64,000 bases of DNA. Origin: Xanthomonas indica. Its GTDB lineage: Bacteria; Pseudomonadota; Gammaproteobacteria; Xanthomonadales; Xanthomonadaceae. The stretch lies in NCBI RefSeq assembly GCF_040529045.1, contig NZ_CP131914.1, positions 1,472,501 to 1,536,500 on the forward strand, written 5' to 3'. Positions 1 to 64,000 of this stretch are shown here, one piece after another. Every line of letters begins with the position of its first letter. The first letter of the stretch is position 1. Both the position numbers and the translations under genes were made by a program. The notes below the pieces were generated by a model that searched no databases, was not told the origin of the DNA, and saw nothing but the letters and a program-made list of their open reading frames with translations.

Positions 1-1098
1 ACGGTGCCGGAGACGCAGAACAAGTCCGCGCTCAACGTCAGCATCAACGAGGCCTTCGTGACCACGCTGCCGCTGACCGGTCACGCCTACGCCGAGTCGT
101 TGCCGCTGCGCTGGTGGCACGAGCTCTCGCCCAAGGGCGCGATGCCGGTGGAGCAGAAGCTGCTGCTGCCGACCGGGCCGTTCTCGGCCAACAGCCAGCT
201 GCGCTTCCACTTCTTCTTCGACCGTCCGCAGGCGGAGGCGTGCAAGAACACCTTCCCCGACGTGTCCGGCGCGATCGATGCGGATTCCAGCGTGGACCTG
301 CGCTCGTTCCATCACTACATGGCGATGCCGAACCTGGCCGCGTTCGGCAATGCCGGCTTCCCGTTCACGCGCCTGGCCGACCTGTCCGAATCCACCGTGG
401 TGGTGCCGGACGAGATCGGCGATCAGGACATGGCCAACCTGCTGACTCTGCTCGGCCGGCTCGGCGCGTCCACCGGCTATCCGGCGCTGCGGGTGACCCT
501 GATCCACGCCGCCGAGGTCGACAAGCACGCCGACAGCGACCTGCTGGTGTTCGGCAGCCTGCGCTCGCAGCCGCTGTTCCAGCGCTGGAGCGCGGCGCTG
601 CCGATCGGCGACGGCGCCAGCGGACAGCGGTTTTCGATGAGCGACTGGGTGCTGGACAAGCTGCCCGGTTTCCTGTCGTTCGATCCGCGCCGCACCGACC
701 TGCCGACCACCGCCGAGGTCGCGGTGAAGCCGGCGCCCGGCGACGTGGTGCTGATGGGCTTCCAGTCGCCGCTGAAGGCCGGGCGCAGCGTGGTCGCGTT
801 GCTGGCCGAGGACCCGGCCAGCGTCGAGGACTTCTTCGACGCCTGGTTCGAACCGGCCACGCTGAAGGATTTCCAGGGCAGCGTGGTGCTGCTGCAGAAG
901 GGCAAGGTGCGCAGCCTGGCCGGCAACCAGACCTACTACGTCGGCCACCTGCCGCTGCCGACTTGGGCGCGCTGGTACTTCTCGCAGCATCCGCTGCTGC
1001 TCGGCCTGGCGGTGGTGGCGCTGAGCGTGCTGCTGGCACTGGCCGCGCGCGTGGTGCTGCGCCGGCATTCGGCGGCGCGGCTGCAGGAAGGGCAGTGA
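1..1098 (+). CDS. bcsB: BcsB, cellulose synthase periplasmic subunit (3' part)
   Basis: This is the C-terminal 365 codons of a gene that begins before the window; the frame is open from the first base. BcsB is the periplasmic, inner-membrane-anchored partner of the cellulose synthase BcsA and guides the glucan chain across the periplasm. The visible part is a mixed alpha/beta periplasmic region. It ends in one strongly hydrophobic segment (visible residues about 328-350, around LLLGLAVVALSVLLALAARVV) followed by a short basic tail, which is the C-terminal anchor expected of BcsB. The stop codon overlaps the GTG start of the cellulase gene, and bcsC follows, so the operon order supports the call. 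BcsA should lie just upstream, outside the window. Confidence 0.88.
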   Translation, partial: TVPETQNKSALNVSINEAFVTTLPLTGHAYAESLPLRWWHELSPKGAMPVEQKLLLPTGPFSANSQLRFHFFFDRPQAEACKNTFPDVSGAIDADSSVDLRSFHHYMAMPNLAAFGNAGFPFTRLADLSESTVVVPDEIGDQDMANLLTLLGRLGASTGYPALRVTLIHAAEVDKHADSDLLVFGSLRSQPLFQRWSAALPIGDGASGQRFSMSDWVLDKLPGFLSFDPRRTDLPTTAEVAVKPAPGDVVLMGFQSPLKAGRSVVALLAEDPASVEDFFDAWFEPATLKDFQGSVVLLQKGKVRSLAGNQTYYVGHLPLPTWARWYFSQHPLLLGLAVVALSVLLALAARVVLRRHSAARLQEGQ

Positions 1099-2261
1099 AC
1101 GCACACATCGGCCAACGCCGGCGCCTGCTCGGCGGCCTGCTCGCCGCCGGTGCGGCCACGCTGCTGCCGCCGGCGCGCGCCGCGCTCGCCGCAGCGCCGG
1201 CCTGCGCGCCGTGGCGCGAGTGGACCGCGTTCGTCGGCAAGCACCTCGATGCCGGCGGGCGGGTGATCGATTTCCAGCACGCCGACCAGCGCAGCACCTC
1301 CGAAGGCCAGTCCTACGCGCTGTTCTTCGCGCTGGTGGCCAACGACCAGGTGCTGTTCGAGCGCGTGCTCGGCTGGACCCGGCACAACCTGTGCGGTGGC
1401 CGCCCGCAGCAAGTGCTGCCGGCGTGGCTGTGGGGCCGCGCCAGCGACGGCAGTTGGCGCGTGCTCGACGGCAACACCGCCAGCGATGCCGACCTGTGGA
1501 TCGCCTACGTGCTGCTCGAGGCCGGGCGCCTGTGGCAGCGGCCCGGCTACACCCAGGCCGGCCTGCAGACGCTGGCGCTGGTGCGGCGCACCGAGCTTGC
1601 CGAGTTGCCCGGGTTCGGCAGCATGGTCTTGCCGGCGGCCAAGGGCTTCGTCAAGCCGCAGCGCTGGACGCTCAACCCCAGCTACCTGCCGATCCAGTTG
1701 CTGCGGCGCTTCGCCGCGGTCGATCCGAAGGGGCCATGGGCCGGCCTGGCCACGCGCAGCGCGCGCCTGCTGCGCGACAGCGCGCCGGTCGGCTTCGCCC
1801 CGGACTGGATCGCCTGGAACGGCCGCGAGTTCGGCGTCGATCCGGACAAGGGGGCGCTGGGCAGCTACGACGCAATCCGCGTGTACCTGTGGGCCGGCAT
1901 GCTCGACGCGGCCGAGCCGCTGCGCAAGGCACTGCTCGACGATCTGTCCGGCCCGCTGCAGCAACTGCGTGCGCAGGGCCGCCTCGACGAGAAGATCGAC
2001 ACCCGCCAGGGCGTCGGCAGCGGCCAGGCGCCGCCCGGCTTTTCCGCGGCCCTGCTGCCGTACCTGAGCGCGCTGCGCGAACCGGCGCTGCTCAAGGCGC
2101 AGGCGCAACGCATTCCCGCGCCCGGCGACGCCGCCGCGGCCCGGCTTCCCTACTACGACCGGGTGCTGATCCTGTTCGGCCGCGCCTGGCTCGACAACCG
2201 TTACCGCTTTTCCGCAGACGGCGCGCTGCAGCCCGCCTGGAGAACCCAATGCTCCGCATGA
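1095..2261 (+). CDS. bcsZ: BcsZ, periplasmic endo-beta-1,4-glucanase (GH8)
   Basis: This 388-residue glycoside hydrolase family 8 endoglucanase trims cellulose during secretion. The start is a GTG overlapping the bcsB stop (GTGA), with AGGAAGGG just upstream. Residues 1-34 form a secretion signal with an arginine-rich start (QRRRLLGG) and an alanine-rich cleavage region. The presumed acid catalyst is Glu70 in STSEGQSY. The GH8 signature is seen as ASDADLWIAY around Asp131, and the presumed base is Asp259 in GSYDAIRVYLW. Length matches the family at about 370-390 residues. The position between bcsB and bcsC is the usual one for cellulose operons. The gene overlaps the bcsC start by 13 bases, so translation is probably coupled. 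Confidence 0.93.
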   Translation: MNAHIGQRRRLLGGLLAAGAATLLPPARAALAAAPACAPWREWTAFVGKHLDAGGRVIDFQHADQRSTSEGQSYALFFALVANDQVLFERVLGWTRHNLCGGRPQQVLPAWLWGRASDGSWRVLDGNTASDADLWIAYVLLEAGRLWQRPGYTQAGLQTLALVRRTELAELPGFGSMVLPAAKGFVKPQRWTLNPSYLPIQLLRRFAAVDPKGPWAGLATRSARLLRDSAPVGFAPDWIAWNGREFGVDPDKGALGSYDAIRVYLWAGMLDAAEPLRKALLDDLSGPLQQLRAQGRLDEKIDTRQGVGSGQAPPGFSAALLPYLSALREPALLKAQAQRIPAPGDAAAARLPYYDRVLILFGRAWLDNRYRFSADGALQPAWRTQCSA

Positions 2262-5200
2262 ATTTCAAGCCCCTGTACCTGGCCGGCATGATCGACCTGT
2301 GCCTGCTCGCCGGCAGCGCACAGGCGCAGAACGCCACCGCCACCCAGCAACTGGTCAGCCAGGGCAACTACTGGCACGACCAGGGACGCGACGACCTCGC
2401 CGCCGACGCCTGGCGCAAGTTGCTGCAGGTCGACCCGAACCAGCCCGACGCGCTGCTCGGCCTGGCCCAGATCGATCTGGCGCAAGGCCGCCAGACCGAC
2501 GCGCGCAAGCGCCTGGCGCAACTGCAGAAGGCGCATCCGCAGGCGCCGCAGACCCAGCGCCTGGTCATGTCGATCGGCGGTAGCGGTGGCAGCGGCGACA
2601 CGATCGAGCTGCGCAACGCGCGCCGCGCCGCCGCCGCGGGCCGCTACGTGGATGCGGTGCGCGCCTACCAGGCGCTGTTCGACGGCAAGGGGCCGCCGGA
2701 CGCGCTGGCGCTGGAGTACTACCAGGTGCTGGCCGGCACGCCGCAGGGCTGGGAGGGCGCGCGCGACGGCCTGCGCCGCCTGGCCGCCGCACAGCCGGAC
2801 AACACCGCCGCGGCGCTGGCGCTGGCGCAGGTGCTGACCTACCGCGAACCGTCGCGGCGCGAAGGCATCGCCCAGCTCGCTGCGCTGAGCAAGCGCGCCG
2901 ATGTCGCCGGCCCGGCCCGCGCCGCCTGGCGCCAGGCCTTGCTGTGGCTCAACGCCGGGCTCGCCGATGCGCCGCTGTACCAGGCGTTCCTGGCCGCCAA
3001 TCCGAACGATGCCGAGGTCGCCAACAAGCTAGCGCAGGTGCAGGCGCGGCGCGCGCAAGGCGGCGGCGACCCGGCCGGCGAACAACTCGGTGAGGGCTTC
3101 AAGGCGCTCAACGCCGGCAACCTGGCGCTGGCCGAACAGCGCTTCGCGCAGGTGCTGCGCGCGCGTCCGCGCGACGCCGAGGCGCTCGGCGGCCTGGGCT
3201 CGGTGCGGCTGCGCCAGCAGCGCTTCGGCGAAGCGCAGGAACTGCTGCGCCCGGCCGCGGCCGCCAACGGCAAGTGGCGCAGTGCGCTGGACAGCGCGCG
3301 CTACTGGCTGCAGCTGCAGCAGGCGCAGGACGCACGCACACGCGGCGACAGCGACGCGGCGCTGCGCCTGGCCCAGCAAGCGGTCAAGCTCAAGCCCGAG
3401 GAGGCCGCCGGCTACGCGCTGCTGGGCGACCTGCAGGCGGCCAGCGACGCCGCCGCCGCCGAGAAGAGCTACCGCGAGGCGCTGCGTCTGCATGCCGACG
3501 ACAGCGGCGCGCTGCAGGGCCTGATCGCCCTGTACAGCCGCCAGGGCCGCGCTAACGAGGCCAGTGCGCTGTTCGCCCGGCTCAGCCCGGCGCAACGCCA
3601 GCAGGCCGGTGGGGAGTCGGCATTGAAAGCCAACCTGCAGCGCGCCCGCGCGCAGCAGGCGCTGGAAGCCGGCGACACCGTCACCGCGCAGAGCGAGCTG
3701 GAGACGGCGATGGTCGACAACCCGGGCGATCCGTGGGTGCGCCTGGACCTGGCGCGGCTGTACCAGCAGGCCGGGCGTCCGGACCAGGCGCGCAGCGTCA
3801 TGGACGGCCTGCTCGCGGTGCACGGCGACATGCCCGAGGCGCTGTATGCCAACGCGCTGCTGGCGCAGGAGCGCGGCGACTGGGCCACCGCCTACGCCAG
3901 CCTGGAACGCATCCCGGCCACTGCGCGCACCGCCGAGATGCGCGCGCTGCGCAACACCGCCTGGGTCGAACAGCAGGCGGCACAGGCGCGCCTGCTGCAA
4001 CAGCAGGGCCGCGGCGGCGAAGCACAGTTGCTGTTGGGCCGCACCGAGGCCGCGCTGGGCGATGCGCTGGAGCAGCCGGCGCTGCTGGCGGCGATGGCCG
4101 GCGCCTATGCCGACATCGGCAGCAACACGCGCGCGCTGACCCTGGCGCAGCGCCTGGTCGCACAGAATCCCTCCACCGAGTCGCGCCTGCAGTACGCCGG
4201 CGTGCTGCTGCGCGCGCACCAGGACGCGGAACTGGCGGCGACCCTGCGGCAACTGCGCGACAGCGACATGAGCGCCGAGCAGCAACGCCGCTACCAGGCG
4301 CTGCGCAGCGGCTACGTGCTGCGCCAGGTCGATGCGCTGCGCGAGCTCGGCAACCTCGAAGCCGCCTACGACGCGCTGGCGCCGCTGCTGGCGCAGCAGA
4401 ACCAGGATCCGCAGGCGGTGGCCGCGCTGGCGCGGCTGTACGCCGCCGCCGGCGACCAGCGCCAGGCACTGGTGCTGTACCAGCAGCAACTGCAGCAGTC
4501 GCCCAACGACCTGGACACGCTGATCGCCGCGGCCAACACCGCCGCCGCGCTGCGCGACCTGCGCAGTGCCGAGGACTATCTGCAACGTGCGCTGGCGCAG
4601 GCGCCGGATTCGCCGCAGGTGCTCGCCGCCGCCGGCCGCGTGTACCGCAGCGCCGGCAAGAACCGCAAGGCCGAGAGCTACTTCCGCGCCGCGCTGGCGG
4701 CGCAGGCGCGCGAGGCCGGCCAGTACGACAACGGCCTGCCGGCGGCCAATGGCCCGGCGTCCTATGCCGCCGCCGGGCGCCCGCTCAATCCCTTCGCCGG
4801 CATGAACGGGCGCATGCCGCGCAGCGCCGCGGTAGTGTCCGACAGCCTCGGCGGCGGCCTGCCGGCGCCGGCCTACGCGGCGTCCCCGTTGCCCGCATCC
4901 GCGTCGGCCGTGGCCGCCGGCGACGACCTGCCGCCGCTGGCCAGCGCCAGTGCCACCGGCGTGGCCCTGGCCGCATTGCCGGTGCCGGGCCAGCGCACGA
5001 CCACGACCACCCGCACCGCACCGCGCGCGCTGCCCGGCGACGATGGGCTGCTGGCCGCCGCGCCGCGTGGGTCCCTGCGCCAGCCGCCCGCAGCGGCCGC
5101 GTCCGTCGGCGGTTCCAGCGTGCTCGACGAGTTGCGCGAGGTGCAGGCCGAGAACAGCGACAGTCTCGCCACCGGCGCCAGCTACCGCGCCCGCGACGGC

Positions 5201-6748
5201 GAGGCCGGCCTGGGCCGGTTGCGCGATCTGGAAGTGCCGCTGCACGGCGAGTTCGCGGTGGGCGAGGGCAAGCTGCAGGTCGATGTCACCCCGACCCTGC
5301 TCGATGCCGGCACGCTCGGTACCGGCTACGCCACCGCCAGCCGTTTCGGCGCCGGCCCCGCCGCGGCGATGGGCGATGCCCTGGCCGCCGACCGCACCCC
5401 GATCGACAGCCTGGTCGGCAGCGACCTGTATCAACTGCTGCTCACCGAGGGCAACAGCAACGCCACCCGCAACGCGTTGCGCACCTATGCGGTCAACACC
5501 GGGCTGTACAACAAGCTGTTCAACGATACCGACCCGGCGCTGACCAATGCGCAGCGCGAGGCGGCGGCGCTGCAGGCGCTGTACGCCGAACCGCTGTCGG
5601 CGTTCCTGCTCGGCAACACCGCCGCCGACACCGCGATCGGCACGCTGGCCAGCGCCATCCTCGGCGATGCCTCGCGCAGCGCCGACCTCAGCGCCGCCGA
5701 CATCGCCCGCTTCCGCAACCTCGCCGCCAACCCCACCGCCGCGGCGCTGACCCCGGCCGGCTTCAGCCAGGCGCTGTACACCATGGCCGCCAACGGCAAC
5801 GGGGCGCGGCGCATGGACCAGGACGCGCGCGGCGTCGGCATGGCGGTGACCTACAAGAACGGCGGTTTCAGCGCCGATCTGGGCAGCACGCCGGTCGGCT
5901 TCCCCGAGCGCCGCATCGTCGGCGGCGTCGGCTATCGCGGCCAGGCCGGCGACAGCCTGACCTATTCGGGCGAGGTGTTCCGGCGTGCGGTCAGCGACAG
6001 CCTGCTGTCCTTCGGTGGCGTCGACGACGGCCGCGCCGGACTCGGCTGGGGCGGCGTGACCAGTAACGGTCTGCGCCTGTCGGCCACCCTCGACAACGGC
6101 CTGCTCGGCGGCTACGCCAGCGTCAGCGCCGATCGCCTGGTCGGCCGCAACGTCGCCGACAACGATCACCGCCAAGTCGACCTGGGCGTGTACGTGCACG
6201 CGCTGGACACCGAGAACCAGTCGCTGACCGCCGGCCTCAACCTGACCGCGATGCAGTACGACAAGAACCTGGGCGGCTACACCTACGGCCAGGGCGGCTA
6301 CTTCAGTCCCCAGGACTACGTGGACCTGGGTTTCCCGGTGCACTGGAGCGGGCGCACGGCCGGGCGCACGGTCAACTGGAGCGTGGACGCCAGCGTCGGC
6401 GTGCAGCATTTCCGCAGCGACGACAGCCCGTACTTCCCGACCAGCGCGCAGATGCAGCAGGCCGCCTACGACGCTGCCTCGCTGGCCGCGTTGCTGGGCC
6501 TGACCGACCGCTACGTCGCGCCGGTCTATGCCGGGCAGAGCAAGACCGGCATGTCCTACAACATCGCCGGCGCGGCCGAATGGCAGATCGCCCCGCAACT
6601 GTTCCTGGGCGGCCGCCTGCTGTTCAACAACGCGCGCGACTACAGCCAGTTCAGCACCAACCTCTACGTGCGCTTCGTGCTCGACCGGCTCGGCGCCGGC
6701 CTCGGCCGCCGCCCGCAGGTGCTGGCCTCGCCGTACGTGCCGGAGTAG
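2249..6748 (+). CDS. bcsC: BcsC, cellulose export outer-membrane protein with TPR scaffold
   Basis: This 1499-residue protein spans the periplasm and outer membrane to export cellulose. A signal peptide (LCLLAGSAQAQ) is followed by a long series of tetratricopeptide repeats covering roughly residues 25-800 (for example YWHDQGRDDLAADAWRKLL and later YLQRALAQAPDSPQVL). A proline/alanine-rich linker comes next, then a C-terminal beta-barrel domain (about residues 960-1499) ending in aromatic-rich strands such as NLYVRFVLDRLG. The ATG at 2249 was chosen because GGAG lies six bases upstream. A second ATG at 2258 would give the classic ATGA overlap with the bcsZ stop and cannot be excluded. It is the last gene of the bcs operon; no clear terminator hairpin with a T-run follows. 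Confidence 0.93.
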   Translation: MLRMNFKPLYLAGMIDLCLLAGSAQAQNATATQQLVSQGNYWHDQGRDDLAADAWRKLLQVDPNQPDALLGLAQIDLAQGRQTDARKRLAQLQKAHPQAPQTQRLVMSIGGSGGSGDTIELRNARRAAAAGRYVDAVRAYQALFDGKGPPDALALEYYQVLAGTPQGWEGARDGLRRLAAAQPDNTAAALALAQVLTYREPSRREGIAQLAALSKRADVAGPARAAWRQALLWLNAGLADAPLYQAFLAANPNDAEVANKLAQVQARRAQGGGDPAGEQLGEGFKALNAGNLALAEQRFAQVLRARPRDAEALGGLGSVRLRQQRFGEAQELLRPAAAANGKWRSALDSARYWLQLQQAQDARTRGDSDAALRLAQQAVKLKPEEAAGYALLGDLQAASDAAAAEKSYREALRLHADDSGALQGLIALYSRQGRANEASALFARLSPAQRQQAGGESALKANLQRARAQQALEAGDTVTAQSELETAMVDNPGDPWVRLDLARLYQQAGRPDQARSVMDGLLAVHGDMPEALYANALLAQERGDWATAYASLERIPATARTAEMRALRNTAWVEQQAAQARLLQQQGRGGEAQLLLGRTEAALGDALEQPALLAAMAGAYADIGSNTRALTLAQRLVAQNPSTESRLQYAGVLLRAHQDAELAATLRQLRDSDMSAEQQRRYQALRSGYVLRQVDALRELGNLEAAYDALAPLLAQQNQDPQAVAALARLYAAAGDQRQALVLYQQQLQQSPNDLDTLIAAANTAAALRDLRSAEDYLQRALAQAPDSPQVLAAAGRVYRSAGKNRKAESYFRAALAAQAREAGQYDNGLPAANGPASYAAAGRPLNPFAGMNGRMPRSAAVVSDSLGGGLPAPAYAASPLPASASAVAAGDDLPPLASASATGVALAALPVPGQRTTTTTRTAPRALPGDDGLLAAAPRGSLRQPPAAAASVGGSSVLDELREVQAENSDSLATGASYRARDGEAGLGRLRDLEVPLHGEFAVGEGKLQVDVTPTLLDAGTLGTGYATASRFGAGPAAAMGDALAADRTPIDSLVGSDLYQLLLTEGNSNATRNALRTYAVNTGLYNKLFNDTDPALTNAQREAAALQALYAEPLSAFLLGNTAADTAIGTLASAILGDASRSADLSAADIARFRNLAANPTAAALTPAGFSQALYTMAANGNGARRMDQDARGVGMAVTYKNGGFSADLGSTPVGFPERRIVGGVGYRGQAGDSLTYSGEVFRRAVSDSLLSFGGVDDGRAGLGWGGVTSNGLRLSATLDNGLLGGYASVSADRLVGRNVADNDHRQVDLGVYVHALDTENQSLTAGLNLTAMQYDKNLGGYTYGQGGYFSPQDYVDLGFPVHWSGRTAGRTVNWSVDASVGVQHFRSDDSPYFPTSAQMQQAAYDAASLAALLGLTDRYVAPVYAGQSKTGMSYNIAGAAEWQIAPQLFLGGRLLFNNARDYSQFSTNLYVRFVLDRLGAGLGRRPQVLASPYVPE

Positions 6749-6832
6749 GGGGCGCGCCGCGCGGATGCCGGCGTAGGAGTCGACTGTCATGCAGCCGACA
6801 AGCGAAGCCGAAAGCCGACCGACACCCTCCGT

Positions 6833-7012
6833 CGTCGGGACTGAAGTCCCTCCCACAAGGATGCCCAGTTCATCCCTGTGGGAGCGACGTCAGGCGGGCG
6901 TCACGTGTGGACATCCGTCTCGGCGGATGGCCCACGGCGATGCGGAACCACGCGTGACGGTACGCGCAATACGTTGGCTGGGTGCACTGTGGGAGGGACT
7001 TCAGTCCCGACG
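6833..7012. repeat. Inverted pair of 24-bp REP-like palindromes (GGGACTTCAGTCCC type)
   Basis: The 465-bp gap between bcsC and def contains no convincing gene. It holds two copies of a 24-bp sequence in opposite orientations, at 6833-6856 and 6989-7012, which are perfect reverse complements of each other. Each copy contains its own small hairpin, GGGAC-TTCA-GTCCC, next to GTGGGAG. A third copy lies at 41565-41587. The layout matches the GTAG palindromes of this window with compensatory changes in the stem, so these are probably one REP-type family. They may also serve as bidirectional terminators. Confidence 0.75.
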
Positions 7013-7178
7013 CATTGCGCCATCGGGAAGCGCGCCACGTCGCGCGTCGCGGCTGCACGACGGTTCACTCCTGTGGCATTTCGCCAGCGCTTTGCCGCAA
7101 CGCAGGGGTTGCACCGCGGCGGGCCGCAGTTGGGGCAGGCGATGCCGCCGCCCCTCTGCACACGCCGCCGCCACGGCG

Positions 7179-7184
7179 GATAAT
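7179..7184 (+). promoter_or_regulatory. Candidate -10 box for def
   Basis: GATAAT lies 30 bases before the def start codon in an otherwise GC-rich sequence. No good -35 hexamer is seen, so this is only a candidate. Confidence 0.35.
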
Positions 7185-7213
7185 CGCGGCCATCCCCGCA
7201 CAGGAGTTCGCAC

Positions 7214-7729
7214 ATGATCCGCGACATCATCCGCATGGGCGACCCGCGTCTGCTGCGCCAGGCGCCGCCGGTTACCGACTTCGACAGCGCGCAACTGCAC
7301 GCGCTGGTGGCCGACATGTTCGAGACCATGGACGCCGCACGCGGCGTCGGCCTGGCCGCGCCGCAGATCGCGGTGGACCTGCAACTGATGGTGTTCGGCT
7401 TCGAGCGCAACGCACGCTATCCGGACGCACCGCCGGTGCCGCGCACCGCCCTGGCCAATGTGGTGATCGAACCGTTGTCCGACGAGCTGGAGGACGGCTG
7501 GGAAGGCTGCCTGTCCATTCCCGGGCTGCGCGCGGTGATTCCGCGCTACCGGCACATCCGCTACCGGGGCGTGCTGCCGGACGGCACCCCGCTGCAGCGC
7601 GAGGCCGAGGGCTTCCATGCCCGCGTGGTGCAGCACGAGCACGACCACCTGATCGGCCGGCTGTATCCCTCGCGCATCCGCGACTTCGACAAGTTCGGCT
7701 TCGAGGACGTGCTGTCGTACGCGTTGTAG
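7214..7729 (+). CDS. def: Peptide deformylase
   Basis: This 171-residue metalloenzyme removes the N-formyl group from nascent proteins at the ribosome exit. All three family motifs are present: GVGLAAPQI (residues 44-52), EGCLSIPG with metal ligand Cys99, and QHEHDHL with metal ligands His141 and His145 and catalytic Glu142. The length is normal for bacterial deformylases. AGGAG lies seven bases before the ATG. There is no fmt neighbour, so this is a stand-alone copy; many xanthomonads carry a second def next to fmt (family knowledge, not visible here). A GTAG palindrome follows the stop codon and may help end transcription. Confidence 0.95.
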
Positions 7730-7750
7730 CGCAGGATCGACATGCTTTTC

Positions 7751-7818
7751 GTAGGAGCGGCTTCAGCCGCGACCGGGCGTTACCGGGAACACCCGGTCGC
7801 GGCTGAAGCCGCTCCTAC
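7751..7818. repeat. 68-bp GTAG palindromic repeat
   Basis: The unit begins with GTAGGAGCGGCTTCAGCCGC and ends with the reverse complement GCGGCTGAAGCCGCTCCTAC, separated by a variable centre, for exactly 68 bp. Copies of the same length lie at 34318-34385 and 35178-35245. GTAG-headed palindromes of this kind are known REP elements in Stenotrophomonas and Xanthomonas. This one lies between the ends of the convergent def and ettA genes. Confidence 0.85.
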
Positions 7819-7844
7819 GGCAGCGCCGATCACCGGCAAATCCC

Positions 7845-7877
7845 AAAACGCACACGGCCCGCGCGAGGCGGGCCGTG
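7845..7877 (-). terminator. Rho-independent terminator of ettA
   Basis: A 10-bp stem (CACGGCCCGC with GCGGGCCGTG, five-base loop) is followed on the minus strand by CGTTTT. It lies about 27 bases after the ettA stop codon. Confidence 0.8.
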
Positions 7878-7904
7878 GCGGGTGCTGCACAAACGTGCTG
7901 TGGC

Positions 7905-9566
<1,662 letters not shown>

Positions 9567-9704
9567 GGCGGCTCCAAAGGCGCAGGGCGCCCGCCGGCCG
9601 GCGGCCGGAGGGCGTCGAAAGGGATGGCGGATTATAGCCGGACGGCCGCCGGCATTCGTTGCCGCGCGGTGGCGGCAGCAGACGCGCGGGCGATGCCGCG
9701 CGGC

Positions 9705-11180
9705 CTACTCGGCGATCGGTGGCAGCGCAGCCGTGGTCGCCGTTGACGAGGCGCCCGCGCGCCGTTGCCGGCGCAAATAGAACAGCGCGCAGATCACCAG
9801 CACCAGCATCGCCAGCCATTCGCTGTGCAGGGCGGCCTGCATCGCGGCCAGGCTGCCGCCGCCGCGGGCGTGCGCATAGATGGTGCCCAGTGCCGCCGGG
9901 CCCAGGCCCATGGCCGCCTGCAGGATGGTGGAGAGCATGGCGCTGCCCGCGCCGGCATGCGCGGTGGGGACCTGGGACAGGCCGATGCGGTAGAAGCTGG
10001 CCACGATCCAGGCCTGGCCGGCGCCGATCAGCGCCGTCGCCGGGGCCAGGTTGCGCGCGCCCGGATGCGGCCACACGGCGTGCAGCGTCCAGCCCAGCGC
10101 CAGCAGGCCCAGCATCTGCACCAGACAGCCCAGCAGCAGCGTCGGCAGCGGGCCGCAGCGCGTCGCCACGCGGGCGCTGACCAGTGCGGAGGCGAAGTAG
10201 GCCGCCCCCAGCACGATGAAGGCGTTGCCCGACTGCAGCGGCGAGAGACCGGCGCCGGTCTGCAGGGTCAGCGCCAGCACGAACATGAAGCCGCTCCAGC
10301 AGGTGAAGAACACCCCGCCCACCAGCAGCGCAAAGCGCACGCTGGGCAGCCGCAGCAAGGCCGGTGGCAGCAGCGGGGTCCGTCCGCGCCGTTCCTGCCA
10401 CAGTTCCACCCGGGTCAGCACCACCAGCAGCGGCAGGCAGGCCGCCAGCACCGCCAGGCACGCCGGCGGCCAGTGCAGCGCCGGGCCCAGCGCCAACGGC
10501 AGCAGCAGGCACGCCAGGAACAGCCCCAGCAACCCGGCGCCGGCCAGGTCGGGCGGCATCCGCCGTGCCGCGCGGGTCTCCGGCACGGCGCGCAGGCAGG
10601 CCAGCGCCAGCACGCAGAACGGCAGGTTGATCAGGAACACGCTGCGCCAGCCGGAGCCGCCGATGTCGGCGCTGACCAGCGATCCGCCCAGCACCTGGCC
10701 GATGACGAAGGCGATGCCGCCCAGCGAGCCGTACAGCGCCAGCGCCCGCGCGTGCGCCTTGCCGTGCAGGCTGACGTGGATGGTGGCGAGGATCTGCGGC
10801 ACCGCCAGCGCCGCGCCCAGCCCTTGCAGCGTGCGGCCGGCCAGCAGCGCGCCCACCGAGCCGGCCACGCCGCACAGCAACGAGGCCAGGCCGAACAGCA
10901 GCACGCCGGCCCCGAACACGCGGCGCCGGCCCAGGTTGTCGCCGAGCCGGCCGCCCGCCGCCAGGCCCACCGCGAAGGCGACGCCGTACACGGCCACGAT
11001 CAGTTCCAGTTGGGTCGCCGACGCGTGCAGCGTGTGCGCGATCGAGCCGAGCGCGACATTGAGGATGGAGAAGTCGATCAACGGCAGCATCTGCCCGATC
11101 AGCAGGATGCCCAGGCCGCGGCGGCTGAGGGTGGGGGCGGTGGTGGACATGTCGGACGTGGGGGAGGCGGGGGAGGTCAT
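9705..11180 (-). CDS. MFS drug-export permease, DHA2 (14-helix) type
   Basis: This roughly 491-residue inner-membrane transporter of the major facilitator superfamily probably exports drugs in exchange for protons. About fourteen hydrophobic segments are visible. The cytoplasmic loop between helices 2 and 3 has GGRLGDNLGRRRVF, the MFS signature. The start RRGLGILLIGQMLPLIDFSILNVAL carries the acidic residue in helix 1 (LIDF) common in the EmrB/QacA group. The open frame extends to a TTG at 11201; I chose the ATG at 11180, and another ATG lies at 11150. None has a clear ribosome-binding site. It is divergent from an XRE-type regulator, the usual arrangement for a regulated exporter. The substrate cannot be told from sequence. 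Confidence 0.8.
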   Translation of the reverse strand: MTSPASPTSDMSTTAPTLSRRGLGILLIGQMLPLIDFSILNVALGSIAHTLHASATQLELIVAVYGVAFAVGLAAGGRLGDNLGRRRVFGAGVLLFGLASLLCGVAGSVGALLAGRTLQGLGAALAVPQILATIHVSLHGKAHARALALYGSLGGIAFVIGQVLGGSLVSADIGGSGWRSVFLINLPFCVLALACLRAVPETRAARRMPPDLAGAGLLGLFLACLLLPLALGPALHWPPACLAVLAACLPLLVVLTRVELWQERRGRTPLLPPALLRLPSVRFALLVGGVFFTCWSGFMFVLALTLQTGAGLSPLQSGNAFIVLGAAYFASALVSARVATRCGPLPTLLLGCLVQMLGLLALGWTLHAVWPHPGARNLAPATALIGAGQAWIVASFYRIGLSQVPTAHAGAGSAMLSTILQAAMGLGPAALGTIYAHARGGGSLAAMQAALHSEWLAMLVLVICALFYLRRQRRAGASSTATTAALPPIAE

Positions 11181-11206
11181 GGCGCGCAGTATGGAAGCCA
11201 AGTAAA

Positions 11207-11235
11207 CTGGTACAAGGACTCATTTATCCTGGTAC
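11207..11235. promoter_or_regulatory. Candidate operator between MFS exporter and its regulator
   Basis: CTGGTAC occurs at 11207-11213 and 11229-11235, in the same direction and 22 bp apart, i.e. two helical turns. The intervening bases also form an imperfect inverted repeat (TACAAGGA with TCCTGGTA). The site lies in a locally AT-richer stretch just upstream of the exporter start, as expected for an operator of the divergent regulator. Confidence 0.45.
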
Positions 11236-11373
11236 TGGCGGTGCCTCCCTGGCATCCCGGGCGGTCGCCTCGGCACCGCATCCGGCAGGCAGGCGCAACA
11301 CGGGGGCGCAGCCTCCGGCCATGCGTCGGCACGGCACCGTTGGTCACGTGCGGACCGCAACGCGGAGAAGACG

Positions 11374-12297
11374 ATGCAACTGGACCTCGCGCATTCCACC
11401 CCCACGCCGCAGCGGGCGGCCGCACCTGCCGCGTCCGGCCCGGCCCTGGCCAGCGAGCGCGCCCGGGCGCTGGGCGCCTTCCTCCGCGCGCGCCGCGAGA
11501 GCCTGGATCCGGCGCGCCTGGCGCTGCCGCGCGGCGGCAGGCGGCGCACCCCGGGCCTGCGCCGCGAGGAGGTGGCCTTGCTCGCCGATGTCGGCGTGAC
11601 CTGGTACACCTGGCTGGAACAGGGGCGCCCGGTGCGCGCCTCGGCGCGTGTGCTGACCGCCATCGCCCACGCCCTGCAGTGCTCGGAGGTCGAAACCGCG
11701 CACGTGCTGGCGCTGGCCGGGGTGGGCGGCACGACCGCCCTGGCGCCGCCGCCGTGCGAACGGCTGACCGGCACCGCGCGCATGTTGCTGGACCAGCTCG
11801 GGCCGTGGCCGGCGATGCTGCAGACCCCGCGCTTCGACATTCTCGGCGCCAACCCGGCCTTCCAGCGCCTGATGGGCGTGACCCTGACCGACCTGCCAGA
11901 CGCCGACCGCAATTGCGTCTATCAGGCCTTCACCAATCCGCGCTGGCGCGATGCGCTGCTCGATCGGCAGGACGTGCTGCAGCACATGGTGGCGCTGTTG
12001 CGCGCGGCGATGGCCGAGCACCTGGGCGAGCCGGAATGGGAGGCCTTGCTGGCGCGCTACCGTGCGGCCTCGCCCGAATTCGATGCGCTGTGGCGGCAGC
12101 GGCGCGAGGTACGGGGCGTGGAGAACCAGCTCAAGCGCTTCCGCCATCCGACGGAAGGCGAGTTGCGCCTGCACCAGGTCAACTGGTGGTCGGCGCCGCG
12201 TAACGGCAACCGCCTGGTGGTGTATTTGCCAGCCGATGACACAGCGCAGGCTGCGTTGTTGCGCCTGCACGCGCAGGCCGGAAATGCCGCTGGATGA
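11374..12297 (+). CDS. XRE-family regulator with MmyB-like ligand domain
   Basis: This 307-residue DNA-binding protein is probably a regulator of the divergent exporter. Residues about 30-110 form a helix-turn-helix of the XRE class, with the typical MmyB-family stretch TPGLRREEVALLADVGVTWYTWLEQGR. The rest matches the MmyB-like ligand-binding (PAS-like) domain: PWPAMLQTPRFDILGANPAF, then DRNCVYQAFTNPRWR and, near the end, ELRLHQVNWWSAPRNGNRLVVYLPADD. GGAGAAG lies six bases before the ATG. The ligand of this family is generally unknown; fatty-acid-like molecules have been proposed for some members. The N-terminal 25 residues are a disordered Ala/Pro-rich extension. The role as local repressor or activator is inferred from divergence and the repeated motif in the intergenic space. 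Confidence 0.85.
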   Translation: MQLDLAHSTPTPQRAAAPAASGPALASERARALGAFLRARRESLDPARLALPRGGRRRTPGLRREEVALLADVGVTWYTWLEQGRPVRASARVLTAIAHALQCSEVETAHVLALAGVGGTTALAPPPCERLTGTARMLLDQLGPWPAMLQTPRFDILGANPAFQRLMGVTLTDLPDADRNCVYQAFTNPRWRDALLDRQDVLQHMVALLRAAMAEHLGEPEWEALLARYRAASPEFDALWRQRREVRGVENQLKRFRHPTEGELRLHQVNWWSAPRNGNRLVVYLPADDTAQAALLRLHAQAGNAAG

Positions 12298-12407
12298 ACG
12301 CTTTCCTAGCCCGATCCGGCAAGCTGAATACGTAACCGATTCCAGCAGGAGACGGTTCAGACGAAAACGGCCTAAATGCAACCGCCACACCACGTGACGG
12401 AGTTGCC

Positions 12408-12908
12408 ATGAACATGAAACGCATTGCCACAATTGCCCTCTCGTCCGCGCTGGCGCTGGGTTTCATGGCGCCACCCGCGTTCGCCTGGGGTCCGGGCGGC
12501 CCGGGCCCCGGTTGGGGTCCGCCGGGTCCTCCGGGGCCGCCGCCTCCGCCGCCGGGCCCGGGTCCGCGAGACCACGGCTGGTACGACCGCGGTTACCGCG
12601 ACGCCGACCGCGAGCGCGACTGGCGCGACCGCGAGCGCGACCGCCGCGATGCCCGTCGCGCCTACGACCGCGGCTACCGCGACGGTTATCGCAATGGCCC
12701 CGACGTCGTCTACTACCGCCCGGGCCCGCCGCGCTGGGCGCGCGGCCAGCGCTACTACGGCCCGAACTACGTGGTCTACGACTACGACCGCTATCAGGTC
12801 CGGCGCCCGCCGCACGGCTACCGCTGGGTGCGCGACGACACCGGCAACCTGCTGCTGGTCGCCATTGCCACCGGCGTCATCGCCGACCTGGTGCTCAACG
12901 GCCGCTGA
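12408..12908 (+). CDS. RcnB-like periplasmic protein, Arg/Tyr/Pro-rich
   Basis: This 166-residue secreted protein has a clear signal peptide ([26 protein letters not shown]). The mature region is a Gly/Pro-rich stretch, a highly charged Arg/Asp/Tyr segment ([16 protein letters not shown]), and a C-terminal domain ending [30 protein letters not shown]. That C-terminal pattern (GYRWV, then LLVAIATG.I) is the RcnB family signature. In E. coli, RcnB is a periplasmic nickel/cobalt homeostasis protein, but metal handling here is only inferred because no rcnA is nearby. GGAG lies six bases before the ATG. The gene is single and ends in a strong terminator. Most of the charged middle is low-complexity and probably disordered. 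Confidence 0.75.
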
Positions 12909-12925
12909 CCTCGGTTGCAACACCG

Positions 12926-12962
12926 GCGAACGGCCTCCTTCGGGAGGCCGTTCGCGTTTTGG
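12926..12962 (+). terminator. Strong Rho-independent terminator after the RcnB-like gene
   Basis: A 13-bp perfect stem (GCGAACGGCCTCC with GGAGGCCGTTCGC, TTCG tetraloop) is followed by GTTTTGG. The UUCG loop is especially stable in RNA. It isolates the small secreted protein gene from glyA. Confidence 0.9.
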
Positions 12963-13030
12963 TTCGCCCTCGGGCGCGCGCGGGGCTTAAACTAGTCGTC
13001 TGCCTTCTGTCCATGCCCCCTGGAGACCCG

Positions 13031-14299
<1,269 letters not shown>

Positions 14300-14303
14300 G
14301 CGG

Positions 14304-14397
14304 CGGGGATTGGAGATTGGGGATTCGGGATTGGGCGTAAGCTCGGCTCCTGATGCTCCTGCTTTTTCCAATCCCCAATCCCCAATCCCCAATCCCA
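14304..14397. repeat. Inverted heptad element 1 (glyA-nrdR)
   Basis: The left arm is four 7-bp units of GGGATTG/GGGATTC type starting five bases after the glyA stop. The right arm is four units of the reverse complement (CAATCCC) ending just before the nrdR start. The arms can pair over about 28 bases. Read on the minus strand, the core contains AAAAGCAGGAGCA, which also occurs in the core of the element at 30768-30890. Confidence 0.85.
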
Positions 14398-14404
14398 GCG
14401 CCTG

Positions 14405-14935
14405 ATGCACTGCCCCTTCTGCCAGCACACCGATACCCGGGTGATCGATTCGCGCGTGTCCGAGGACGGCGCGACGATCCGCCGTCGTCGCGAGTGCGAG
14501 GCCTGCGGTGAGCGCTTCAGTACGCTGGAGACGATCGAACTCAAGCTGCCGACGGTGATCAAGAGCGACGGCGGCCGCGAGGCGTTCGATGCGCGCAAGC
14601 TGCGCACCAGCTTCGATCGCGCGCTGCAGAAGCGGCCGGTGGCCGAAGAGCAGATCGAGGCGGCGGTGCGTGCGGTGGTGCACCAGCTGCGCATGTCCGG
14701 CGAGCGCGAACTGCCCTCGATCCGGGTCGGCGAGTACGTGATGGCCGAGTTGCGCAAGCTCGACCACGTCGGCTATGTGCGCTTCGCCTCGGTGTACCGC
14801 AGCTTCCAGGACGTGGCCGATTTCCGCGAGGAGATCGAGAAGCTCGAGCGCGAGTTGCCGGTGGGCAGCGAACAGTTGCCGCTGCTGGACCTGGTGCGCG
14901 CGGCCAAGCCGGGCGACAAGACCGGCAAGCGCTGA
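14405..14935 (+). CDS. nrdR: NrdR, ribonucleotide reductase repressor
   Basis: This 176-residue zinc-ribbon/ATP-cone regulator represses ribonucleotide reductase genes when dATP is high. The zinc ribbon has Cys3, Cys6, Cys31 and Cys34 (MHCPFC and CEACG). The ATP-cone region follows from about residue 49 ([17 protein letters not shown]), with the conserved [16 protein letters not shown] near residue 125. The C-terminal tail is slightly longer than in E. coli. The start codon lies a few bases after the right arm of the heptad element and has no good ribosome-binding site. It is followed four bases after its stop codon by the GNAT gene, so the two are probably co-translated. The glyA-nrdR-rib order is common in gammaproteobacteria. 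Confidence 0.96.
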
Positions 14936-14939
14936 GCGC

Positions 14940-15416
14940 ATGCGCATCGTCTGTCTGGCCGAGGCGGCGCAGCACATCCCGGCGCTGGCGCAGGAGCATC
15001 TGCAGGCCTTCGGTCCCCTGTTGCCGGAATGGAACGTGGTGGAGGCCGAGGCCGACCTGCGCAGCCACCGCGACGAACGCCGCATCCCCACCAGCTGGAT
15101 CGCCCTGGACGGCGAGGACTGGCTGGGGTCGGTGAGCCTGCTGCAGAACGACGACGCGCGTATCCGCCAGTTATCGCCCTGGTTGGCCACGCTGTACGTG
15201 CGGCCGCAGGCGCGCGGTGCCGGCGTCGCCGCCGCCCTGGTCGCGCACTGCGTGCAGGCCGCCGCGCGCTTCGGCGTGCAGTGGCTGTATCTGTATTGCG
15301 AGCCGGTGCTGGTGCCGTTCTACGAGCGCCTGGGCTGGCAGCGCCACGCCGACCTGCCGCTGGGGCTGCTGCACGTGGTGGTGATGCGCATCGACGCCGG
15401 CGGCGGTGCCGCATGA
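14940..15416 (+). CDS. GNAT-family N-acetyltransferase
   Basis: This 158-residue acetyltransferase of the GNAT fold has unknown substrate. The acetyl-CoA binding motif A is visible as LATLYVRPQARGAGVAAALVAH (about residues 83-104), followed by a typical motif B region (LYLYCEPVLVPFYERLGWQ). The gene starts four bases after the nrdR stop and ends in an ATGA overlap with ribD, so it belongs to that operon. No riboflavin role is known for this family; the link is by position only. The ATG at 14940 is preferred because an upstream extension would overlap nrdR. Confidence 0.85.
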   Translation: MRIVCLAEAAQHIPALAQEHLQAFGPLLPEWNVVEAEADLRSHRDERRIPTSWIALDGEDWLGSVSLLQNDDARIRQLSPWLATLYVRPQARGAGVAAALVAHCVQAAARFGVQWLYLYCEPVLVPFYERLGWQRHADLPLGLLHVVVMRIDAGGGAA

Positions 15417-16522
15417 GCGATCCGCAGTCGCCCGGATTTTCCGCCGACGACCATCGCTGGATGGCGCAGGCCCTGCGCCTGGCCGAGCGCGGCGCCTACA
15501 CCACGCGGCCGAACCCGATGGTCGGCTGCGTGATCGTTCGCGATGGCGCGGTGGTCGGCGAGGGCTTCCATCAGCGCGCCGGCGGGCCGCACGCGGAGGT
15601 GTTCGCGCTGCGCGCCGCCGGCGAGCGCGCACGCGGCGCCACCGCCTACGTGACCCTGGAGCCGTGCGCGCACTACGGACGCACTCCGCCATGCGCGCTT
15701 GCGCTGATCGAGGCCGGCGTGGCGCGGGTGGTGGCGGCGATGGCCGACCCGTTCCCGCAGGTCAATGGCGGCGGCTTCGCGCTGCTGCGCGAGGCCGGCA
15801 TCGCGGTGCAGGCGGGGTTGATGGAGGCGCAGGCGCGCGCGCTCAACCGCGGTTTCCTGTCGCGGGTGGAGCGCGGCCGCCCATGGCTGCGGATCAAGCT
15901 CGGCGCCAGCCTAGACGGACGCACCGCCCTGGCCAGCGGCGAATCGAAATGGATCACCGGTCCTGCCGCGCGTCAGGACGTGCAGCACTGGCGCGCCCGC
16001 GCCGGCGCCATCCTCACCGGCGCCGGCACCGTGCTGGCCGACGACCCAGCGCTGACCGTGCGCCTGGACGCGGCGACTGAGGTGATGCCGCCGCTGCGCG
16101 TGGTGCTGGATGCGCACCTGCGCAGCCTGGCCCAGCCCAAGGTCCGCGACGGCAGCGCACCGACCCTGTACCTGCATGCGCCGGACCGCGCGCCGCCGAT
16201 TTTGGATCACGCGGCGTTCGCCACCGTGCCGCTGCACGACGGCCGCTGCGACCTGCATGCGGCGCTGCGCCTGCTCGCCGAACGCGGCATCAACGAGGTC
16301 CAGGTCGAAGCGGGGGCGACGCTGAGCGGCGCACTGCTGCGTGCCGGCCTGGTCGACGAACTGCTGGTGTACATGGCGCCGCTGCTGTTGGGCGACAGCG
16401 CTCGGCCGCTGCTGGCCGGGCTGGGTATCGACACCATGGCGCAGCGCCTGCCGCTGCAGCTTGCCGACGTGGTGCAAGTGGGACAGGACCTGCGCTTGCG
16501 CTATCTCCCGGCAGCGGGCTGA
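15413..16522 (+). CDS. ribD: RibD, bifunctional riboflavin deaminase/reductase
   Basis: This 369-residue cytosolic enzyme catalyses the second and third steps of riboflavin synthesis. The N-terminal deaminase domain has the zinc motif GPHAEV (His60, Glu62) and EPCAHYGRTPPC (Cys85, Cys94). The C-terminal reductase domain starts near residue 155 (RPWLRIKLGASLDGRTA) and includes GAGTVLADDPALTVR and EAGATLSGALLRAGLVDEL. Its start overlaps the GNAT stop (ATGA). It lies outside the riboswitch-controlled ribE-ribBA-ribH group, separated by an Ax21-like gene on the other strand, so its expression is probably not under the same FMN control. Confidence 0.95.
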   Translation: MSDPQSPGFSADDHRWMAQALRLAERGAYTTRPNPMVGCVIVRDGAVVGEGFHQRAGGPHAEVFALRAAGERARGATAYVTLEPCAHYGRTPPCALALIEAGVARVVAAMADPFPQVNGGGFALLREAGIAVQAGLMEAQARALNRGFLSRVERGRPWLRIKLGASLDGRTALASGESKWITGPAARQDVQHWRARAGAILTGAGTVLADDPALTVRLDAATEVMPPLRVVLDAHLRSLAQPKVRDGSAPTLYLHAPDRAPPILDHAAFATVPLHDGRCDLHAALRLLAERGINEVQVEAGATLSGALLRAGLVDELLVYMAPLLLGDSARPLLAGLGIDTMAQRLPLQLADVVQVGQDLRLRYLPAAG

Positions 16523-16534
16523 GTCCGTCGACAA

Positions 16535-16584
16535 AAACGCATAAACGCAAAGGGCACGCCGGCGGTGTATGCCGGCGTGCCCTT
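16535..16584 (-). terminator. Terminator of the Ax21-like gene
   Basis: A 14-bp perfect stem (AAGGGCACGCCGGC with GCCGGCGTGCCCTT, loop at 16564-16570) is followed on the minus strand by GCGTTTATGCGTTTTTG. It sits between the converging ribD and outer-membrane protein genes. The T-rich side faces the minus-strand gene, but the hairpin may stop ribD transcription as well. Confidence 0.8.
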
Positions 16585-16610
16585 GTGCGCGCAAGGCGCC
16601 GCGCCTTGAA

Positions 16611-17234
16611 TCAGAAGCTGGCGCGCACGCCGACCTTGTACTGGTTGGCGTCATCGATGTATTCGATTTCGCCGATCATGCCCCAGGTGCGAGTGAAGTT
16701 GATCTGGCCACCGAGGTTACCGACGAACTTGCCTTGGTCCGCATCGCTGCCGTCGATGTAGCCGGCCTTGATCCAGGCTTCGGTCCGCGGCGAGGGCTTG
16801 CCGCGCAAGCCGAGATTGACGGCGCCCAGGGTGCTGGAATCGGATCCGCGACCGAGACGCACGCCGTCCTCGCGCAGGTCGGCTTCGGCCTTGATCCGCA
16901 GCACGCTGGCGTCTGCGATGAAGTCGACGCGCTCGGTCATTTCCTGCCGGTAGCCAATGCCCAAGTTGGCATGCTGCACGGTCACCTTGCCGCTATACAC
17001 TTCGGACAGGACGAAGTCCTTGCTGCCGCGCTGGTAGCCGGCGAACACATACGCCGGCTCGCCGATCTGCCAGGAGCCGCGCAGGTAGCCGCCATTGATG
17101 TCCTCGGAGGATCCGTCGACGTTGATCTCGGTGCGGTTCCAGCCGCCTTCGACATAGTTGTAGCTCAGGCCCTCGGCCGACGCAGCAAAGGGTGCGGCCG
17201 CCAACAGGGCAGCCAGGATCAGGGTGTTGCGCAT
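16611..17234 (-). CDS. Ax21-like outer-membrane beta-barrel protein
   Basis: This 207-residue protein has a signal peptide (MRNTLILAALLAAAPFAASA). The mature start, EGLSYNYVEGGWNRTEI, resembles the YNYVEGGY start of the Xanthomonas Ax21 family. The rest shows alternating strands with aromatic girdles (GSWQIGEPAYVFAGYQRGSKDF) and the terminal strand YKVGVRASF ending in Phe, typical of a small outer-membrane barrel of eight to ten strands. The open frame starts at 17267, but the ATG at 17234 has GGAGA nine bases upstream and begins the signal peptide exactly. Ax21 proteins are outer-membrane/vesicle proteins in Xanthomonas; the function of this paralogue is unknown. A small palindrome (GCCCTG-TTG-CAGGGC, 17269-17283) lies in its leader. 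Confidence 0.75.
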   Translation of the reverse strand: MRNTLILAALLAAAPFAASAEGLSYNYVEGGWNRTEINVDGSSEDINGGYLRGSWQIGEPAYVFAGYQRGSKDFVLSEVYSGKVTVQHANLGIGYRQEMTERVDFIADASVLRIKAEADLREDGVRLGRGSDSSTLGAVNLGLRGKPSPRTEAWIKAGYIDGSDADQGKFVGNLGGQINFTRTWGMIGEIEYIDDANQYKVGVRASF

Positions 17235-17417
17235 GGGTGGTGCTCTCCGAATGAATGGCAGTGTCATTGCCCTGTTGCAGGGCGGACACGAACGACCTCT
17301 CTGTCGTCATCTGCATATTAACAAATATTTCACATTGCTGTCTTGGGAGCGGGGACATCGCGCGATGCAGTGTCCTGCCCTGGTTGCCAGTGCGCGCCGG
17401 GTCTGCGTGACCACGCC

Positions 17418-17426
17418 TGCTAGAAT
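17418..17426 (+). promoter_or_regulatory. Extended -10 promoter upstream of the FMN riboswitch
   Basis: TGCTAGAAT, an extended -10 element, lies about 30 bases before the riboswitch fold. No recognisable -35 is present, which fits extended -10 promoters. It would drive ribE-ribBA and probably ribH. Confidence 0.55.
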
Positions 17427-17457
17427 GCGCGGGCCGGTTCGCCGGCGACCACAAACG

Positions 17458-17617
17458 TCTTCAGGGCGGGGTGCGATTCCCCACCGGCGGTAGGTGCGTT
17501 CGCGCACGAGCCCGCGAGCGCTTCCCGGCGCAGGCGCGACGCGCCGAATCGGGAAGGTCAGCAGATCCGGTGCGATGCCGGAGCCGACGGTATAGTCCGG
17601 ATGAAAGAAGACGGCCT
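17458..17617 (+). promoter_or_regulatory. FMN riboswitch (RFN element)
   Basis: The conserved RFN core is directly readable: AGGGCGGGGTGCGATTCCCC then ACCGGCGGTA, a variable stem, GTCAGCAGATCCGGTGCGA, GCCGGAGCCGACGGTATAGT and CCGGATGAAAGAAG. It senses FMN and, in gammaproteobacteria, mostly sequesters the downstream ribosome-binding site. The ribE start is about 80 bases downstream with a weak ribosome-binding site. The variable stem (CGCTTCCCGG... paired with ...CGGGAAG) is long. Confidence 0.95.
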
Positions 17618-17695
17618 ACGCGCAGCCTCGCGGCTGTGCGCGTGCCTGTTTGCCTTGTGGCGTTTTTCGCTCACCCCATTGCGAGAAACGTAGCT

Positions 17696-18307
17696 ATGTT
17701 CACCGGAATTATTGAAGGCGTCGGCCATCTCGCCGCACGCCAGCCGCAGGGCGGCGATCTCCGCTTCACCTTCGCCACCGGCAGCCTGCCGTTCGCCGAC
17801 GTGCGCCTGGGCGAGAGCATCGCGGTCAACGGCGTGTGCCTGACCGTGATCGCCTTCGACGCCGCCTCGTTCCAGGCCGACGCCTCCACCGAGACCCTGG
17901 CGCTGACCACGCTCGGCCGCCTGGCCGAGGGCGCGGCGCTGAACCTGGAGCGGGCGATGCGCCCCAGCGACCGCCTCGGCGGGCATCTGGTCAGCGGCCA
18001 TGTCGACGGGCTCGGCGAGGTGCTGTCGATCCACGACGACGCGCGCGCGCAGCGCTGGCGCTTCGCCGCGCCGGCGGCGCTGCTGCGCTACATCGCCAAG
18101 AAGGGCTCGATCTGCGTGGACGGGGTCAGCCTCACCGTCAACGAGGTCGACGCGGAAGGCTTCGAGGTCGCGCTGATCCCGCACACCGTGGCGCACACCG
18201 CGTTCGCGCAGACCGCGGTCGGCGCGGCGGTGAACCTGGAGATCGACCTGGTCGCGCGTTACGTCGAACGCCTGCTGCAGGGCCGCCAGGACCAAGCGCT
18301 GCTCTGA
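17696..18307 (+). CDS. ribE: Riboflavin synthase alpha chain
   Basis: This 203-residue enzyme dismutates two 6,7-dimethyl-8-ribityllumazine molecules to riboflavin. It starts with the invariant MFTGIIEGVG and consists of two homologous barrels. The first covers about residues 1-97 with LGESIAVNGVCLTV. The second covers about residues 98-200 with GGHLVSGHVDG and GSICVDGVSLTVNEV. The length is typical. The start was placed at this conserved ATG because the longer open frame runs through the riboswitch. It is the first gene under the FMN riboswitch, followed 82 bases later by ribBA. The gene is called ribE or ribC depending on the species. Confidence 0.96.
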   Translation: MFTGIIEGVGHLAARQPQGGDLRFTFATGSLPFADVRLGESIAVNGVCLTVIAFDAASFQADASTETLALTTLGRLAEGAALNLERAMRPSDRLGGHLVSGHVDGLGEVLSIHDDARAQRWRFAAPAALLRYIAKKGSICVDGVSLTVNEVDAEGFEVALIPHTVAHTAFAQTAVGAAVNLEIDLVARYVERLLQGRQDQALL

Positions 18308-18389
18308 GTCCGGCCGTGCCGTCCTTCCGCCACGCTGCGCCGCCGTCTGCGGCGCGGGCGGCGCCTTCCGTCTTTCCGCGAGTCCCCGC

Positions 18390-19541
18390 ATGTCGCCTTC
18401 CGTTACCCCGAGCCTGAATTTCGCCTCCGTCCCCGAGCTGCTGGAAGAACTCCGCGCCGGCCGCATGGTGGTCATCGTCGACGACGAGGACCGCGAGAAC
18501 GAGGGCGACCTGATCATGGCTGCCGAGCTGGTCAAGCCCTCGGACATCAATTTCATGGTCACCCACGCGCGCGGCCTGGTGTGCCTGTCGCTGACCCGCG
18601 AGCGCTGCGCGCAGCTGGGCCTGGCGCCGATGGTCCAGCGCAACACCGCGCAGTTCCATACCAACTTCACCGTCAGCATCGAGGCCGCCGAGGGCGTGAC
18701 CACCGGCATCTCCGCCTACGACCGCGCCCATACCGTGCGCACCGCGGTCAAGCCGGACGCCAAGCCGCACGACCTCAGCCAGCCCGGCCACATCTTCCCG
18801 CTGATCGCCCAGCCGGGCGGGGTGCTGACCCGCGCCGGCCACACCGAGGCCGCCAGCGACCTGCCGATGCTGGCGGGGCTGGAGCCGGCCGGCGTGCTGG
18901 TGGAAGTGCTCAACCCCGACGGCAGCATGGCGCGGCGCCCGCAGCTGGAGGCGTTCGCCCGCACCCATGGCCTGAAGATGGGGTCGATCGCCGACCTGAT
19001 CGCTTACCGCCTGGCTACCGAGCACACCGTCGAACGCATCGACGAGCGGCCGATCGACACCGAGTTCGGCGGCTTCACCTTGGTCACCTACCGCGACCGC
19101 ATCGCCCACGACCTGCATTTCGCCCTGGTCCGCGGCACCCCGGACGCCGAGACGCCGACCCTGGTGCGGGTGCAGGTGGAGAACCCGCTGGCCGACCTGC
19201 TGCACTGGCGCCGCGACGATTTCGGCGTGGCCGCCAGCGACGCCTTGCGTGCGATCGCTGCCGCCGAGCGCGGGGTGATGGTGGTGCTGTCGGCGCCGCG
19301 CGACAGCGAGGCGCTGCTGGCGCGGCTGCGCGCGCAGCCGGAGGCGGCGCATGGCAAGGACGTGGGCCAGTGGCGGCGCAACGGCGCCGGCAGCCAGATC
19401 CTGGCCGACCTGGGCCTGGGCAAGCTGCGCGTGCTCGGCACCCCGCGCCGGCAGATCGGCCTGGCCGGGTTCGGGCTGGAGGTGGTGGAGCATGTGGAGC
19501 CGGGAATCGGGAGTCGGGAGTCGGGAGTCGGTAAAAGCTGA
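18390..19541 (+). CDS. ribB: RibBA-type protein: DHBP synthase with degenerate GTP cyclohydrolase II half
   Basis: This 383-residue protein makes dihydroxybutanone phosphate from ribulose 5-phosphate, the four-carbon precursor of lumazine. Residues 1-205 are an intact RibB domain: DDEDRENEGDL at 31-41, THARGLVCLSL, GVTTGISAYDRAHT and HTEAASDLPMLAG. The second half is recognisably GTP cyclohydrolase II in shape (QILADLGLGKLRVLGTPRR...GFGLEVVEHV) but lacks the zinc-binding cysteine cluster and the catalytic EGRGIGL loop. It is therefore probably inactive, and a separate ribA should exist elsewhere. The last residues (EPGIGSRESGVGKS) are encoded by an inverted heptad element arm. Confidence 0.9.
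   Translation: MSPSVTPSLNFASVPELLEELRAGRMVVIVDDEDRENEGDLIMAAELVKPSDINFMVTHARGLVCLSLTRERCAQLGLAPMVQRNTAQFHTNFTVSIEAAEGVTTGISAYDRAHTVRTAVKPDAKPHDLSQPGHIFPLIAQPGGVLTRAGHTEAASDLPMLAGLEPAGVLVEVLNPDGSMARRPQLEAFARTHGLKMGSIADLIAYRLATEHTVERIDERPIDTEFGGFTLVTYRDRIAHDLHFALVRGTPDAETPTLVRVQVENPLADLLHWRRDDFGVAASDALRAIAAAERGVMVVLSAPRDSEALLARLRAQPEAAHGKDVGQWRRNGAGSQILADLGLGKLRVLGTPRRQIGLAGFGLEVVEHVEPGIGSRESGVGKS
19495..19531. repeat. Heptad element 2 (single left arm, ribBA end)
   Basis: GGAGCC is followed by GGGAATC and three GGGAGTC units, read in frame as the last residues of RibBA. The bases after the arm (GGTAAAAGC) resemble the core start of the element in rsmH (GGTAAAGGC). No right arm is visible before ribH, so the copy is truncated or eroded. 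Confidence 0.7.
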
Positions 19542-19625
19542 TCCCGCGCGATTCCTGCCGTTGGCGGTGACGCGACCTTCTGCACGGACCCCCGGACCGC
19601 TTTCCCGGGGCGCGGCCCCACCGCC

Positions 19626-19634
19626 TGCTAAACT
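19626..19634 (+). promoter_or_regulatory. Candidate extended -10 promoter before ribH
   Basis: TGCTAAACT lies 27 bases before the ribH start, in the same extended -10 form as the riboswitch and mraZ promoters of this window. It could give ribH-nusB-thiL an FMN-independent promoter. Confidence 0.4.
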
Positions 19635-19661
19635 CTCCCACCCCCTCAAGCTGCCACCGCC

Positions 19662-20129
19662 ATGTCCCACTACGAAGGCGACCTCCGCACTCCCGAGTCG
19701 GCGCGTTTCGCGATCATCGCCAGCCGCTGGAACGCCCGCATCACCGACGTGCTGGTTGCCGGCGCGCGGCAGAGCCTGGCCGGCAACGGCATCGCCGAGG
19801 ACGCGGTGGACGTGATCCGCGTGCCGGGCGCGTGGGAACTGCCGCTGGTCGCCGCACGCCTGGCCGCGGCCGGCAAGCATGCCGCGATCATCGCGCTGGG
19901 CTGCGTGATCCGTGGCGATACCCGCCACTACGAACACGTCGCCGACGGCTGCGCCGAGGGCCTGCTGCGGGTGTCGCTGGACTTCCGCATCCCGGTGCTC
20001 AACGGCGTGCTCGCCGTGGAGCAGGTCGAGGACGCCGAGGCGCGTGCCGGCGGCAGCCACGGCAACAAGGGCGAGGAAGCGGCGCTGAGCGCGCTGGAGA
20101 TGGTCAACCTGCTGGAGCTGCTGCCGTGA
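19662..20129 (+). CDS. ribH: 6,7-dimethyl-8-ribityllumazine synthase
   Basis: This 155-residue enzyme condenses the RibB and RibD products to lumazine. Family marks are ASRWN (residues 20-24, substrate stacking Trp23), VPGAWELPL (54-62), [14 protein letters not shown] with catalytic His89, and [16 protein letters not shown] near the C-terminus. No convincing ribosome-binding site precedes the ATG. The stop codon overlaps the nusB start GTG (GTGA), giving the common ribH-nusB coupling. The gene is probably transcribed both from the riboswitch promoter and from a candidate promoter in the 120-bp gap after ribBA. Confidence 0.96.
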
Positions 20130-20596
20130 ACAAACCCGCTGGCCACAAGCACCACCCACGCCGCGACGGCGTCGATCCGGTCCTGCGTTCGCGTGCGCGC
20201 CGGCGTGCGTTGCAGGCGATCTACGCCTGGCAGATCTCCGGCGGCAACGCCCAGCACGTGATCGCGCAGTTCGCGCACGAGCAGGCGCACGAGATCGCCG
20301 ACCTGGTGTACTTCGAGAACCTGGTCGAAGGCGTGCTCAAGCATCGCGCCGAACTGGACGAGGCGCTGGTCGGCTACCTGGACCGCACGGTCGAGGAAGT
20401 GGACGCGATCGAGCGCGCGGTGCTGCGCCTGGCCGCCTACGAACTGCTGCACCGCATGGACGTGCCGTACCGCGTGGTGATCAACGAAGCGATCGAGACC
20501 GCCAAGCGTTTCGGCTCCGAGCACGGCCACACCTACGTCAACGGCGTCCTCGACCGCGCCGCGCTGCAGTGGCGCGCGGTGGAGTCGGGCGGCTGA
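20126..20596 (+). CDS. nusB: Transcription antitermination factor NusB
   Basis: This 156-residue all-helical RNA-binding factor pairs with NusE (S10) in rRNA antitermination. Recognised motifs are [19 protein letters not shown] near the N-terminus and, toward the end, [36 protein letters not shown] followed by [10 protein letters not shown]. The GTG start overlaps the ribH stop. The N-terminal extension [15 protein letters not shown] is slightly longer and more basic than in E. coli. An inverted heptad element follows immediately after the stop codon and bridges to thiL. Confidence 0.95.
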
Positions 20597-20597
20597 G

Positions 20598-20727
20598 AGG
20601 CCGGGAATGGGGAAACGGGAATGGGGAATGGCAAATGCAACAGCCATCCTCTTCCAGATCGCCGGCGTCCCGGCTCTCGCTCTTGCTTCTCACCATTCCC
20701 GACTCCCGATTCCCCATTCCCAGCTCC
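20598..20727. repeat. Inverted heptad element 3 (nusB-thiL)
   Basis: The left arm starts GGCCGGGAATGGGG and contains GGGAATG units. The right arm (CATTCCC, GACTCCC, GATTCCC, CATTCCC) ends CCCAGCTCC. On the minus strand the core contains AAGCAAGAGCG, shared with the rsmH element. The element fills the whole intergenic space and ends one base before the thiL ATG. Confidence 0.85.
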
Positions 20728-20728
20728 A

Positions 20729-21703
20729 ATGCCCGAATTCGATCTGATCGAGCGCCTGCGCGCACGCAGTCGGGCGCGTGACGACCTGCCGCTGGGCATC
20801 GGCGACGATGCGGCCTTGCTGCTGCCGCCGGCGGGGGAGTTGCTGGCGATCACCACCGATACGCTCAATGCCGGGGTGCATTTCCCGGCCGAGACCGCGG
20901 CCGCCGACATCGGCTGGAAAACCCTGGCGGTGAATCTGTCCGACCTGGCGGCGATGGGCGCGCAGCCGCGCTGGTGCACGCTGTCGTTGTCGCTGCCGCA
21001 GGTCGACATGGCCTGGGTCGATGCGTTCGCCGAGGGCTTCTTCGCGCTGGCCGACGCGCACGGCATCGGCCTGGCTGGCGGCGACACCACGCGTGGGCCG
21101 CTGGCCTTGTCGGTCACCGCCATCGGCAGCGTGCCGGCGACGGCGGCGCTGCGTCGCGATGCCGCACAACCGGGCGACGAGGTCTGGGTGACCGGCCAGC
21201 CGGGCGAGGCCGCCGCGGCGCTGGCGCTGTGGCAGGCAGGCCGCCTGGACGTGACCACGCCGGCCGCCGATCCCCTGCACGAACGCCTGCGCCAGCGCTT
21301 GCTGCGGCCGACGCCGCGGGTGCAGGCGGGCGTGCGCCTGCGCGGCCTGGCGCGGGCCTGCGTGGACGTGTCCGACGGTCTGCTCGCCGACCTGGAGCAC
21401 ATCTGCGCGCGCAGCGGCGTCGGCGCCGAACTGGCGCTGGCCGCGCTGCCGGCGGTCGCCGCGCCAGCGGACGCGGATGCGGCGCAGGTGCATGCCTGGC
21501 AACTGGGCGGCGGCGACGACTACGAACTGTGCTTCACCGCCGACCCGGCGCAGCACGCGGCGATCGTGCAGGCGCTGCAGGCGGTGGGGGTCACGGCGAC
21601 GCCGATCGGCCGCATCGTCGCCGGTCGCGGCATCGTGGTGCGCGATGCCGACGGCCGGCGGTGGCAACCGCCGCGCAGCGGGTACCAGCACTTTCTGAGC
21701 TGA
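20729..21703 (+). CDS. thiL: Thiamine-monophosphate kinase
   Basis: This 324-residue enzyme makes thiamine diphosphate, the active cofactor, from thiamine monophosphate and ATP. It shows the AIR-synthase-like fold with PLGIGDDAALL (about 22-32), TTDTLNAGVHF, KTLAVNLSDLAAMGAQP, GLAGGDTTRGP and CVDVSDGLLADLEHI, ending LGGGDDYELCFT. All metal-binding acidic motifs are present. The ATG is preceded directly by GCTCCA from the right end of the heptad element, so there is no Shine-Dalgarno sequence. Translation may rely on other signals or on coupling through the hairpin. Neighbouring nusB-thiL is a common gammaproteobacterial pair. Confidence 0.95.
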   Translation: MPEFDLIERLRARSRARDDLPLGIGDDAALLLPPAGELLAITTDTLNAGVHFPAETAAADIGWKTLAVNLSDLAAMGAQPRWCTLSLSLPQVDMAWVDAFAEGFFALADAHGIGLAGGDTTRGPLALSVTAIGSVPATAALRRDAAQPGDEVWVTGQPGEAAAALALWQAGRLDVTTPAADPLHERLRQRLLRPTPRVQAGVRLRGLARACVDVSDGLLADLEHICARSGVGAELALAALPAVAAPADADAAQVHAWQLGGGDDYELCFTADPAQHAAIVQALQAVGVTATPIGRIVAGRGIVVRDADGRRWQPPRSGYQHFLS

Positions 21704-21820
21704 GCCGCGTGGCCTGCGCGCGCGCCGGCCACGGGCCGCGGCGCCAGCACCGGTGTGCCGCGCGCCAAGGTCGACCGACACCCCCTTCCATACCGTGCCG
21801 CACTGCGGCGTGAACATCGC

Positions 21821-21838
21821 CCGTACCCGGTGGTACGG
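21821..21838. other. Small inverted repeat between thiL and the S15 hydrolase gene
   Basis: CCGTACC-CGGT-GGTACGG forms a 7-bp stem with a four-base loop in the 233-bp gap. There is no T-run, so it is an operator or weak hairpin rather than a clear terminator. Nothing else stands out in this gap. Confidence 0.4.
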
Positions 21839-21936
21839 TCCGCCTGCCCGGCCCCGTGTCGAGCGCTTGTCACCGTTCTGGCAATACCGTTCCGGCAGCC
21901 GGCCATTCCGGTCCGGCGCCGCTTGGGAGGCAGTCC

Positions 21937-23520
21937 ATGCGCATGTCCGTCTCACGTCGCATCGCCCTTGGCGCGATGCTGCTGGTGTTCTCCGCCGCCG
22001 CCGCCGCGGCCGGCTTCAGCAAGCAGTACCAGAGCATTTCCAGTTTCGATGGCACCAAGCTCGGCGCGCTGGTCCTGGTGCCGCAGGGGCAGGGACCGGG
22101 ACCGTTCCCGCTGGTGGTGATGCCGGCCAGCTGGTCGCTGCCGAACTTGGAGTACGTGGGCCGCGCCAGCGAACTGGCCAACGACGGCTATGTGGTGGTC
22201 AGCTACACCTCGCGCGGGTTCTGGGATTCGCAGGGGCTGATCGACATCGCCGGAGCGCCGACGGTGGAGGACGTCAGCGCGGTGATCGACTGGGCGCTGG
22301 CCAACACCCCGGCCGACGCCAAGGCGATCGGCGTCTCGGGCATCTCCTACGGCGCCGGCACCAGCCTGCTTGCCGCCGCGCGCGACCCGCGGATCAAGGC
22401 GGTGGCCGCGCTCAGCGGCTGGGCCGACCTGCAGGCCTCGCTCTACGCCAACAGCACGGTCAGCCAGCAGGGCGTCGCCCTGCTGGTCGGTGCCGGCACG
22501 CTCACCGGCCGGCCCGGTCCGGACCTGGCGCGGATCACCGCGCACGTGGCGGTCGGCGACTACGACGGCGCGGTGCAGGGCTTCCTGCCCAAGGCGGCCG
22601 AGCGCGGGGTGATCAACGAGGTGCAGGCGCTCAACCGCAACGGTCCGGCGGTACTGATGGCCAATGCCTTCAACGACGGCCTGTTCCCGCCGAATCAGTA
22701 CATCGACCTGTACAACCGGCTGAGCGTGCCCAAGCACCTGATGTTCAGTCAGGGCGATCACGCCACCGCCGAACTGCCGGGTGCGCTGGGCCTGCCGAAC
22801 CAGGTGTATACCGAGGCCACGCGCTGGTTCGACCGCTACCTCAAGGGCCGCGACAACGGCGTGGACCGCGAAGCGCCGGTGCAACTGTCCACCCTCGGTG
22901 GCGACTGGCTCAGCTATGCCGACTGGAACAGCGTGCAGGCCGGCGCCACCCGCTACGGCCTGACGGGTCCCAGCGGCCTGCTGCTGCCGACCGGGGCGCT
23001 GACCAGCGGCAACAGCAGTGGCTGGAGCTACCGCATCGCCACCGGCGTGCCGACGCTGGCCGATTCCGGTGTGGTGCTGGTCAGTGGCCTGCTGCAGGGC
23101 TTCGGCCAGCCGGTGACGACCTCGATCCCGCTGGTCAGCCGCGCCGGTGCCGCGGTGTGGAGCGGCCCCGTGCTGTCCAGCGGCAAGCGCCTGGCCGGTG
23201 CGCCGTCGCTGCGGCTGACGGTGACCCCGAGCCAGTCGAACGTGTCGCTGTTCGCCTATCTCTACAGCATGGACGGGTCGGGTTCGGCGCAATTGCTCAG
23301 CCACGTGCCGTACACCTTGCGCAATGCGACGCCGGGCACGCCGGTCACCCTCGACCTGGCGCTGCAGGCGACCGCGGTCGACATCCCGGCCGGGCGCCGG
23401 CTGGTGCTGGTGGTGGACACCACCGACCCGCGCTACACCTCGGCCAGCCGCTTCGGCGGCACCGTGAGCTTCAGCTCGCCGGCGGCGACGCCGTCGTTCC
23501 TGAGTGTGCCGTTGCACTGA
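21937..23520 (+). CDS. Secreted S15/CocE-type alpha/beta hydrolase
   Basis: This 527-residue exported hydrolase has a signal peptide (residues 1-25, ending SAAAAAAG). The alpha/beta-hydrolase domain has nucleophile Ser137 in GVSGISYGAG, a plausible acid in NAFNDGLFPP, and His in QGDHATAELPG. The C-terminal half is the jelly-roll domain typical of X-Pro dipeptidyl-peptidase/CocE proteins (AAVWSGPVLSSGKRLAG...DIPAGRRLVLVVDTTDPRYTSASRFGG). The ATG at 21937 has GGAGG six bases upstream; the frame opens 27 codons earlier without a signal-like sequence. It could be a peptidase or an esterase; the substrate is unknown. It stands alone, with the long repeat block downstream. Confidence 0.8.
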   Translation: MRMSVSRRIALGAMLLVFSAAAAAAGFSKQYQSISSFDGTKLGALVLVPQGQGPGPFPLVVMPASWSLPNLEYVGRASELANDGYVVVSYTSRGFWDSQGLIDIAGAPTVEDVSAVIDWALANTPADAKAIGVSGISYGAGTSLLAAARDPRIKAVAALSGWADLQASLYANSTVSQQGVALLVGAGTLTGRPGPDLARITAHVAVGDYDGAVQGFLPKAAERGVINEVQALNRNGPAVLMANAFNDGLFPPNQYIDLYNRLSVPKHLMFSQGDHATAELPGALGLPNQVYTEATRWFDRYLKGRDNGVDREAPVQLSTLGGDWLSYADWNSVQAGATRYGLTGPSGLLLPTGALTSGNSSGWSYRIATGVPTLADSGVVLVSGLLQGFGQPVTTSIPLVSRAGAAVWSGPVLSSGKRLAGAPSLRLTVTPSQSNVSLFAYLYSMDGSGSAQLLSHVPYTLRNATPGTPVTLDLALQATAVDIPAGRRLVLVVDTTDPRYTSASRFGGTVSFSSPAATPSFLSVPLH

Positions 23521-23530
23521 GGTAGTGCGG

Positions 23531-23925
23531 CGTTTCCCTTCTCCCGTCTGGAGAAGGGAAGGTGCCCCGCAGGGGCGGATGAGGGTACGGGCGAAGCCTG
23601 GGAGAGATAGGTCCGCGTGGCGCTTCGCGCGCCGTACCCTCACCCCAACCCCTCTCCCGATGGGAGAGGGGCTTTGAGCTTCTCCCTTCTCCCCTCGGGA
23701 AAAGGTGCCCCGCAGGGGAGGATGAGGGTACGGGCGCTGCCTCGCAGTGATAGGTTGCCGCGTGCGCTTCGCGCGCCGACCCTCACCCCAACCCCTCTCC
23801 CGGTGGGAGAGGGGCTTTGAGCTTCTCCCTTCTCCCCTCGGGAGAAGGTGCCCCGTAGGGGCGGATGAGGGTACGGGCGAAGCCTCGCATAGCCAGATCG
23901 GCGTGGCGCTTCGCGCGCCGGAACC
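23531..23925. repeat. Three tandem copies of a ~142-bp Xanthomonas-type intergenic repeat
   Basis: The anchor GATGAGGGTACGGG recurs at 23578, 23721 and 23863, giving units of 142-143 bp. Each unit pairs CTTCTCCC...GGGAGAAGG with TGCCCC-GCA-GGGG, continues through GCGCTTCGCGCGCC and (in the first two) CCCTCACCCCAACCCCTCTCCC, and then GGGAGAGGGGCTTTGAG. Units are strongly alike but not identical, and the third lacks its end. Repeats of this kind are widespread in Xanthomonas and Xylella intergenic regions. No open frame here looks genuine. Confidence 0.85.
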
Positions 23926-23947
23926 TTCACCCGATTCCGCACACGAA

Positions 23948-24013
23948 TTTACGCAGCTTTTATTCGAACCCGCGCGCGCTTTGCAACGAAGATATCCGGC
24001 GATTCCGCATACT
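23948..24013 (+). promoter_or_regulatory. Candidate KdpE box and promoter of the porin gene
   Basis: TTTACG-CAGCT-TTTATT (23948-23964) is a direct repeat with an 11-bp period, the arrangement known for KdpE binding in E. coli (TTTATA-N5-TTTACA). CATACT at 24008-24013 is the best -10-like hexamer at the expected distance. The distance from box to -10 is 60 bp, against 61 bp at the kdp operon. The leader to the porin start is long (about 390 bases), GC-rich and without a clear gene. Confidence 0.55.
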
Positions 24014-24406
24014 TTCCGCGCTGACGACGGGGATGTGTGCGTGGAATCGATGGCTGAAATGTTGAGCATGTCGCGGCCCGCAACCATCGTCTGCAGGCAC
24101 CACGTGACGCATCCGCTTGCGGCGCACTGGCCTGGCGTCCGCATCTGGATCGCCGCGATGCCGCCCGCGTCGCGGCGGCGTCACCACGGCCGCCGCGCGT
24201 CGCAGCATCCGCCTCCACACAGCCGCGCGCGTTCACTGCACGCGCGTTGACCCGCTGACGCCGCCGCCGCGGCGCCGCATTCCACCTCTCTCCCCGCGAT
24301 GCGCCACCAGGCGCGTCACCTGCGATGGCGCGTGCGCGTAACGCGGCGCGTTGTCGTTGCCCCCTCCACCCACAGAAGGACGGCTCGTTGCAGAGCCGAC
24401 GTCGCA

Positions 24407-25915
24407 ATGTCCCTGAAGCTCCATCCCCTGTTCCTGTCCTTGGCCCTGCTGTGCGCGGGCGATGCCGCCGCCGCGGGCCTGATTGTGCCGGTGTCCGAGG
24501 CGATGCCGGCGTCGGATGCCGCCACGGCGCCGCTGGCGCGCAGCGCCGATTGCGCCAATGGCTTCTTCTCGCGCCTGGCCTCCGCCTATCGCGAAGATGC
24601 GCAACCGGCCGATCCCGATGCGCCGACGCCGGCGCGGCGCGGCCTGGCGGCGCCGTTCTCCTCGCCGCCGTTCCCGTCGGCCGAATGGCAGCTCGGCGCG
24701 GTGGACTATCCGGTCGGCGTGCCCAACGAAAACGCGCAGTATCCGGTGGAGAAGGCGCTGGCCTGCACGCGCGTGGGGCAGTGGATGCAGCGCAACCGCA
24801 TCGAGCTGTACGGCTGGATCAATCCCTCGCTCAACGCCAGCACGTCCTCGCGCACGAATTATCCGCTGTCCTACTCCACACGGCCCAACCGCGGCGAGTT
24901 CAACCAGGCGCTGATCCGCCTGCAGCGCGTGCCGGACACGGTGCAGACCGATCATGTCGACTGGGGCTTCCATCTCGACGACCTGTACGGCTACGACTAC
25001 CACTACACCACGATGAAGGGCGTCACCAGCGACCAGCTGCTGCACCACCCGCAACCCAACAGTGCGCTCAACGGCAAGATCTACGGCAACGATCCGATGA
25101 TCGCGCACGTGGACCTGTACCTGCCGTCGGTGGCGCAGGGCATGCTGGTCACGGTCGGCCGCTATCTGTCGCTGCCGGACATCGAGGCGCAGTTCTCGCC
25201 GAACAACTACCTGCTGACCCATTCGATCCTGTACACGGTCGATGCCTATACCAACATGGGCGTGCTCACCACCACCAAGCTCGACGACCAGTGGACGCTG
25301 CAGCTCGGCGTGCATGGCGGCGACGATTCGGCGATCTGGGACGCGACCAGCCGCCTGAGCGCGCAGGCCTGCCTGCGCTGGGTCTCCAAGAGCAACGACG
25401 ACATGCTGTATCCGTGCGTGGAGTCCTACAACAACGCCGCGCAGACCTACAACAACCTGCAGGAGTTCGTGCTGACCTGGGGCCATCGCTTCTCGCCGGA
25501 GGTGCATATGCTCACCGAGGCCTACCACCTCTACGTGCGCGACCAGGCGCTGGCCACCGATCCGTCGCAGTCGCACGCGCCGACCGGGCGCCCGGGCTAT
25601 GCGTTGGGCGAGGCGCCGGACTTCCCGTTGGGGCGCAGCACTGCCGACGCCATCGTCAACTACGTCAACATCCAGCTCGGCGCATCGGACATGCTGGCGA
25701 TCCGCAACGAGTTCGTGAACGACCATGACGGCCAGCGCACCGGCTTCGCCACGCGCTACTCCAGCCACACCATCGGGCTGACCCACTGGGTGTCGCAGGA
25801 CCTGGAGATCCGACCCGAGCTGCGCTACGAGCACGCCTACGATTTTCCCGCCTACGACGGCGGACGCCGCAATCATCAGGCGACGGCGTTGATCGACGCG
25901 ATCCTGCACTACTGA
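24407..25915 (+). CDS. BBP2-family outer-membrane beta-barrel porin
   Basis: This 502-residue protein has a signal peptide (MSLKLHPLFLSLALLCAGDAAAA). The barrel region shows the putative beta-barrel porin-2 (OmpL-like) pattern: RIELYGWINPSLNASTS, then RLQRVPDTVQTDHVDWGF-type strands, YHYTTMKGVTSDQLL, VTVGRYLSLPDIEAQFSPNNY, and RPELRYEHAYDFPAYDGG at the end. It probably lets small ions or solutes across the outer membrane. The start at 24407 was taken from the signal peptide; the frame opens at 24299. It is immediately upstream of kdpFABC with a matching KdpE-like box, so a role in potassium entry at low external potassium is a reasonable inference. Similar porins next to kdp occur in other phyla, as far as I recall. 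Confidence 0.75.
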   Translation: MSLKLHPLFLSLALLCAGDAAAAGLIVPVSEAMPASDAATAPLARSADCANGFFSRLASAYREDAQPADPDAPTPARRGLAAPFSSPPFPSAEWQLGAVDYPVGVPNENAQYPVEKALACTRVGQWMQRNRIELYGWINPSLNASTSSRTNYPLSYSTRPNRGEFNQALIRLQRVPDTVQTDHVDWGFHLDDLYGYDYHYTTMKGVTSDQLLHHPQPNSALNGKIYGNDPMIAHVDLYLPSVAQGMLVTVGRYLSLPDIEAQFSPNNYLLTHSILYTVDAYTNMGVLTTTKLDDQWTLQLGVHGGDDSAIWDATSRLSAQACLRWVSKSNDDMLYPCVESYNNAAQTYNNLQEFVLTWGHRFSPEVHMLTEAYHLYVRDQALATDPSQSHAPTGRPGYALGEAPDFPLGRSTADAIVNYVNIQLGASDMLAIRNEFVNDHDGQRTGFATRYSSHTIGLTHWVSQDLEIRPELRYEHAYDFPAYDGGRRNHQATALIDAILHY

Positions 25916-26021
25916 GGACGGCGCACGCGGTGCCGGCCGCGTCGCGCGGCATCGCGCGCTGCCGGCGCCGACCATGGCGATGCGCCTGCGATATCGCGCG
26001 CGATCGCCAGCGCCGCGCGGT

Positions 26022-26088
26022 TTTACGCAGAATTTATGCGCGCCGCGCGGCTTCGCCACGGAGAGTTTATGGCGCCGGCTTCGATAAT
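26022..26088 (+). promoter_or_regulatory. Candidate KdpE box and kdp promoter
   Basis: TTTACG-CAGAA-TTTATG (26022-26038) is a direct repeat with 5-bp spacing in an AT-rich island of the 324-bp gap before kdpF. GATAAT at 26083-26088 is a good -10 box, without a -35 consensus, as expected for an activated promoter. Relative to the predicted start near 26095, the box spans about -73 to -57, close to the E. coli kdp site as I recall it. The leader to kdpF is about 145 bases. Confidence 0.65.
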
Positions 26089-26239
26089 GCCGGCCTGGGC
26101 CAGAAGGCCTGTCCGACCCGGCGTCCGTCGCCATGTTGCGCTTCCCTTCTGTCGCCGTGCGTGCGTCGCGTGCGGCGCTGTTCCACACGATTGCGGCCTG
26201 CCCTGCGGCGGGCCGTCCCTTTGTTTCGGAGTTGAGACC

Positions 26240-26332
26240 ATGAGCGGTTGGCTTTCGTTCGTTTGCGGCGTGGCGGTGATCGTCGCGGCCGGTTACCTGC
26301 TGTACGTGATCCTGCGCCCCGAAGACTTCTGA
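26240..26332 (+). CDS. kdpF: KdpF, small membrane subunit of K+ ATPase
   Basis: This 30-residue peptide is almost entirely one transmembrane helix (MSGWLSFVCGVAVIVAAGYLL...), ending ILRPEDF, which closely matches KdpF from other bacteria. It stabilises the KdpABC complex. The gene is usually missed because of its size. It lies 17 bases before kdpA and directly after the kdp leader. Confidence 0.92.
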   Translation: MSGWLSFVCGVAVIVAAGYLLYVILRPEDF

Positions 26333-26348
26333 GCCGAGTGCCACTTCC

Positions 26349-28070
26349 ATGATCGATACATTGCTTGTCTATGCGCTCGCGCTGCTGCTGGGGTGGCCGC
26401 TGGGCCTGTACCTGGCCAAGGTGATGCGCGGGGCGCCGATGCGCGGCGACGCGCTGTTCGGCTGGATCGAACGCCCGCTGTACCGCCTGCTCGGCACCGA
26501 TCCGGCGCGCGGCATGCACTGGCGCGCCTATGCCGGCGCGTTCCTGGCCAGCAACCTGGTGTTGGGCGTGCTGGTGTTCGCGCTGTTCGTGACCCAGGCC
26601 TGGCTGCCATTCAATCCGGATGCGGTGCCCAACATGCGTTGGGACGTGGCGCTGCACACCATGGTCTCGTTCCTGACCAACACCGACCAGCAGCATTACT
26701 CGGGCCAGGCGCAGCTGTCGTACCTGTCGCAGGCGGTGGGCGTGGTCGGCCTGCAGTTCATCACCCCGATGATGGGTCTGGCGCTGGTGGCGGCGACGCT
26801 GCGCGGCCTGTTCGGCGGGCGTGGCCATGATGCGGCGCGCACCGCTGCGGCCGCCACCGGCGGCGAGGCGGTGCAGGACGTGGATCTCGGCAACTACTGG
26901 GCCGACGTGATCCGGCCGACCCTGCGCTTCCTGCTGCCGCTGTGCCTGCTGTGGACGCTGCTGCTGACCCAGCAGGGCGTACCCTCGACGCTGGCCGCCG
27001 GTCCGGTCGCCACGCCGCTGGACGCCAGCGCCGGGCAGCAGACGCAGAAGATCCCGCTCGGCCCGGTCGCGGCGATGGTGGCGATCAAGCAGCTCGGCAC
27101 CAACGGCGGCGGCTGGTACGGCCCCAACAGCGCAATGGCGCTGGAGAATCCCACGCCGTTCTCCAACCTGCTGGAGGTGCTGGCCATCGTGCTGATCCCG
27201 GTGGCGGTGGCGTGCATGGTCGGCCCGTTCACCGGGCGCCGCAAGTTCACCGCGCTGGTGTTCGGCAGCATGCTGGTGATGTCGCTGGCGTCCACCGCGG
27301 TGTCGCTGTGGGCCGAAGGCCATGCGCCCGGCAGCGCCGCGCTGATGGAAGGCAAGGAAGTGCGCTTCGGCGTCGACGCGTCGGCGGCCTGGTCGTCGCT
27401 GACCACGCAGACCTCCAACGGCTCGGTCAACGCCATGCACGATTCGCTGGCGCCGCTGACCGGCGGCGTGGCCATGGTCAACATGCTGATCAACGCGATC
27501 TGGGGCGGCATCGGCTGCGGCCTGCAGCAGTTCCTGGTCTATCTGCTGCTGAGCGTGTTTTTGGCCGGCTTGATGACCGGGCGCACCCCGGAGTTGTTCG
27601 GGCGCAAGATCGAGGCGCCGGAAGTGCGTCTGCTGGCGCTGCTGATCCTGTTGCAGCCGCTGGTGCTGCTCGGCTTCACCGCGGTCACGCTGGCCCTGCC
27701 GGCGTCGATCTCGGCGACCTCCAATCCCGGCTTCCATGGCATCAGCCAGGTGTTCTACGAGTACACCTCGGCGTTCGCCAACAACGGCTCCGGCTTCGAA
27801 GGGCTGGGCGACGGCATTCCGTGGTGGAACCTGAGCTGCACCGCGGTGCTGCTGCTGGGCCGCTATCCGGCGCTGATCGTGCCGCTGATCGTGGCCGCGC
27901 AACTGGCGCGCAAGCGCGTGGCGCCGGAAACCGGCGGCAGCCTGCAGGTGGAAACCCCGACCTTCGCGCTGACCCTGATCGCGGTCATCGCGGTCCTGAC
28001 CGTTCTGCAATTCACGCCGGCCCTGGTGTTGGGACCGATCGCCGATCACCTGACCCTGGCCGCGCACTGA
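26349..28070 (+). CDS. kdpA: KdpA, potassium-translocating subunit
   Basis: This 573-residue inner-membrane protein forms the selectivity filter of the high-affinity K+ pump KdpFABC. About ten to twelve hydrophobic helices are visible. The four filter loops of the K+-channel-like pore are recognisable: [41 protein letters not shown] and [14 protein letters not shown]. The length fits the family at about 555-600 residues. The gene is followed after ten bases by kdpB, in the canonical order. The whole operon is probably induced by KdpDE at low potassium through the box upstream of kdpF. Confidence 0.97.
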
Positions 28071-28080
28071 GACGACGACG

Positions 28081-30150
28081 ATGAGTACCCCGCTTCCCTC
28101 TACTTCCGTGGCTTCTTCGCCGGCGCGCCGGCCTGGGCTGTTCGATGCCGCGGCGCTGCGCGCGGCCTTGCGCGACAGCGTGCTGAAGCTGTCGCCGCGG
28201 CACCTGCTCGGCAGCCCGGTGATGGCCGTGGTCTTTGCCGGCACGCTGCTGTCGGCGCTGATCACCGTGGCCGGCCAGGGCCCGGCCGGCTTCGGCTGGG
28301 CGGTGACCGCGATCCTGCTGGTCACCGTGCTGTTCGGCAACTTCGCCGAGGCGGTGGCCGAGGCGCGCGGCCGCGGCCAGGCCGCCTCGCTGCGGCGCGC
28401 GCGCAAGGACCTGGTGGCGCGCCGGGTCGCCAGCGCGCGGCTGGACGGCGAGACCAGCGTGCCGGCCGCCGAACTGCGCCCGGGCGACCTGGTGGTGGTC
28501 TCGGCCGGCGAGCTGATCCCGGCCGACGGCGAGATCGTGCACGGCCTGGCCACGATCAACGAGGCCGCGGTCACCGGCGAATCGGCGCCGGTGCTGCGCG
28601 AGGCCGGCACCGACCGCTCCGGCGTCATCGGCGGCACCAAGGTGCTGTCCGACGAGATCCTGGTGAAGGTCACCGCCGAGCCGGGCCACAGCTTCCTGGA
28701 CCGGATGATCGCGCTGGTGGAAGGCGCCAATCGGCAGAAGACGCCGAACGAGATCGCGCTGACCATGCTGCTGGCGGCGATGACCCTGACCTTCCTGATC
28801 GTGGTCGCCTCGCTGCCGGCGATCGCCGCCTTCGTCGGCGTGCACGTGGACCCGTTGCTGCTGATCGCGCTGCTGGTGTGCCTGATCCCGACCACCATCG
28901 GCGGGCTGCTGCCGGCGATCGGCATCGCCGGCATGAACCGCGCGCTGTCGGCCAACGTGCTGGCCAAGTCCGGCAAGGCGGTGGAAGTGGCCGGCGACGT
29001 CGACGTGCTGCTGCTGGACAAGACCGGCACCATCACCCACGGCGATCGCCAGGCCACCGTGTTCCATGCGCTCAGCGGCGTGGACGTGGCGCAGCTGCGC
29101 GAGGCGGCGATGCTGTCGTCGCTGGCCGACCCGACCCCGGAAGGCAAGTCGATCGTGCGCCTGGCCCGCGAACAGGGCCTGCCGCCGGCCGATCCGGCGG
29201 GCGCCGAGTTCGTCGCCTTCACCGCGCAGACGCGCATGTCCGGCGTCGACCTGCCGGCCGCCGGCATGCAGCCGCCGCGGTCGATCCGCAAGGGTGCCGC
29301 CGATGCATTGATCCGCCACGTCACCGCGCTGGGCGGACAGGTGCCGGCGGAACTGAAGAGCCGGGTCGAGCAGGTGGCGCGCAGCGGCGCCACGCCGCTG
29401 GTGGTGGCCGAGGGCCGGCACGTGCTGGGCGTGGTCGAGCTGTCGGACGTGGTCAAGCACGGCGTGCGCGAGAAGTTCGCGCGGCTGCGCGCGATGGGCG
29501 TCAAGACGGTGATGATCACCGGCGACAACCCGCTCACCGCTGCGGCCATCGCCGCCGAAGCCGGCGTCGACGACTACATCGCCGAGGCCACGCCCGAGGA
29601 CAAGCTGGCGCGCATCCGCCAGGAGCAGGCCGGCGGACGCCTGGTGGCGATGGTTGGCGACGGCACCAACGACGCGCCGGCGCTGGCCCAGGCCGACGTC
29701 GGCCTGGCAATGAACTCCGGCACCCAGGCGGCCAAGGAGGCCGGCAACATGGTCGACCTGGATTCGGATCCGGCCAAGTTGCTGGCGGTGGTGGAAGTGG
29801 GCAAGCAGCAGCTGATCACCCGCGGCGCGCTGACCACCTTCTCGCTGGCCAACGACGTGTCCAAGTACTTCGCGATCCTGCCGGCGCTGTTCGCCGCCTC
29901 GATCCCGCAGATGGCCGCGCTGAACGTGATGCGGCTGTCCAGCCCGACCAATGCGGTGCTGGCGGCGCTGATCTTCAACGCGCTGGTGATCCCGGCGCTG
30001 ATCCCGCTGGCGCTGCGCGGCGTGCGTTTCACCCCGTCCTCGGCGACCTCGCTGCTGCGCCGGAACATGCTGATCTACGGCGTAGGCGGCGTGCTGCTGC
30101 CGTTCGTCGGGATCAAGGCCATCGACCTGCTGTTGGTGGCGTTGGGCTGA
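28081..30150 (+). CDS. kdpB: KdpB, P-type ATPase subunit
   Basis: This 689-residue P-type ATPase powers K+ uptake. The actuator domain has TGES (residues 165-168). The phosphorylation site is Asp313 in [13 protein letters not shown], the nucleotide-binding domain has [10 protein letters not shown], and the hinge has [18 protein letters not shown]. About seven membrane segments are visible, including the conserved [18 protein letters not shown] with the helix-breaking proline. It has the usual KdpB length. Downstream, kdpC starts 39 bases after the stop. Confidence 0.97.
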
Positions 30151-30189
30151 CCCCAGCGCCGATCTATACGCTCTTTCGGAATTGCCTCC

Positions 30190-30825
30190 ATGACCGTGTC
30201 TTCCGTTTCCCCCCACGAACCGATGCGCTGGCGCGCCGTGCTGGTGCTGCCGCTGCTGGTGCTCGCGTCCGCGGCGCTGTACTCGCTGCTGGCCACCGTG
30301 CTGGCCGGCGCGCTGTTCCCCGAGCAGGCCAACGGCAGCCTGCGCACCAAGGACGGCCGCGTGGTCGGCTCGGCGCTGGTGGCGCAACCGTTCGCCGCCG
30401 CCGGCTATTTCCAGCCGCGTCCGTCCGGCGCCAAGTACGACCCGATGTCGGCGGCCGGCAGCAACCAGGCACGCAGCAACCCCGACCTGCGCAAGCGCCT
30501 GGACGACACCCGCCAGGCGGTGGCCGCGCGCGAGGGCATCGACCCGGCGCAGGTGCCGGACGACCTAGTCACCCAGTCCGGCAGCGGCATGGACCCGGAC
30601 ATCAGTGTCGAGGCCGCGCAACTGCAAGTGGCGCGCGTGGCCGCCGCGCGCGGCCTGCCACCACAGACCGTCGCCGCCCTGGTCGCCGCACAGACCCAAC
30701 CGCGCCAGTTCGGCGTGCTTGGCGCGCCGCGGGTGAACGTGTTGGCGCTGAATCTGGCGTTGGATGCGGCCGGGAACGGGGAAACGGGAATCGGGAATGG
30801 GCAAAAGCAGGAGCAACAGCGGTAA
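30190..30825 (+). CDS. kdpC: KdpC, potassium ATPase assembly subunit with element-derived tail
   Basis: This 211-residue protein has one N-terminal transmembrane helix (about residues 16-40, VLVLPLLVLASAALYSLLATVLAGALFP) and a periplasmic domain. Family motifs are FQPRPSGAKYDPMSAAGSNQ and, near the end, DLVTQSGSGMDPDISVEAA followed by FGVLGAPRVNVLALNLAL. The normal protein should end near ALNLALD. Here the final residues AAGNGETGIGNGQKQEQQR are read from the left arm and core of an inverted heptad element, and the stop codon lies inside the element. Whether the tail affects function is unknown; it is hydrophilic and periplasmic. Confidence 0.95.
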   Translation: MTVSSVSPHEPMRWRAVLVLPLLVLASAALYSLLATVLAGALFPEQANGSLRTKDGRVVGSALVAQPFAAAGYFQPRPSGAKYDPMSAAGSNQARSNPDLRKRLDDTRQAVAAREGIDPAQVPDDLVTQSGSGMDPDISVEAAQLQVARVAAARGLPPQTVAALVAAQTQPRQFGVLGAPRVNVLALNLALDAAGNGETGIGNGQKQEQQR

Positions 30826-30890
30826 ATCGCGCAGCCATGTAGGCTTTGCGCTCTGCGATTCCCCATTCCCCATTCCCCATTCCCAGCTCC
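30768..30890. repeat. Inverted heptad element 4 (kdpC-kdpD)
   Basis: The left arm (GGCCGGGAACGGGG, then GGGAATC and GGGAATG units) is coding in kdpC. The right arm (GATTCCC and CATTCCC units) ends CCCAGCTCC two bases before the kdpD ATG. The core contains AAAAGCAGGAGCA, shared with the glyA-nrdR element, and GGAGCAACAGCGGTA, shared with the ftsA-ftsZ element. Confidence 0.85.
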
Positions 30891-30892
30891 AA

Positions 30893-33571
30893 ATGCCCGA
30901 CCCCCGCACCCAACAGGCCGATGCCCTGATCGGCGAACTGCAGCGCGAGCGCGGCGGACGCCTGACCGTGTTCCTCGGCGCGGCGCCGGGGGTGGGCAAG
31001 ACCTACGCGATGCTGTCGCGCGCGCGGCAGTTGCAGCAGCAGGGCAGCAACCTGGTGGTCGGCGTGGTCGAGACCCACGGCCGCGCCGAGACCGCGGCGC
31101 TGCTGGAAGGGCTCACCGTGCAGCCGCGGCGGCGCCTGGAATACCGCGGCCGCACCCTGGACGAGATGGACCTGGATGCGCTGCTGGCGCTGCGCCCGCC
31201 GCTGGTGCTGGTGGACGAACTGGCGCATCGCAACGCGCCCGGCAGCCGCCACGAGCGGCGCTGGCAGGACGTGCAGGAATTGCTTGACGCCGGCATCGAC
31301 GTCTACAGCACGGTCAACATCCAGCACCTGGAAAGCCTCAACGACGTGGTCCACCGCATCACCGGCGTGCGCGTCAGCGAGACCGTGCCCGATGCGATCT
31401 TCGACCGCCTGCGCGACATCGTGCTGGTCGACCTGCCGCCGCGCGAGCTGATCGAGCGCCTGCAGCAGGGCAAGGTGTATCTGCCCGAGCAGGCCGGGCA
31501 GGCGCTGCAGGCGTTCTTCTCGCCGTCGAATCTGGCCGCGCTGCGCGAGCTGGCGATGCAGACCGCCGCCGACCGCGTCGACAACGATCTGCGCGACGTG
31601 CAGGCGGCGCAGGGCCGTACCAGCGTCGCGCTGCGGCGTACGGTGATGGTGGCGATCGACGGCCGCGGCCAATCCGATTACCTGGTGCGGGTGGCGCGGC
31701 GCCTGGCCGAGCGCCGCGGCGCGCCCTGGACCGTGGTCACCGTGCAGACCCAGGCGCAGCCCGACGCCGACTGGCAGCTGGAAATCGACCGCGCCTTCGC
31801 CCTGGCGCGTCGGCTCGGCGGCGAGGCCGCGCTGCTGCACGGTGCCAACGTCGCCGACACTCTGCTCGACCACGCCGCGCGCAGCGGCGTATCGACCCTG
31901 GTGCTGGGCCGCACCCGCGAGCGCCCGCTGGCGCGCATGATCAACCGCACGCTGACCCAGCAACTGCTGCAACGCGGCGCGCACTACGAACTGGTGATCA
32001 TCAGTTCGCCGGAGGCGCGCGCCCGCGCGCGGCGGCGCTGGCGCAGCCCGGGGCATTGGCTGTCGCGCGACGACCTGGTGTTCGCCACGGTCGCCACGCT
32101 GGCGGCGGTCGCGGTGGGCTGGCTGGCCGAGCGCTGGGTCGGCATCGACGACCTGTCGATGGTGTTCATCGTCGCGGTGGTGATGGTGGCGGCGAAGACG
32201 CGGATGGCCGCGGCGGTGCTGGCCGCCATCCTGAGTTTCCTCGCCTACGATTTCTTCTTCATCGATCCGCGATACACGCTGCACATCGGCGCGCGCCAGG
32301 GCCTGGTCACGGTGCTGCTGTTCCTGGTCGCGGCGCTGGTCGCCGGGCGCCTGGCCTCGCGTCTGCGCATGCAGGTGCTGGCGCTGCGCGCGGCCAACGC
32401 CCAGACCACCGCGCTGCAGCGGCTGGGCCGCGAGCTGACCAGCGCCGCCGACCTGGGCCAGGTGCTGGAGGCCGGGCGTCGCGCGCTCGCCGGCACGCTC
32501 GACGCCGAGGCCTGGCTGCGCCTGCAGCCGCTGGAGCGCGCCCACGACGGCGCCGACGATTACGCGCCGTCGATGGCCGCGGTGGACCGCAGCGCCGCCG
32601 ACTGGGCGCAGCGCCATGGCCAGGCCACCGGCCGCTTCACCGACACCCTGGCCGGCGCGAGCTGGTGGTTCCTGCCGGTGCGCCACGAGCGCGGCACGAT
32701 CGGCGTGGTCGGCCTGCGCTTCGGCGCCGGCGTGCAGCGCCCGGGCCTGGAGCAGCAGCGCCTGGCCGAGGCGATGGTCGAGGACATCGGCCAGGCCGCG
32801 CTGCGCACGCGCCTGGTCGCCGACCTGGAGAGCGCGCGGGTCAGCGGCGAGACCGAGCGGCTGCGCTCGGCGCTGCTGTCCTCGGTCTCGCACGACCTGC
32901 GCTCGCCGCTGGCGGCGATGATCGGCGCGGCCAGCAGCCTGTCCAGCTACGGCCAGGCGATGGACGCGGACGATCGCCGCAGCCTGCTCGACACCATCCA
33001 ACTGGAAGGCGAGCGCCTGGACCGCTACATCCAGAACCTGCTGGACATGACCCGGCTCGGCCACACCGGGCTGACCTTGAACCGCGACTGGATCGGCGTG
33101 GACGAACTGATCGGCTCGGCCGCGCGGCGCCTGCAGCGCTACCAGCCGCAGGTGCGCCTGGACATCGCCCTGGCCGCGGACCTGCCGACGCTGTGGGTGC
33201 ACCCGGCGCTGGTCGAGCAAGCCATCTTCAACGTGCTGGAGAACGCCGCCAAGTTCTCGCCGGCGGACGCGGCGATCCGCGTCGCCGCCGGCATGGTCGA
33301 CGGCCGCCTGCGCATCGACATCAGCGACCGCGGCCCGGGCATTCCCGAGGACGAGCGCGCGCGCATCTTCGACATGTTCTACAGCGTCGAGCGCGGCGAC
33401 CGCGGCCGCCACGGCACCGGCCTGGGCCTGACCATCTGCCAGGGCATGATCGGCGCGCACGGCGGCAGCGTCGAGGCGCTGCCCGGTCCCGATGGCCGCG
33501 GCACCACGATCCGCATTACTCTGCCGCTCATCGAACCCGCCGCGCCGCCGTCCCGCCCCGATGCCGACTGA
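30893..33571 (+). CDS. kdpD: KdpD, osmosensing/K+ sensor histidine kinase
   Basis: This 892-residue membrane sensor kinase controls kdp expression. The N-terminal KdpD domain has Walker A GAAPGVGKTY (residues 29-38) and LVDELAHRNAPGSRHERRWQDV. A universal-stress-like region follows (residues 250-370). Four close hydrophobic helices come next (about 395-500), then a GAF-like part, a HisKA domain with His667 in SSVSHDLRSPLAAM, and an ATPase domain (FNVLENAAKFSP, GPGIPEDERARIFDMFY, GTGLGLTICQGMI). The start at 30893 begins the conserved N-terminus; the frame opens earlier but only through the heptad element. No Shine-Dalgarno sequence precedes the ATG, and bases from the element end directly abut it. 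The gene overlaps kdpE by 11 bases. Confidence 0.96.
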   Translation: MPDPRTQQADALIGELQRERGGRLTVFLGAAPGVGKTYAMLSRARQLQQQGSNLVVGVVETHGRAETAALLEGLTVQPRRRLEYRGRTLDEMDLDALLALRPPLVLVDELAHRNAPGSRHERRWQDVQELLDAGIDVYSTVNIQHLESLNDVVHRITGVRVSETVPDAIFDRLRDIVLVDLPPRELIERLQQGKVYLPEQAGQALQAFFSPSNLAALRELAMQTAADRVDNDLRDVQAAQGRTSVALRRTVMVAIDGRGQSDYLVRVARRLAERRGAPWTVVTVQTQAQPDADWQLEIDRAFALARRLGGEAALLHGANVADTLLDHAARSGVSTLVLGRTRERPLARMINRTLTQQLLQRGAHYELVIISSPEARARARRRWRSPGHWLSRDDLVFATVATLAAVAVGWLAERWVGIDDLSMVFIVAVVMVAAKTRMAAAVLAAILSFLAYDFFFIDPRYTLHIGARQGLVTVLLFLVAALVAGRLASRLRMQVLALRAANAQTTALQRLGRELTSAADLGQVLEAGRRALAGTLDAEAWLRLQPLERAHDGADDYAPSMAAVDRSAADWAQRHGQATGRFTDTLAGASWWFLPVRHERGTIGVVGLRFGAGVQRPGLEQQRLAEAMVEDIGQAALRTRLVADLESARVSGETERLRSALLSSVSHDLRSPLAAMIGAASSLSSYGQAMDADDRRSLLDTIQLEGERLDRYIQNLLDMTRLGHTGLTLNRDWIGVDELIGSAARRLQRYQPQVRLDIALAADLPTLWVHPALVEQAIFNVLENAAKFSPADAAIRVAAGMVDGRLRIDISDRGPGIPEDERARIFDMFYSVERGDRGRHGTGLGLTICQGMIGAHGGSVEALPGPDGRGTTIRITLPLIEPAAPPSRPDAD

Positions 33572-34289
33572 GTCCCACGCCGATCCGATTCCGCCGCCGC
33601 GCGTGCTGGTCATCGACGACGAGCCGCAGATCCGCCGGTTCCTCGACATCAGCCTGCGCGCGCAGGGCTACCGCGTGCTGCAGGCCGACACCGGCGCCGC
33701 CGGCCTGGCGCAGCTGGCCGCGCACGGCGCCGAACTGGTGGTGCTGGACATCGGCCTGCCCGACCAGGACGGACACAGCGTGCTGCGCGAACTGCGGCAA
33801 TGGTCGTCGGTGCCGGTGATCATGCTGACCGTGCGCGCCGGCGAGGCCGAGAAGGTGCAGGCGCTGGACGCCGGCGCCAACGACTACGTGACCAAGCCGT
33901 TCGGCGTGCAGGAACTGATGGCGCGCATCCGCGTGCTGCTGCGCATGCAGCCCGTCGCCGGCGAGGCCGAGCCGGTGTTCGACGACGGCCACCTGCACAT
34001 CCACCTGGGCCTGCGCGAGGTGCGCCTGGATGGCGAGGCACTGCCGCTCAGCCGCAAGGAGTACGCGTTGCTGGCGCTGCTGCTGCGGCACAGCGGCCGC
34101 GTGGTGACGCAGCCGCAACTGCTGCGCGAACTGTGGGGGCCCACTCATCAGGACGACACCCACTACCTGCGCATCCTGGTCGGCAAGCTGCGGCAGAAAC
34201 TCGGCGACAGCGCCGTCGCCCCGCGCTACATCGCCACCGAGCCGGGCGTGGGGTTGCGCTTCATCGGCGTGCAGTGTCCGTCGGCGTGA
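33561..34289 (+). CDS. kdpE: KdpE, response regulator of the kdp system
   Basis: This 242-residue OmpR-family regulator has a receiver domain with the acidic pair VIDDEPQI, phospho-acceptor Asp63 in VVLDIGLPDQDG, and the conserved Lys in NDYVTKPFG. A winged-helix DNA-binding domain follows (EVRLDGEALPLSRKEYALLALL, then RELWGPTHQDDTHYLRILVGKLRQKL). The start overlaps the kdpD stop by 11 bases, so the pair is translationally coupled. Likely targets in this window are the TTTAYN-N5-TTTAYN boxes before kdpF and before the porin gene. A GTAG palindrome follows the stop codon. Confidence 0.96.
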   Translation: MPTESHADPIPPPRVLVIDDEPQIRRFLDISLRAQGYRVLQADTGAAGLAQLAAHGAELVVLDIGLPDQDGHSVLRELRQWSSVPVIMLTVRAGEAEKVQALDAGANDYVTKPFGVQELMARIRVLLRMQPVAGEAEPVFDDGHLHIHLGLREVRLDGEALPLSRKEYALLALLLRHSGRVVTQPQLLRELWGPTHQDDTHYLRILVGKLRQKLGDSAVAPRYIATEPGVGLRFIGVQCPSA

Positions 34290-34317
34290 TGGGGCGTGTC
34301 GGCGTTCCCGGGTATCC

Positions 34318-34385
34318 GTAGGAGTGGCTTCAGCCGCGACCGCTGCGTTCCCGGTCATGCCCGTCGCGGCTGAAGCTGTTCCTAC
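34318..34385. repeat. 68-bp GTAG palindromic repeat after kdpE
   Basis: It begins GTAGGAGTGGCTTCAGCCGCGACC and ends with GTCGCGGCTGAAGCTGTTCCTAC, with a slightly decayed outer stem. It is exactly as long as the copies at 7751 and 35178. It probably ends kdp transcription in RNA form. Confidence 0.8.
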
Positions 34386-34437
34386 AGCGGCAGCGAGTGT
34401 TTTCGGAGGCATTGGAACGCGATAGACGGAAGACCAG

Positions 34438-34938
34438 ATGACCTTGTGCCCGCCTCCCATCGTGATCAACCCGGACCACTTCCTGCATACGGAACAAGGG
34501 CGCGTCTGGACACCGGAACGCAATCGCAGCGCGTGGCAGCAAAGCCATGACGCCTTGAAGGCGATCCTCGCCGGTGCGTGCGAATCCGCCGGCACCTGGA
34601 CGGTCGTCATCGTGTGCGGCCTGCAGGGCGCGGGCAAGACCACGTGGATTGCGCGGCAACCGGTACGGCCGTGCACCGTCTACTTCGATGCGGCGCTGCC
34701 AGGTGCCCGGCATCGGGCACCGATCATCGCCATTGCGAACGCGGCCGGCGCCCGGATCGAGATTGTCTGGATCAAGGTCGCACTGCCCGTTGCGCTCGCG
34801 CGGAACCTGCAGCGTGCCGCGGACGAACAGGTCCCGGAGGAGGCGATCCGCTCGGTGCACGACCTCTTCGAAGCGCCGACGCTCGCCGAAGGGGCCGACC
34901 ACGTCAGCGTCGTCACTCCGGCCCAATGTACGCCTTGA
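34438..34938 (+). CDS. P-loop kinase-like ATP-binding protein
   Basis: This 166-residue protein is of the AAA_33/polynucleotide-kinase-like group. Walker A is GLQGAGKTTW (residues 61-70), followed by VYFDAALP, which resembles the substrate-binding strand. A C-terminal segment, ARNLQRAADEQVPEEAIRSVHDLFEAPTLAEGADHVSVV, is typical of the lid of small P-loop kinases. The N-terminal 50 residues (FLHTEQGRVWTPERNRSAWQQSHDAL) are reminiscent of the family's substrate-recognition start. The substrate could be a nucleic-acid end, a nucleotide or a small metabolite; nothing nearby decides. The gene stands alone between two GTAG palindromes, which suggests an accessory insertion. No toxin-antitoxin partner is visible. 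Confidence 0.6.
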   Translation: MTLCPPPIVINPDHFLHTEQGRVWTPERNRSAWQQSHDALKAILAGACESAGTWTVVIVCGLQGAGKTTWIARQPVRPCTVYFDAALPGARHRAPIIAIANAAGARIEIVWIKVALPVALARNLQRAADEQVPEEAIRSVHDLFEAPTLAEGADHVSVVTPAQCTP

Positions 34939-35177
34939 AGGCTGCAGGCGTGGCAGCGGCGTCCGGCAGCGTGCACATCGCTGCCGCGCCACGCGCTCTG
35001 CCGGCTGCCCGCTGACGAGCTCGGCGGAAGGCTGGGGCCGTTCCCCCAAAGCAGTGTGTGCGATGGATGCAGCGCTTCAGGCATGACGACCGCGCCTCGC
35101 ACCGCATCGGTCGTCGGCCGCGATAGCGCATCGTGTGCGCAAGGCCATCGCTCGTGCCGCGATCGCCTTGGCTTGTC

Positions 35178-35245
35178 GTAGGAGCGGCTGCAGCCGCGCC
35201 CGTGGCCTTGCCGGTGACGCCTGTCGCGGCTGAAGCCGCTCCTAC
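35178..35245. repeat. 68-bp GTAG palindromic repeat
   Basis: It begins GTAGGAGCGGCTGCAGCCGCGCC and ends GTCGCGGCTGAAGCCGCTCCTAC, the third full-length copy in the window. The rest of the 430-bp gap from 34939 to 35368 holds the heptad array at 35311 and no credible gene. Confidence 0.85.
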
Positions 35246-35310
35246 AACGGCATGGTGGCATGGCGGCATGGCGAGGTTGCAATGGATCAGCATGCGAAAG
35301 ACGCTGTTGC

Positions 35311-35366
35311 GAATCCCGAATCCCGAATCCCGAATCCCGAATCCCGAATCCCGAATCCCGAATCCC
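35311..35366. repeat. Heptad array 5: eight perfect GAATCCC units
   Basis: Eight identical 7-bp units (GGGATTC on the minus strand) lie directly after the stop codon of the minus-strand FAD oxidoreductase. The orientation relative to the upstream gene is the same as the left arms elsewhere, but no opposite arm is seen. The perfect array is likely to vary in copy number between strains. Confidence 0.9.
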
Positions 35367-35368
35367 CC

Positions 35369-36754
35369 TCAAGGCTCCGGCAACACCTTCCCCGGATTGA
35401 GGATCCCATCCGGATCCAGCGCGCGCTTGATCGCGCGCATCGCGTCCAGGGTGGCGGCGTCGAAGGCCTGGTCCATGTAGTCGCGCTTGGCCACGCCGAT
35501 GCCGTGTTCGCCGGACAGCGTGCCTTCCAGCGCCAGCACCAGCGCGAACAGGCGTGGCAACGCCGCCTGCGCACGCGCGGTTTCAGCGGCGTCGTCCGGC
35601 GCGTACATGATGTTGACGTGCAGGTTGCCGTTGCCGGCATGGCCGAAGGCGACGATCGGCAGGTCGAACTCGGCGGCCAGCGCTTCCACGCCGGCGACCA
35701 GCTCGGGGATGCGCGACACCGGCACCACCACGTCCTCGTTGATCTTGCCCGGGCGGATCGTGCGCAGCGCCGGCGACAGCGCGCGGCGTGCGGCCCACAG
35801 GCGATCGCGCGCGCTGCCGTCGGCGGCCACGTCCAGCGCCAGCAGGCCGTCGCCCTCGGCCGCCGCGCCCAGTGCCTGCAGCATGTAGGGCAGGGTGTCG
35901 TGGTCGCCGTCGGCCTCGATCAGCAGCATCGCGCCGGCCTCCGGCACGTCGCTGCCGTTGCGGCGCAGCAGCGCGATCGCGCTGCGGTCCATGAACTCGA
36001 GCATGGTCGGCGTGCTCGGCTGCGCCATCAGTCGCGACACCGCGGCGGCGGCACCGGCGGCGTCGCGGTACAACGCGCGCAGCCCGGCCTGCGCCAGCGG
36101 CCGCGGCGACAGCTTCAGCGTCGCTTCCACGATCAGCGCCAGGGTGCCTTCGCTGCCGACCAGCAGGTGGGTCAGGTCGTAGCCGGTGGCGTCCTTGGTG
36201 TAGGCGCCGCCGCAGCGGATCACCTCGCCGCTGCCGGTCACCGCGACGAGGCCGAGCACGTTGTCGCGGGTGGCGCCGTACTTCACCGCGCGCGGCCCGC
36301 CGGCATTGGTCGACAGGTTGCCGCCGACGCTGCAGATCTCCGCGCTGGACGGGTCCGGTGGCCAGAACAGCCCGTGCGGCGCCAGCGCCTGCTGCAGGTC
36401 GCCGTTGAGCACGCCGGGTTCCACCACCGCGCAGCGGTCCGCCGGGCGCAGTTGCAGGATGCGGTTCATGCGCGCGAACGACAGCACCACGCCGCCGGAG
36501 AACGGCACCGCGGCGCCGGCGGTGCCGGTGCCGGCGCCGCGCGCCACCAGCGGCACGCGGTGCGCACGGCAGGCGCGCACGATCGCCTGCACCTGCTCGC
36601 GGGTCTGCGGCAGCGCCACCGCGTCGGCCAGCGCCCAGCGCCGCGAATCGTCCTCGCCATAGCTGCGCCGGCTGTCGGCGTCGGTGCGCCAGCCCTCTGG
36701 GCCGAGCAGGGTGGCGAGGGTGTCGGTGAGCGCGGCGGGCAGCGGTGTGGTCAT
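35369..36754 (-). CDS. FAD-linked oxidoreductase, GlcD/D-lactate dehydrogenase type
   Basis: This 461-residue flavoprotein oxidises a D-2-hydroxy acid, probably D-lactate, glycolate or D-2-hydroxyglutarate. The FAD-binding PCMH domain shows PLVARGAGTGTAGAAVPFSGGVVL, SVGGNLSTNAGGPRAVKYGATRDNVLG and HLLVGSEGTLALI. The C-terminal FAD-oxidase domain has FGHAGNGNLHVNIMYAP (metal/substrate site) and GEHGIGVAKRDYMDQAF. The ATG at 36754 overlaps the stop of the preceding YdjM-like gene (ATGA); the longer frame upstream is a shadow of that gene. No GlcE or GlcF partner is adjacent, so it is likely a single-subunit dehydrogenase. Confidence 0.88.
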   Translation of the reverse strand: MTTPLPAALTDTLATLLGPEGWRTDADSRRSYGEDDSRRWALADAVALPQTREQVQAIVRACRAHRVPLVARGAGTGTAGAAVPFSGGVVLSFARMNRILQLRPADRCAVVEPGVLNGDLQQALAPHGLFWPPDPSSAEICSVGGNLSTNAGGPRAVKYGATRDNVLGLVAVTGSGEVIRCGGAYTKDATGYDLTHLLVGSEGTLALIVEATLKLSPRPLAQAGLRALYRDAAGAAAAVSRLMAQPSTPTMLEFMDRSAIALLRRNGSDVPEAGAMLLIEADGDHDTLPYMLQALGAAAEGDGLLALDVAADGSARDRLWAARRALSPALRTIRPGKINEDVVVPVSRIPELVAGVEALAAEFDLPIVAFGHAGNGNLHVNIMYAPDDAAETARAQAALPRLFALVLALEGTLSGEHGIGVAKRDYMDQAFDAATLDAMRAIKRALDPDGILNPGKVLPEP

Positions 36755-37305
36755 GGCGAAGGCGGCGAAGAGGAAGACGCGGAGGGCGAGGGCGGCTGCA
36801 GCACTTTCCAGGTGAGCACCGCCAGCGCCAGCGGCAGCCACACCCAGCGCAGTTCCGACAGCAGCGTGGTCAGGCCGCGCGCGCTGAAGAAACCGTTGGC
36901 GAACGGCGAGACCCGGATCGGCCGCCACGGCGCGAACCAGCGCTGCTCGCTCCACGGCCAGGCCAGGGCCACGCCGAGGCCGCCGGAGGTCATCGCATCG
37001 AGCAGCGGGTGCGAGGCGGTGCAGACGAGCAGCCACGCGGCCGCCTGCACCGCGCCGGCGCGCAGGGGCCGGTGCAGCAGCGCGCCGAGCACGCCCAGCA
37101 CCGCGGCGAACAGCAGCGAGTGGCTCGCACCGCGATGGCCGAAGGCGTCGGCGTAGGGGATGTGCAGGGCGAAGCCGAGCACGTCGGCGTCGGGCAGCAT
37201 CGCCGCGACGATGCCGGCGCCGAGCAGGCGCGTGGAGATGCGCCCGCGATCGGCGGCGGCCCACAGCGCCAGCGGCACCGCGGCGTGGGTGAAGATGCTC
37301 GGCAC
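36751..37305 (-). CDS. YdjM-like inner-membrane metal-dependent hydrolase
   Basis: This 184-residue membrane protein belongs to the YdjM/LexA-binding inner-membrane-associated hydrolase family. Typical features are MPSIFTHAAVPLAL at the start, MLPDADVLGF, HRGASHSLLFAAVLGVLGALL and TASHPLLDAMTSGG, i.e. several metal-ligand-like His/Asp residues at the ends of hydrophobic helices. E. coli YdjM is SOS-induced, and members are sometimes linked to cell-wall or phosphatidyl chemistry, but the function is not established. It overlaps the FAD oxidoreductase gene and follows yraN by one base, forming the tail of a minus-strand operon lpoA-yraN-ydjM-dehydrogenase. The final 15 residues are Ser/Pro-rich and low-complexity. 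Confidence 0.75.
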   Translation of the reverse strand: MPSIFTHAAVPLALWAAADRGRISTRLLGAGIVAAMLPDADVLGFALHIPYADAFGHRGASHSLLFAAVLGVLGALLHRPLRAGAVQAAAWLLVCTASHPLLDAMTSGGLGVALAWPWSEQRWFAPWRPIRVSPFANGFFSARGLTTLLSELRWVWLPLALAVLTWKVLQPPSPSASSSSPPSP

Positions 37306-37306
37306 C

Positions 37307-37675
37307 TCAGCAATCCTCGGCGCGGAACGCGTCGCGCAGCCAGGTCAGCCGCGGCGGATCGCCCTCGGCCTCGACCACGTCGAAGCGGCACGGCCAGCTG
37401 GCGTATTGCGGATGCGCGGCCAGGAACAGTTGCGCCGCCAGCAGCAGGCGGCGGCGCTTACGCAGGTCGACCGAGGCCGCACCGCCGCCGAACGCGGTGC
37501 TGCGCCGGTAGCGCACTTCGACGAACACCAGGCTCTGCGCCTGCTGCATCACCAGGTCCAGCTCGCCGCCGCGGAAGGCGACGTTGGCGGCGATCAAACG
37601 CAGGCCCGCGCGCTCCAGTTCGGCGCGCGCCGCCGCTTCCACCGCGTTGCCGCGTCGGCGCCGCTCAGTTTCCAT
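37307..37675 (-). CDS. yraN: YraN (UPF0102) nuclease-fold protein
   Basis: This 122-residue protein has the restriction-endonuclease-like fold of YraN. The catalytic-type signature is [22 protein letters not shown], with Glu38, Asp40 and Glu53 in the expected spacing. Its biological role is uncertain; Holliday-junction-like processing and cell-division links have been proposed. The ATG at 37675 was chosen because it begins the conserved basic N-terminus ([17 protein letters not shown]), whereas the longer frame overlaps lpoA deeply. It overlaps the end of lpoA by 11 bases. The lpoA-yraN order is conserved in gammaproteobacteria, where rsmI is divergently placed as here. Confidence 0.9.
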
Positions 37676-39389
37676 CGGGCAGCGGGGTCGGGCGCCCGCC
37701 GCTGAAGGTGGACCAGGCCGGGGTGCGCACGATGTTGCCGAAGCCATCCAGGTGCAGCACGCCGGTGGCGCCGCGCAGGGCGCTGTCCTTGCCGGTCGCC
37801 AGCTTCTCCAGATACGCGGTGATCTGCCAGGCGTCGTAGCCGAACGCGAACAGGCGCCCGGCCGGGCCGCGCGCGGTCGGCAGCATGTCGGCCACGCTGG
37901 TCGCCGCCGGCAGGCCGCCGACGCCGCGCACGTTCCACAGTTCGCTGGGGTAGACGATGCCGTCCAGCACCAGGTCGTCCTCGGGCTTGCCGGTGCCCAG
38001 CACCAACTGCGAGGTCGCGACCCGGGTCTTGCCGGCGAAACCGGCCAGTGCCAGCTGCGGCGCCAGCGCGCGCGCGGTATTGCCCTTCACCGCCAGCAGC
38101 ACCGAGTCGGCGGCACCGGCGTTGCGCAGTTGCGCGGCGATGTCGCCGGGCGTTTCGGCCACGCTGATGTTGCCGGCGACCTTGCCGCCACGCTCGCTGA
38201 AGCGGTCGCGGAACGCGGCCACCGCACGGCGGCCGTTGTCGTCGTTGCTGCCGATGACCAACGTGTTGCTGCGCTCGTGCGCCAGCAGGTACTCGGCGGC
38301 GGCGATGCCGTCGTCCTCCGGGGCCAGCGAGAAGCCGGCGCTGCCGCCGGGCGGGGCGTGGGTGCCGCGGTTCAGCGCCAGCACCGGCACCGGCAGCGCG
38401 TCGCGCGCGAACAGCGCGGTGACCTCGTCACGGCCGAGCGGGCCGACCACGAAGTCGGCGCCGCCATCGACCGCCTTCTGGTAAGCGGCCAGCGCCCCGG
38501 CCGGGGTGCCGGTGGTGTCGATGAAGTCGATCGGCGGGCGCCGCCGGGTCTCGCCGTAGTAGCCGGCGAGCAGGCCGTCGCGTACCGGCGCGGCCGCGGT
38601 GGCCAGGCTGCCGCTCAACGGCAGCAGCACCGCCAGCTTGGCCGGCGGGCGGTAGCCGTCGCGCTCGGCCGGCGGCCGCTTGCTGGTGTCGAAGCCCCAC
38701 TGCTCGCCGCGGTCGAACGGGCGCGGCAGTGCCAGACCGCGGCTCAGCAGGGCGCGGCCGACGAAGTTGTACAGCGGGTCGCCGGCCGGCAGCGCGCCGG
38801 CGCGGGCCTGCAGGGTGGCGTCGTTGAGCGTGGCCAGCTGGCGCACGATGGCGCGCTGGTTGTCGCTGCGCGCCTGGCCGCTGAGGCCGTTGTCGGCGCG
38901 GGCGCGTTCGTCCAGCGCCGCGTTGGCGTCGCCGGTGCCTTCCAGCGCCTGCGCGCGGGCCAGGTGCCAGCGCGCGCGCAGGTTCTGCGGCACCGCCTGC
39001 GGATCGCTGCCCAGCGCCTGCAGCGCCTTGGCCGGCTGGCGGTCGGCCAGGGCCAGCTCGGCCTCGACCAGCGCCACCCGCACCTTGCTCAGCGGCGGCA
39101 ACTGCCGCGGCTGTACCTGCGCCAGCAGGCTGCGCGCGCGGGCGGCGTCGCCGGCTTCGTACCAGGCGAAGGCGGCGTCGCCCAGCAATTGGTTGCGGGC
39201 GCTGCCGGTGGCGCCGGCGGCCTGCGCCTCGAGCTGCTGCGCCGCGTCCCGCGGCTTGCCCTGATCCAGCAGCGCCAGCGCGGCCGATTGGGCCGGCGAG
39301 GCGCTCGGCGTCACGCTGGTGGTGGCGCAGCCGGCGATCAGCAGCGCCAGCAGCGACAGGGCGGAAATCCTTGCGAATCGCTTGTTCAT
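37665..39389 (-). CDS. lpoA: LpoA-type lipoprotein activator of penicillin-binding protein
   Basis: This 574-residue outer-membrane lipoprotein activates PBP1A from the outside. It has a lipobox LIAGC with Cys21. The N-terminal TPR-like half (residues 30-220, rich in [17 protein letters not shown]-type helices) is followed by a periplasmic-binding-protein-like half (from about 250: [66 protein letters not shown], ending [15 protein letters not shown]). The length is shorter than E. coli LpoA (678) but typical outside enterobacteria. It is divergent from rsmI with an 81-bp gap. Its place next to yraN and rsmI is the standard order and lies not far from the dcw cluster. Confidence 0.9.
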
Positions 39390-39470
39390 TTCTGGTCCAT
39401 TCGGCTGGGCACGCCGGGCGCGCCGGGGAAAACCGCTACGATTCTACCCTTGACCATGGAAAGCCCGTAG

Positions 39471-40298
39471 ATGAGCGCCCAGCCCGGAACCCTGCACGTC
39501 GTCGCCACGCCGATCGGCAACCTCGCCGACCTGACGCCGCGCGCCCAGGAGACGTTGCGCTCGGTGGCGGCGATCTGCGCCGAGGACACCCGCCGCAGCG
39601 GCCAGTTGCTGGCCCACTTCGGCATCGAGCGGCCGCTGCTGGCGCTGCACGAACACAATGAGGAGGCGCTGTCCCAGCGCATCGTCGCGCGCCTGCTGGA
39701 GGGCCAGTCGCTGGCCCTGGTCAGCGACGCCGGCACCCCGCTGGTCAGCGACCCCGGCTACCGCCTGGTGCGCGCCGCGCGCGCGGCCGGGGTGCGGGTC
39801 AGCCCGGTCCCGGGCGCCTGCGCGGCGATCGCCGCGCTCAGCGTGGCCGGCCTGCCCAGCGACCGCTTCGCCTTCGAGGGCTTCCTGCCGGCCAAGGCCT
39901 CGGCGCGGCGCGAGCGCCTGGTCCGGCTGGCCGGCGAACCACGCACCCTGGTGTTCTACGAAGCCTCGCACCGCATTGCCGAGTCCCTGGCCGACTGCCG
40001 CGCCGCCTTCGGCGACGCCCGCCCGGCGGTGCTGGCGCGCGAACTGACCAAATTGTTCGAGACCGTGCTCGACGGCACCCTGGCCGACCTGCATGCCCGG
40101 GTCGAGGCCGACGACAACCAGCGCAAGGGCGAGTTCGTGCTGATGGTGCAGGGCGCCGGCGACGATGCCGACGCGCAGCTGGCCGAAGGCCGCCGCGTCT
40201 ACGCCAAGCTCAGCGAACACCTGCCGCCGTCCACCGCCGCCAAGCTCGCCGCCGAACTGACTGGCGCTTCGCGCAAGGCCTTGTACGGTGGTGGCTAG
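39471..40298 (+). CDS. rsmI: RsmI, 16S rRNA C1402 2'-O-methyltransferase
   Basis: This 275-residue SAM-dependent methyltransferase of the tetrapyrrole-methylase fold modifies ribosomal RNA at the decoding centre together with RsmH. Motifs are GTLHVVATPIGNLADLTPRA, CAEDTRRSGQLL, ALVSDAGTPLVSDPGYRLV, VPGACAAIAALSVAGL and FYEASHRI. It is normal in length. The last codons overlap the start of a foreign-looking gene that lies between rsmI and rnpB. Its partner enzyme RsmH is encoded three kilobases downstream in the dcw cluster. Confidence 0.96.
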   Translation: MSAQPGTLHVVATPIGNLADLTPRAQETLRSVAAICAEDTRRSGQLLAHFGIERPLLALHEHNEEALSQRIVARLLEGQSLALVSDAGTPLVSDPGYRLVRAARAAGVRVSPVPGACAAIAALSVAGLPSDRFAFEGFLPAKASARRERLVRLAGEPRTLVFYEASHRIAESLADCRAAFGDARPAVLARELTKLFETVLDGTLADLHARVEADDNQRKGEFVLMVQGAGDDADAQLAEGRRVYAKLSEHLPPSTAAKLAAELTGASRKALYGGG

Positions 40299-41031
40299 CA
40301 AGGCGGCACGCCAGAAGGCAAGAGAGTTGGCATGGCTGAACCTCGCAAGGGTGGTCATGCCAGAGGAGATCCCCAAGGGCGTTGTTGAACAACCGGATCC
40401 GCCTGCGCCCGATCTCGTGATCCGCAGCCGCAACACGAACGTTGGTATCGAGGTCACTCAGCTTTTCCAGCGCGACGATCCCGCGTCGCGGTTGCCTGCC
40501 CGTGAAATAGAGGCTGCTCAACGCAACATTCTTGCCGAGGCGAGGACGTTGTATGAGGAGACATACGGCCACCGCTTGTTTGTGAATGTCTCCTTCAACG
40601 GTACGCCGCCCGCAAAAAAACCGGCGGTTCGCGAACTTGTGGCGCTCGTGGAGAGACATCGCACTGATTCGGGAGCGATGTTCCAGGTTCTTGCTCTGGA
40701 TGCCCGTGCGCGGCAACTCCTTCCCCAGTGGCTTCAAGGGCTCACGATATGTACTCAGGAGTCCGATGAGCCCGCGCGCTGGATTGGTGGTTCCGTGTGG
40801 CGCACGCCAAGTTTGACGCAGGATCTGCTGCAGTCCGCTGTCTCAAGAAAGAACAAAAACGTTGAGGGTTACCTGGGGTGCTGTGACCAAGTCTGGCTTC
40901 TGGTTATTTGTGACCTATGGCCGATGGCGGCAAGTTTGGCTGTGCCGCGAAACGCGCATGAATGGCAATTAGAAAGCCGCTTTGCGCGGGTATTGCTGGT
41001 GTCCCGAGAGGGCGATGGCATCCGCTTCTAA
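40288..41031 (+). CDS. Hypothetical protein with nuclease-like D...EVTQ motif (islet gene)
   Basis: I do not recognise this 247-residue protein with certainty. It has no signal peptide and no clear membrane segment. Residues about 40-60 read PDLVIRSRNTNVGIEVTQLFQ, which matches the spacing of a PD-(D/E)XK-type active site (Asp, then Glu-X-Thr/Lys on the next strand). A C-terminal beta-rich part contains VEGYLGCCDQVWLLVICDLWP. The base composition is clearly lower in G+C than its neighbours, and codons such as AAA, TTG and AGA are more frequent, which suggests horizontal transfer. It starts with a GTG inside the rsmI end (GTG at 40288 or 40291) and ends 25 bases before rnpB. A restriction or defence role is possible but unproven. 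Confidence 0.6.
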   Translation: MVASKAARQKARELAWLNLARVVMPEEIPKGVVEQPDPPAPDLVIRSRNTNVGIEVTQLFQRDDPASRLPAREIEAAQRNILAEARTLYEETYGHRLFVNVSFNGTPPAKKPAVRELVALVERHRTDSGAMFQVLALDARARQLLPQWLQGLTICTQESDEPARWIGGSVWRTPSLTQDLLQSAVSRKNKNVEGYLGCCDQVWLLVICDLWPMAASLAVPRNAHEWQLESRFARVLLVSREGDGIRF

Positions 41032-41055
41032 TGGAGAAACATGCGACAATGCGCG

Positions 41056-41428
41056 CGGCGGAGCCGGCCAGACAGTCGCGTCATCCCCTCGCATTTCGGT
41101 GCGGCGGGATGCCGAGGAAAGTCCGGGCTCCATAGGGCAAGGTGCCAGGTAACGCCTGGGCGGCGCGAGCCGACGGACTAGTGCAACAGAAAGATACCGC
41201 CTACGTCTGCGCAAGCAGGCCGGTAAGGGTGAAATGGTGCGGTAAGAGCGCACCGCGAGTCCGGTAACGGACCGGCACGGCAAACCCCACCTGGAGCAAG
41301 ACCAAATAGGGACCTCATGGCGCGGCCCGCGTCGGGTCCGGGTAGGTTGCTTGAGCGTACCGGTGACGGTGCGCCTAGAAGAATGACTGTCCACGACAGA
41401 ACCCGGCTTATCGGCCGGCTCCGCCACC
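41056..41428 (+). ncRNA. rnpB: RNase P RNA, bacterial type A
   Basis: The catalytic RNA of ribonuclease P matures tRNA 5' ends. Conserved stretches are unmistakable: GAGGAAAGTCCGGGCTCC (41110 region, P4 5' strand), CAGAAAGATACCGCC, GTAAGGGTGAAATGGTGCGG, AACCCCACCTGGAGCAAGACCAAATAGG, and at the 3' side CCACGACAGAACCCGGCTTATCGGCC. The ends pair as P1 (GCGGAGCCGGCC with GGCCGGCTCCGC). The T-rich CACCTTCTTCTTTTCC follows and is a plausible terminator tail. GACAAT at 41045, preceded by TGC, is a possible extended -10 box. Boundaries are accurate only to a few bases. Confidence 0.96.
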
Positions 41429-41564
41429 TTCTTCTTTTCCAGACGCGCTCTGGCATTCGCTTGTCCTGCTCGCCGGTCAGGCGCTGACGCCGGCGGCGTC
41501 ATGGGTCCCGGCTTGTCGCCGCCGTCTCCATGTTGCTTCCCTCCACCGTCGCCGTGTTTCCCGT

Positions 41565-41587
41565 GTGGGAGGGACTTCAGTCCCGAC
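41565..41587. repeat. REP-like palindrome (GGGACTTCAGTCCC type), third copy
   Basis: GTGGGAGGGACTTCAGTCCC followed by GAC lies in the gap between rnpB and the NRDE gene. It is the same unit as at 6989-7012. The rest of that gap is unremarkable. Confidence 0.8.
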
Positions 41588-41658
41588 TGCAGCCACCCGA
41601 CGGTCCCGCGCTGTCCGGCCACGCCACCGCCGCCGGGATCGATACCTGAGCGCAGGCG

Positions 41659-42444
41659 TCACTCCTTTCCGGTGTCCGTCCCCAGGTCACGGTTCTCCAG
41701 GCGCGTCTGGCCCAGATACACCCCGTCCGGGCCGAACCGGCGCTCGTGGATCCAGCCGTGGCCGGCGGCGTCCACCGCGACGATGGTGCTGGCGCGGGTG
41801 CCGTAGTCGTGGCCGCGGATGAAGGCCGGCGACAGCCGCCGTTCCAGGTCCGGGCCGACCCCGGTGTCGGGCAGGTCCGCCAAGTCGGCCAGGGTCTCGT
41901 CGGCCAGCGCCCGCCACAGCGGGGCCAGGTCGTCGTCGCCGGCGGCGATCCAGGCGGTCACCGCCGCGCGCAGGCGCAGGGTCTTCGGCCAGGGCGCGTC
42001 GAGCGCGCCGTTGGACATGCCGTGGACGCCGGGCGCCAGGGCGCTGCGGCCGGGCGGGTGGTTGCCCACGTAGGCGGCGCCGGCGGCATCGGCCAGCAGC
42101 AGGTTGAACGGCGGATAGGCGTCGGCGCGCGCCGCCAGCGCGTCGGCAAAGGCCGCGGCCGGCTCCGCGCCGGTCAGGTAGTCGGCGATCAGGGCGCCGC
42201 GCGAGGCGCCGGACATCGCCGCCAGCGGGTCGCGCACGTTGGTGACCACGGCGCAGCGGCCGGCGTCGTCCAGTCCCACCCAGGTGCCGCCGGAGCGCAG
42301 GTCGCGTCCGGCCAGCAGGCGTTGTGCCGGGGCCGGCCAGCGCTGCAGCGGCGCGGTCGGACGGGCGTGGAATTCGTCGCGGTTGCCGACCAGCAGCAAG
42401 CGCCATCGCGGGTGCGCAGCGTGCGCGAGAACGACCAGACACAT
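41659..42444 (-). CDS. NRDE-family (TANGO2-like) protein
   Basis: This 261-residue cytosolic protein is of the NRDE/TANGO2 family, named for the motif seen here as LLVGNRDEFHARP (residues 17-29). Other family marks are GRDLRSGGTWVGLDDAGR, AVVTNVRDP, SRGALIADYL and HGMSNGALDAPWPK. The fold is Ntn-hydrolase-like with Cys2 as the putative nucleophile (MCLVVLAHAAHP). Eukaryotic TANGO2 has been linked to lipid and heme homeostasis; the bacterial role is unclear. It is single and divergent from mraZ. The intervening 326 bp (42445-42770) are comparatively AT-rich and carry the mraZ promoter. Confidence 0.85.
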   Translation of the reverse strand: MCLVVLAHAAHPRWRLLLVGNRDEFHARPTAPLQRWPAPAQRLLAGRDLRSGGTWVGLDDAGRCAVVTNVRDPLAAMSGASRGALIADYLTGAEPAAAFADALAARADAYPPFNLLLADAAGAAYVGNHPPGRSALAPGVHGMSNGALDAPWPKTLRLRAAVTAWIAAGDDDLAPLWRALADETLADLADLPDTGVGPDLERRLSPAFIRGHDYGTRASTIVAVDAAGHGWIHERRFGPDGVYLGQTRLENRDLGTDTGKE

Positions 42445-42659
42445 GCGCCGCAGTGTGCGCGCTTGCGCAACGCGGCGCGAGTGCAGGGGGCATGTCGACG
42501 GCCGGGGACGACCGCCTTAACGCCCCGTACACAGGCCTGAATTTCCGTTCAATCTCAAAATTTGAGACGAAACAGTAACTTGTGGATAAGCCTTGAACAA
42601 GTCTCTAAAGATCGTTGCAAACCATTGATCCCGCTAGCGATTTGCCGCTCGCAAAGTTG

Positions 42660-42687
42660 TTGACAACCCGTTGCGCACTGCTAAGGT
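42660..42687 (+). promoter_or_regulatory. Promoter of the dcw cluster (Pmra)
   Basis: A consensus -35 TTGACA (42660-42665), a 16-bp spacer and the extended -10 TGC-TAAGGT (-10 at 42682-42687) lie about 85 bases before mraZ. This is the best-formed promoter in the window and should drive at least mraZ through ftsW. Confidence 0.75.
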
Positions 42688-42730
42688 GGGCACTTGAGGG
42701 GAAACCGGGTTTTTTGTGGTTTTTCGTGGT
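42686..42730 (+). promoter_or_regulatory. MraZ operator: five G-rich repeats at exact 10-bp period
   Basis: GTGGG, GAGGG, CGGGT, GTGGT and GTGGT start at 42686, 42696, 42706, 42716 and 42726, each separated by five bases. MraZ in E. coli and mycoplasmas binds multiple TGGG-like repeats spaced by about 10 bp in front of its own gene. The array overlaps the -10 box and the probable transcription start, which fits repression. Confidence 0.75.
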
Positions 42731-42770
42731 TCAATGACCGCCCAGGCGGATTCGGAAAGGTGCAGGCGTC

Positions 42771-43217
42771 GTGTTTCAGGGCGAAACCGCAATCACTGTG
42801 GACGACAAGGGGCGTATGGCGGTTCCCACCGCGTACCGCGACCTTGTCGCGCGCGTGAGCGGCAATCGGCTGGTGCTGACCTACAACCCGTTCGAGGCCG
42901 GCTGCCTGTGGCTGTATGCGGAAAAGGAGTGGGAGCGGGTCCGTGACGACGTCATGGCCAAGCCCAACACCCAGCGCGTGGTGCGGGTCCTGCAGCAGAA
43001 GCTGGTGGGTTCGTCGGCCGCGCTGGAGCTGGACGCCAACGCCCGCATCACCATTCCGCCGAGCCATCGCGCCGCGGTGGGCATTGAAAAGCGCGCCGTG
43101 CTGTTGGGCATGGGCGACAAGTTCGAACTGTGGAGCGAGCAGGCTCATCGCGCACTGATCCAGCAGACGTTGTCTGACGAGGATCTGGGCGATGGATTGC
43201 TCGATCTGAAGTTGTGA
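42771..43217 (+). CDS. mraZ: MraZ, transcriptional regulator of the dcw cluster
   Basis: This 148-residue protein has two AbrB-like SpoVT folds, the first around [23 protein letters not shown] (residues 1-23) and the second around [17 protein letters not shown]. It forms a ring and binds repeats upstream of its own promoter. The start codon is GTG with GGAAAGG about ten bases upstream. The stop overlaps the rsmH start (GTGA). The G-rich repeats upstream fit autoregulation. Confidence 0.95.
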
Positions 43218-44344
43218 GTCGGGGTGTCCGGATGCGCGGACAGGCGCAGGCCGGTCACCTCCCGGTGTCGCAACCATCGGCGGCGCATGTGCCGGTGTTG
43301 TTCGCGCAGGTCCTGGACGGGCTGCAGGTGATCGAAAACGGAATCTATCTGGATGGCACGTTCGGGCGTGGCGGACACGCGCGCGGGGTGCTGCACAAAC
43401 TCGGCCCAGGAGGCCGGCTGCTGGTGATGGACAAGGACCCCGAGGCGATCGCCGAAGCCGAACATGCGTTCGGCGCCGACGCGCGCGTGTCCATCTATCG
43501 CGGCAGCTTCGCCGAACTGGGCCACTGGGACGCCGCGGTCGCCCTGGACGGGGTGCTGTTCGACCTGGGCGTGTCCTCGCCGCAGCTGGACGTGGCCGCG
43601 CGCGGCTTCTCCTTCGGCAAGGACGGCCCGCTGGACATGCGCATGGACCCCGACGCCGGCGAGAGCGCGGCGCAGTGGCTGGCGCGCGCCGACGAGCGCG
43701 AGATCGCCGACGTGCTGTGGACCTACGGTGAAGAGCGGCAGAGTCGGCGCATCGCCCGCGCCATCGTCGCCCGCCGCGAGAAGCAGCCGCTGACCCGCAC
43801 CGCCGAACTGGCCGACCTGATCGCCGGCGTGATGCCGCGCGGTGACAGCAAGACCCACCCGGCCACGCGCAGCTTCCAGGCCATCCGCATCCACATCAAC
43901 CGCGAGCTGGCCGATCTGGAAACCGGCCTGGACGCGGCGCTGGCCCGGCTCAAGCCCGGCGGCCGCCTGGCGGTGATCAGCTTCCACTCGCTGGAAGACC
44001 GCATCGTCAAGCAGTTCATGCAGCGCCACGCCAAGGCGCCGCCGAGCAACCGCCGCCTGCCCGAAGCCACCACCTTCGTGCCGACCCTGCGCCTGCACGG
44101 CGGCGCGATCAAGGCCGACGCCGACGAACTGGCGGTGAACCCGCGCGCGCGCAGCGCGGTGCTGCGGGTGGCCGAGAAGCTGGGAATCGGGAGTCGGGAA
44201 TCGGAAATCGGTAAAGGCGAAAGCAAGAGCGCGCTTCCCGGGACGGAAGGTTTCCGTGCGCAGTCGACCGGCTCTTCCCCATTCCCCATTCCCGTTTCCC
44301 CATTCCCGCCGGCTCATGGCGCGCTCCACAGGAGCGCCCAATGA
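43214..44344 (+). CDS. rsmH: RsmH, 16S rRNA m4C1402 methyltransferase with an extended tail
   Basis: This 376-residue enzyme N4-methylates C1402 of 16S rRNA. Motifs are [29 protein letters not shown] (SAM site), [27 protein letters not shown], and near the end [16 protein letters not shown]. The normal protein would end around [13 protein letters not shown]. The last 50 residues or so are encoded by a heptad element, first [16 protein letters not shown] and finally [12 protein letters not shown], and are probably disordered. The start is GTG at 43214, overlapping the mraZ stop; an ATG at 43232 is an alternative. Its stop overlaps the ftsL start. Confidence 0.94.
44177..44314. repeat. Inverted heptad element 6 (inside the rsmH end)
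   Basis: The left arm (GGGAATC, GGGAGTC, GGGAATC and a decayed unit) and the right arm (CATTCCC units ending CCCGCCGGCTC) lie inside the reading frame of rsmH. The core contains AAAGCAAGAGCG, shared with the minus-strand core of the nusB-thiL element. The ftsL ribosome-binding site (AGGAG) follows the element. Confidence 0.85.
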
Positions 44345-44604
44345 GCCGGCTGCTGCTGCTCGTGCTGCTCGCCTGCACCATTGCCTCGGCGATCGGGGTG
44401 GTGTACATGCGCCATCGCCATCGCCAGTTGTTCGTGGAGCTGTCGCGGCTGGAGCACAACCGCGACGAACTGAACATCGAGTTCGGCCGGCTGCAGCTGG
44501 AGCAGGCGACCTGGGCCGAGAGCAATCGCGTCGACCAGGTCGCGCGCGAGCGGCTGGGGATGAAGTTCCCCGAGACCGGCGACATCGTGGTGGTGCGCCC
44601 GTGA
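44341..44604 (+). CDS. ftsL: Cell division protein FtsL
   Basis: This 87-residue bitopic membrane protein is part of the FtsQLB divisome subcomplex. There is a short start, then a transmembrane helix (about residues 4-22, [19 protein letters not shown]). A periplasmic leucine-zipper-like coiled coil follows ([23 protein letters not shown]) and ends [14 protein letters not shown], the family's conserved tail. The ATG overlaps the rsmH stop and has AGGAG seven bases upstream. The stop overlaps the GTG of ftsI. Confidence 0.93.
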
Positions 44605-46457
44605 ACAAGACCGGCCGCAACCGCCCCCGCAGCAACTTCAACCTGCGCGGCCGCCTGGCGCTGGTCGGCGCGGCGCTGGGCCTGTGTTCGGTGACGCTGA
44701 TCGGCCGTGCGGCCTACGTGCAGTTGATCAACAGCGACTTCTACCAGCGCCAGGGCGAAGCGCGCTACCTGCGCGAACTGCCGATCGCCACCTCGCGCGG
44801 CATGATCACCGACCGCAACGGCGAGCCGCTGGCGGTGTCCACGCCGGTGGAATCGATCTGGGTCAACCCGCAGGAACTGCTGCGCAGCCCCGACCGCATC
44901 CCGCAGCTGGCGCAGGCGCTGGAGCTGCCGGTCGACGAACTGACCGCCAAGCTGTCGCAGAAGGCGGACAAGGAGTTCATGTACCTCAAGCGCCGGATCA
45001 ATCCGGACAAGGCGCATGCGGTGGTCGCGCTGGGCATTCCCGGCGTGTTCTCGCAGCGCGAATTCCGCCGCTTCTACCCGCAGGGCGAAGCGATGGCGCA
45101 CGTGCTGGGCTTCACCAACATCGACGACCGCGGCCAGGAAGGGCTGGAGCTGGCGTTCGATTCCTGGTTGCGCGGCAAGCCGGGCGCCAAGCGGGTGATT
45201 CGCGACCGCAAGGGCGCGATCGTCGAGAGCATCGACCTGGTCAAGCCGGCGCAGCCGGGCAAGGACCTGACCCTGAGCATCGACCGCCGCATCCAGTTCC
45301 TGGCCTACAAGGAACTGCGCAACGCGCTGGTCGAGAACAAGGCCGCCGGCGGCTCGATCGTGATCATGGACGTGGCCACTGGCGAGATCCTGGCCATGGT
45401 CAACCTGCCGACCTACAACCCCAATGCGGTCAACGGGGTCAACCCGGACGTGCGCCGCAACCGCGCGGTCACCGACCTGGTCGAGCCGGGCTCGACGATG
45501 AAGCCGCTGACCATCTCCACCGCGCTCAAGGCCGGGGTGGTGACCAAGGACACGCTGATCGACACCAACCCCGGCTACATGTCCGTGGGCCGCTTCACCA
45601 TCAAGGACGTGCCGCGCAACAACGGCGTGCTGACCGTGACCGGGGTGATCACCCGCAGTTCCAACATCGGCGCGGCGAAGATCGCGGCCAAGCTGCCGGA
45701 CCAGACCTTCTACGACCAGGTCCACAGCTACGGCTACGGCAGCTCCCCGCACAGCGGCTTCCCCGGCGAATCGGCCGGCGTGTTCCCGTCGCCGGCGCGC
45801 TGGAGCGGTTCGTCCAAGACCACCATGTCCTACGGCTACGGCCTGTCGGTGACGCCGCTGCAGATCGCCCGTGCCTATTGCGCGCTGGGCAACGGCGGCC
45901 GCCTGGTCACTCCGACCTTCGTCAAGGGCCAGCACGAGGACAGCAAGCAGGTGCTGGACCCGGCGATCGCCAAGGAAGTGGTGGCGATGATGGAGACCGT
46001 GGTCACCCAGGGCGGCGCCAAGGGCGCGGCGATCCTGGGCTACCACGTGGCCGGCAAGACCGGCACCGCGCGCAAGGCCGGCCCCGGCGGCTACGAGCGC
46101 GGCCACTACAACGCGCTGTTCGCGGGCCTGGTGCCGGCGAGCAACCCGCGCTTTGCCACGGTCATCGTCATCAACGACCCGCAGGGCGCCAAGTACTACG
46201 GCGGCCTGGTGTCGGCGCCGGTGTTCCACAACGTGATGGAAGGCGCGCTGCGCCTGATGGACGTGCCGCCGGACGATATCCAGTCGTGGCTGGCCGCACA
46301 GGCCGCCGGCAAGAGCGGCCATGCGCCGCCGCCGGCACCGGTGGAGCCGGATCCGGCCACCGTGCCCGACGCCGCCGCCGAGGTCGATGCCGCGCTGCCC
46401 AGCGCGCGCGCCGTGGCGCCGCCGGCGCCGGCACCGCTGCAGGAGACACGCCAGTGA
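44601..46457 (+). CDS. ftsI: FtsI (PBP3), septal peptidoglycan transpeptidase
   Basis: This 618-residue inner-membrane transpeptidase builds septal wall. One N-terminal membrane helix (about residues 20-40, [17 protein letters not shown]) is followed by the pedestal domain ([17 protein letters not shown]). The transpeptidase domain has Ser298 in [10 protein letters not shown], the SSN triad residue set in [10 protein letters not shown], and AGKTGTARK. The start is GTG overlapping the ftsL stop. The C-terminus is a Pro/Ala-rich extension ([20 protein letters not shown]), longer than in E. coli. It is tightly coupled to murE, which starts with GTG four bases before its end. Confidence 0.96.
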
Positions 46458-47938
46458 CCCGCGCCATGTCGCTGTCGCAACTGCTGCCGGGTGTGGCGCT
46501 GTCGCACGATGTGCAGGTGTCCGGGCTGGTCATGGACAGCCGCGCGGTGCGCCCGGGCGATGCCTTCGTGGCGATCGCCGGGTTCGGCGCGCACGGCCTG
46601 GGCTTCGTCGAGCAGGCGCGCGCCAACGGCGCCGTCGCCGTGCTGTACGACCCGCCGGCCCCGGCCGAGCTGCCGGCGCCGGCCGACGCGATCGCGGTGC
46701 CGGGCCTGCGCGCGCGCATGGGCGCGATGGCCGACCAGTTCCACGGCCATCCGTCGCAGACCATGACCATGGTCGGGGTCACCGGCACCAACGGCAAGAC
46801 CTCCACCGTGCAGTTGCTGGCGCAGGCCTGGCACCTGCTGGGCGCGCGCAGCGGCAGCATCGGCACGCTCGGCGCCGGCCTGTACGGGCAGGTGCAGCCG
46901 ACCGGCTTCACCACGCCGCTGGTGCTGCCGCTGCACGCGCTGCTGGCGCAGCTGCGCGACGCCGGCGCGCAGGCGGTGGCGATGGAGGTCAGCTCGCACG
47001 CGCTCGACCAGGGCCGCGTGGACGCGGTGCATTTCGACGTGGCGGTGTTCACCAATCTCACCCGCGACCATCTCGACTACCACGGCGACATGGCCGGCTA
47101 CGGCGCGGCCAAGGCGCGTCTGTTCGCCACGCCGGGGCTGAAGTCGGCGGTGATCAACCTGGACGACGCGTTCGGCCGCGAGTTGCTGGCCAAGTTGGAC
47201 CCGGCGCTGCGCCGCATCGCGGTCAGTTCGCGCGGCCAGGACGGCGCCGAGGTGCGCGCCGAGGCGCTGCGCCTGGACGCGCGCGGCATCGGCTTCACCC
47301 TGGTGATCGGCGAGGAGCGGCATCCGCTGCAGTCGCCGTTGCTGGGCCGTTTCAACGTCGACAACCTGCTGGCCGTGGCCGGCGCGCTGCATGCGTTGGA
47401 CGTGGCGCCGGTGCGCATCGCCGCCACCCTGGCGCAACTGCAGCCGATCCGCGGGCGCATGAACCGGCTCGGCGGCAACGGTGCGCAGCCGCTGGTGGTG
47501 GTCGACTACGCGCACACCCCCGACGCGCTGGAGCAGGCGCTGCAGAGCCTGCGCGCGCACGCGCAGGGCCGCATCACCTGCGTGTTCGGCTGCGGCGGCG
47601 AGCGCGACACCGGCAAGCGTCCGCAGATGGCGGCGATCGCGCAGCGCCTGGCCGAGCGCGTGGTGGTCACCGACGACAACCCGCGTGGCGAGGACGGCGA
47701 TGCCATCGTCGCCGACATCCTGGCCGGCTTCGACGGCATGCAGACGGTGCAGGTGCAGCGCGACCGCGCGCAGGCGATCGCCATGGCGGTCGCCGCCGCC
47801 GGCGCCGAGGACATCGTGCTGATCGCCGGCAAGGGCCACGAGCCCTACCAGGAGATCGCCGGCGTGCGTCATCCGTTCGACGACACCGAGGTCGCCGCGC
47901 AGGCCCTGCGCGCGCATGCGGCGGAGGCGGCCCGATGA
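46454..47938 (+). CDS. murE: MurE, UDP-MurNAc-tripeptide synthetase
   Basis: This 494-residue cytosolic ATP-dependent ligase adds the third stem residue. The ATP site is [12 protein letters not shown], with the central-domain motif [15 protein letters not shown] (carbamylated Lys follows in KARLF). The C-terminal DNPRGEDGD motif marks specificity for meso-diaminopimelate, as in other Gram-negatives. The start is GTG with AGGAGA seven bases upstream; ATG at 46466 is an alternative. It overlaps murF by four bases. Confidence 0.95.
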
Positions 47939-49428
47939 AGCGCCTACCGTTGTCGATGATCGCGCACTGGGCCGGCGCCGAGCTGCACGGCGACGACGTG
48001 GCGATCGACGCGATCAGCCACGACACCCGCAGCCTGGCCGCCGGCAGCCTGTACGTGGCGCTGCGTGGCGAGCGTTTCGACGGCCACGCCTTCGTTGCCG
48101 ATGCCGCCGCGCGCGGCGCCAGCGCCTTGCTGGTGGAGCGCGTGCAGCCGCAGATCGAACTGCCGCAGATCGTCGCCGCCGACACCGAGCTGGCGTTGGC
48201 GCGCATCGCCGCCGGCATGCAGCGCGGCCGCGCCACCCGCGTGGCCGCGATCACCGGCAGCAACGGCAAGACCAGCGTCAAGGCACTGCTGCTGGCGATC
48301 CTGCAGCACGCCTGCCGCATCGACGGCGGCAGCGTCTACGCCAATCCCGGCAACCGCAACAACGAGATCGGCCTGCCGCTGGCGGTGATCGAGGCGCCGG
48401 ACGACGCCGACTACGCCATCTACGAAATGGGCGCCGGCAAGCCGGGCGACATCGCCTATCTCACCGACATCGCGCCGCCGCAGGTGTCGCTGGTCAACAA
48501 CATCGCCGCCGCGCACCTGGAGCGCATGGGCAGCCTGCTCGGCGTGGCGCAGACCAAGGGCGCCATCTACACCGCGCTGCCGGCCGACGGCACTGCGGTG
48601 ATCAATGCCGACGATGCCTTCGGCCTGTGGTTCGAGCAGCGCCTGCCGACGGGCGAGGCGCGGCCGCAGGTGCTGCGCTTCGGCCTGCAGCCGGGCGCCG
48701 AGATCGGTGCCGCGCAGGTGCGCATGGCCGCCGATCGTACCCAGTTCGTGCTGACCACCCCGCGTGGCGATGTCGAGGCGACGCTGCCGCTGCCGGGCCG
48801 GCACAACCTGCAGAACGCCCTGGCCGCCGCCGCGCTGGCGCTGGCGCTGGGCGTGGCGCCGGCACGCATCGCCGGCGGCCTGGCGCAGGTGCAGCCGGTC
48901 CCCGGTCGGCAGATCACCCACGTGCTGCCCAACGGCGCGGTGCTGATCGACGACAGCTACAACGCCAACCCCGGCTCGCTGGCCGCGGCGATCGACGCGC
49001 TGGCCGCAGCCGGCGGCGAGCGCTGGCTGGTGCTGGGCGACATGCGCGAACTCGGCGCCGGCGCCGAAGCGCTGCACGCCAGCGGCGGCCGCCGGGCACG
49101 CGATGCCGGGCTGACCCGGCTGTATGCGCTGGGGCCGCTCAGCGCCCACGCCGCGCAGGCCTTCGGCGAGAACGGCCGGGTGTTCGACAGCCACGCGGCG
49201 CTGATCGAGGCGCTGCAGCGCGACCTGGCGGCCGTGGCCGGCACGCGACAAACGCAGGATCAAGAGCAGGAAGTGAAGCAGATGCATGAGACCACCGGCG
49301 CGCCGTCCCATGGCGCGCTCCAGCCGGCCGCGGCCACGCTCCTCGTCAAGGGCTCGCGCGGCAGCGCCATGGACACCGTGGTGCGTGCGCTGCTGAACCA
49401 GGCACAGGAGGCGCCGCATGCTGCTTGA
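47935..49428 (+). CDS. murF: MurF, D-alanyl-D-alanine-adding ligase
   Basis: This 497-residue ligase adds D-Ala-D-Ala to the muropeptide. Motifs are [71 protein letters not shown] and the C-terminal [14 protein letters not shown]. The segment between the last domain and LVKGSRG carries an unusual polar insertion ([20 protein letters not shown]), and its DNA faintly resembles the cores of the heptad elements. The ATG overlaps the murE stop (ATGA). The gene overlaps mraY by 11 bases. Confidence 0.95.
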
Positions 49429-50503
49429 ACTCGCCCGCTGGCTGCAGCAGCTCGAAAGCATGTTCGGGCTGTTCGGCTATCTGACCTTCCGCGGCATCCT
49501 CGCGGCGCTGACCTCGCTGTTCCTGTCGCTGTGGCTGGGCCCGGCGGTGATCCGCAAGCTGGCGCAGTTCAAGGGCGGCCAGCCGATCCGCCAGGACGGC
49601 CCGCAGACCCACTTCTCCAAGGCCGGCACCCCGACCATGGGCGGCTCGCTGATCCTGCTCACCGTGCTGCTGTCGGTGCTGCTGTGGGGCGACCTGCGCA
49701 ACCGCTATGTGTGGCTGGTGCTGGCGGTGATGCTGGCGTTCGGCGTGATCGGCTGGTACGACGACTGGATCAAGATCGTGCGCCGCGACCCGAACGGGCT
49801 GAAGTCGCGCTGGAAGTACCTGCTGCAGTCGATCTTCGGCCTGGCCGCCGGCCTGTTCCTGTACTACACCGCCGACGTGCCGGCGGCGATCACCTTCTAC
49901 ATCCCGATGTTCAAGTCGATCGCGCTGCCGCTGGCCGGGATCAGCTTCGTCGCCATCGCGTACTTCTGGATCGTCGGCTTCTCCAATGCGGTCAACCTGA
50001 CCGACGGCCTGGACGGCCTGGCGATCATGCCGACCGTGCTGGTGGCCTGCGCGCTGGGCGTGTTCGCCTATGCCTCGGGCAACGCGGTGTTCTCCGCCTA
50101 CCTGAAGATCCCGACCATCCCCGGCGCCGGCGAACTGATCATCATCTGCGCGGCGATCGCCGGCGCGGGCCTGGGCTTCCTGTGGTTCAACACCTATCCG
50201 GCGATGGTGTTCATGGGCGACATCGGCGCGCTGGCGCTGGGCGCGGTGCTGGGCACCATCGCGGTGATCGTGCGCCAGGAACTGGTGCTGGTGATCATGG
50301 GCGGCGTGTTCGTCATCGAGACCCTGTCGGTGATGATCCAGGTCGCCTCGTTCAAGCTCACCGGCAAGCGCGTGTTCCGCATGGCGCCGATCCACCACCA
50401 CTTCGAGCTGAAGGGCTGGCCGGAGCCGCGGGTGATCGTGCGCTTCTGGATCATTTCGGTGGTGCTGGTGCTGGTTGGCCTGGCCACGTTGAAGGTGCGC
50501 TGA
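49418..50503 (+). CDS. mraY: MraY, phospho-MurNAc-pentapeptide translocase
   Basis: This 361-residue integral membrane enzyme makes lipid I from UDP-MurNAc-pentapeptide and undecaprenyl phosphate. About ten hydrophobic helices are visible. The signature motifs are [32 protein letters not shown] (catalytic acidic pair), [11 protein letters not shown] and [18 protein letters not shown]. The length is normal. The start lies inside the murF end, and the stop shares a base with the ftsW ATG (TGATG), so translation is coupled on both sides. Confidence 0.97.
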
Positions 50504-51825
50504 TGAACGACGCTGCCCGCCAAGCGACCCGCCTGGAGGCCATCGGTGGCCGCTACGACCCGTGGCTGCTCGGTGCCGCGGTGGCGCTGGCGTCGCTGGG
50601 CGTGGTGATGGTCGGCTCCAGCTCGATCGAGCTGACCACCAGCCCGTTCTACTACCTCAGCCGCCACCTGCTGTTCCTGGCCGGCGGTGTCGGCCTGGCG
50701 ATCTGGGCGATGCGCACCGAACTGAAGAACATCGAGCAGTACAACCAGTTGCTGCTGCTGGCCTGCTTCGGCCTGCTGCTGGTGGTGTTCGTGCCCGGTC
50801 TCGGCAGCACCGTCAACGGCGCGCGGCGCTGGATCAACCTGGGCATCTCGCGCTTCCAGACCGTGGAAGCGGTGAAGGTGCTGTACATCGTGTGGCTGTC
50901 CAGCTACCTGGTGCGCTTCCGCGACGAGGTCAACGCGACCTGGCCGGCGATGCTCAAGCCGCTGGGCGTGGCGGTGGCGCTGGTCGGCCTGCTGCTGCTG
51001 CAGCCGGACTTCGGTTCCTCCACGCTGCTGCTGGCGATCACCGCCGGCATGCTGGTGCTGGGCGGGGTGAACCTGCCGCGCATGTCGATGCCGATCGTGA
51101 TCGGCCTGCCGGTGTTCGCCTTCATCGCGATCCTCGAGCCGTACCGCCTGCGCCGCATCACCTCGTTCCTGGATCCGTGGGCCGACCAGCTCGGCTCCGG
51201 CTACCAGCTGTCCAACGCGCTGATGGCGGTGGGTCGCGGCGAACTGTTAGGGGTCGGCCTGGGCGGCTCGGTGCAGAAGCTCAACTATCTGCCGGAAGCG
51301 CATACCGACTTCATCTTCTCGGTCATCGCCGAAGAGCTGGGCTTCGTCGGCGTGTGCCTGATCATCTCGCTGTACGCGCTGCTGGTCGGCCGTGCGTTCT
51401 GGCTGGGCATGCGCTGCGTGGAGATGAAGCGCCATTTCTCCGGCTACATCGCCTTCGGCATCGGCCTGTGGATCAGCCTGCAGAGCTTCGTCTCGGTCGG
51501 CGTGAACCTGGGCATCCTGCCGACCAAGGGCCTGACCCTGCCGCTGATCTCCGCCGGCGGTTCCAGCGTGCTGATGACCTGCGTGGCGATGGGCCTGCTG
51601 CTGCGCGTGTCCTACGAACTCAATCGCGCCGAGCGCCAGGTGGCGCTGGTGCGCAGCGACGCGGCGATGCCGGTCAAGCAGACCGTGGACAACGCCGAGG
51701 ACCTGCATGCCGCGCGCGAGGCCAGCGCCAGCGCGGTCGCCGCGGCGATCCAGGGCGGCGCCCCGGGGCGCGGCACCAGCCGCATGCAGCCGCGCGTCGA
51801 ACCCACGTTCGGGAGGCTGGGATGA
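50503..51825 (+). CDS. ftsW: FtsW, septal glycosyltransferase/SEDS protein
   Basis: This 440-residue SEDS-family membrane protein polymerises septal peptidoglycan with FtsI. Around ten transmembrane helices are visible. Motifs include [31 protein letters not shown] (catalytic Asp), [45 protein letters not shown] and [23 protein letters not shown]. The C-terminal cytoplasmic tail (about 60 residues) is Ala-rich and longer than usual. It overlaps murG by four bases. Confidence 0.96.
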
Positions 51826-53069
51826 GCACGGTGCAGGGCAGTCGTCCGGTGATGATCCTCGCCGGCGGCACTGGCGGACACATCTTCCCCGCGCTGGCCG
51901 TGGCCAAGGTGCTGCGCGCGCGCGGCGTGCCGGTGGTGTGGCTGGGCGCGGCCGGGCGCATGGAAACGCGGCTGGTGCCGGAACACGGCATCGAGCTGGA
52001 CACCATCGAGATCGGCGGACTGCGCGGCAAGGGCGCGCTGGCCCTGTTCGGCGCGCCGGTGCGGGTGCTGCGCGCGGTGCGCGCTGCCGGCTTCGTGCTG
52101 CGCCGGCGCGCGCCGCGCGCGGTGATCAGCTTCGGCGGCTTCGCGGCCGGTCCCGGTGGCCTGGCCGCGCGGCTGCTCAAGCTGCCGCTGCTGGTGCACG
52201 AACAGAACCGCGCGCCGGGCCTGACCAACAAGGTGCTGGCACGCGTGGCACGGCGTGTGCTGACCGGCTTCCCCGGCAGCTTCGCCACGCGCGAGGAAGC
52301 GGTAGGCAACCCGGTGCGCGCCGAGATCGCCGCACTGGCGCCGCCGGCGCAGCGCCTGGCCGCACGCCACGGCGCGCCGCGGCTGCTGGTGCTGGGCGGC
52401 AGCCAGGGCGCACGCGTGCTCAACCAGGCGTTGCCGCAGGCGCTGGCCGCGCTCGGCGTGGCCGTCGAGGTGCGCCACCAGTGCGGCGAAGCGCTGCGCG
52501 AGGAAGCCGCGCGCGCCTACGCCGACGCCGGCGTCGCCGCCAGCGTCGAAGCCTTCATTGGCGACATGGCTGCTGCCTACGCCTGGGCCGATCTGGTGGT
52601 GTGTCGCGCTGGCGCCTCGACCCTGGCCGAACTGTGCGCGGTCGGCATCGGCAGCGTGCTGGTGCCGTTCGCCGCCGCCGTCGACGACCACCAGACCCGC
52701 AACGCCGAATACCTGGTCGAGCGCGGCGCCGCCGTGCTGCTGAAGCAGGACGACGCCCTCGCCGGGCACTTGCAGCGCGTCCTGCGCGACCTGCTGGCGC
52801 AGCCGGCGCAGCGCCTGGCGATGGCCGAGGCCGCGCGCGAGCTGGCCAAGCCGGATGCGGCCGAGCGGATCGCGGACATCGTGCTCGAAGAAGCCGGGAA
52901 TGGAGAACCGGGAATGGGGAATGGGTACAAGCACAATCAAGGGCAGAATCACGCAGTGACACACGCAGACACGAACACGCGGCAGGCGCGGATCGCCGCC
53001 AGCGCTTCGCTTTTCCCGAATCCCGAATCCCGATTCCCGAATCCCGCCTCCGCAGGAGGCCAACAATGA
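51822..53069 (+). CDS. murG: MurG, lipid II-forming GlcNAc transferase with element-derived tail
   Basis: This 415-residue peripheral membrane GT28 glycosyltransferase makes lipid II. Motifs are [74 protein letters not shown] and [34 protein letters not shown]. The normal end is near DIVLEEA. The last 50 residues or so, from [10 protein letters not shown] through [16 protein letters not shown], come from a heptad element. E. coli MurG is 355 residues, so the excess agrees with the insertion. The murC start overlaps the stop. Confidence 0.95.
52893..53051. repeat. Inverted heptad element 7 (inside the murG end)
   Basis: The left arm begins GCCGGGAATGGAG and continues with GGGAATG units. The right arm (CGAATCC units and one GATTCCC) ends CCCGCCTCC. 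The core is longer than elsewhere and contains ATCAAGGGCAG. The murC ribosome-binding site AGGAGG starts within a few bases of the right end. Confidence 0.85.
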
Positions 53070-54502
53070 TCCGCCGCCTCCACGACACCGGCGATCTGGT
53101 CCGCGCGTTCCCGCGCGTGCATTTCGTCGGCATCGGCGGTACCGGCATGAGCGGCATCGCCGAGGTCATGCTGACCCTGGGTTACGAGGTTTCCGGCTCG
53201 GACAACGCCGACAACGCGGCGACCCGGCGCCTGGTCAAGCTCGGCGCGCGGGTGATGCGCGGGCACTCGGCCGCCAACGTGCTCGGCACCGACTGCGTGG
53301 TGGTGTCCAGCGCGATCCGCGAGGACAACCCGGAACTGATGGAGGCGCGCAGCCAGCGCATTCCGATCATGCCGCGCGCGGCGATGCTGGCCGAGCTGAT
53401 GCGCTTCCGCCGCGGCATCGCGGTGGCCGGCACCCACGGCAAGACCACCACCACCAGCCTGGCCGCGGCGGTGCTTAGCGAAGGCGGGCTGGACCCGACC
53501 TTCGTGATCGGCGGCCAGCTGCTCGCCGCCGGCGCCAACGCCAAGCTCGGCGGCGGCCAGTGGCTGGTGGCCGAGGCCGACGAGAGCGACGGCAGCTTCC
53601 TGCGCCTGAATCCGCTGATCTCGGTCATCACCAACATCGATGCCGATCACCTGGAGAACTACGGCAACGACTTCGCCCGGGTGCAGGCCGCGTTCGCCGA
53701 GTTCCTGCAGCGCCTGCCGTTCTACGGCCTGGCGGTCCTGTGCATCGACGATCCGGAAGTGGCCGCGCTGGCGGCGAAGACGCCGCGCCACGTGATGAGC
53801 TACGGCCTCAGCGAGAACGCCGACGTGCGCGCCGAGGACGTGGTCCAGGATGGCCCGCGCATGCGCTTCACCCTGCGCCTGCCGGAAGGCAGCAGCATCC
53901 CGGTGACCCTGGCGCTGCCGGGCCGCCACAACGTGCTCAACGCCCTGGCCGCCGCCGCCATCGGCTGGCAGCTGGGCGTGGCGCCGGAGGCGATCGCCAG
54001 TGCGCTGCAGGGCTTCGCCGGCATCGGCCGCCGCTTCAACGACCTGGGCGAGGTCACCACCGCCGGCGGCGCGCGCGTGCGCGTGGTCGACGACTATGGC
54101 CACCATCCGCGCGAACTGGCCGCAGTGTTCGCCGCCGCCCGTGGCGGCTGGCCGGACAAGCGCCTGGTGGTCGCGTTCCAGCCGCATCGCTACAGCCGCA
54201 CCCGCGACCAGTTCGACGCGTTCGCCGCGGTGCTGTCGGAAGTGGACGCGCTGGTGCTCAGCGAGGTCTACCCGGCTGGCGAGGCGCCGATCCCGGGGGC
54301 CGACGCGCGCTCGCTGGCCCGCGCGATCCGCGCGCGTGGCCGCAGCGAGCCGGTCGTGGTCGGCCAGGTCGGCGAACTCGGCAGCGTGCTGCCGGACGTG
54401 CTGCAGGACGGTGACCTGCTGCTGATGATGGGGGCGGGCGACATCGGCTACGTCGCCCAGCACATCGCCCAGCACGGCTTCGCCGGCGGAGCGGACGCAT
54501 GA
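53066..54502 (+). CDS. murC: MurC, UDP-MurNAc-L-alanine ligase
   Basis: This 478-residue ligase starts peptide synthesis on UDP-MurNAc. Motifs are [17 protein letters not shown] (the UDP-binding dinucleotide loop), [50 protein letters not shown] and [20 protein letters not shown] lies eight bases before the ATG. The start overlaps the murG stop, and the stop overlaps ddlB (ATGA). The ligase is complete and ordinary in length. Confidence 0.97.
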
Positions 54503-55440
54503 GCGCACAGACCCTGCCGCCGCCGCACGTCACCGACCCGGCCGTGTTCGGCCGCGTCGCCGTGCTGCTCGGTGGCAGCTCCAGCGAACGCGAGGTGTCG
54601 CTGAACTCCGGCGCCAACGTGCTCGAGGCGCTGCGCAGCCGCGGTGTCGACGCGCAGCCGGTGGACGGCATCCCGGCCTTGCTCGAGCGCATCCGCGCCG
54701 GCGAGGTCGACCGCGTGTTCAACATCCTGCATGGCGGCGACGGCGAGAACGGCGTGCTGCAGGGCCTGCTGCGCGCGCTGCAGGTGCCGTTCACCGGTCC
54801 CGACGTGCTCGGCAGCGCGCTGACCCTGGACAAGATCCGCACCAAGCAGGTGTGGATCGCCGCCGGCCTGCCGACCCCGGGCTTCGCCCGCATCGACGCC
54901 CAGGCCGACCTGGCCGCGGCGGCTGCCGCGCTGGGCTACCCGCTGTTCGTCAAGCCGGCCTGCGAAGGTTCCAGCGTCGGCGTGTTCCGCGTGCTGGCCG
55001 AGGCCGACCTGGCGCCGGTGCGCGCCTTCGCCGCCGACTACCACGGCGAACTGCTGATGGAGCAGATGGTGCAGGGCGAGGAATACACCGTCGGCATCCT
55101 TGGCGACATCGCGCTGCCGTCGATCCGCATCGTCCCCGCCGGCGACTGGTACGACTACCACGCCAAGTACATCGCCGAGGACACCCAGTACCTGTGCCCG
55201 GGCATGGACGGCGAGGACGAGACCCAGATCCGCCAGCTCGCCCTGCAGGCGTTCGCCGCCGCCGGCTGCAGCGGCTGGGGCCGCGTGGACGTGATGCGCG
55301 ACCGCGTGCGCGGCCTGCAGCTGATCGAGGTCAACACGGCTCCGGGCATGACCAGCCACTCGCTGGTGCCCAAGGCCGCGGCGCAACTGGGCGTGGACTT
55401 CGCCGGCCTGTGCTGGCGCATCCTGGAGCAGACGCTGTGA
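54499..55440 (+). CDS. ddlB: D-alanine-D-alanine ligase
   Basis: This 313-residue ATP-grasp ligase makes the D-Ala-D-Ala dipeptide used by MurF. Typical motifs are [19 protein letters not shown] (residues 17-35), [53 protein letters not shown], and the C-terminal [19 protein letters not shown]. The length is typical. The gene is followed directly by a heptad element that bridges to ftsQ. Confidence 0.96.
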
Positions 55441-55441
55441 A

Positions 55442-55552
55442 GCCGGGATTGGGGATTCGGGATTGGGGATTCGCACCGTCGGCGCTTCGCGCCGCCGGCG
55501 AGTTCCGCTGTGCGCGTTGCGCCAATCCCCAATCCCCAATCCCCAATCCCGC
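55442..55552. repeat. Inverted heptad element 8 (ddlB-ftsQ)
   Basis: The left arm starts one base after the ddlB stop (GCCGGGATTGGGGATTCGGG type, four units). The right arm has four CAATCCC units. The arms can form a stem of about 28 bp. The core itself contains a smaller palindrome (CGGCGCTTCGCGCCG). Confidence 0.9.
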
Positions 55553-55570
55553 GCACCGGAAGGTGCGCCA

Positions 55571-56425
55571 ATGAACGCCTCCCTGCGCATCCTCGCCTGG
55601 CTGCTGGCGCTGGCCCTGGTCGCGCTGCCGATCGTGGCCGTGCTCAACGGTTGGGTCGGCGCCGAGCGCTGGCCGCTCAGCCGGTTGCAGGTGAGCGGCG
55701 ACTTCAAGCGCGTGTCCGCCGAGCAGTTGCGCCAGGTGGTGCTGCCGTATGCGCGGCGCGGCTTCTTCGCGGTGCGCCTGCAGGATGCGCAGGACGCGAT
55801 CGAGCGCCTGCCGTGGGTGGAGAGTGCGCGGGTGCGCAAGCGCTGGCCGGATGTGCTGGAAGTGCGCGTCGTCGAGCACCGTCCGTTCGCGCGCTGGGGC
55901 GAAGACCGCATGCTGTCCGAGCAGGGCCGCATCTTCGCCCTGCCCAACGAACTGCGCGACGTGGCCTTGCCGCACCTGGCTGGTCCGGATGCCAAGGCCG
56001 CCGACGTGGTCGCGCTGTACAACGCCTCGCGCGCGCTGTTCGCGCCGGTCGGTTTGCCGGTGCAGGGCGTGGCCCTGGACGCGCGCGGCAGCTGGTCGCT
56101 GGCACTGGGCAACGGCGTGCAGGTGGTGGTCGGCCGCGACGACGCACGCGCCCGCCTGGAGCGCTTCGCCCGCGTGCTGCCGCAACTGCTGCAGCCGGGC
56201 CAGCCGCCGCTGGCGCGCGCCGACCTGCGCTACACCAACGGATTCACCGTGGCATGGGTGCCCGAGAGCAAAGAGCCGAGCAAGGAGCCGGGTAAGGAGA
56301 AGAAGCCCGCGGCGCCGGCCCAGCCCACACGCCATGCGGCACTGGCCGACCCTCCGCCCCGTCGCGAGAGCCCGCTCTTCTCCCTTCCCCATTCCCGATT
56401 CTCTATTCCCGGCTCCAAGACATGA
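55571..56425 (+). CDS. ftsQ: Cell division protein FtsQ
   Basis: This 284-residue bitopic inner-membrane divisome protein has a transmembrane helix at residues 6-28 (LRILAWLLALALVALPIVAVL). A POTRA domain follows (PLSRLQVSGDFKRVSAEQLRQVV), then the beta domain with LPWVESARVRKRWPDVLEVRVVEHRPFARWG. The ATG is preceded by GGAAGGTGCGCCA. The C-terminal 55 residues (charged, then Pro/Ser-rich, ending [14 protein letters not shown]) are unlike FtsQ elsewhere and end in the right arm of a heptad element. The stop overlaps ftsA. Confidence 0.92.
   Translation: MNASLRILAWLLALALVALPIVAVLNGWVGAERWPLSRLQVSGDFKRVSAEQLRQVVLPYARRGFFAVRLQDAQDAIERLPWVESARVRKRWPDVLEVRVVEHRPFARWGEDRMLSEQGRIFALPNELRDVALPHLAGPDAKAADVVALYNASRALFAPVGLPVQGVALDARGSWSLALGNGVQVVVGRDDARARLERFARVLPQLLQPGQPPLARADLRYTNGFTVAWVPESKEPSKEPGKEKKPAAPAQPTRHAALADPPPRRESPLFSLPHSRFSIPGSKT
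56284..56416. repeat. Heptad element 9 (inside the ftsQ end, decayed left arm)
   Basis: The right arm is clear (CCATTCCCGATTCTC, then TATTCCCGGCTCC, ending six bases before the ftsA ATG). A decayed left end reads GGAGCCGGGTAAGG at 56284. The whole element is coding in ftsQ. Its left end is a weaker call than the others. Confidence 0.55.
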
Positions 56426-57657
56426 ACCGCAAAGGCGACAAATCCCTCATCGTTGGACTGGACATCGGCACCTCCAAGGTCGTCGCGCTGGTCGGCGAAT
56501 ACTCGCCCGGCAATCCGATCGAGGTGATCGGCATCGGTTCGCATGAGTCGCGCGGCCTCAAGCGCGGCGTGGTGGTGGACATCGAATCCACCGTGCAGTC
56601 GATCCAGCGCGCGATCGAGGAAGCCGAGCTGATGGCCGGCTGCGAGATCCGCTCGGTGTACGCCTCGATCTCCGGCAACCACGTGCAGTGCAAGAACTCG
56701 CCGGGCATCGTCCCGATCCGCGACGGCGAGGTGACCTGGAACGACCTGGACCGCGTGCTGGAAGCGGCCAAGGCGGTGGCGATCCCCGCCGACCAGCGCA
56801 TCCTCCACGCGATCCCGCGCGAGTACGTGCTGGACGATTCGCAGGAAGGCATCCGCAACCCGGTCGGCATGACCGGCGTGCGCCTGGAGGTGCACGCGCA
56901 CCTGGTGGTGTGCGCGCAGTCGGCCGCGGCCAACATCAGCAAGTGCGTGCAGCGCTGCGGCCTGCAGGTGGACGACCTGATCCTGTCCTCGCTGGCGTCC
57001 TCGGTGGCGGTGCTGACCGCCGACGAGCGCGAGCTGGGCGTGGTGCTGGTGGACATGGGCGCCGGCACCACCGACCTGGCGGTGTTCGTGCAGGGCGCGA
57101 TCTGCCACACCGCCTCGCTGCCGATCGCCGGCGACCACGTCACCAACGACATCGCGCACATGCTGCGCACGCCGACCCCGGAAGCCGAGCAGATCAAGGT
57201 GCGCTACGCCTGCGCGCTGGCGCAGCTGGCCACCGCGGAAGAAAGCATCCAGGTGCCCAGCGTCGGCGACCGCCCGCCGCGGCGCATGCCGCGCCATTCG
57301 CTGGCGCAGGCGGTGCAGGGCCGCTACGAGGAAATCTTCGAGATGGTGCAGGCCGAACTGCGCCGTTCCGGCTTCGAGGAACTGGTGCGCGCCGGCATGG
57401 TGCTCACCGGCGGCGCTTCGAAGATGGAAGGCGTGGTCGAACTGGCCGAGGAAATGGTGCAGATGCCGGTGCGCGTGGGCATTCCCCAGCACGTCACCGG
57501 CCTGGGCGAAGTCGTCGGCAACCCGGTGCACGCGACTGGCGTGGGCCTGCTGCTGATGGGCAGCCAGATCGAACACCCGCGCCGCCCGTCGCTGCCGACA
57601 GGCCGCGCCGGCAGCTTGTTCAAGAAATTGAAGAACTGGTATCGCGGCGAGTTCTGA
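56422..57657 (+). CDS. ftsA: Cell division protein FtsA
   Basis: This 411-residue actin-like protein tethers FtsZ to the membrane. Features are LIVGLDIGTSKVVALVGE (phosphate 1), the SHS2/1C domain (DIESTVQSIQRAIEEAELMAG), LVDMGAGTTDLAVFVQG (phosphate 2), VLTGGASKMEGVVELAEEMV (adenosine motif) and a C-terminal amphipathic membrane-targeting helix, GSLFKKLKNWYRGEF. The ATG overlaps the ftsQ stop. Two heptad-type arrays lie between this gene and ftsZ. Confidence 0.97.
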   Translation: MNRKGDKSLIVGLDIGTSKVVALVGEYSPGNPIEVIGIGSHESRGLKRGVVVDIESTVQSIQRAIEEAELMAGCEIRSVYASISGNHVQCKNSPGIVPIRDGEVTWNDLDRVLEAAKAVAIPADQRILHAIPREYVLDDSQEGIRNPVGMTGVRLEVHAHLVVCAQSAAANISKCVQRCGLQVDDLILSSLASSVAVLTADERELGVVLVDMGAGTTDLAVFVQGAICHTASLPIAGDHVTNDIAHMLRTPTPEAEQIKVRYACALAQLATAEESIQVPSVGDRPPRRMPRHSLAQAVQGRYEEIFEMVQAELRRSGFEELVRAGMVLTGGASKMEGVVELAEEMVQMPVRVGIPQHVTGLGEVVGNPVHATGVGLLLMGSQIEHPRRPSLPTGRAGSLFKKLKNWYRGEF

Positions 57658-57659
57658 TG

Positions 57660-57930
57660 GAGCCGGGATTGGGGATTCGAGATTCGGGATTGGTGGGAGC
57701 AACAGCGGTAGGCAGAGAGAGAGTAGAGAGCGGTAGGTAGGCAGGCGATAAGTTTTTTGCAGTGATTCCGCCGCGGAGCAGGGCATGGGACTGGAGGGCC
57801 GCTTTTGCGAATCCCCAATCCCGAATCCCCAATCCCGGCATCCAAACAACAACACTCGCCGGACGGAGAGGCAGGAAAAAAGGATCGGAGTACTTCCGAA
57901 TCCCTAATCCCCAATCCCGAATCCCGGCTC
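57660..57930. repeat. Composite inverted heptad element 10 (ftsA-ftsZ)
   Basis: One left arm (57660-57692, beginning AGCCGGGATTGGGG) faces two right arms, at about 57807-57842 (ending CCCGGCATCC) and 57897-57930 (ending CCCGGCTC). The core contains GGAGCAACAGCGGTA, shared with the kdpC-kdpD element, plus a purine-rich stretch. The element fills almost all of the 288-bp gap; the ftsZ ribosome-binding site AGAGG follows at once. Confidence 0.85.
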
Positions 57931-57945
57931 AAAGAGGAAACGGAC

Positions 57946-59172
57946 ATGGCGCATTTCGAACTGATTGAAAAGATGGCACCCAATGCAGTGATCAAGGTCG
58001 TTGGCGTGGGCGGCGGCGGCGGCAACGCGGTCGCGCACATGGTCAGCAGCAGCGTGGACGGCGTGGAATTCATCACCGCCAACACCGACTCGCAGGCGAT
58101 CAAGAACTGCGGCGCCAAGCTGCAGCTGCAGCTCGGCACCAACGTCACCAAGGGCCTGGGCGCGGGCGCGAACCCGGAAGTCGGCCGCCAGGCCGCGCTG
58201 GAAGATCGCGAGCGCATCATGGACGCGCTGCAGGGTGCGGACATGGTGTTCATCACCGCCGGCATGGGCGGTGGCACCGGCACCGGCGCCGCGCCGGTGG
58301 TGGCGCAGCTGGCCAAGGAAATGGGCATCCTGACCGTGGCCGTGGTCACCAAGCCGTTCCCGTTCGAAGGCCGCCGCCGCATGCAGGTGGCGCTGAAGGG
58401 CATCGAGGAACTGAGCCAGCACTGCGACTCGCTGATCACCATTCCGAATGAAAAGCTGATCACCGTGCTCGGCCGCAACGCCACCATGATCCAGGCGTTC
58501 CGCGCCGCCAACGACGTGCTGCAGGGCGCGGTGCAGGGCATCGCCGACCTGATCGTGCGTCCGGGCCTGATCAACGTCGACTTCGCCGACGTGCGCACCG
58601 TGATGTCGGAAATGGGCCTGGCGATGATGGGTACCGGCTCGGCTCGCGGCGACGACCGCGCGCAGGCCGCCGCCGAAGCGGCGATCCAGAACCCGCTGCT
58701 GGACGACGTCAACCTGGCCGGCGCCAACGGCATCCTGGTCAACATCACCGCCGGCCCGGACTTCACCATGGCCGAGTTCGACGAGATCGGCCGCACCATC
58801 GAGGGCTTCTCCTCCGAGGACGCCACCGTGGTGGTCGGTACCGTGCTGGATCCGGACATGCAGGACGAAGTGCGCGTGACCGTGGTCGCCACCGGCCTGA
58901 ACCGCGCGGTGTCGCGCCAGTCGCAGCGTCCGGAGCAGCGCGCGCCGATCAAGCTGGTGCGCAACGCCACCACCGGCCAGCCGGAGTTCGGCGACTTCGA
59001 GCATGGCGGCGACGCCGTGTCCAAGGCGGTCGGCGGTGCGATGGGCCTGGGCCTGCGTCGTCCGAGCGGCGACGGCATGAGCGCGGCGGCGTCCGCACCG
59101 GCACCGGCCGCGGCCGACCTGCCGAGCGACTACCTGGATATTCCTGCGTTCCTGCGCCGTCAGGCCGACTGA
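57946..59172 (+). CDS. ftsZ: Cell division protein FtsZ
   Basis: This 408-residue tubulin-like GTPase forms the division ring. Motifs are [26 protein letters not shown], the tubulin signature [12 protein letters not shown] (residues 106-117), and the synergy loop [12 protein letters not shown]. The C-terminal peptide is [18 protein letters not shown], the conserved tail that binds FtsA and ZipA. AGAGGAAA lies about nine bases before the ATG. A 21-bp near copy of the gene's last codons lies 128 bases downstream. Confidence 0.98.
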
Positions 59173-59237
59173 TGCCGTCCCTGGCGCAGCCGTCCGGCTT
59201 GCGGATGGGCCTGCCCGGCCGTCCATGGCCGGGCGCG

Positions 59238-59276
59238 GGGCCGCTCGCGAAGCAATGCTTCGCAAGCAAGCGGCCC
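59238..59276. other. Long nested hairpin downstream of ftsZ
   Basis: The outer stem GGGCCGCT/AGCGGCCC encloses an inner palindrome GCGAAGCA-A-TGCTTCGC. There is no T-run. It lies inside the 128-bp segment between the ftsZ end and the partial copy of that end. Confidence 0.7.
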
Positions 59277-59279
59277 GCC

Positions 59280-59300
59280 CTGCGCCGCCAGGCCGACTGA
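59280..59300 (+). repeat. Partial duplication of the ftsZ 3' end
   Basis: CTGCGCCGCCAGGCCGACTGA at 59280-59300 copies the ftsZ end at 59152-59172 with one mismatch, including the stop codon. The two copies bracket a 107-bp segment that carries the nested hairpin. Confidence 0.8.
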
Positions 59301-59385
59301 GGTCCGCGTCATCGGCCGGCGTCCGCGCCGGCCCGCAATACCGCCGTCCAGGAGCGCCTCCCTGGCCGGCGCGCCGTGTCCCTTG

Positions 59386-59416
59386 CTGCCGGGTCCTCGC
59401 GACCCGGCAGGTTTTT
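59386..59416 (+). terminator. Rho-independent terminator of the dcw cluster
   Basis: A 10-bp perfect stem (CTGCCGGGTC with GACCCGGCAG, five-base loop) is followed by GTTTTT. It lies 214 bases after ftsZ and should end most dcw transcription before lpxC. Confidence 0.9.
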
Positions 59417-59471
59417 GCGACGGCGACGCCGGCACGGGCCAGCGTTGCACCCATGGGATGCTGTGACCGCT

Positions 59472-59501
59472 TTGTTAAAATTTGGCTAAACGCGTGATAT
59501 T
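59472..59501 (+). promoter_or_regulatory. Candidate promoter of lpxC
   Basis: TTGTTA (59472-59477) and GATATT (59496-59501) are spaced by 18 bp in the only AT-rich stretch between the terminator and lpxC, about 50 bases before the start codon. Its position after a strong terminator makes a separate promoter necessary. Confidence 0.55.
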
Positions 59502-59507
59502 CTCGTT

Positions 59508-59534
59508 GTCTGTTCAGTTCCCGTGCGAACAGAC
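59508..59534 (+). promoter_or_regulatory. Perfect inverted repeat in the lpxC leader
   Basis: GTCTGTTC and GAACAGAC are exact 8-bp reverse complements separated by 11 bases, just downstream of the predicted -10 and 18 bases before the lpxC ATG. It could be an operator or a leader hairpin. Confidence 0.6.
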
Positions 59535-59552
59535 GTTCCCAGACTGTCTGCC

Positions 59553-60467
59553 ATGACCCAGCAACGCACCCTCAAGAACACGATCCGCGCCACCGGCGTG
59601 GGCCTGCACAGCGGCGACAAGGTCTACATGACCCTGCGCCCCGCACCGGCCGACCACGGCATCGTGTTCCGACGCGTGGACCTGGATCCGGCGGTGGACG
59701 TCCCTGCCGATGCCGAGCTGGTCACCGAGACCACGCTGTGCACCGGCCTGAGCCGCGGCCAGGCCAAGATCCAGACGGTGGAGCACCTGATGTCGGCGAT
59801 GGCCGGCCTCGGCGTGGACAACGCCATCGTCGAACTGTCCTCGGCCGAGTTGCCGATCATGGACGGCTCGGCCGGTCCGTTCGTGTTCCTGCTGCAGTCG
59901 GCGGGCATCGTCGAGCAGGGCAAGGCCAAGCGCTTCATCCGCATCAAGCGCGAGGTGGAAGTGCGCGACGGCGACAAGATCGCCCGCTTCGTGCCCTACG
60001 ACGGCGGCTACAAGCTCGGTTTCACCATCCAGTTCGACCACCCGATGATCCCGGCCAAGCAGTCGCGCCAGGAAATCGAGTTCTCGACGATGGCCTACAT
60101 CAAGGAAATCTCCCGCGCGCGCACCTTCGGCTTCATGCGCGACCTGGAGTACATGCGCGAGCGCAATCTCGGCCTGGGCGGTTCGATGGACAACGCCATC
60201 GTGCTCGACGAGTTCCGCGTGCTCAACGACGACGGCCTGCGCTACGCCGACGAGTTCGTGCGCCACAAGATCCTCGATGCGATCGGCGACCTGTACCTGG
60301 CCGGCGGCCCCATCCTGGGCGCCTATGAGGGCTACAAGTCCGGTCATGCGCTGAACAACAAGCTGGTGCGCGCCCTGCTCGCCGAACAGGCGGCGTGGGA
60401 GTGGGTCAGCTTCGAATCCGCCGCGCAGCAGGCGCCGGTGGCCTACGGGGCCGCGGCTTACGCCTGA
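59553..60467 (+). CDS. lpxC: LpxC, UDP-3-O-acyl-GlcNAc deacetylase
   Basis: This 304-residue zinc enzyme performs the committed step of lipid A synthesis. Motifs are [21 protein letters not shown] (start), [24 protein letters not shown] (first zinc His), [28 protein letters not shown] and [15 protein letters not shown] with the remaining zinc ligands His and Asp. The ATG at 59553 gives the normal length; the frame opens ten codons earlier. No clear ribosome-binding site is seen. A short GC hairpin (CCCGGCC-AAC-GGCCGGG, 60478-60494) follows without a T-run. Confidence 0.97.
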
Positions 60468-60613
60468 ACCCGTTAAGCCCGGCCAACGGCCGGGTGGGTA
60501 TCACGGAATCGGCAATCGGCCGGTTCTTCTTCTCCCCTTAACGCCGATTTAACGAATCGGTAACGACCTGACGCCTGGCGCCCGCTAGGATGCGTCGGTC
60601 GCGGCGTGTCTGT

Positions 60614-61090
60614 CTACGTACGTCGACGGCCACGGTCGGAGCCAGTGGTCGCATCGGGCGTCGTGGAGACGACGTCCTGCAGGGAAGCCAGGGCCTCGCG
60701 CAAGCCCTTGTGCGTGGCCGCAGAAACCGGAGCTGGCGTGCTTCTTGCCTGCTGCATTGGGGAATGCGCGGGTGCAGTCGCAGTCTTGACGGTCACTTTG
60801 GTGGCTTTCAGCCCGAGGGAACGGGCCGCAGCAAGGATGTCGGCCTCGGCCAGCCTGACCCGGGCGTGCCAGACCGGAGACTCAACGAGAAAAACGAGCT
60901 GCTCGCCGTTCACATTGGCCAACCGGCAACGGGAGGCCAGGTTCGGCGGCAGATGGGGGCGTAACTGCCGGTCCAGCGCGTCGAGCCACAAGGCACGTCG
61001 CAACGGGTCGCCCGCCTTGTCCGCCAGTGCGGCGTCCAGCGCCGGCTGCGGCGTGGCGGTATGGCCTTCGCCGGACTTTCGCTTAGACAT
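60614..61090 (-). CDS. dciA: DciA (DUF721) helicase-loader-type protein
   Basis: This 158-residue protein matches the DUF721/DciA family, which loads the replicative helicase DnaB in bacteria without DnaC. The family region is RALWLDALDRQLRPHLPPNLASRCRLANVNGEQLVFLVESPVWHARVRL (about residues 33-80), with the KH-like beta-alpha pattern. The N- and C-terminal parts are Ala/Lys/Thr-rich and probably disordered. It converges with lpxC and is divergent from the M23 peptidase gene, whose start codon overlaps its own. DciA beside lpxC, an M23 peptidase and secA is a known gene order in xanthomonads and pseudomonads. Confidence 0.85.
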   Translation of the reverse strand: MSKRKSGEGHTATPQPALDAALADKAGDPLRRALWLDALDRQLRPHLPPNLASRCRLANVNGEQLVFLVESPVWHARVRLAEADILAAARSLGLKATKVTVKTATAPAHSPMQQARSTPAPVSAATHKGLREALASLQDVVSTTPDATTGSDRGRRRT

Positions 61091-62048
61091 GAAAACTCAT
61101 ATGACGTTCAAGAAGATCGTAATCCGTTCCAGTGAAAAGGGGGTCAAGACGTTGCCGTGGCGATTGCGCGAATTCGCCGATCGCCGCCCCCTCGCCGCGC
61201 TCGGTACCGTGCTCGGCCTCGGCATGGTACTCGGCATCGGCGTCAGCGCTGCGGCCGGGTGGGGTGGTTCGGCGCAACTGCGCGCCAAGCTCGAGCGGCA
61301 GGACCAGGAGCTGGCGCAGGTGCGCCGCGACGCGCAGACCCAGGTCAACGCCCTGGCCGCGCGCCTGGGCGAACTGCAGGCGCAGGCGACCCGGCTCAAT
61401 GCGCTCGGCGAGCGCCTGACCCGCATGGGCAAGCTGCAGGACGGCGAGTTCGACTTCGACCAGCCGGTCGGCGTCGGTGGCGGCGACGACGAGCCCAGCC
61501 ACGACATGCCGGCGCAGCAGCTGGGCAAGGAACTGGACGGGCTGCAGCAGCAGTTCGCCACCTCCGGCCAGCAGCTGTCGGTGCTGGAATCGCTGCTGTT
61601 CGACCATCAGCTGGACCAGAACGCGGTGCCTTCGCGGATGCCGATCCGCAACAGCTACATCACCTCGGCCTTCGGCGGCCGCGCCGATCCGTTCGGCCGC
61701 GGCACCGGCAACCACAAGGGCATCGACTTCCACGCCAATGTCGGCGACCCGGTGCTGGCGGTGGCCGACGGCGTGGTCAGCTACTCCGGCGTGCGCGGCG
61801 GTTACGGCAATGTGGTCGAGGTCGACCACGGCAATGGCTATGTCACCCGCTACGCGCACAATTCGCGGCTGTCGGTGAAGGTCGGCGACCTGGTGCGGGT
61901 CGGCCAGGAAGTGGCCAAGGCCGGCTCCACCGGCCGTTCCACCGGTGCCCACGTGCATTTCGAGGTGTGGAAGGACGGGGTGGTGGTGAACCCGGCCAAG
62001 TTCCTCGGCGATGGCGCCATTCCGGTGGGCCGCCGCGGCCGCGGCTGA
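61089..62048 (+). CDS. M23-family peptidoglycan endopeptidase
   Basis: This 319-residue membrane-anchored murein hydrolase or regulator has one N-terminal hydrophobic segment (about residues 32-55, PLAALGTVLGLGMVLGIGVSAAAG). A coiled coil follows (LRAKLERQDQELAQVRRDAQTQVNALAARLGELQ), then the LytM/M23 domain with NHKGIDFHANVGDPV and TGAHVHFEVWKDG. All zinc ligands (His and Asp of HKGID, His of HVHF) are present, so it is likely active. The ATG at 61089 overlaps the dciA start on the other strand; an ATG at 61101 is an alternative. Neither has a good ribosome-binding site. Confidence 0.88.
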   Translation: MKTHMTFKKIVIRSSEKGVKTLPWRLREFADRRPLAALGTVLGLGMVLGIGVSAAAGWGGSAQLRAKLERQDQELAQVRRDAQTQVNALAARLGELQAQATRLNALGERLTRMGKLQDGEFDFDQPVGVGGGDDEPSHDMPAQQLGKELDGLQQQFATSGQQLSVLESLLFDHQLDQNAVPSRMPIRNSYITSAFGGRADPFGRGTGNHKGIDFHANVGDPVLAVADGVVSYSGVRGGYGNVVEVDHGNGYVTRYAHNSRLSVKVGDLVRVGQEVAKAGSTGRSTGAHVHFEVWKDGVVVNPAKFLGDGAIPVGRRGRG

Positions 62049-62099
62049 GTCCGGCAGGGGCGGTGTGCCGGCATTGAATCGCCGGACCCCGCCCCAAGC

Positions 62100-62105
62100 T
62101 ACAAT
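62100..62105 (+). promoter_or_regulatory. Candidate -10 box for secA
   Basis: TACAAT, five of six matches to consensus, lies about 105 bases before the secA ATG. The -35 is weak (GAATCG at a 17-bp spacing). Confidence 0.5.
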
Positions 62106-62120
62106 GTGCTTTGCCATCGA

Positions 62121-62147
62121 CAGGGCGCCTCGCGCCCTGTTTCGTTT
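62121..62147 (+). terminator. Terminator-like hairpin in the secA leader
   Basis: CAGGGCG-CCTCG-CGCCCTG is followed by TTTCGTTT. It lies after the M23 gene and 16 bases after the candidate secA -10, so it is either the end of the upstream transcript or an early attenuator for secA. Confidence 0.65.
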
Positions 62148-62209
62148 GCGGCCCGTCGATTCCCTGGGGATCGGGCCGCCGAGGCGTTCCTTTCCAACCG
62201 GTTCCTTCA

Positions 62210-64000
<1,791 letters not shown>

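Follow-up and report, generated by a model that had tools for sequence, protein, structure and literature searches.

Miniature inverted-repeat transposable elements (MITEs) are short, non-coding sequences with inverted terminal arms that insert precisely. Heptameric quadruplex repeats with the units GGGAATC and GGGNATC have been described in Xanthomonas; four units are preferred, convergent pairs number 70 and 75 in two strains, and the repeats lie near stop codons at sites mostly common to two species (Rehm et al., 2015; PMC4692102). In the available part of that paper, GGGAATC and GGGATTG units form quadruplexes in vitro, no role in gene regulation was found, and the authors report no such repeats from other gammaproteobacteria. 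The same source describes GGGGA(C/T)T heptamer repeats of Nostoc, with few facing pairs and more intragenic copies. TAACTGA direct heptamer repeats are described from Beggiatoaceae, Cyanobacteria and Bacteroidetes (PMC4679880), and the abundance of a REP class has been tied to its cognate trans gene (PMC3686654). A preliminary description of the elements studied here knew of no named description. The repeat and its inverted pairs were, however, already in Rehm et al. (2015); they have been treated as simple sequence repeats.

We analyzed a 64-kb stretch of DNA, referred to here as the window. The two-unit heptad pattern GGGATTSGGGATTS has 23 matches in the window, as compared with none in 100 shuffles, and 146 + 193 matches genome-wide, with none for the reversed control. 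Heptad positions 1–4 are nearly constant, 247 of 307 arms (80%) have exactly four GGGANYS units, and arms form 108 convergent and no divergent pairs. Directly outside the arm, GCC is found in 57/139 left flanks and 54/167 right flanks, as compared with 4.6% of random places (n = 4000). Inward of the heptads lie oriented AnnAGC hexads: the edge hexad A[ACG][ACG]AGC, in the expected orientation and at most 24 nt from the arm, is present at 56% of the 108 left core edges and 47% of the 108 right ones, as compared with 6% of random 24-mers. The element is a GCC end (at best GGAGCC) followed by four GGGANYS heptads and inward AnnAGC hexads, with two such arms facing each other around a locus-specific core. 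Cores of the two-armed copies in the window measure 35 to 116 bp, in agreement with the 35–115 bp given previously. Three matches between cores had also been listed as evidence that the cores are related, and these are exactly as claimed; in a wider set, however, the shared sequence is limited to the oriented edge hexads, beyond which cores from different loci are unrelated (0/120 random pairs with z > 4). We found 17 longer core matches (≥22 bp), confined to cores of 109–378 bp, that look like another dispersed repeat.

Table 1. Heptad features in the window. The arm finder assigned two-armed status at 14306, 20603, 30772, 44182, 52896, 55445 and 57658 (7 of 10 listed sites). Unit types: A, GGGAAT; T, GGGATT; C, GGGAC.
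Feature	Position	Strand	Context and remarks
Two-armed T-type element	14306..14396		between glyA (SHMT) and nrdR; RNA fold z −6.2
Left arm only, GGAGCCGGG end	19495..19529	+	fifth base degenerate (A,G,G,G); 3' end of ribBA-type gene
Two-armed A-type element	20603..20721		upstream of thiL-like gene (AIRS domains); RNA fold z −5.7
Two-armed A-type element	30772..30884		between kdpC and kdpD; RNA fold z −3.8
Single right arm, eight T units	35311..35366	-	beside FAD-oxidase gene
Two-armed A-type element	44182..44307		3' end of rsmH, upstream of ftsI; RNA fold z −0.5
Two-armed element with an A left arm and a mostly T right arm (T,A,T,T)	52896..53045		RNA fold z −2.2
Two-armed T-type element	55445..55550		ddl-ftsQ junction; relatives have clean empty sites
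Element with both outer ends	56284..56416		ftsQ end, before ftsA; left arm degenerate, right arm 56383-56410
Two-armed T-type element	57658..57836		between ftsA and ftsZ; spacer homologous between types
Additional T-type right arm	57898..57925	-	before ftsZ

Heptad arms are present, far above chance, at all ten places that had been grouped into one family, but the finder did not score three of them as two-armed (19495, 35311 and 56284; Table 1). We find GGAGCCGGG at three positions (19496, 56284 and 57659) and its complement at a single one (56408); hence, both ends occur only in the 56284 copy, whose left arm has degenerated beyond what the finder recognizes although the left end remains. The earlier statement that complete copies are bounded by these sequences was therefore overstated, although the shorter GCC end is general. 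RNA folding predicts a stable hairpin at four of six tested sites (z of −3.8 or lower); the value of −10.0 at ddl-ftsQ is for 55441-55570, a span that includes a small hairpin past the right arm. Predicted hairpins are weak at 44176-44313 (z −0.5) and 52896-53045 (z −2.2). The rsmH reading frame extends into the 44182..44307 element. An Rfam search of window positions 13000-60000 gave nothing above the gathering score, with sub-threshold microRNA-type matches only at the 14303-14399 element.

Nine element-free relatives retain an ATGA gene overlap at the ddl-ftsQ junction, and the element splits this overlap; at this junction, six sites are filled, nine are empty and four could not be resolved. 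The element is a true insertion between genes. The ddl-ftsQ case is clean, and no target-site duplication is visible there by eye in a comparison of diverged relatives. From an automatic list of 32 empty-site rows, we trusted only the ddl-ftsQ and rsmH junctions in G153; the rest were misplaced ends or partial matches. Flanking genes are co-directional for 46 of 50 classified pairs (83 pairs in all, with 33 unclear and left out), as compared with 705 of 1011 junctions overall, and the median distance from stop codon to arm is 5 nt, consistent with the location at 3' gene ends reported in the preliminary description. The majority of sites are common to relatives, and their content varies by type. 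Because sites are mostly common to relatives and cores of different loci are unrelated apart from edge hexads or another repeat, recent spread of whole copies is not supported. Thus, of the proposed mobile or spreading palindromic element, the inserted palindrome is supported by filled and empty sites, but recent spread is not. An identical sequence at all orthologous junctions, named beforehand as the outcome contrary to that proposal, was not seen: sites are mostly the same and the type differs. Overall, the earlier observation is partly confirmed and its interpretation partly supported.

We also looked for a viral carrier. In a collection of 2.9 million viral contigs, 54 stretches match a three-unit pattern, and 11 of these contain a facing pair. 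Among the 11, a single unrelated sequence with a 7-nt core accounts for six and a second sequence for two; of the other three, one comes from a very A+T-rich contig, one is irregular and one (L266) looks like a canonical Xanthomonadaceae element, so viral carriage is no more than a possibility. An autonomous element encoded between far convergent arms was rejected: the open reading frames in eight such cases from syntenic sets include two that are ftsA by eye and a secreted protease-like gene in two genomes; the rest are unnamed.

A, T and C types substitute for one another at conserved sites. The kdpC-kdpD element is C-type in G058 and G170 and has mixed arms in G085 and G111; the rsmH-ftsI element is C-type in G058 and T-type in G085 and G111, and the site is empty in G153. 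Between the genome containing the window and that of G058, from the same species, 12 of 24 typed sites differ in type, and none of 11 A sites is A in G058. Flank identity is alike at the 12 switched (0.955/0.982) and 12 unswitched sites (0.950/0.976), in a comparison that left out 13 of 37 elements for which the type was unclear or a flank was missing in G058. Exchange does not reach beyond the element. Of 108 pairs, 103 have both arms of one type, whereas 5000 shuffles gave a mean of 66.2 and never more than 83; chimeric elements with arms of differing type also occur. The swapping of types on both sides together hints at a trans factor that reads the units. Repertoires differ between whole genomes: C-type elements number 0 in the genome containing the window and 117 in the same-species genome, and A and C counts are anti-correlated (rho −0.83; G424 and G153, with 7 and 3 matches, dropped from 20 genomes). 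Some genomes hold all three types (130/88/93 in G186; 64/219/90 in G425), which counts against a reader.

Position 7 of the heptad does not match between arms. Agreement there is at chance (0.514 vs 0.519 in 74 elements; 0.451 vs 0.472 in 61 elements), with 34 of 108 and 14 of 75 pairs left out for lacking 4+4 units, indicating that type concordance is due neither to base pairing nor to arm copying. About half of position-7 pairs are mismatched, which weakens a pure hairpin role. We compared arms of exactly four units across type switches, with nulls that ignore relatedness. For A/T switches, position 7 stays site-specific among close relatives in the syntenic set (0.742 vs null 0.501); in the named set, agreement is only slightly above null (0.516 vs 0.463) and is lower than null at 4 of 9 sites (R1, R2, R3 and L4). 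For A/C switches, agreement exceeds null in the named set (0.507 vs 0.410; 0/1000) and is not above null in the syntenic set (0.458 vs 0.469; 0.460 vs 0.447). Strand-biased mismatch repair of the hairpin was rejected, as discordant position 7 has no consistent asymmetry in two sets (66 vs 54; 47 vs 62). Restriction avoidance was also rejected, as single hexamers outside arrays do not track type.

Our best reading, which is tentative and at less than even probability, is that these are non-autonomous, inserted, intercistronic elements of Xanthomonadaceae, REP-like hairpins with a putative heptad reader that determines their type in trans. At 3' gene ends and between the genes of operons, the elements would work as REP/BIME hairpins do, in mRNA processing, stability or coupling. 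The putative factor would set type by reading heptad positions 1–6 in both arms, and a genome would retain mainly the types that its factors read, such that A and C would tend toward mutual exclusion. The dependence of REP class abundance on a cognate trans gene offers a precedent that supports this account, as far as described in the available part of the source (PMC3686654); the weak hairpin at some sites counts against it, as does the finding of Rehm et al. (2015) that the repeats have no role in gene regulation. A more specific version is rather unlikely: alternative trans factors, one per type (A, T, C), would act genome-wide in Xanthomonadaceae on up to hundreds of intercistronic elements, and a change of factor would convert elements at fixed sites, including those of the essential cell-division operon, in both arms at once.

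A serious rival, quite possible though open to doubt, involves no reader: ancient site-specific A, T and C alleles would persist across species, sorted by clonal ancestry and ordinary within-species recombination, with repertoires mirroring lineage. Each type has a discrete haplotype, common to many species, at several division-cluster sites. Most A-type right arms at ddl-ftsQ read GGGAATG-GGGAATC-GGGAATA-GGGAATC; at ftsQ-ftsA, NCPPB 1128 and four other Xanthomonas have the rare unit GGGAATA in their right arm. Cores, too, are kept in same-type orthologues (37/52 with z > 4) and mostly not in different-type orthologues (26/112). Old haplotypes common to many species could account for much of what is seen at the sites with no need for a reader. 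By contrast, sorting of alleles fits poorly with two same-species genomes that differ at half of their typed sites with no trace in the flanks, one of them lacking C altogether, and with A/T-switched arms that retain site-specific position 7 in the syntenic set. That last result also argues against biased ectopic gene conversion between arms, which would spread one type genome-wide with no dedicated reader, as does position-7 likeness within an element that is no higher than between same-type elements. Conversion would suit the facts that arms are the parts common to different loci, that exchange is restricted to the element and that chimeric elements exist; nonetheless, we regard it as improbable.

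The remaining explanations fare less well. Plain simple-sequence repeats with quadruplex potential, kept and varied by slippage and with incidental facing pairs, would fit the published tandem repeats and their quadruplexes in vitro (Rehm et al., 2015, in the text available), and long single arrays do differ in length, with 8 units at 35311 in the genome containing the window, 15 in G058 and 9 A units in G134. The predominance of four-unit arms, the lack of divergent pairs, the conserved ends and edge hexads, the precise insertion and the concordant arm types all count against this disfavoured and very improbable reading. Arms could also agree because selection favours stem pairing or because one arm is copied from its partner. 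This would be consistent with the stable predicted hairpins, but was rejected at position 7 and has hardly any likelihood. To mobilization by a RAYT/REP system we give the least credence. In its favour, REP/RAYT systems likewise have more than one repeat class in a genome and a class abundance that depends on a trans gene, in the available part of the source (PMC3686654); 8 of 9 genomes of the genus in the set have 1–3 Y1_Tnp matches, and array-poor G153 has none. However, Y1_Tnp and heptad counts in 57 genomes show no correspondence by eye: heptad-rich G020, G045, G148 and G194 have no Y1_Tnp match, and heptad-poor G174 and G063 have 6 and 11. These heptad counts, of A and T units, miss the C type, so genomes with zero counts can still hold C-type elements. 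Heptad arrays were absent from all nine Y1_Tnp loci fetched from the genus, and in four of these loci GTAGGAGCGGC or its complement lies no more than about 430 bp from the centre of the fetched stretch, in keeping with the earlier distinction between the heptad elements and the GTAG REP family. On the counts and the loci together, we rejected a RAYT/Y1 link. In eight pairs of convergent arms that lie far apart in syntenic sets, judging the longest ORF by eye revealed no transposase; the linked transposase or RAYT-like gene envisaged previously was thus not found in any of these comparisons.

If types are read in trans, many operon junctions (glyA-nrdR, ddl-ftsQ-ftsA-ftsZ) would have one putative reader in common, and strain comparison would be a direct route to it. 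If they are not, the elements would be an unusual case of old alleles retained genus-wide at non-coding sites. To our knowledge, simple repeats, REPs and MITEs would not be expected to have fixed sites with exchangeable types, arms that agree in type yet do not match at the free position, or type counts that oppose each other across genomes. The repeat itself is known; new here are the four-unit arms with hexads, insertion, type exchange, both-arm concordance, type repertoires, the position-7 result and the lack of RAYT tracking.

The window elements resemble MITEs in that their arms are inverted and their insertion is precise, with empty counterparts at ddl-ftsQ, but differ in having no common internal sequence (0/120 core pairs), no related transposon seen between the eight far arm pairs, and type exchange at fixed sites. 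The TAACTGA repeats are also short heptamer arrays beside genes, for which a trans-acting post-transcriptional regulator was proposed; they differ in sequence, are nearly all direct and lie just upstream of start codons, and the available text does not mention type exchange (PMC4679880). In another reading phase, the Nostoc repeats become GGGA(C/T)TG, a form of our heptad whose fifth base is T or C, but their hosts are Cyanobacteria, and the source as available gives few facing pairs and more intragenic copies (Rehm et al., 2015). With the Xanthomonas repeats, the window elements share tandem GGGANTN heptads, intergenic location near stop codons and frequent convergent pairs; the available part of that paper does not mention that types are exchanged at fixed sites or agree between arms, nor does it mention edge hexads, conserved ends, insertions with matching empty sites or other genera (Rehm et al., 2015). 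REP/BIME sequences with RAYT are intergenic palindromes in hundreds of copies, with several classes per genome, according to the parts of the sources available (PMC3686654; PMC2817692). The heptad elements differ from them in lacking RAYT correlation (57 genomes, by eye), RAYT linkage (0/9 loci) and a GTAG-type head, and in being larger, with two-armed heptad arrays; like them, they are intergenic palindromes at 3' gene ends and between operon genes.

Searching the window with the heptad pattern GGGATTSGGGATTS gave 23 matches, whereas 100 shuffles that preserved dinucleotides gave none. Across the whole X. indica genome (4,807,150 bases), it matched 146 times forward and 193 times in reverse; the reversed pattern had no matches. 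The preliminary description had named ten places in the window as elements. Arm sequence was present at all ten, but complete two-armed copies were found at only seven. Genes identified at these junctions are glyA, nrdR, ribBA-type, thiL-like, kdpC, kdpD and FAD oxidase genes, together with rsmH, ftsI, ddl, ftsQ, ftsA and ftsZ. The proposal that GGAGCCGGG and its complement bound complete copies did not hold generally, since they flank both sides only in the copy at 56284. The general end is a shorter one, GCC, found immediately outside the first unit in 57 of 139 left flanks and 54 of 167 right flanks, compared with 4.6% of random places.

Features of the window by position
Feature	Position	Remark
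FMN riboswitch	17453-17616	above Rfam gathering score
Single arm	19495	
143-bp tandem repeat	23559-23920	about 2.5 copies; like copies dispersed through genus genomes
Single arm	35311	
RNase P RNA	41060-41426	above Rfam gathering score
Small hairpin	44318-44338	
Small hairpin	53046-53060	
Small hairpin	55551-55568	
Element with degenerate left arm	56284	
Additional right arm	57898	
Xoo8 sRNA	59287-59625	above Rfam gathering score

We searched for arrays of the unit GGGAN[CT][CG] in 400 kb of the X. indica genome and 100-300 kb from each of eight relatives. This yielded 307 arrays, 247 of them with exactly four units, forming 108 convergent pairs, 15 same-strand neighbours and no divergent pairs; a reversed control pattern gave no array in any of the nine genomes. 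Inward of the arm, the hexad A[ACG][ACG]AGC was found at 56% of core edges on the left and 47% on the right. Its frequency was lower when the left edges were read on the opposite strand (11%) and in random 24-mers (6%). Each arm thus forms an oriented module consisting of end, four heptads and hexads. Predicted RNA hairpins were strong at most of the six sites tested (z of -10.0, -6.2, -5.7, -3.8, -2.2 and -0.5). The small hairpins in the table are perfect or nearly so, lie after the right arm and before the following ATG, and contain a Shine-Dalgarno-like GGAG or GGAA; at ddl-ftsQ the stem sequence varies among relatives and pairing appears to be kept. A hairpin of the same sort is present in a viral-collection contig carrying a canonical-looking Xanthomonadaceae element. 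Another dispersed motif, around GGCTGAAGCCGCTCCTAC, occurs within some long cores of the X. indica genome (1689279, 1799815) and of relatives.

Comparison of the ddl-ftsQ junction revealed empty sites. In nine element-free relatives with a findable ddl end (Xanthomonas sp. GPE 39, X. albilineans, two Stenotrophomonas and five Pseudoxanthomonas; four more records had no ddl end that was found), the genes overlap at ATGA. In six genomes with the element (X. indica, Xanthomonas sp. NCPPB 1128, Xanthomonas sp. AmX2, Stenotrophomonas sp. MMGLT7 and two Pseudoxanthomonas), it splits this overlap, with TGA at its left edge. The rsmH end is also empty in GPE 39. On an 81-row tree, presence (32 with, 49 without, using a strict finder that scores decayed copies as missing) required six changes, with at least five of them forced by well-supported branches. 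No target duplication was visible by eye at ddl-ftsQ, the relatives compared being diverged. In GPE 39, a small genome, the orthologues of the 52896 and 57658 junctions retain C-like arms in decayed form, as if arrays erode once no longer maintained.

Among the best 80 of 544 FtsA loci in named genomes (the named set), arrays were present in 28 of the 31 from Xanthomonas, 3 of the 7 from Pseudoxanthomonas and 2 of the 38 from Stenotrophomonas (a group taken to include [Pseudomonas] hibiscicola); one of these last two carries a single array. The 4 remaining loci had none. The nearest named neighbour of the window on the ftsQ-ftsA-ftsZ tree is Xanthomonas sp. NCPPB 1128. A locus titled Bacillus subtilis SK7B5 clusters with Stenotrophomonas on the tree, and its title or assembly is therefore probably wrong. 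Seven named Xanthomonas (L163, L174, L178, L184, L186, L193 and L195) have an extra site ~1.9 kb upstream of ftsA, with C-type arms in each and some mixed units. Across 198 family genomes, presence was very uneven within genera (combined A/T pattern in 96, A pattern in 69, C pattern in 47). In a class-wide sample, 6 of 229 genomes had matches, including X. indica, the remaining five having 1-5 each. Six viral contigs (L227, L231, L236, L248, L253 and L272) share one facing T-type pair; its core is 7 nt long, its flanks are identical in all six, and it does not resemble the elements of Xanthomonas.

Types are defined by the fifth heptad base (A, GGGAAT; T, GGGATT; C, GGGAC, with T or C as sixth base). 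At orthologous junctions, sites are mostly conserved and types differ, even between X. indica and a second genome of the species, G058. Of 37 X. indica elements, 24 could be typed clearly and had both their flanks in G058. Eleven of these were A sites, and none of them was A in G058 (7 were C, 4 T); 12 sites were T in both, and one T site was C in G058. Flank identity was similar at the 12 switched sites (0.955 within 100 bp, 0.982 at 100-500 bp) and the 12 unswitched sites (0.950 and 0.976), and thus the exchange is confined to the element. In 103 of 108 pairs the two arms shared one type, whereas 5000 shuffles that reassigned right arms between elements within each genome averaged 66.2 such pairs and never exceeded 83; in the named set, concordance was 71 of 75 pairs (null 63.5; 3/5000 as high). 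Counts of A/T/C matches, made in 20 genomes of the genus, were 117/206/0 in X. indica, 17/235/117 in G058, 95/263/0 in G006, 230/88/0 in G427, 130/88/93 in G186, 4/118/515 in G432 and 4/21/717 in AmX2. Among the 18 genomes with >50 matches, A and C were anti-correlated (rho -0.83, p 2e-5, a statistic that ignores kinship), and T showed no clear correlation with either; totals were 300 to 500 in 14 of the 18 (range 233-742).

Concordance of the arms could arise from base-pair selection or arm-to-arm copying, either of which would make position 7, nearly always a C or a G, match between arms. Agreement was at chance (0.514 versus 0.519 +- 0.023 in 74 elements; 0.451 versus 0.472 +- 0.023 in 61), which speaks against both at this position. 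We tentatively propose that a reader of heptad positions 1-6, acting in trans, would set the type. Nearly as likely, the types are old alleles sorted by lineage: the named set contains discrete A and T haplotypes at several sites, common to many species, and cores were kept in 37 of 52 same-type orthologue comparisons (z>4) and mostly not kept between types (z>4 in 26 of 112; 0 of 120 for non-orthologous cores). In-place change would instead leave the position-7 pattern of a site intact, as in A/T-switched arms of close relatives (0.742 versus null 0.501; 11 arm-loci, 0/2000) and distant relatives (0.617 versus 0.502; 18 arm-loci, 1/2000); in A/C- and C/T-switched arms of both groups it was not retained. 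The named set gave a small A/T excess (0.516 versus 0.463, under the null at 4 of 9 sites), which was strong for the left arm at ftsQ-ftsA (0.85); A/C agreement was also over the null (0.507 versus 0.410). In-place change and old alleles both seem to be involved.

The trans-acting reader belongs to a picture, again tentative, in which the inserted elements would act as REP-like intercistronic hairpins; the conserved sites, insertion, arm concordance and genome repertoires on which it builds are direct results. Involvement of a RAYT-like gene, which the preliminary description had suggested looking for, fails: the nine Y1_Tnp loci taken from the genus contain no heptad array, and Y1_Tnp counts, compared by eye, do not track heptads in 57 genomes. 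We found no later paper on type exchange among the matches listed in the open-access literature. The heptads themselves are known. Rehm et al. (2015; PMC4692102) reported them in two Xanthomonas strains, with 70 and 75 facing pairs and 83% of sites shared. They described a preference for arrays of four, positions near stop codons and quadruplexes formed in vitro, with no general link to mobile elements.
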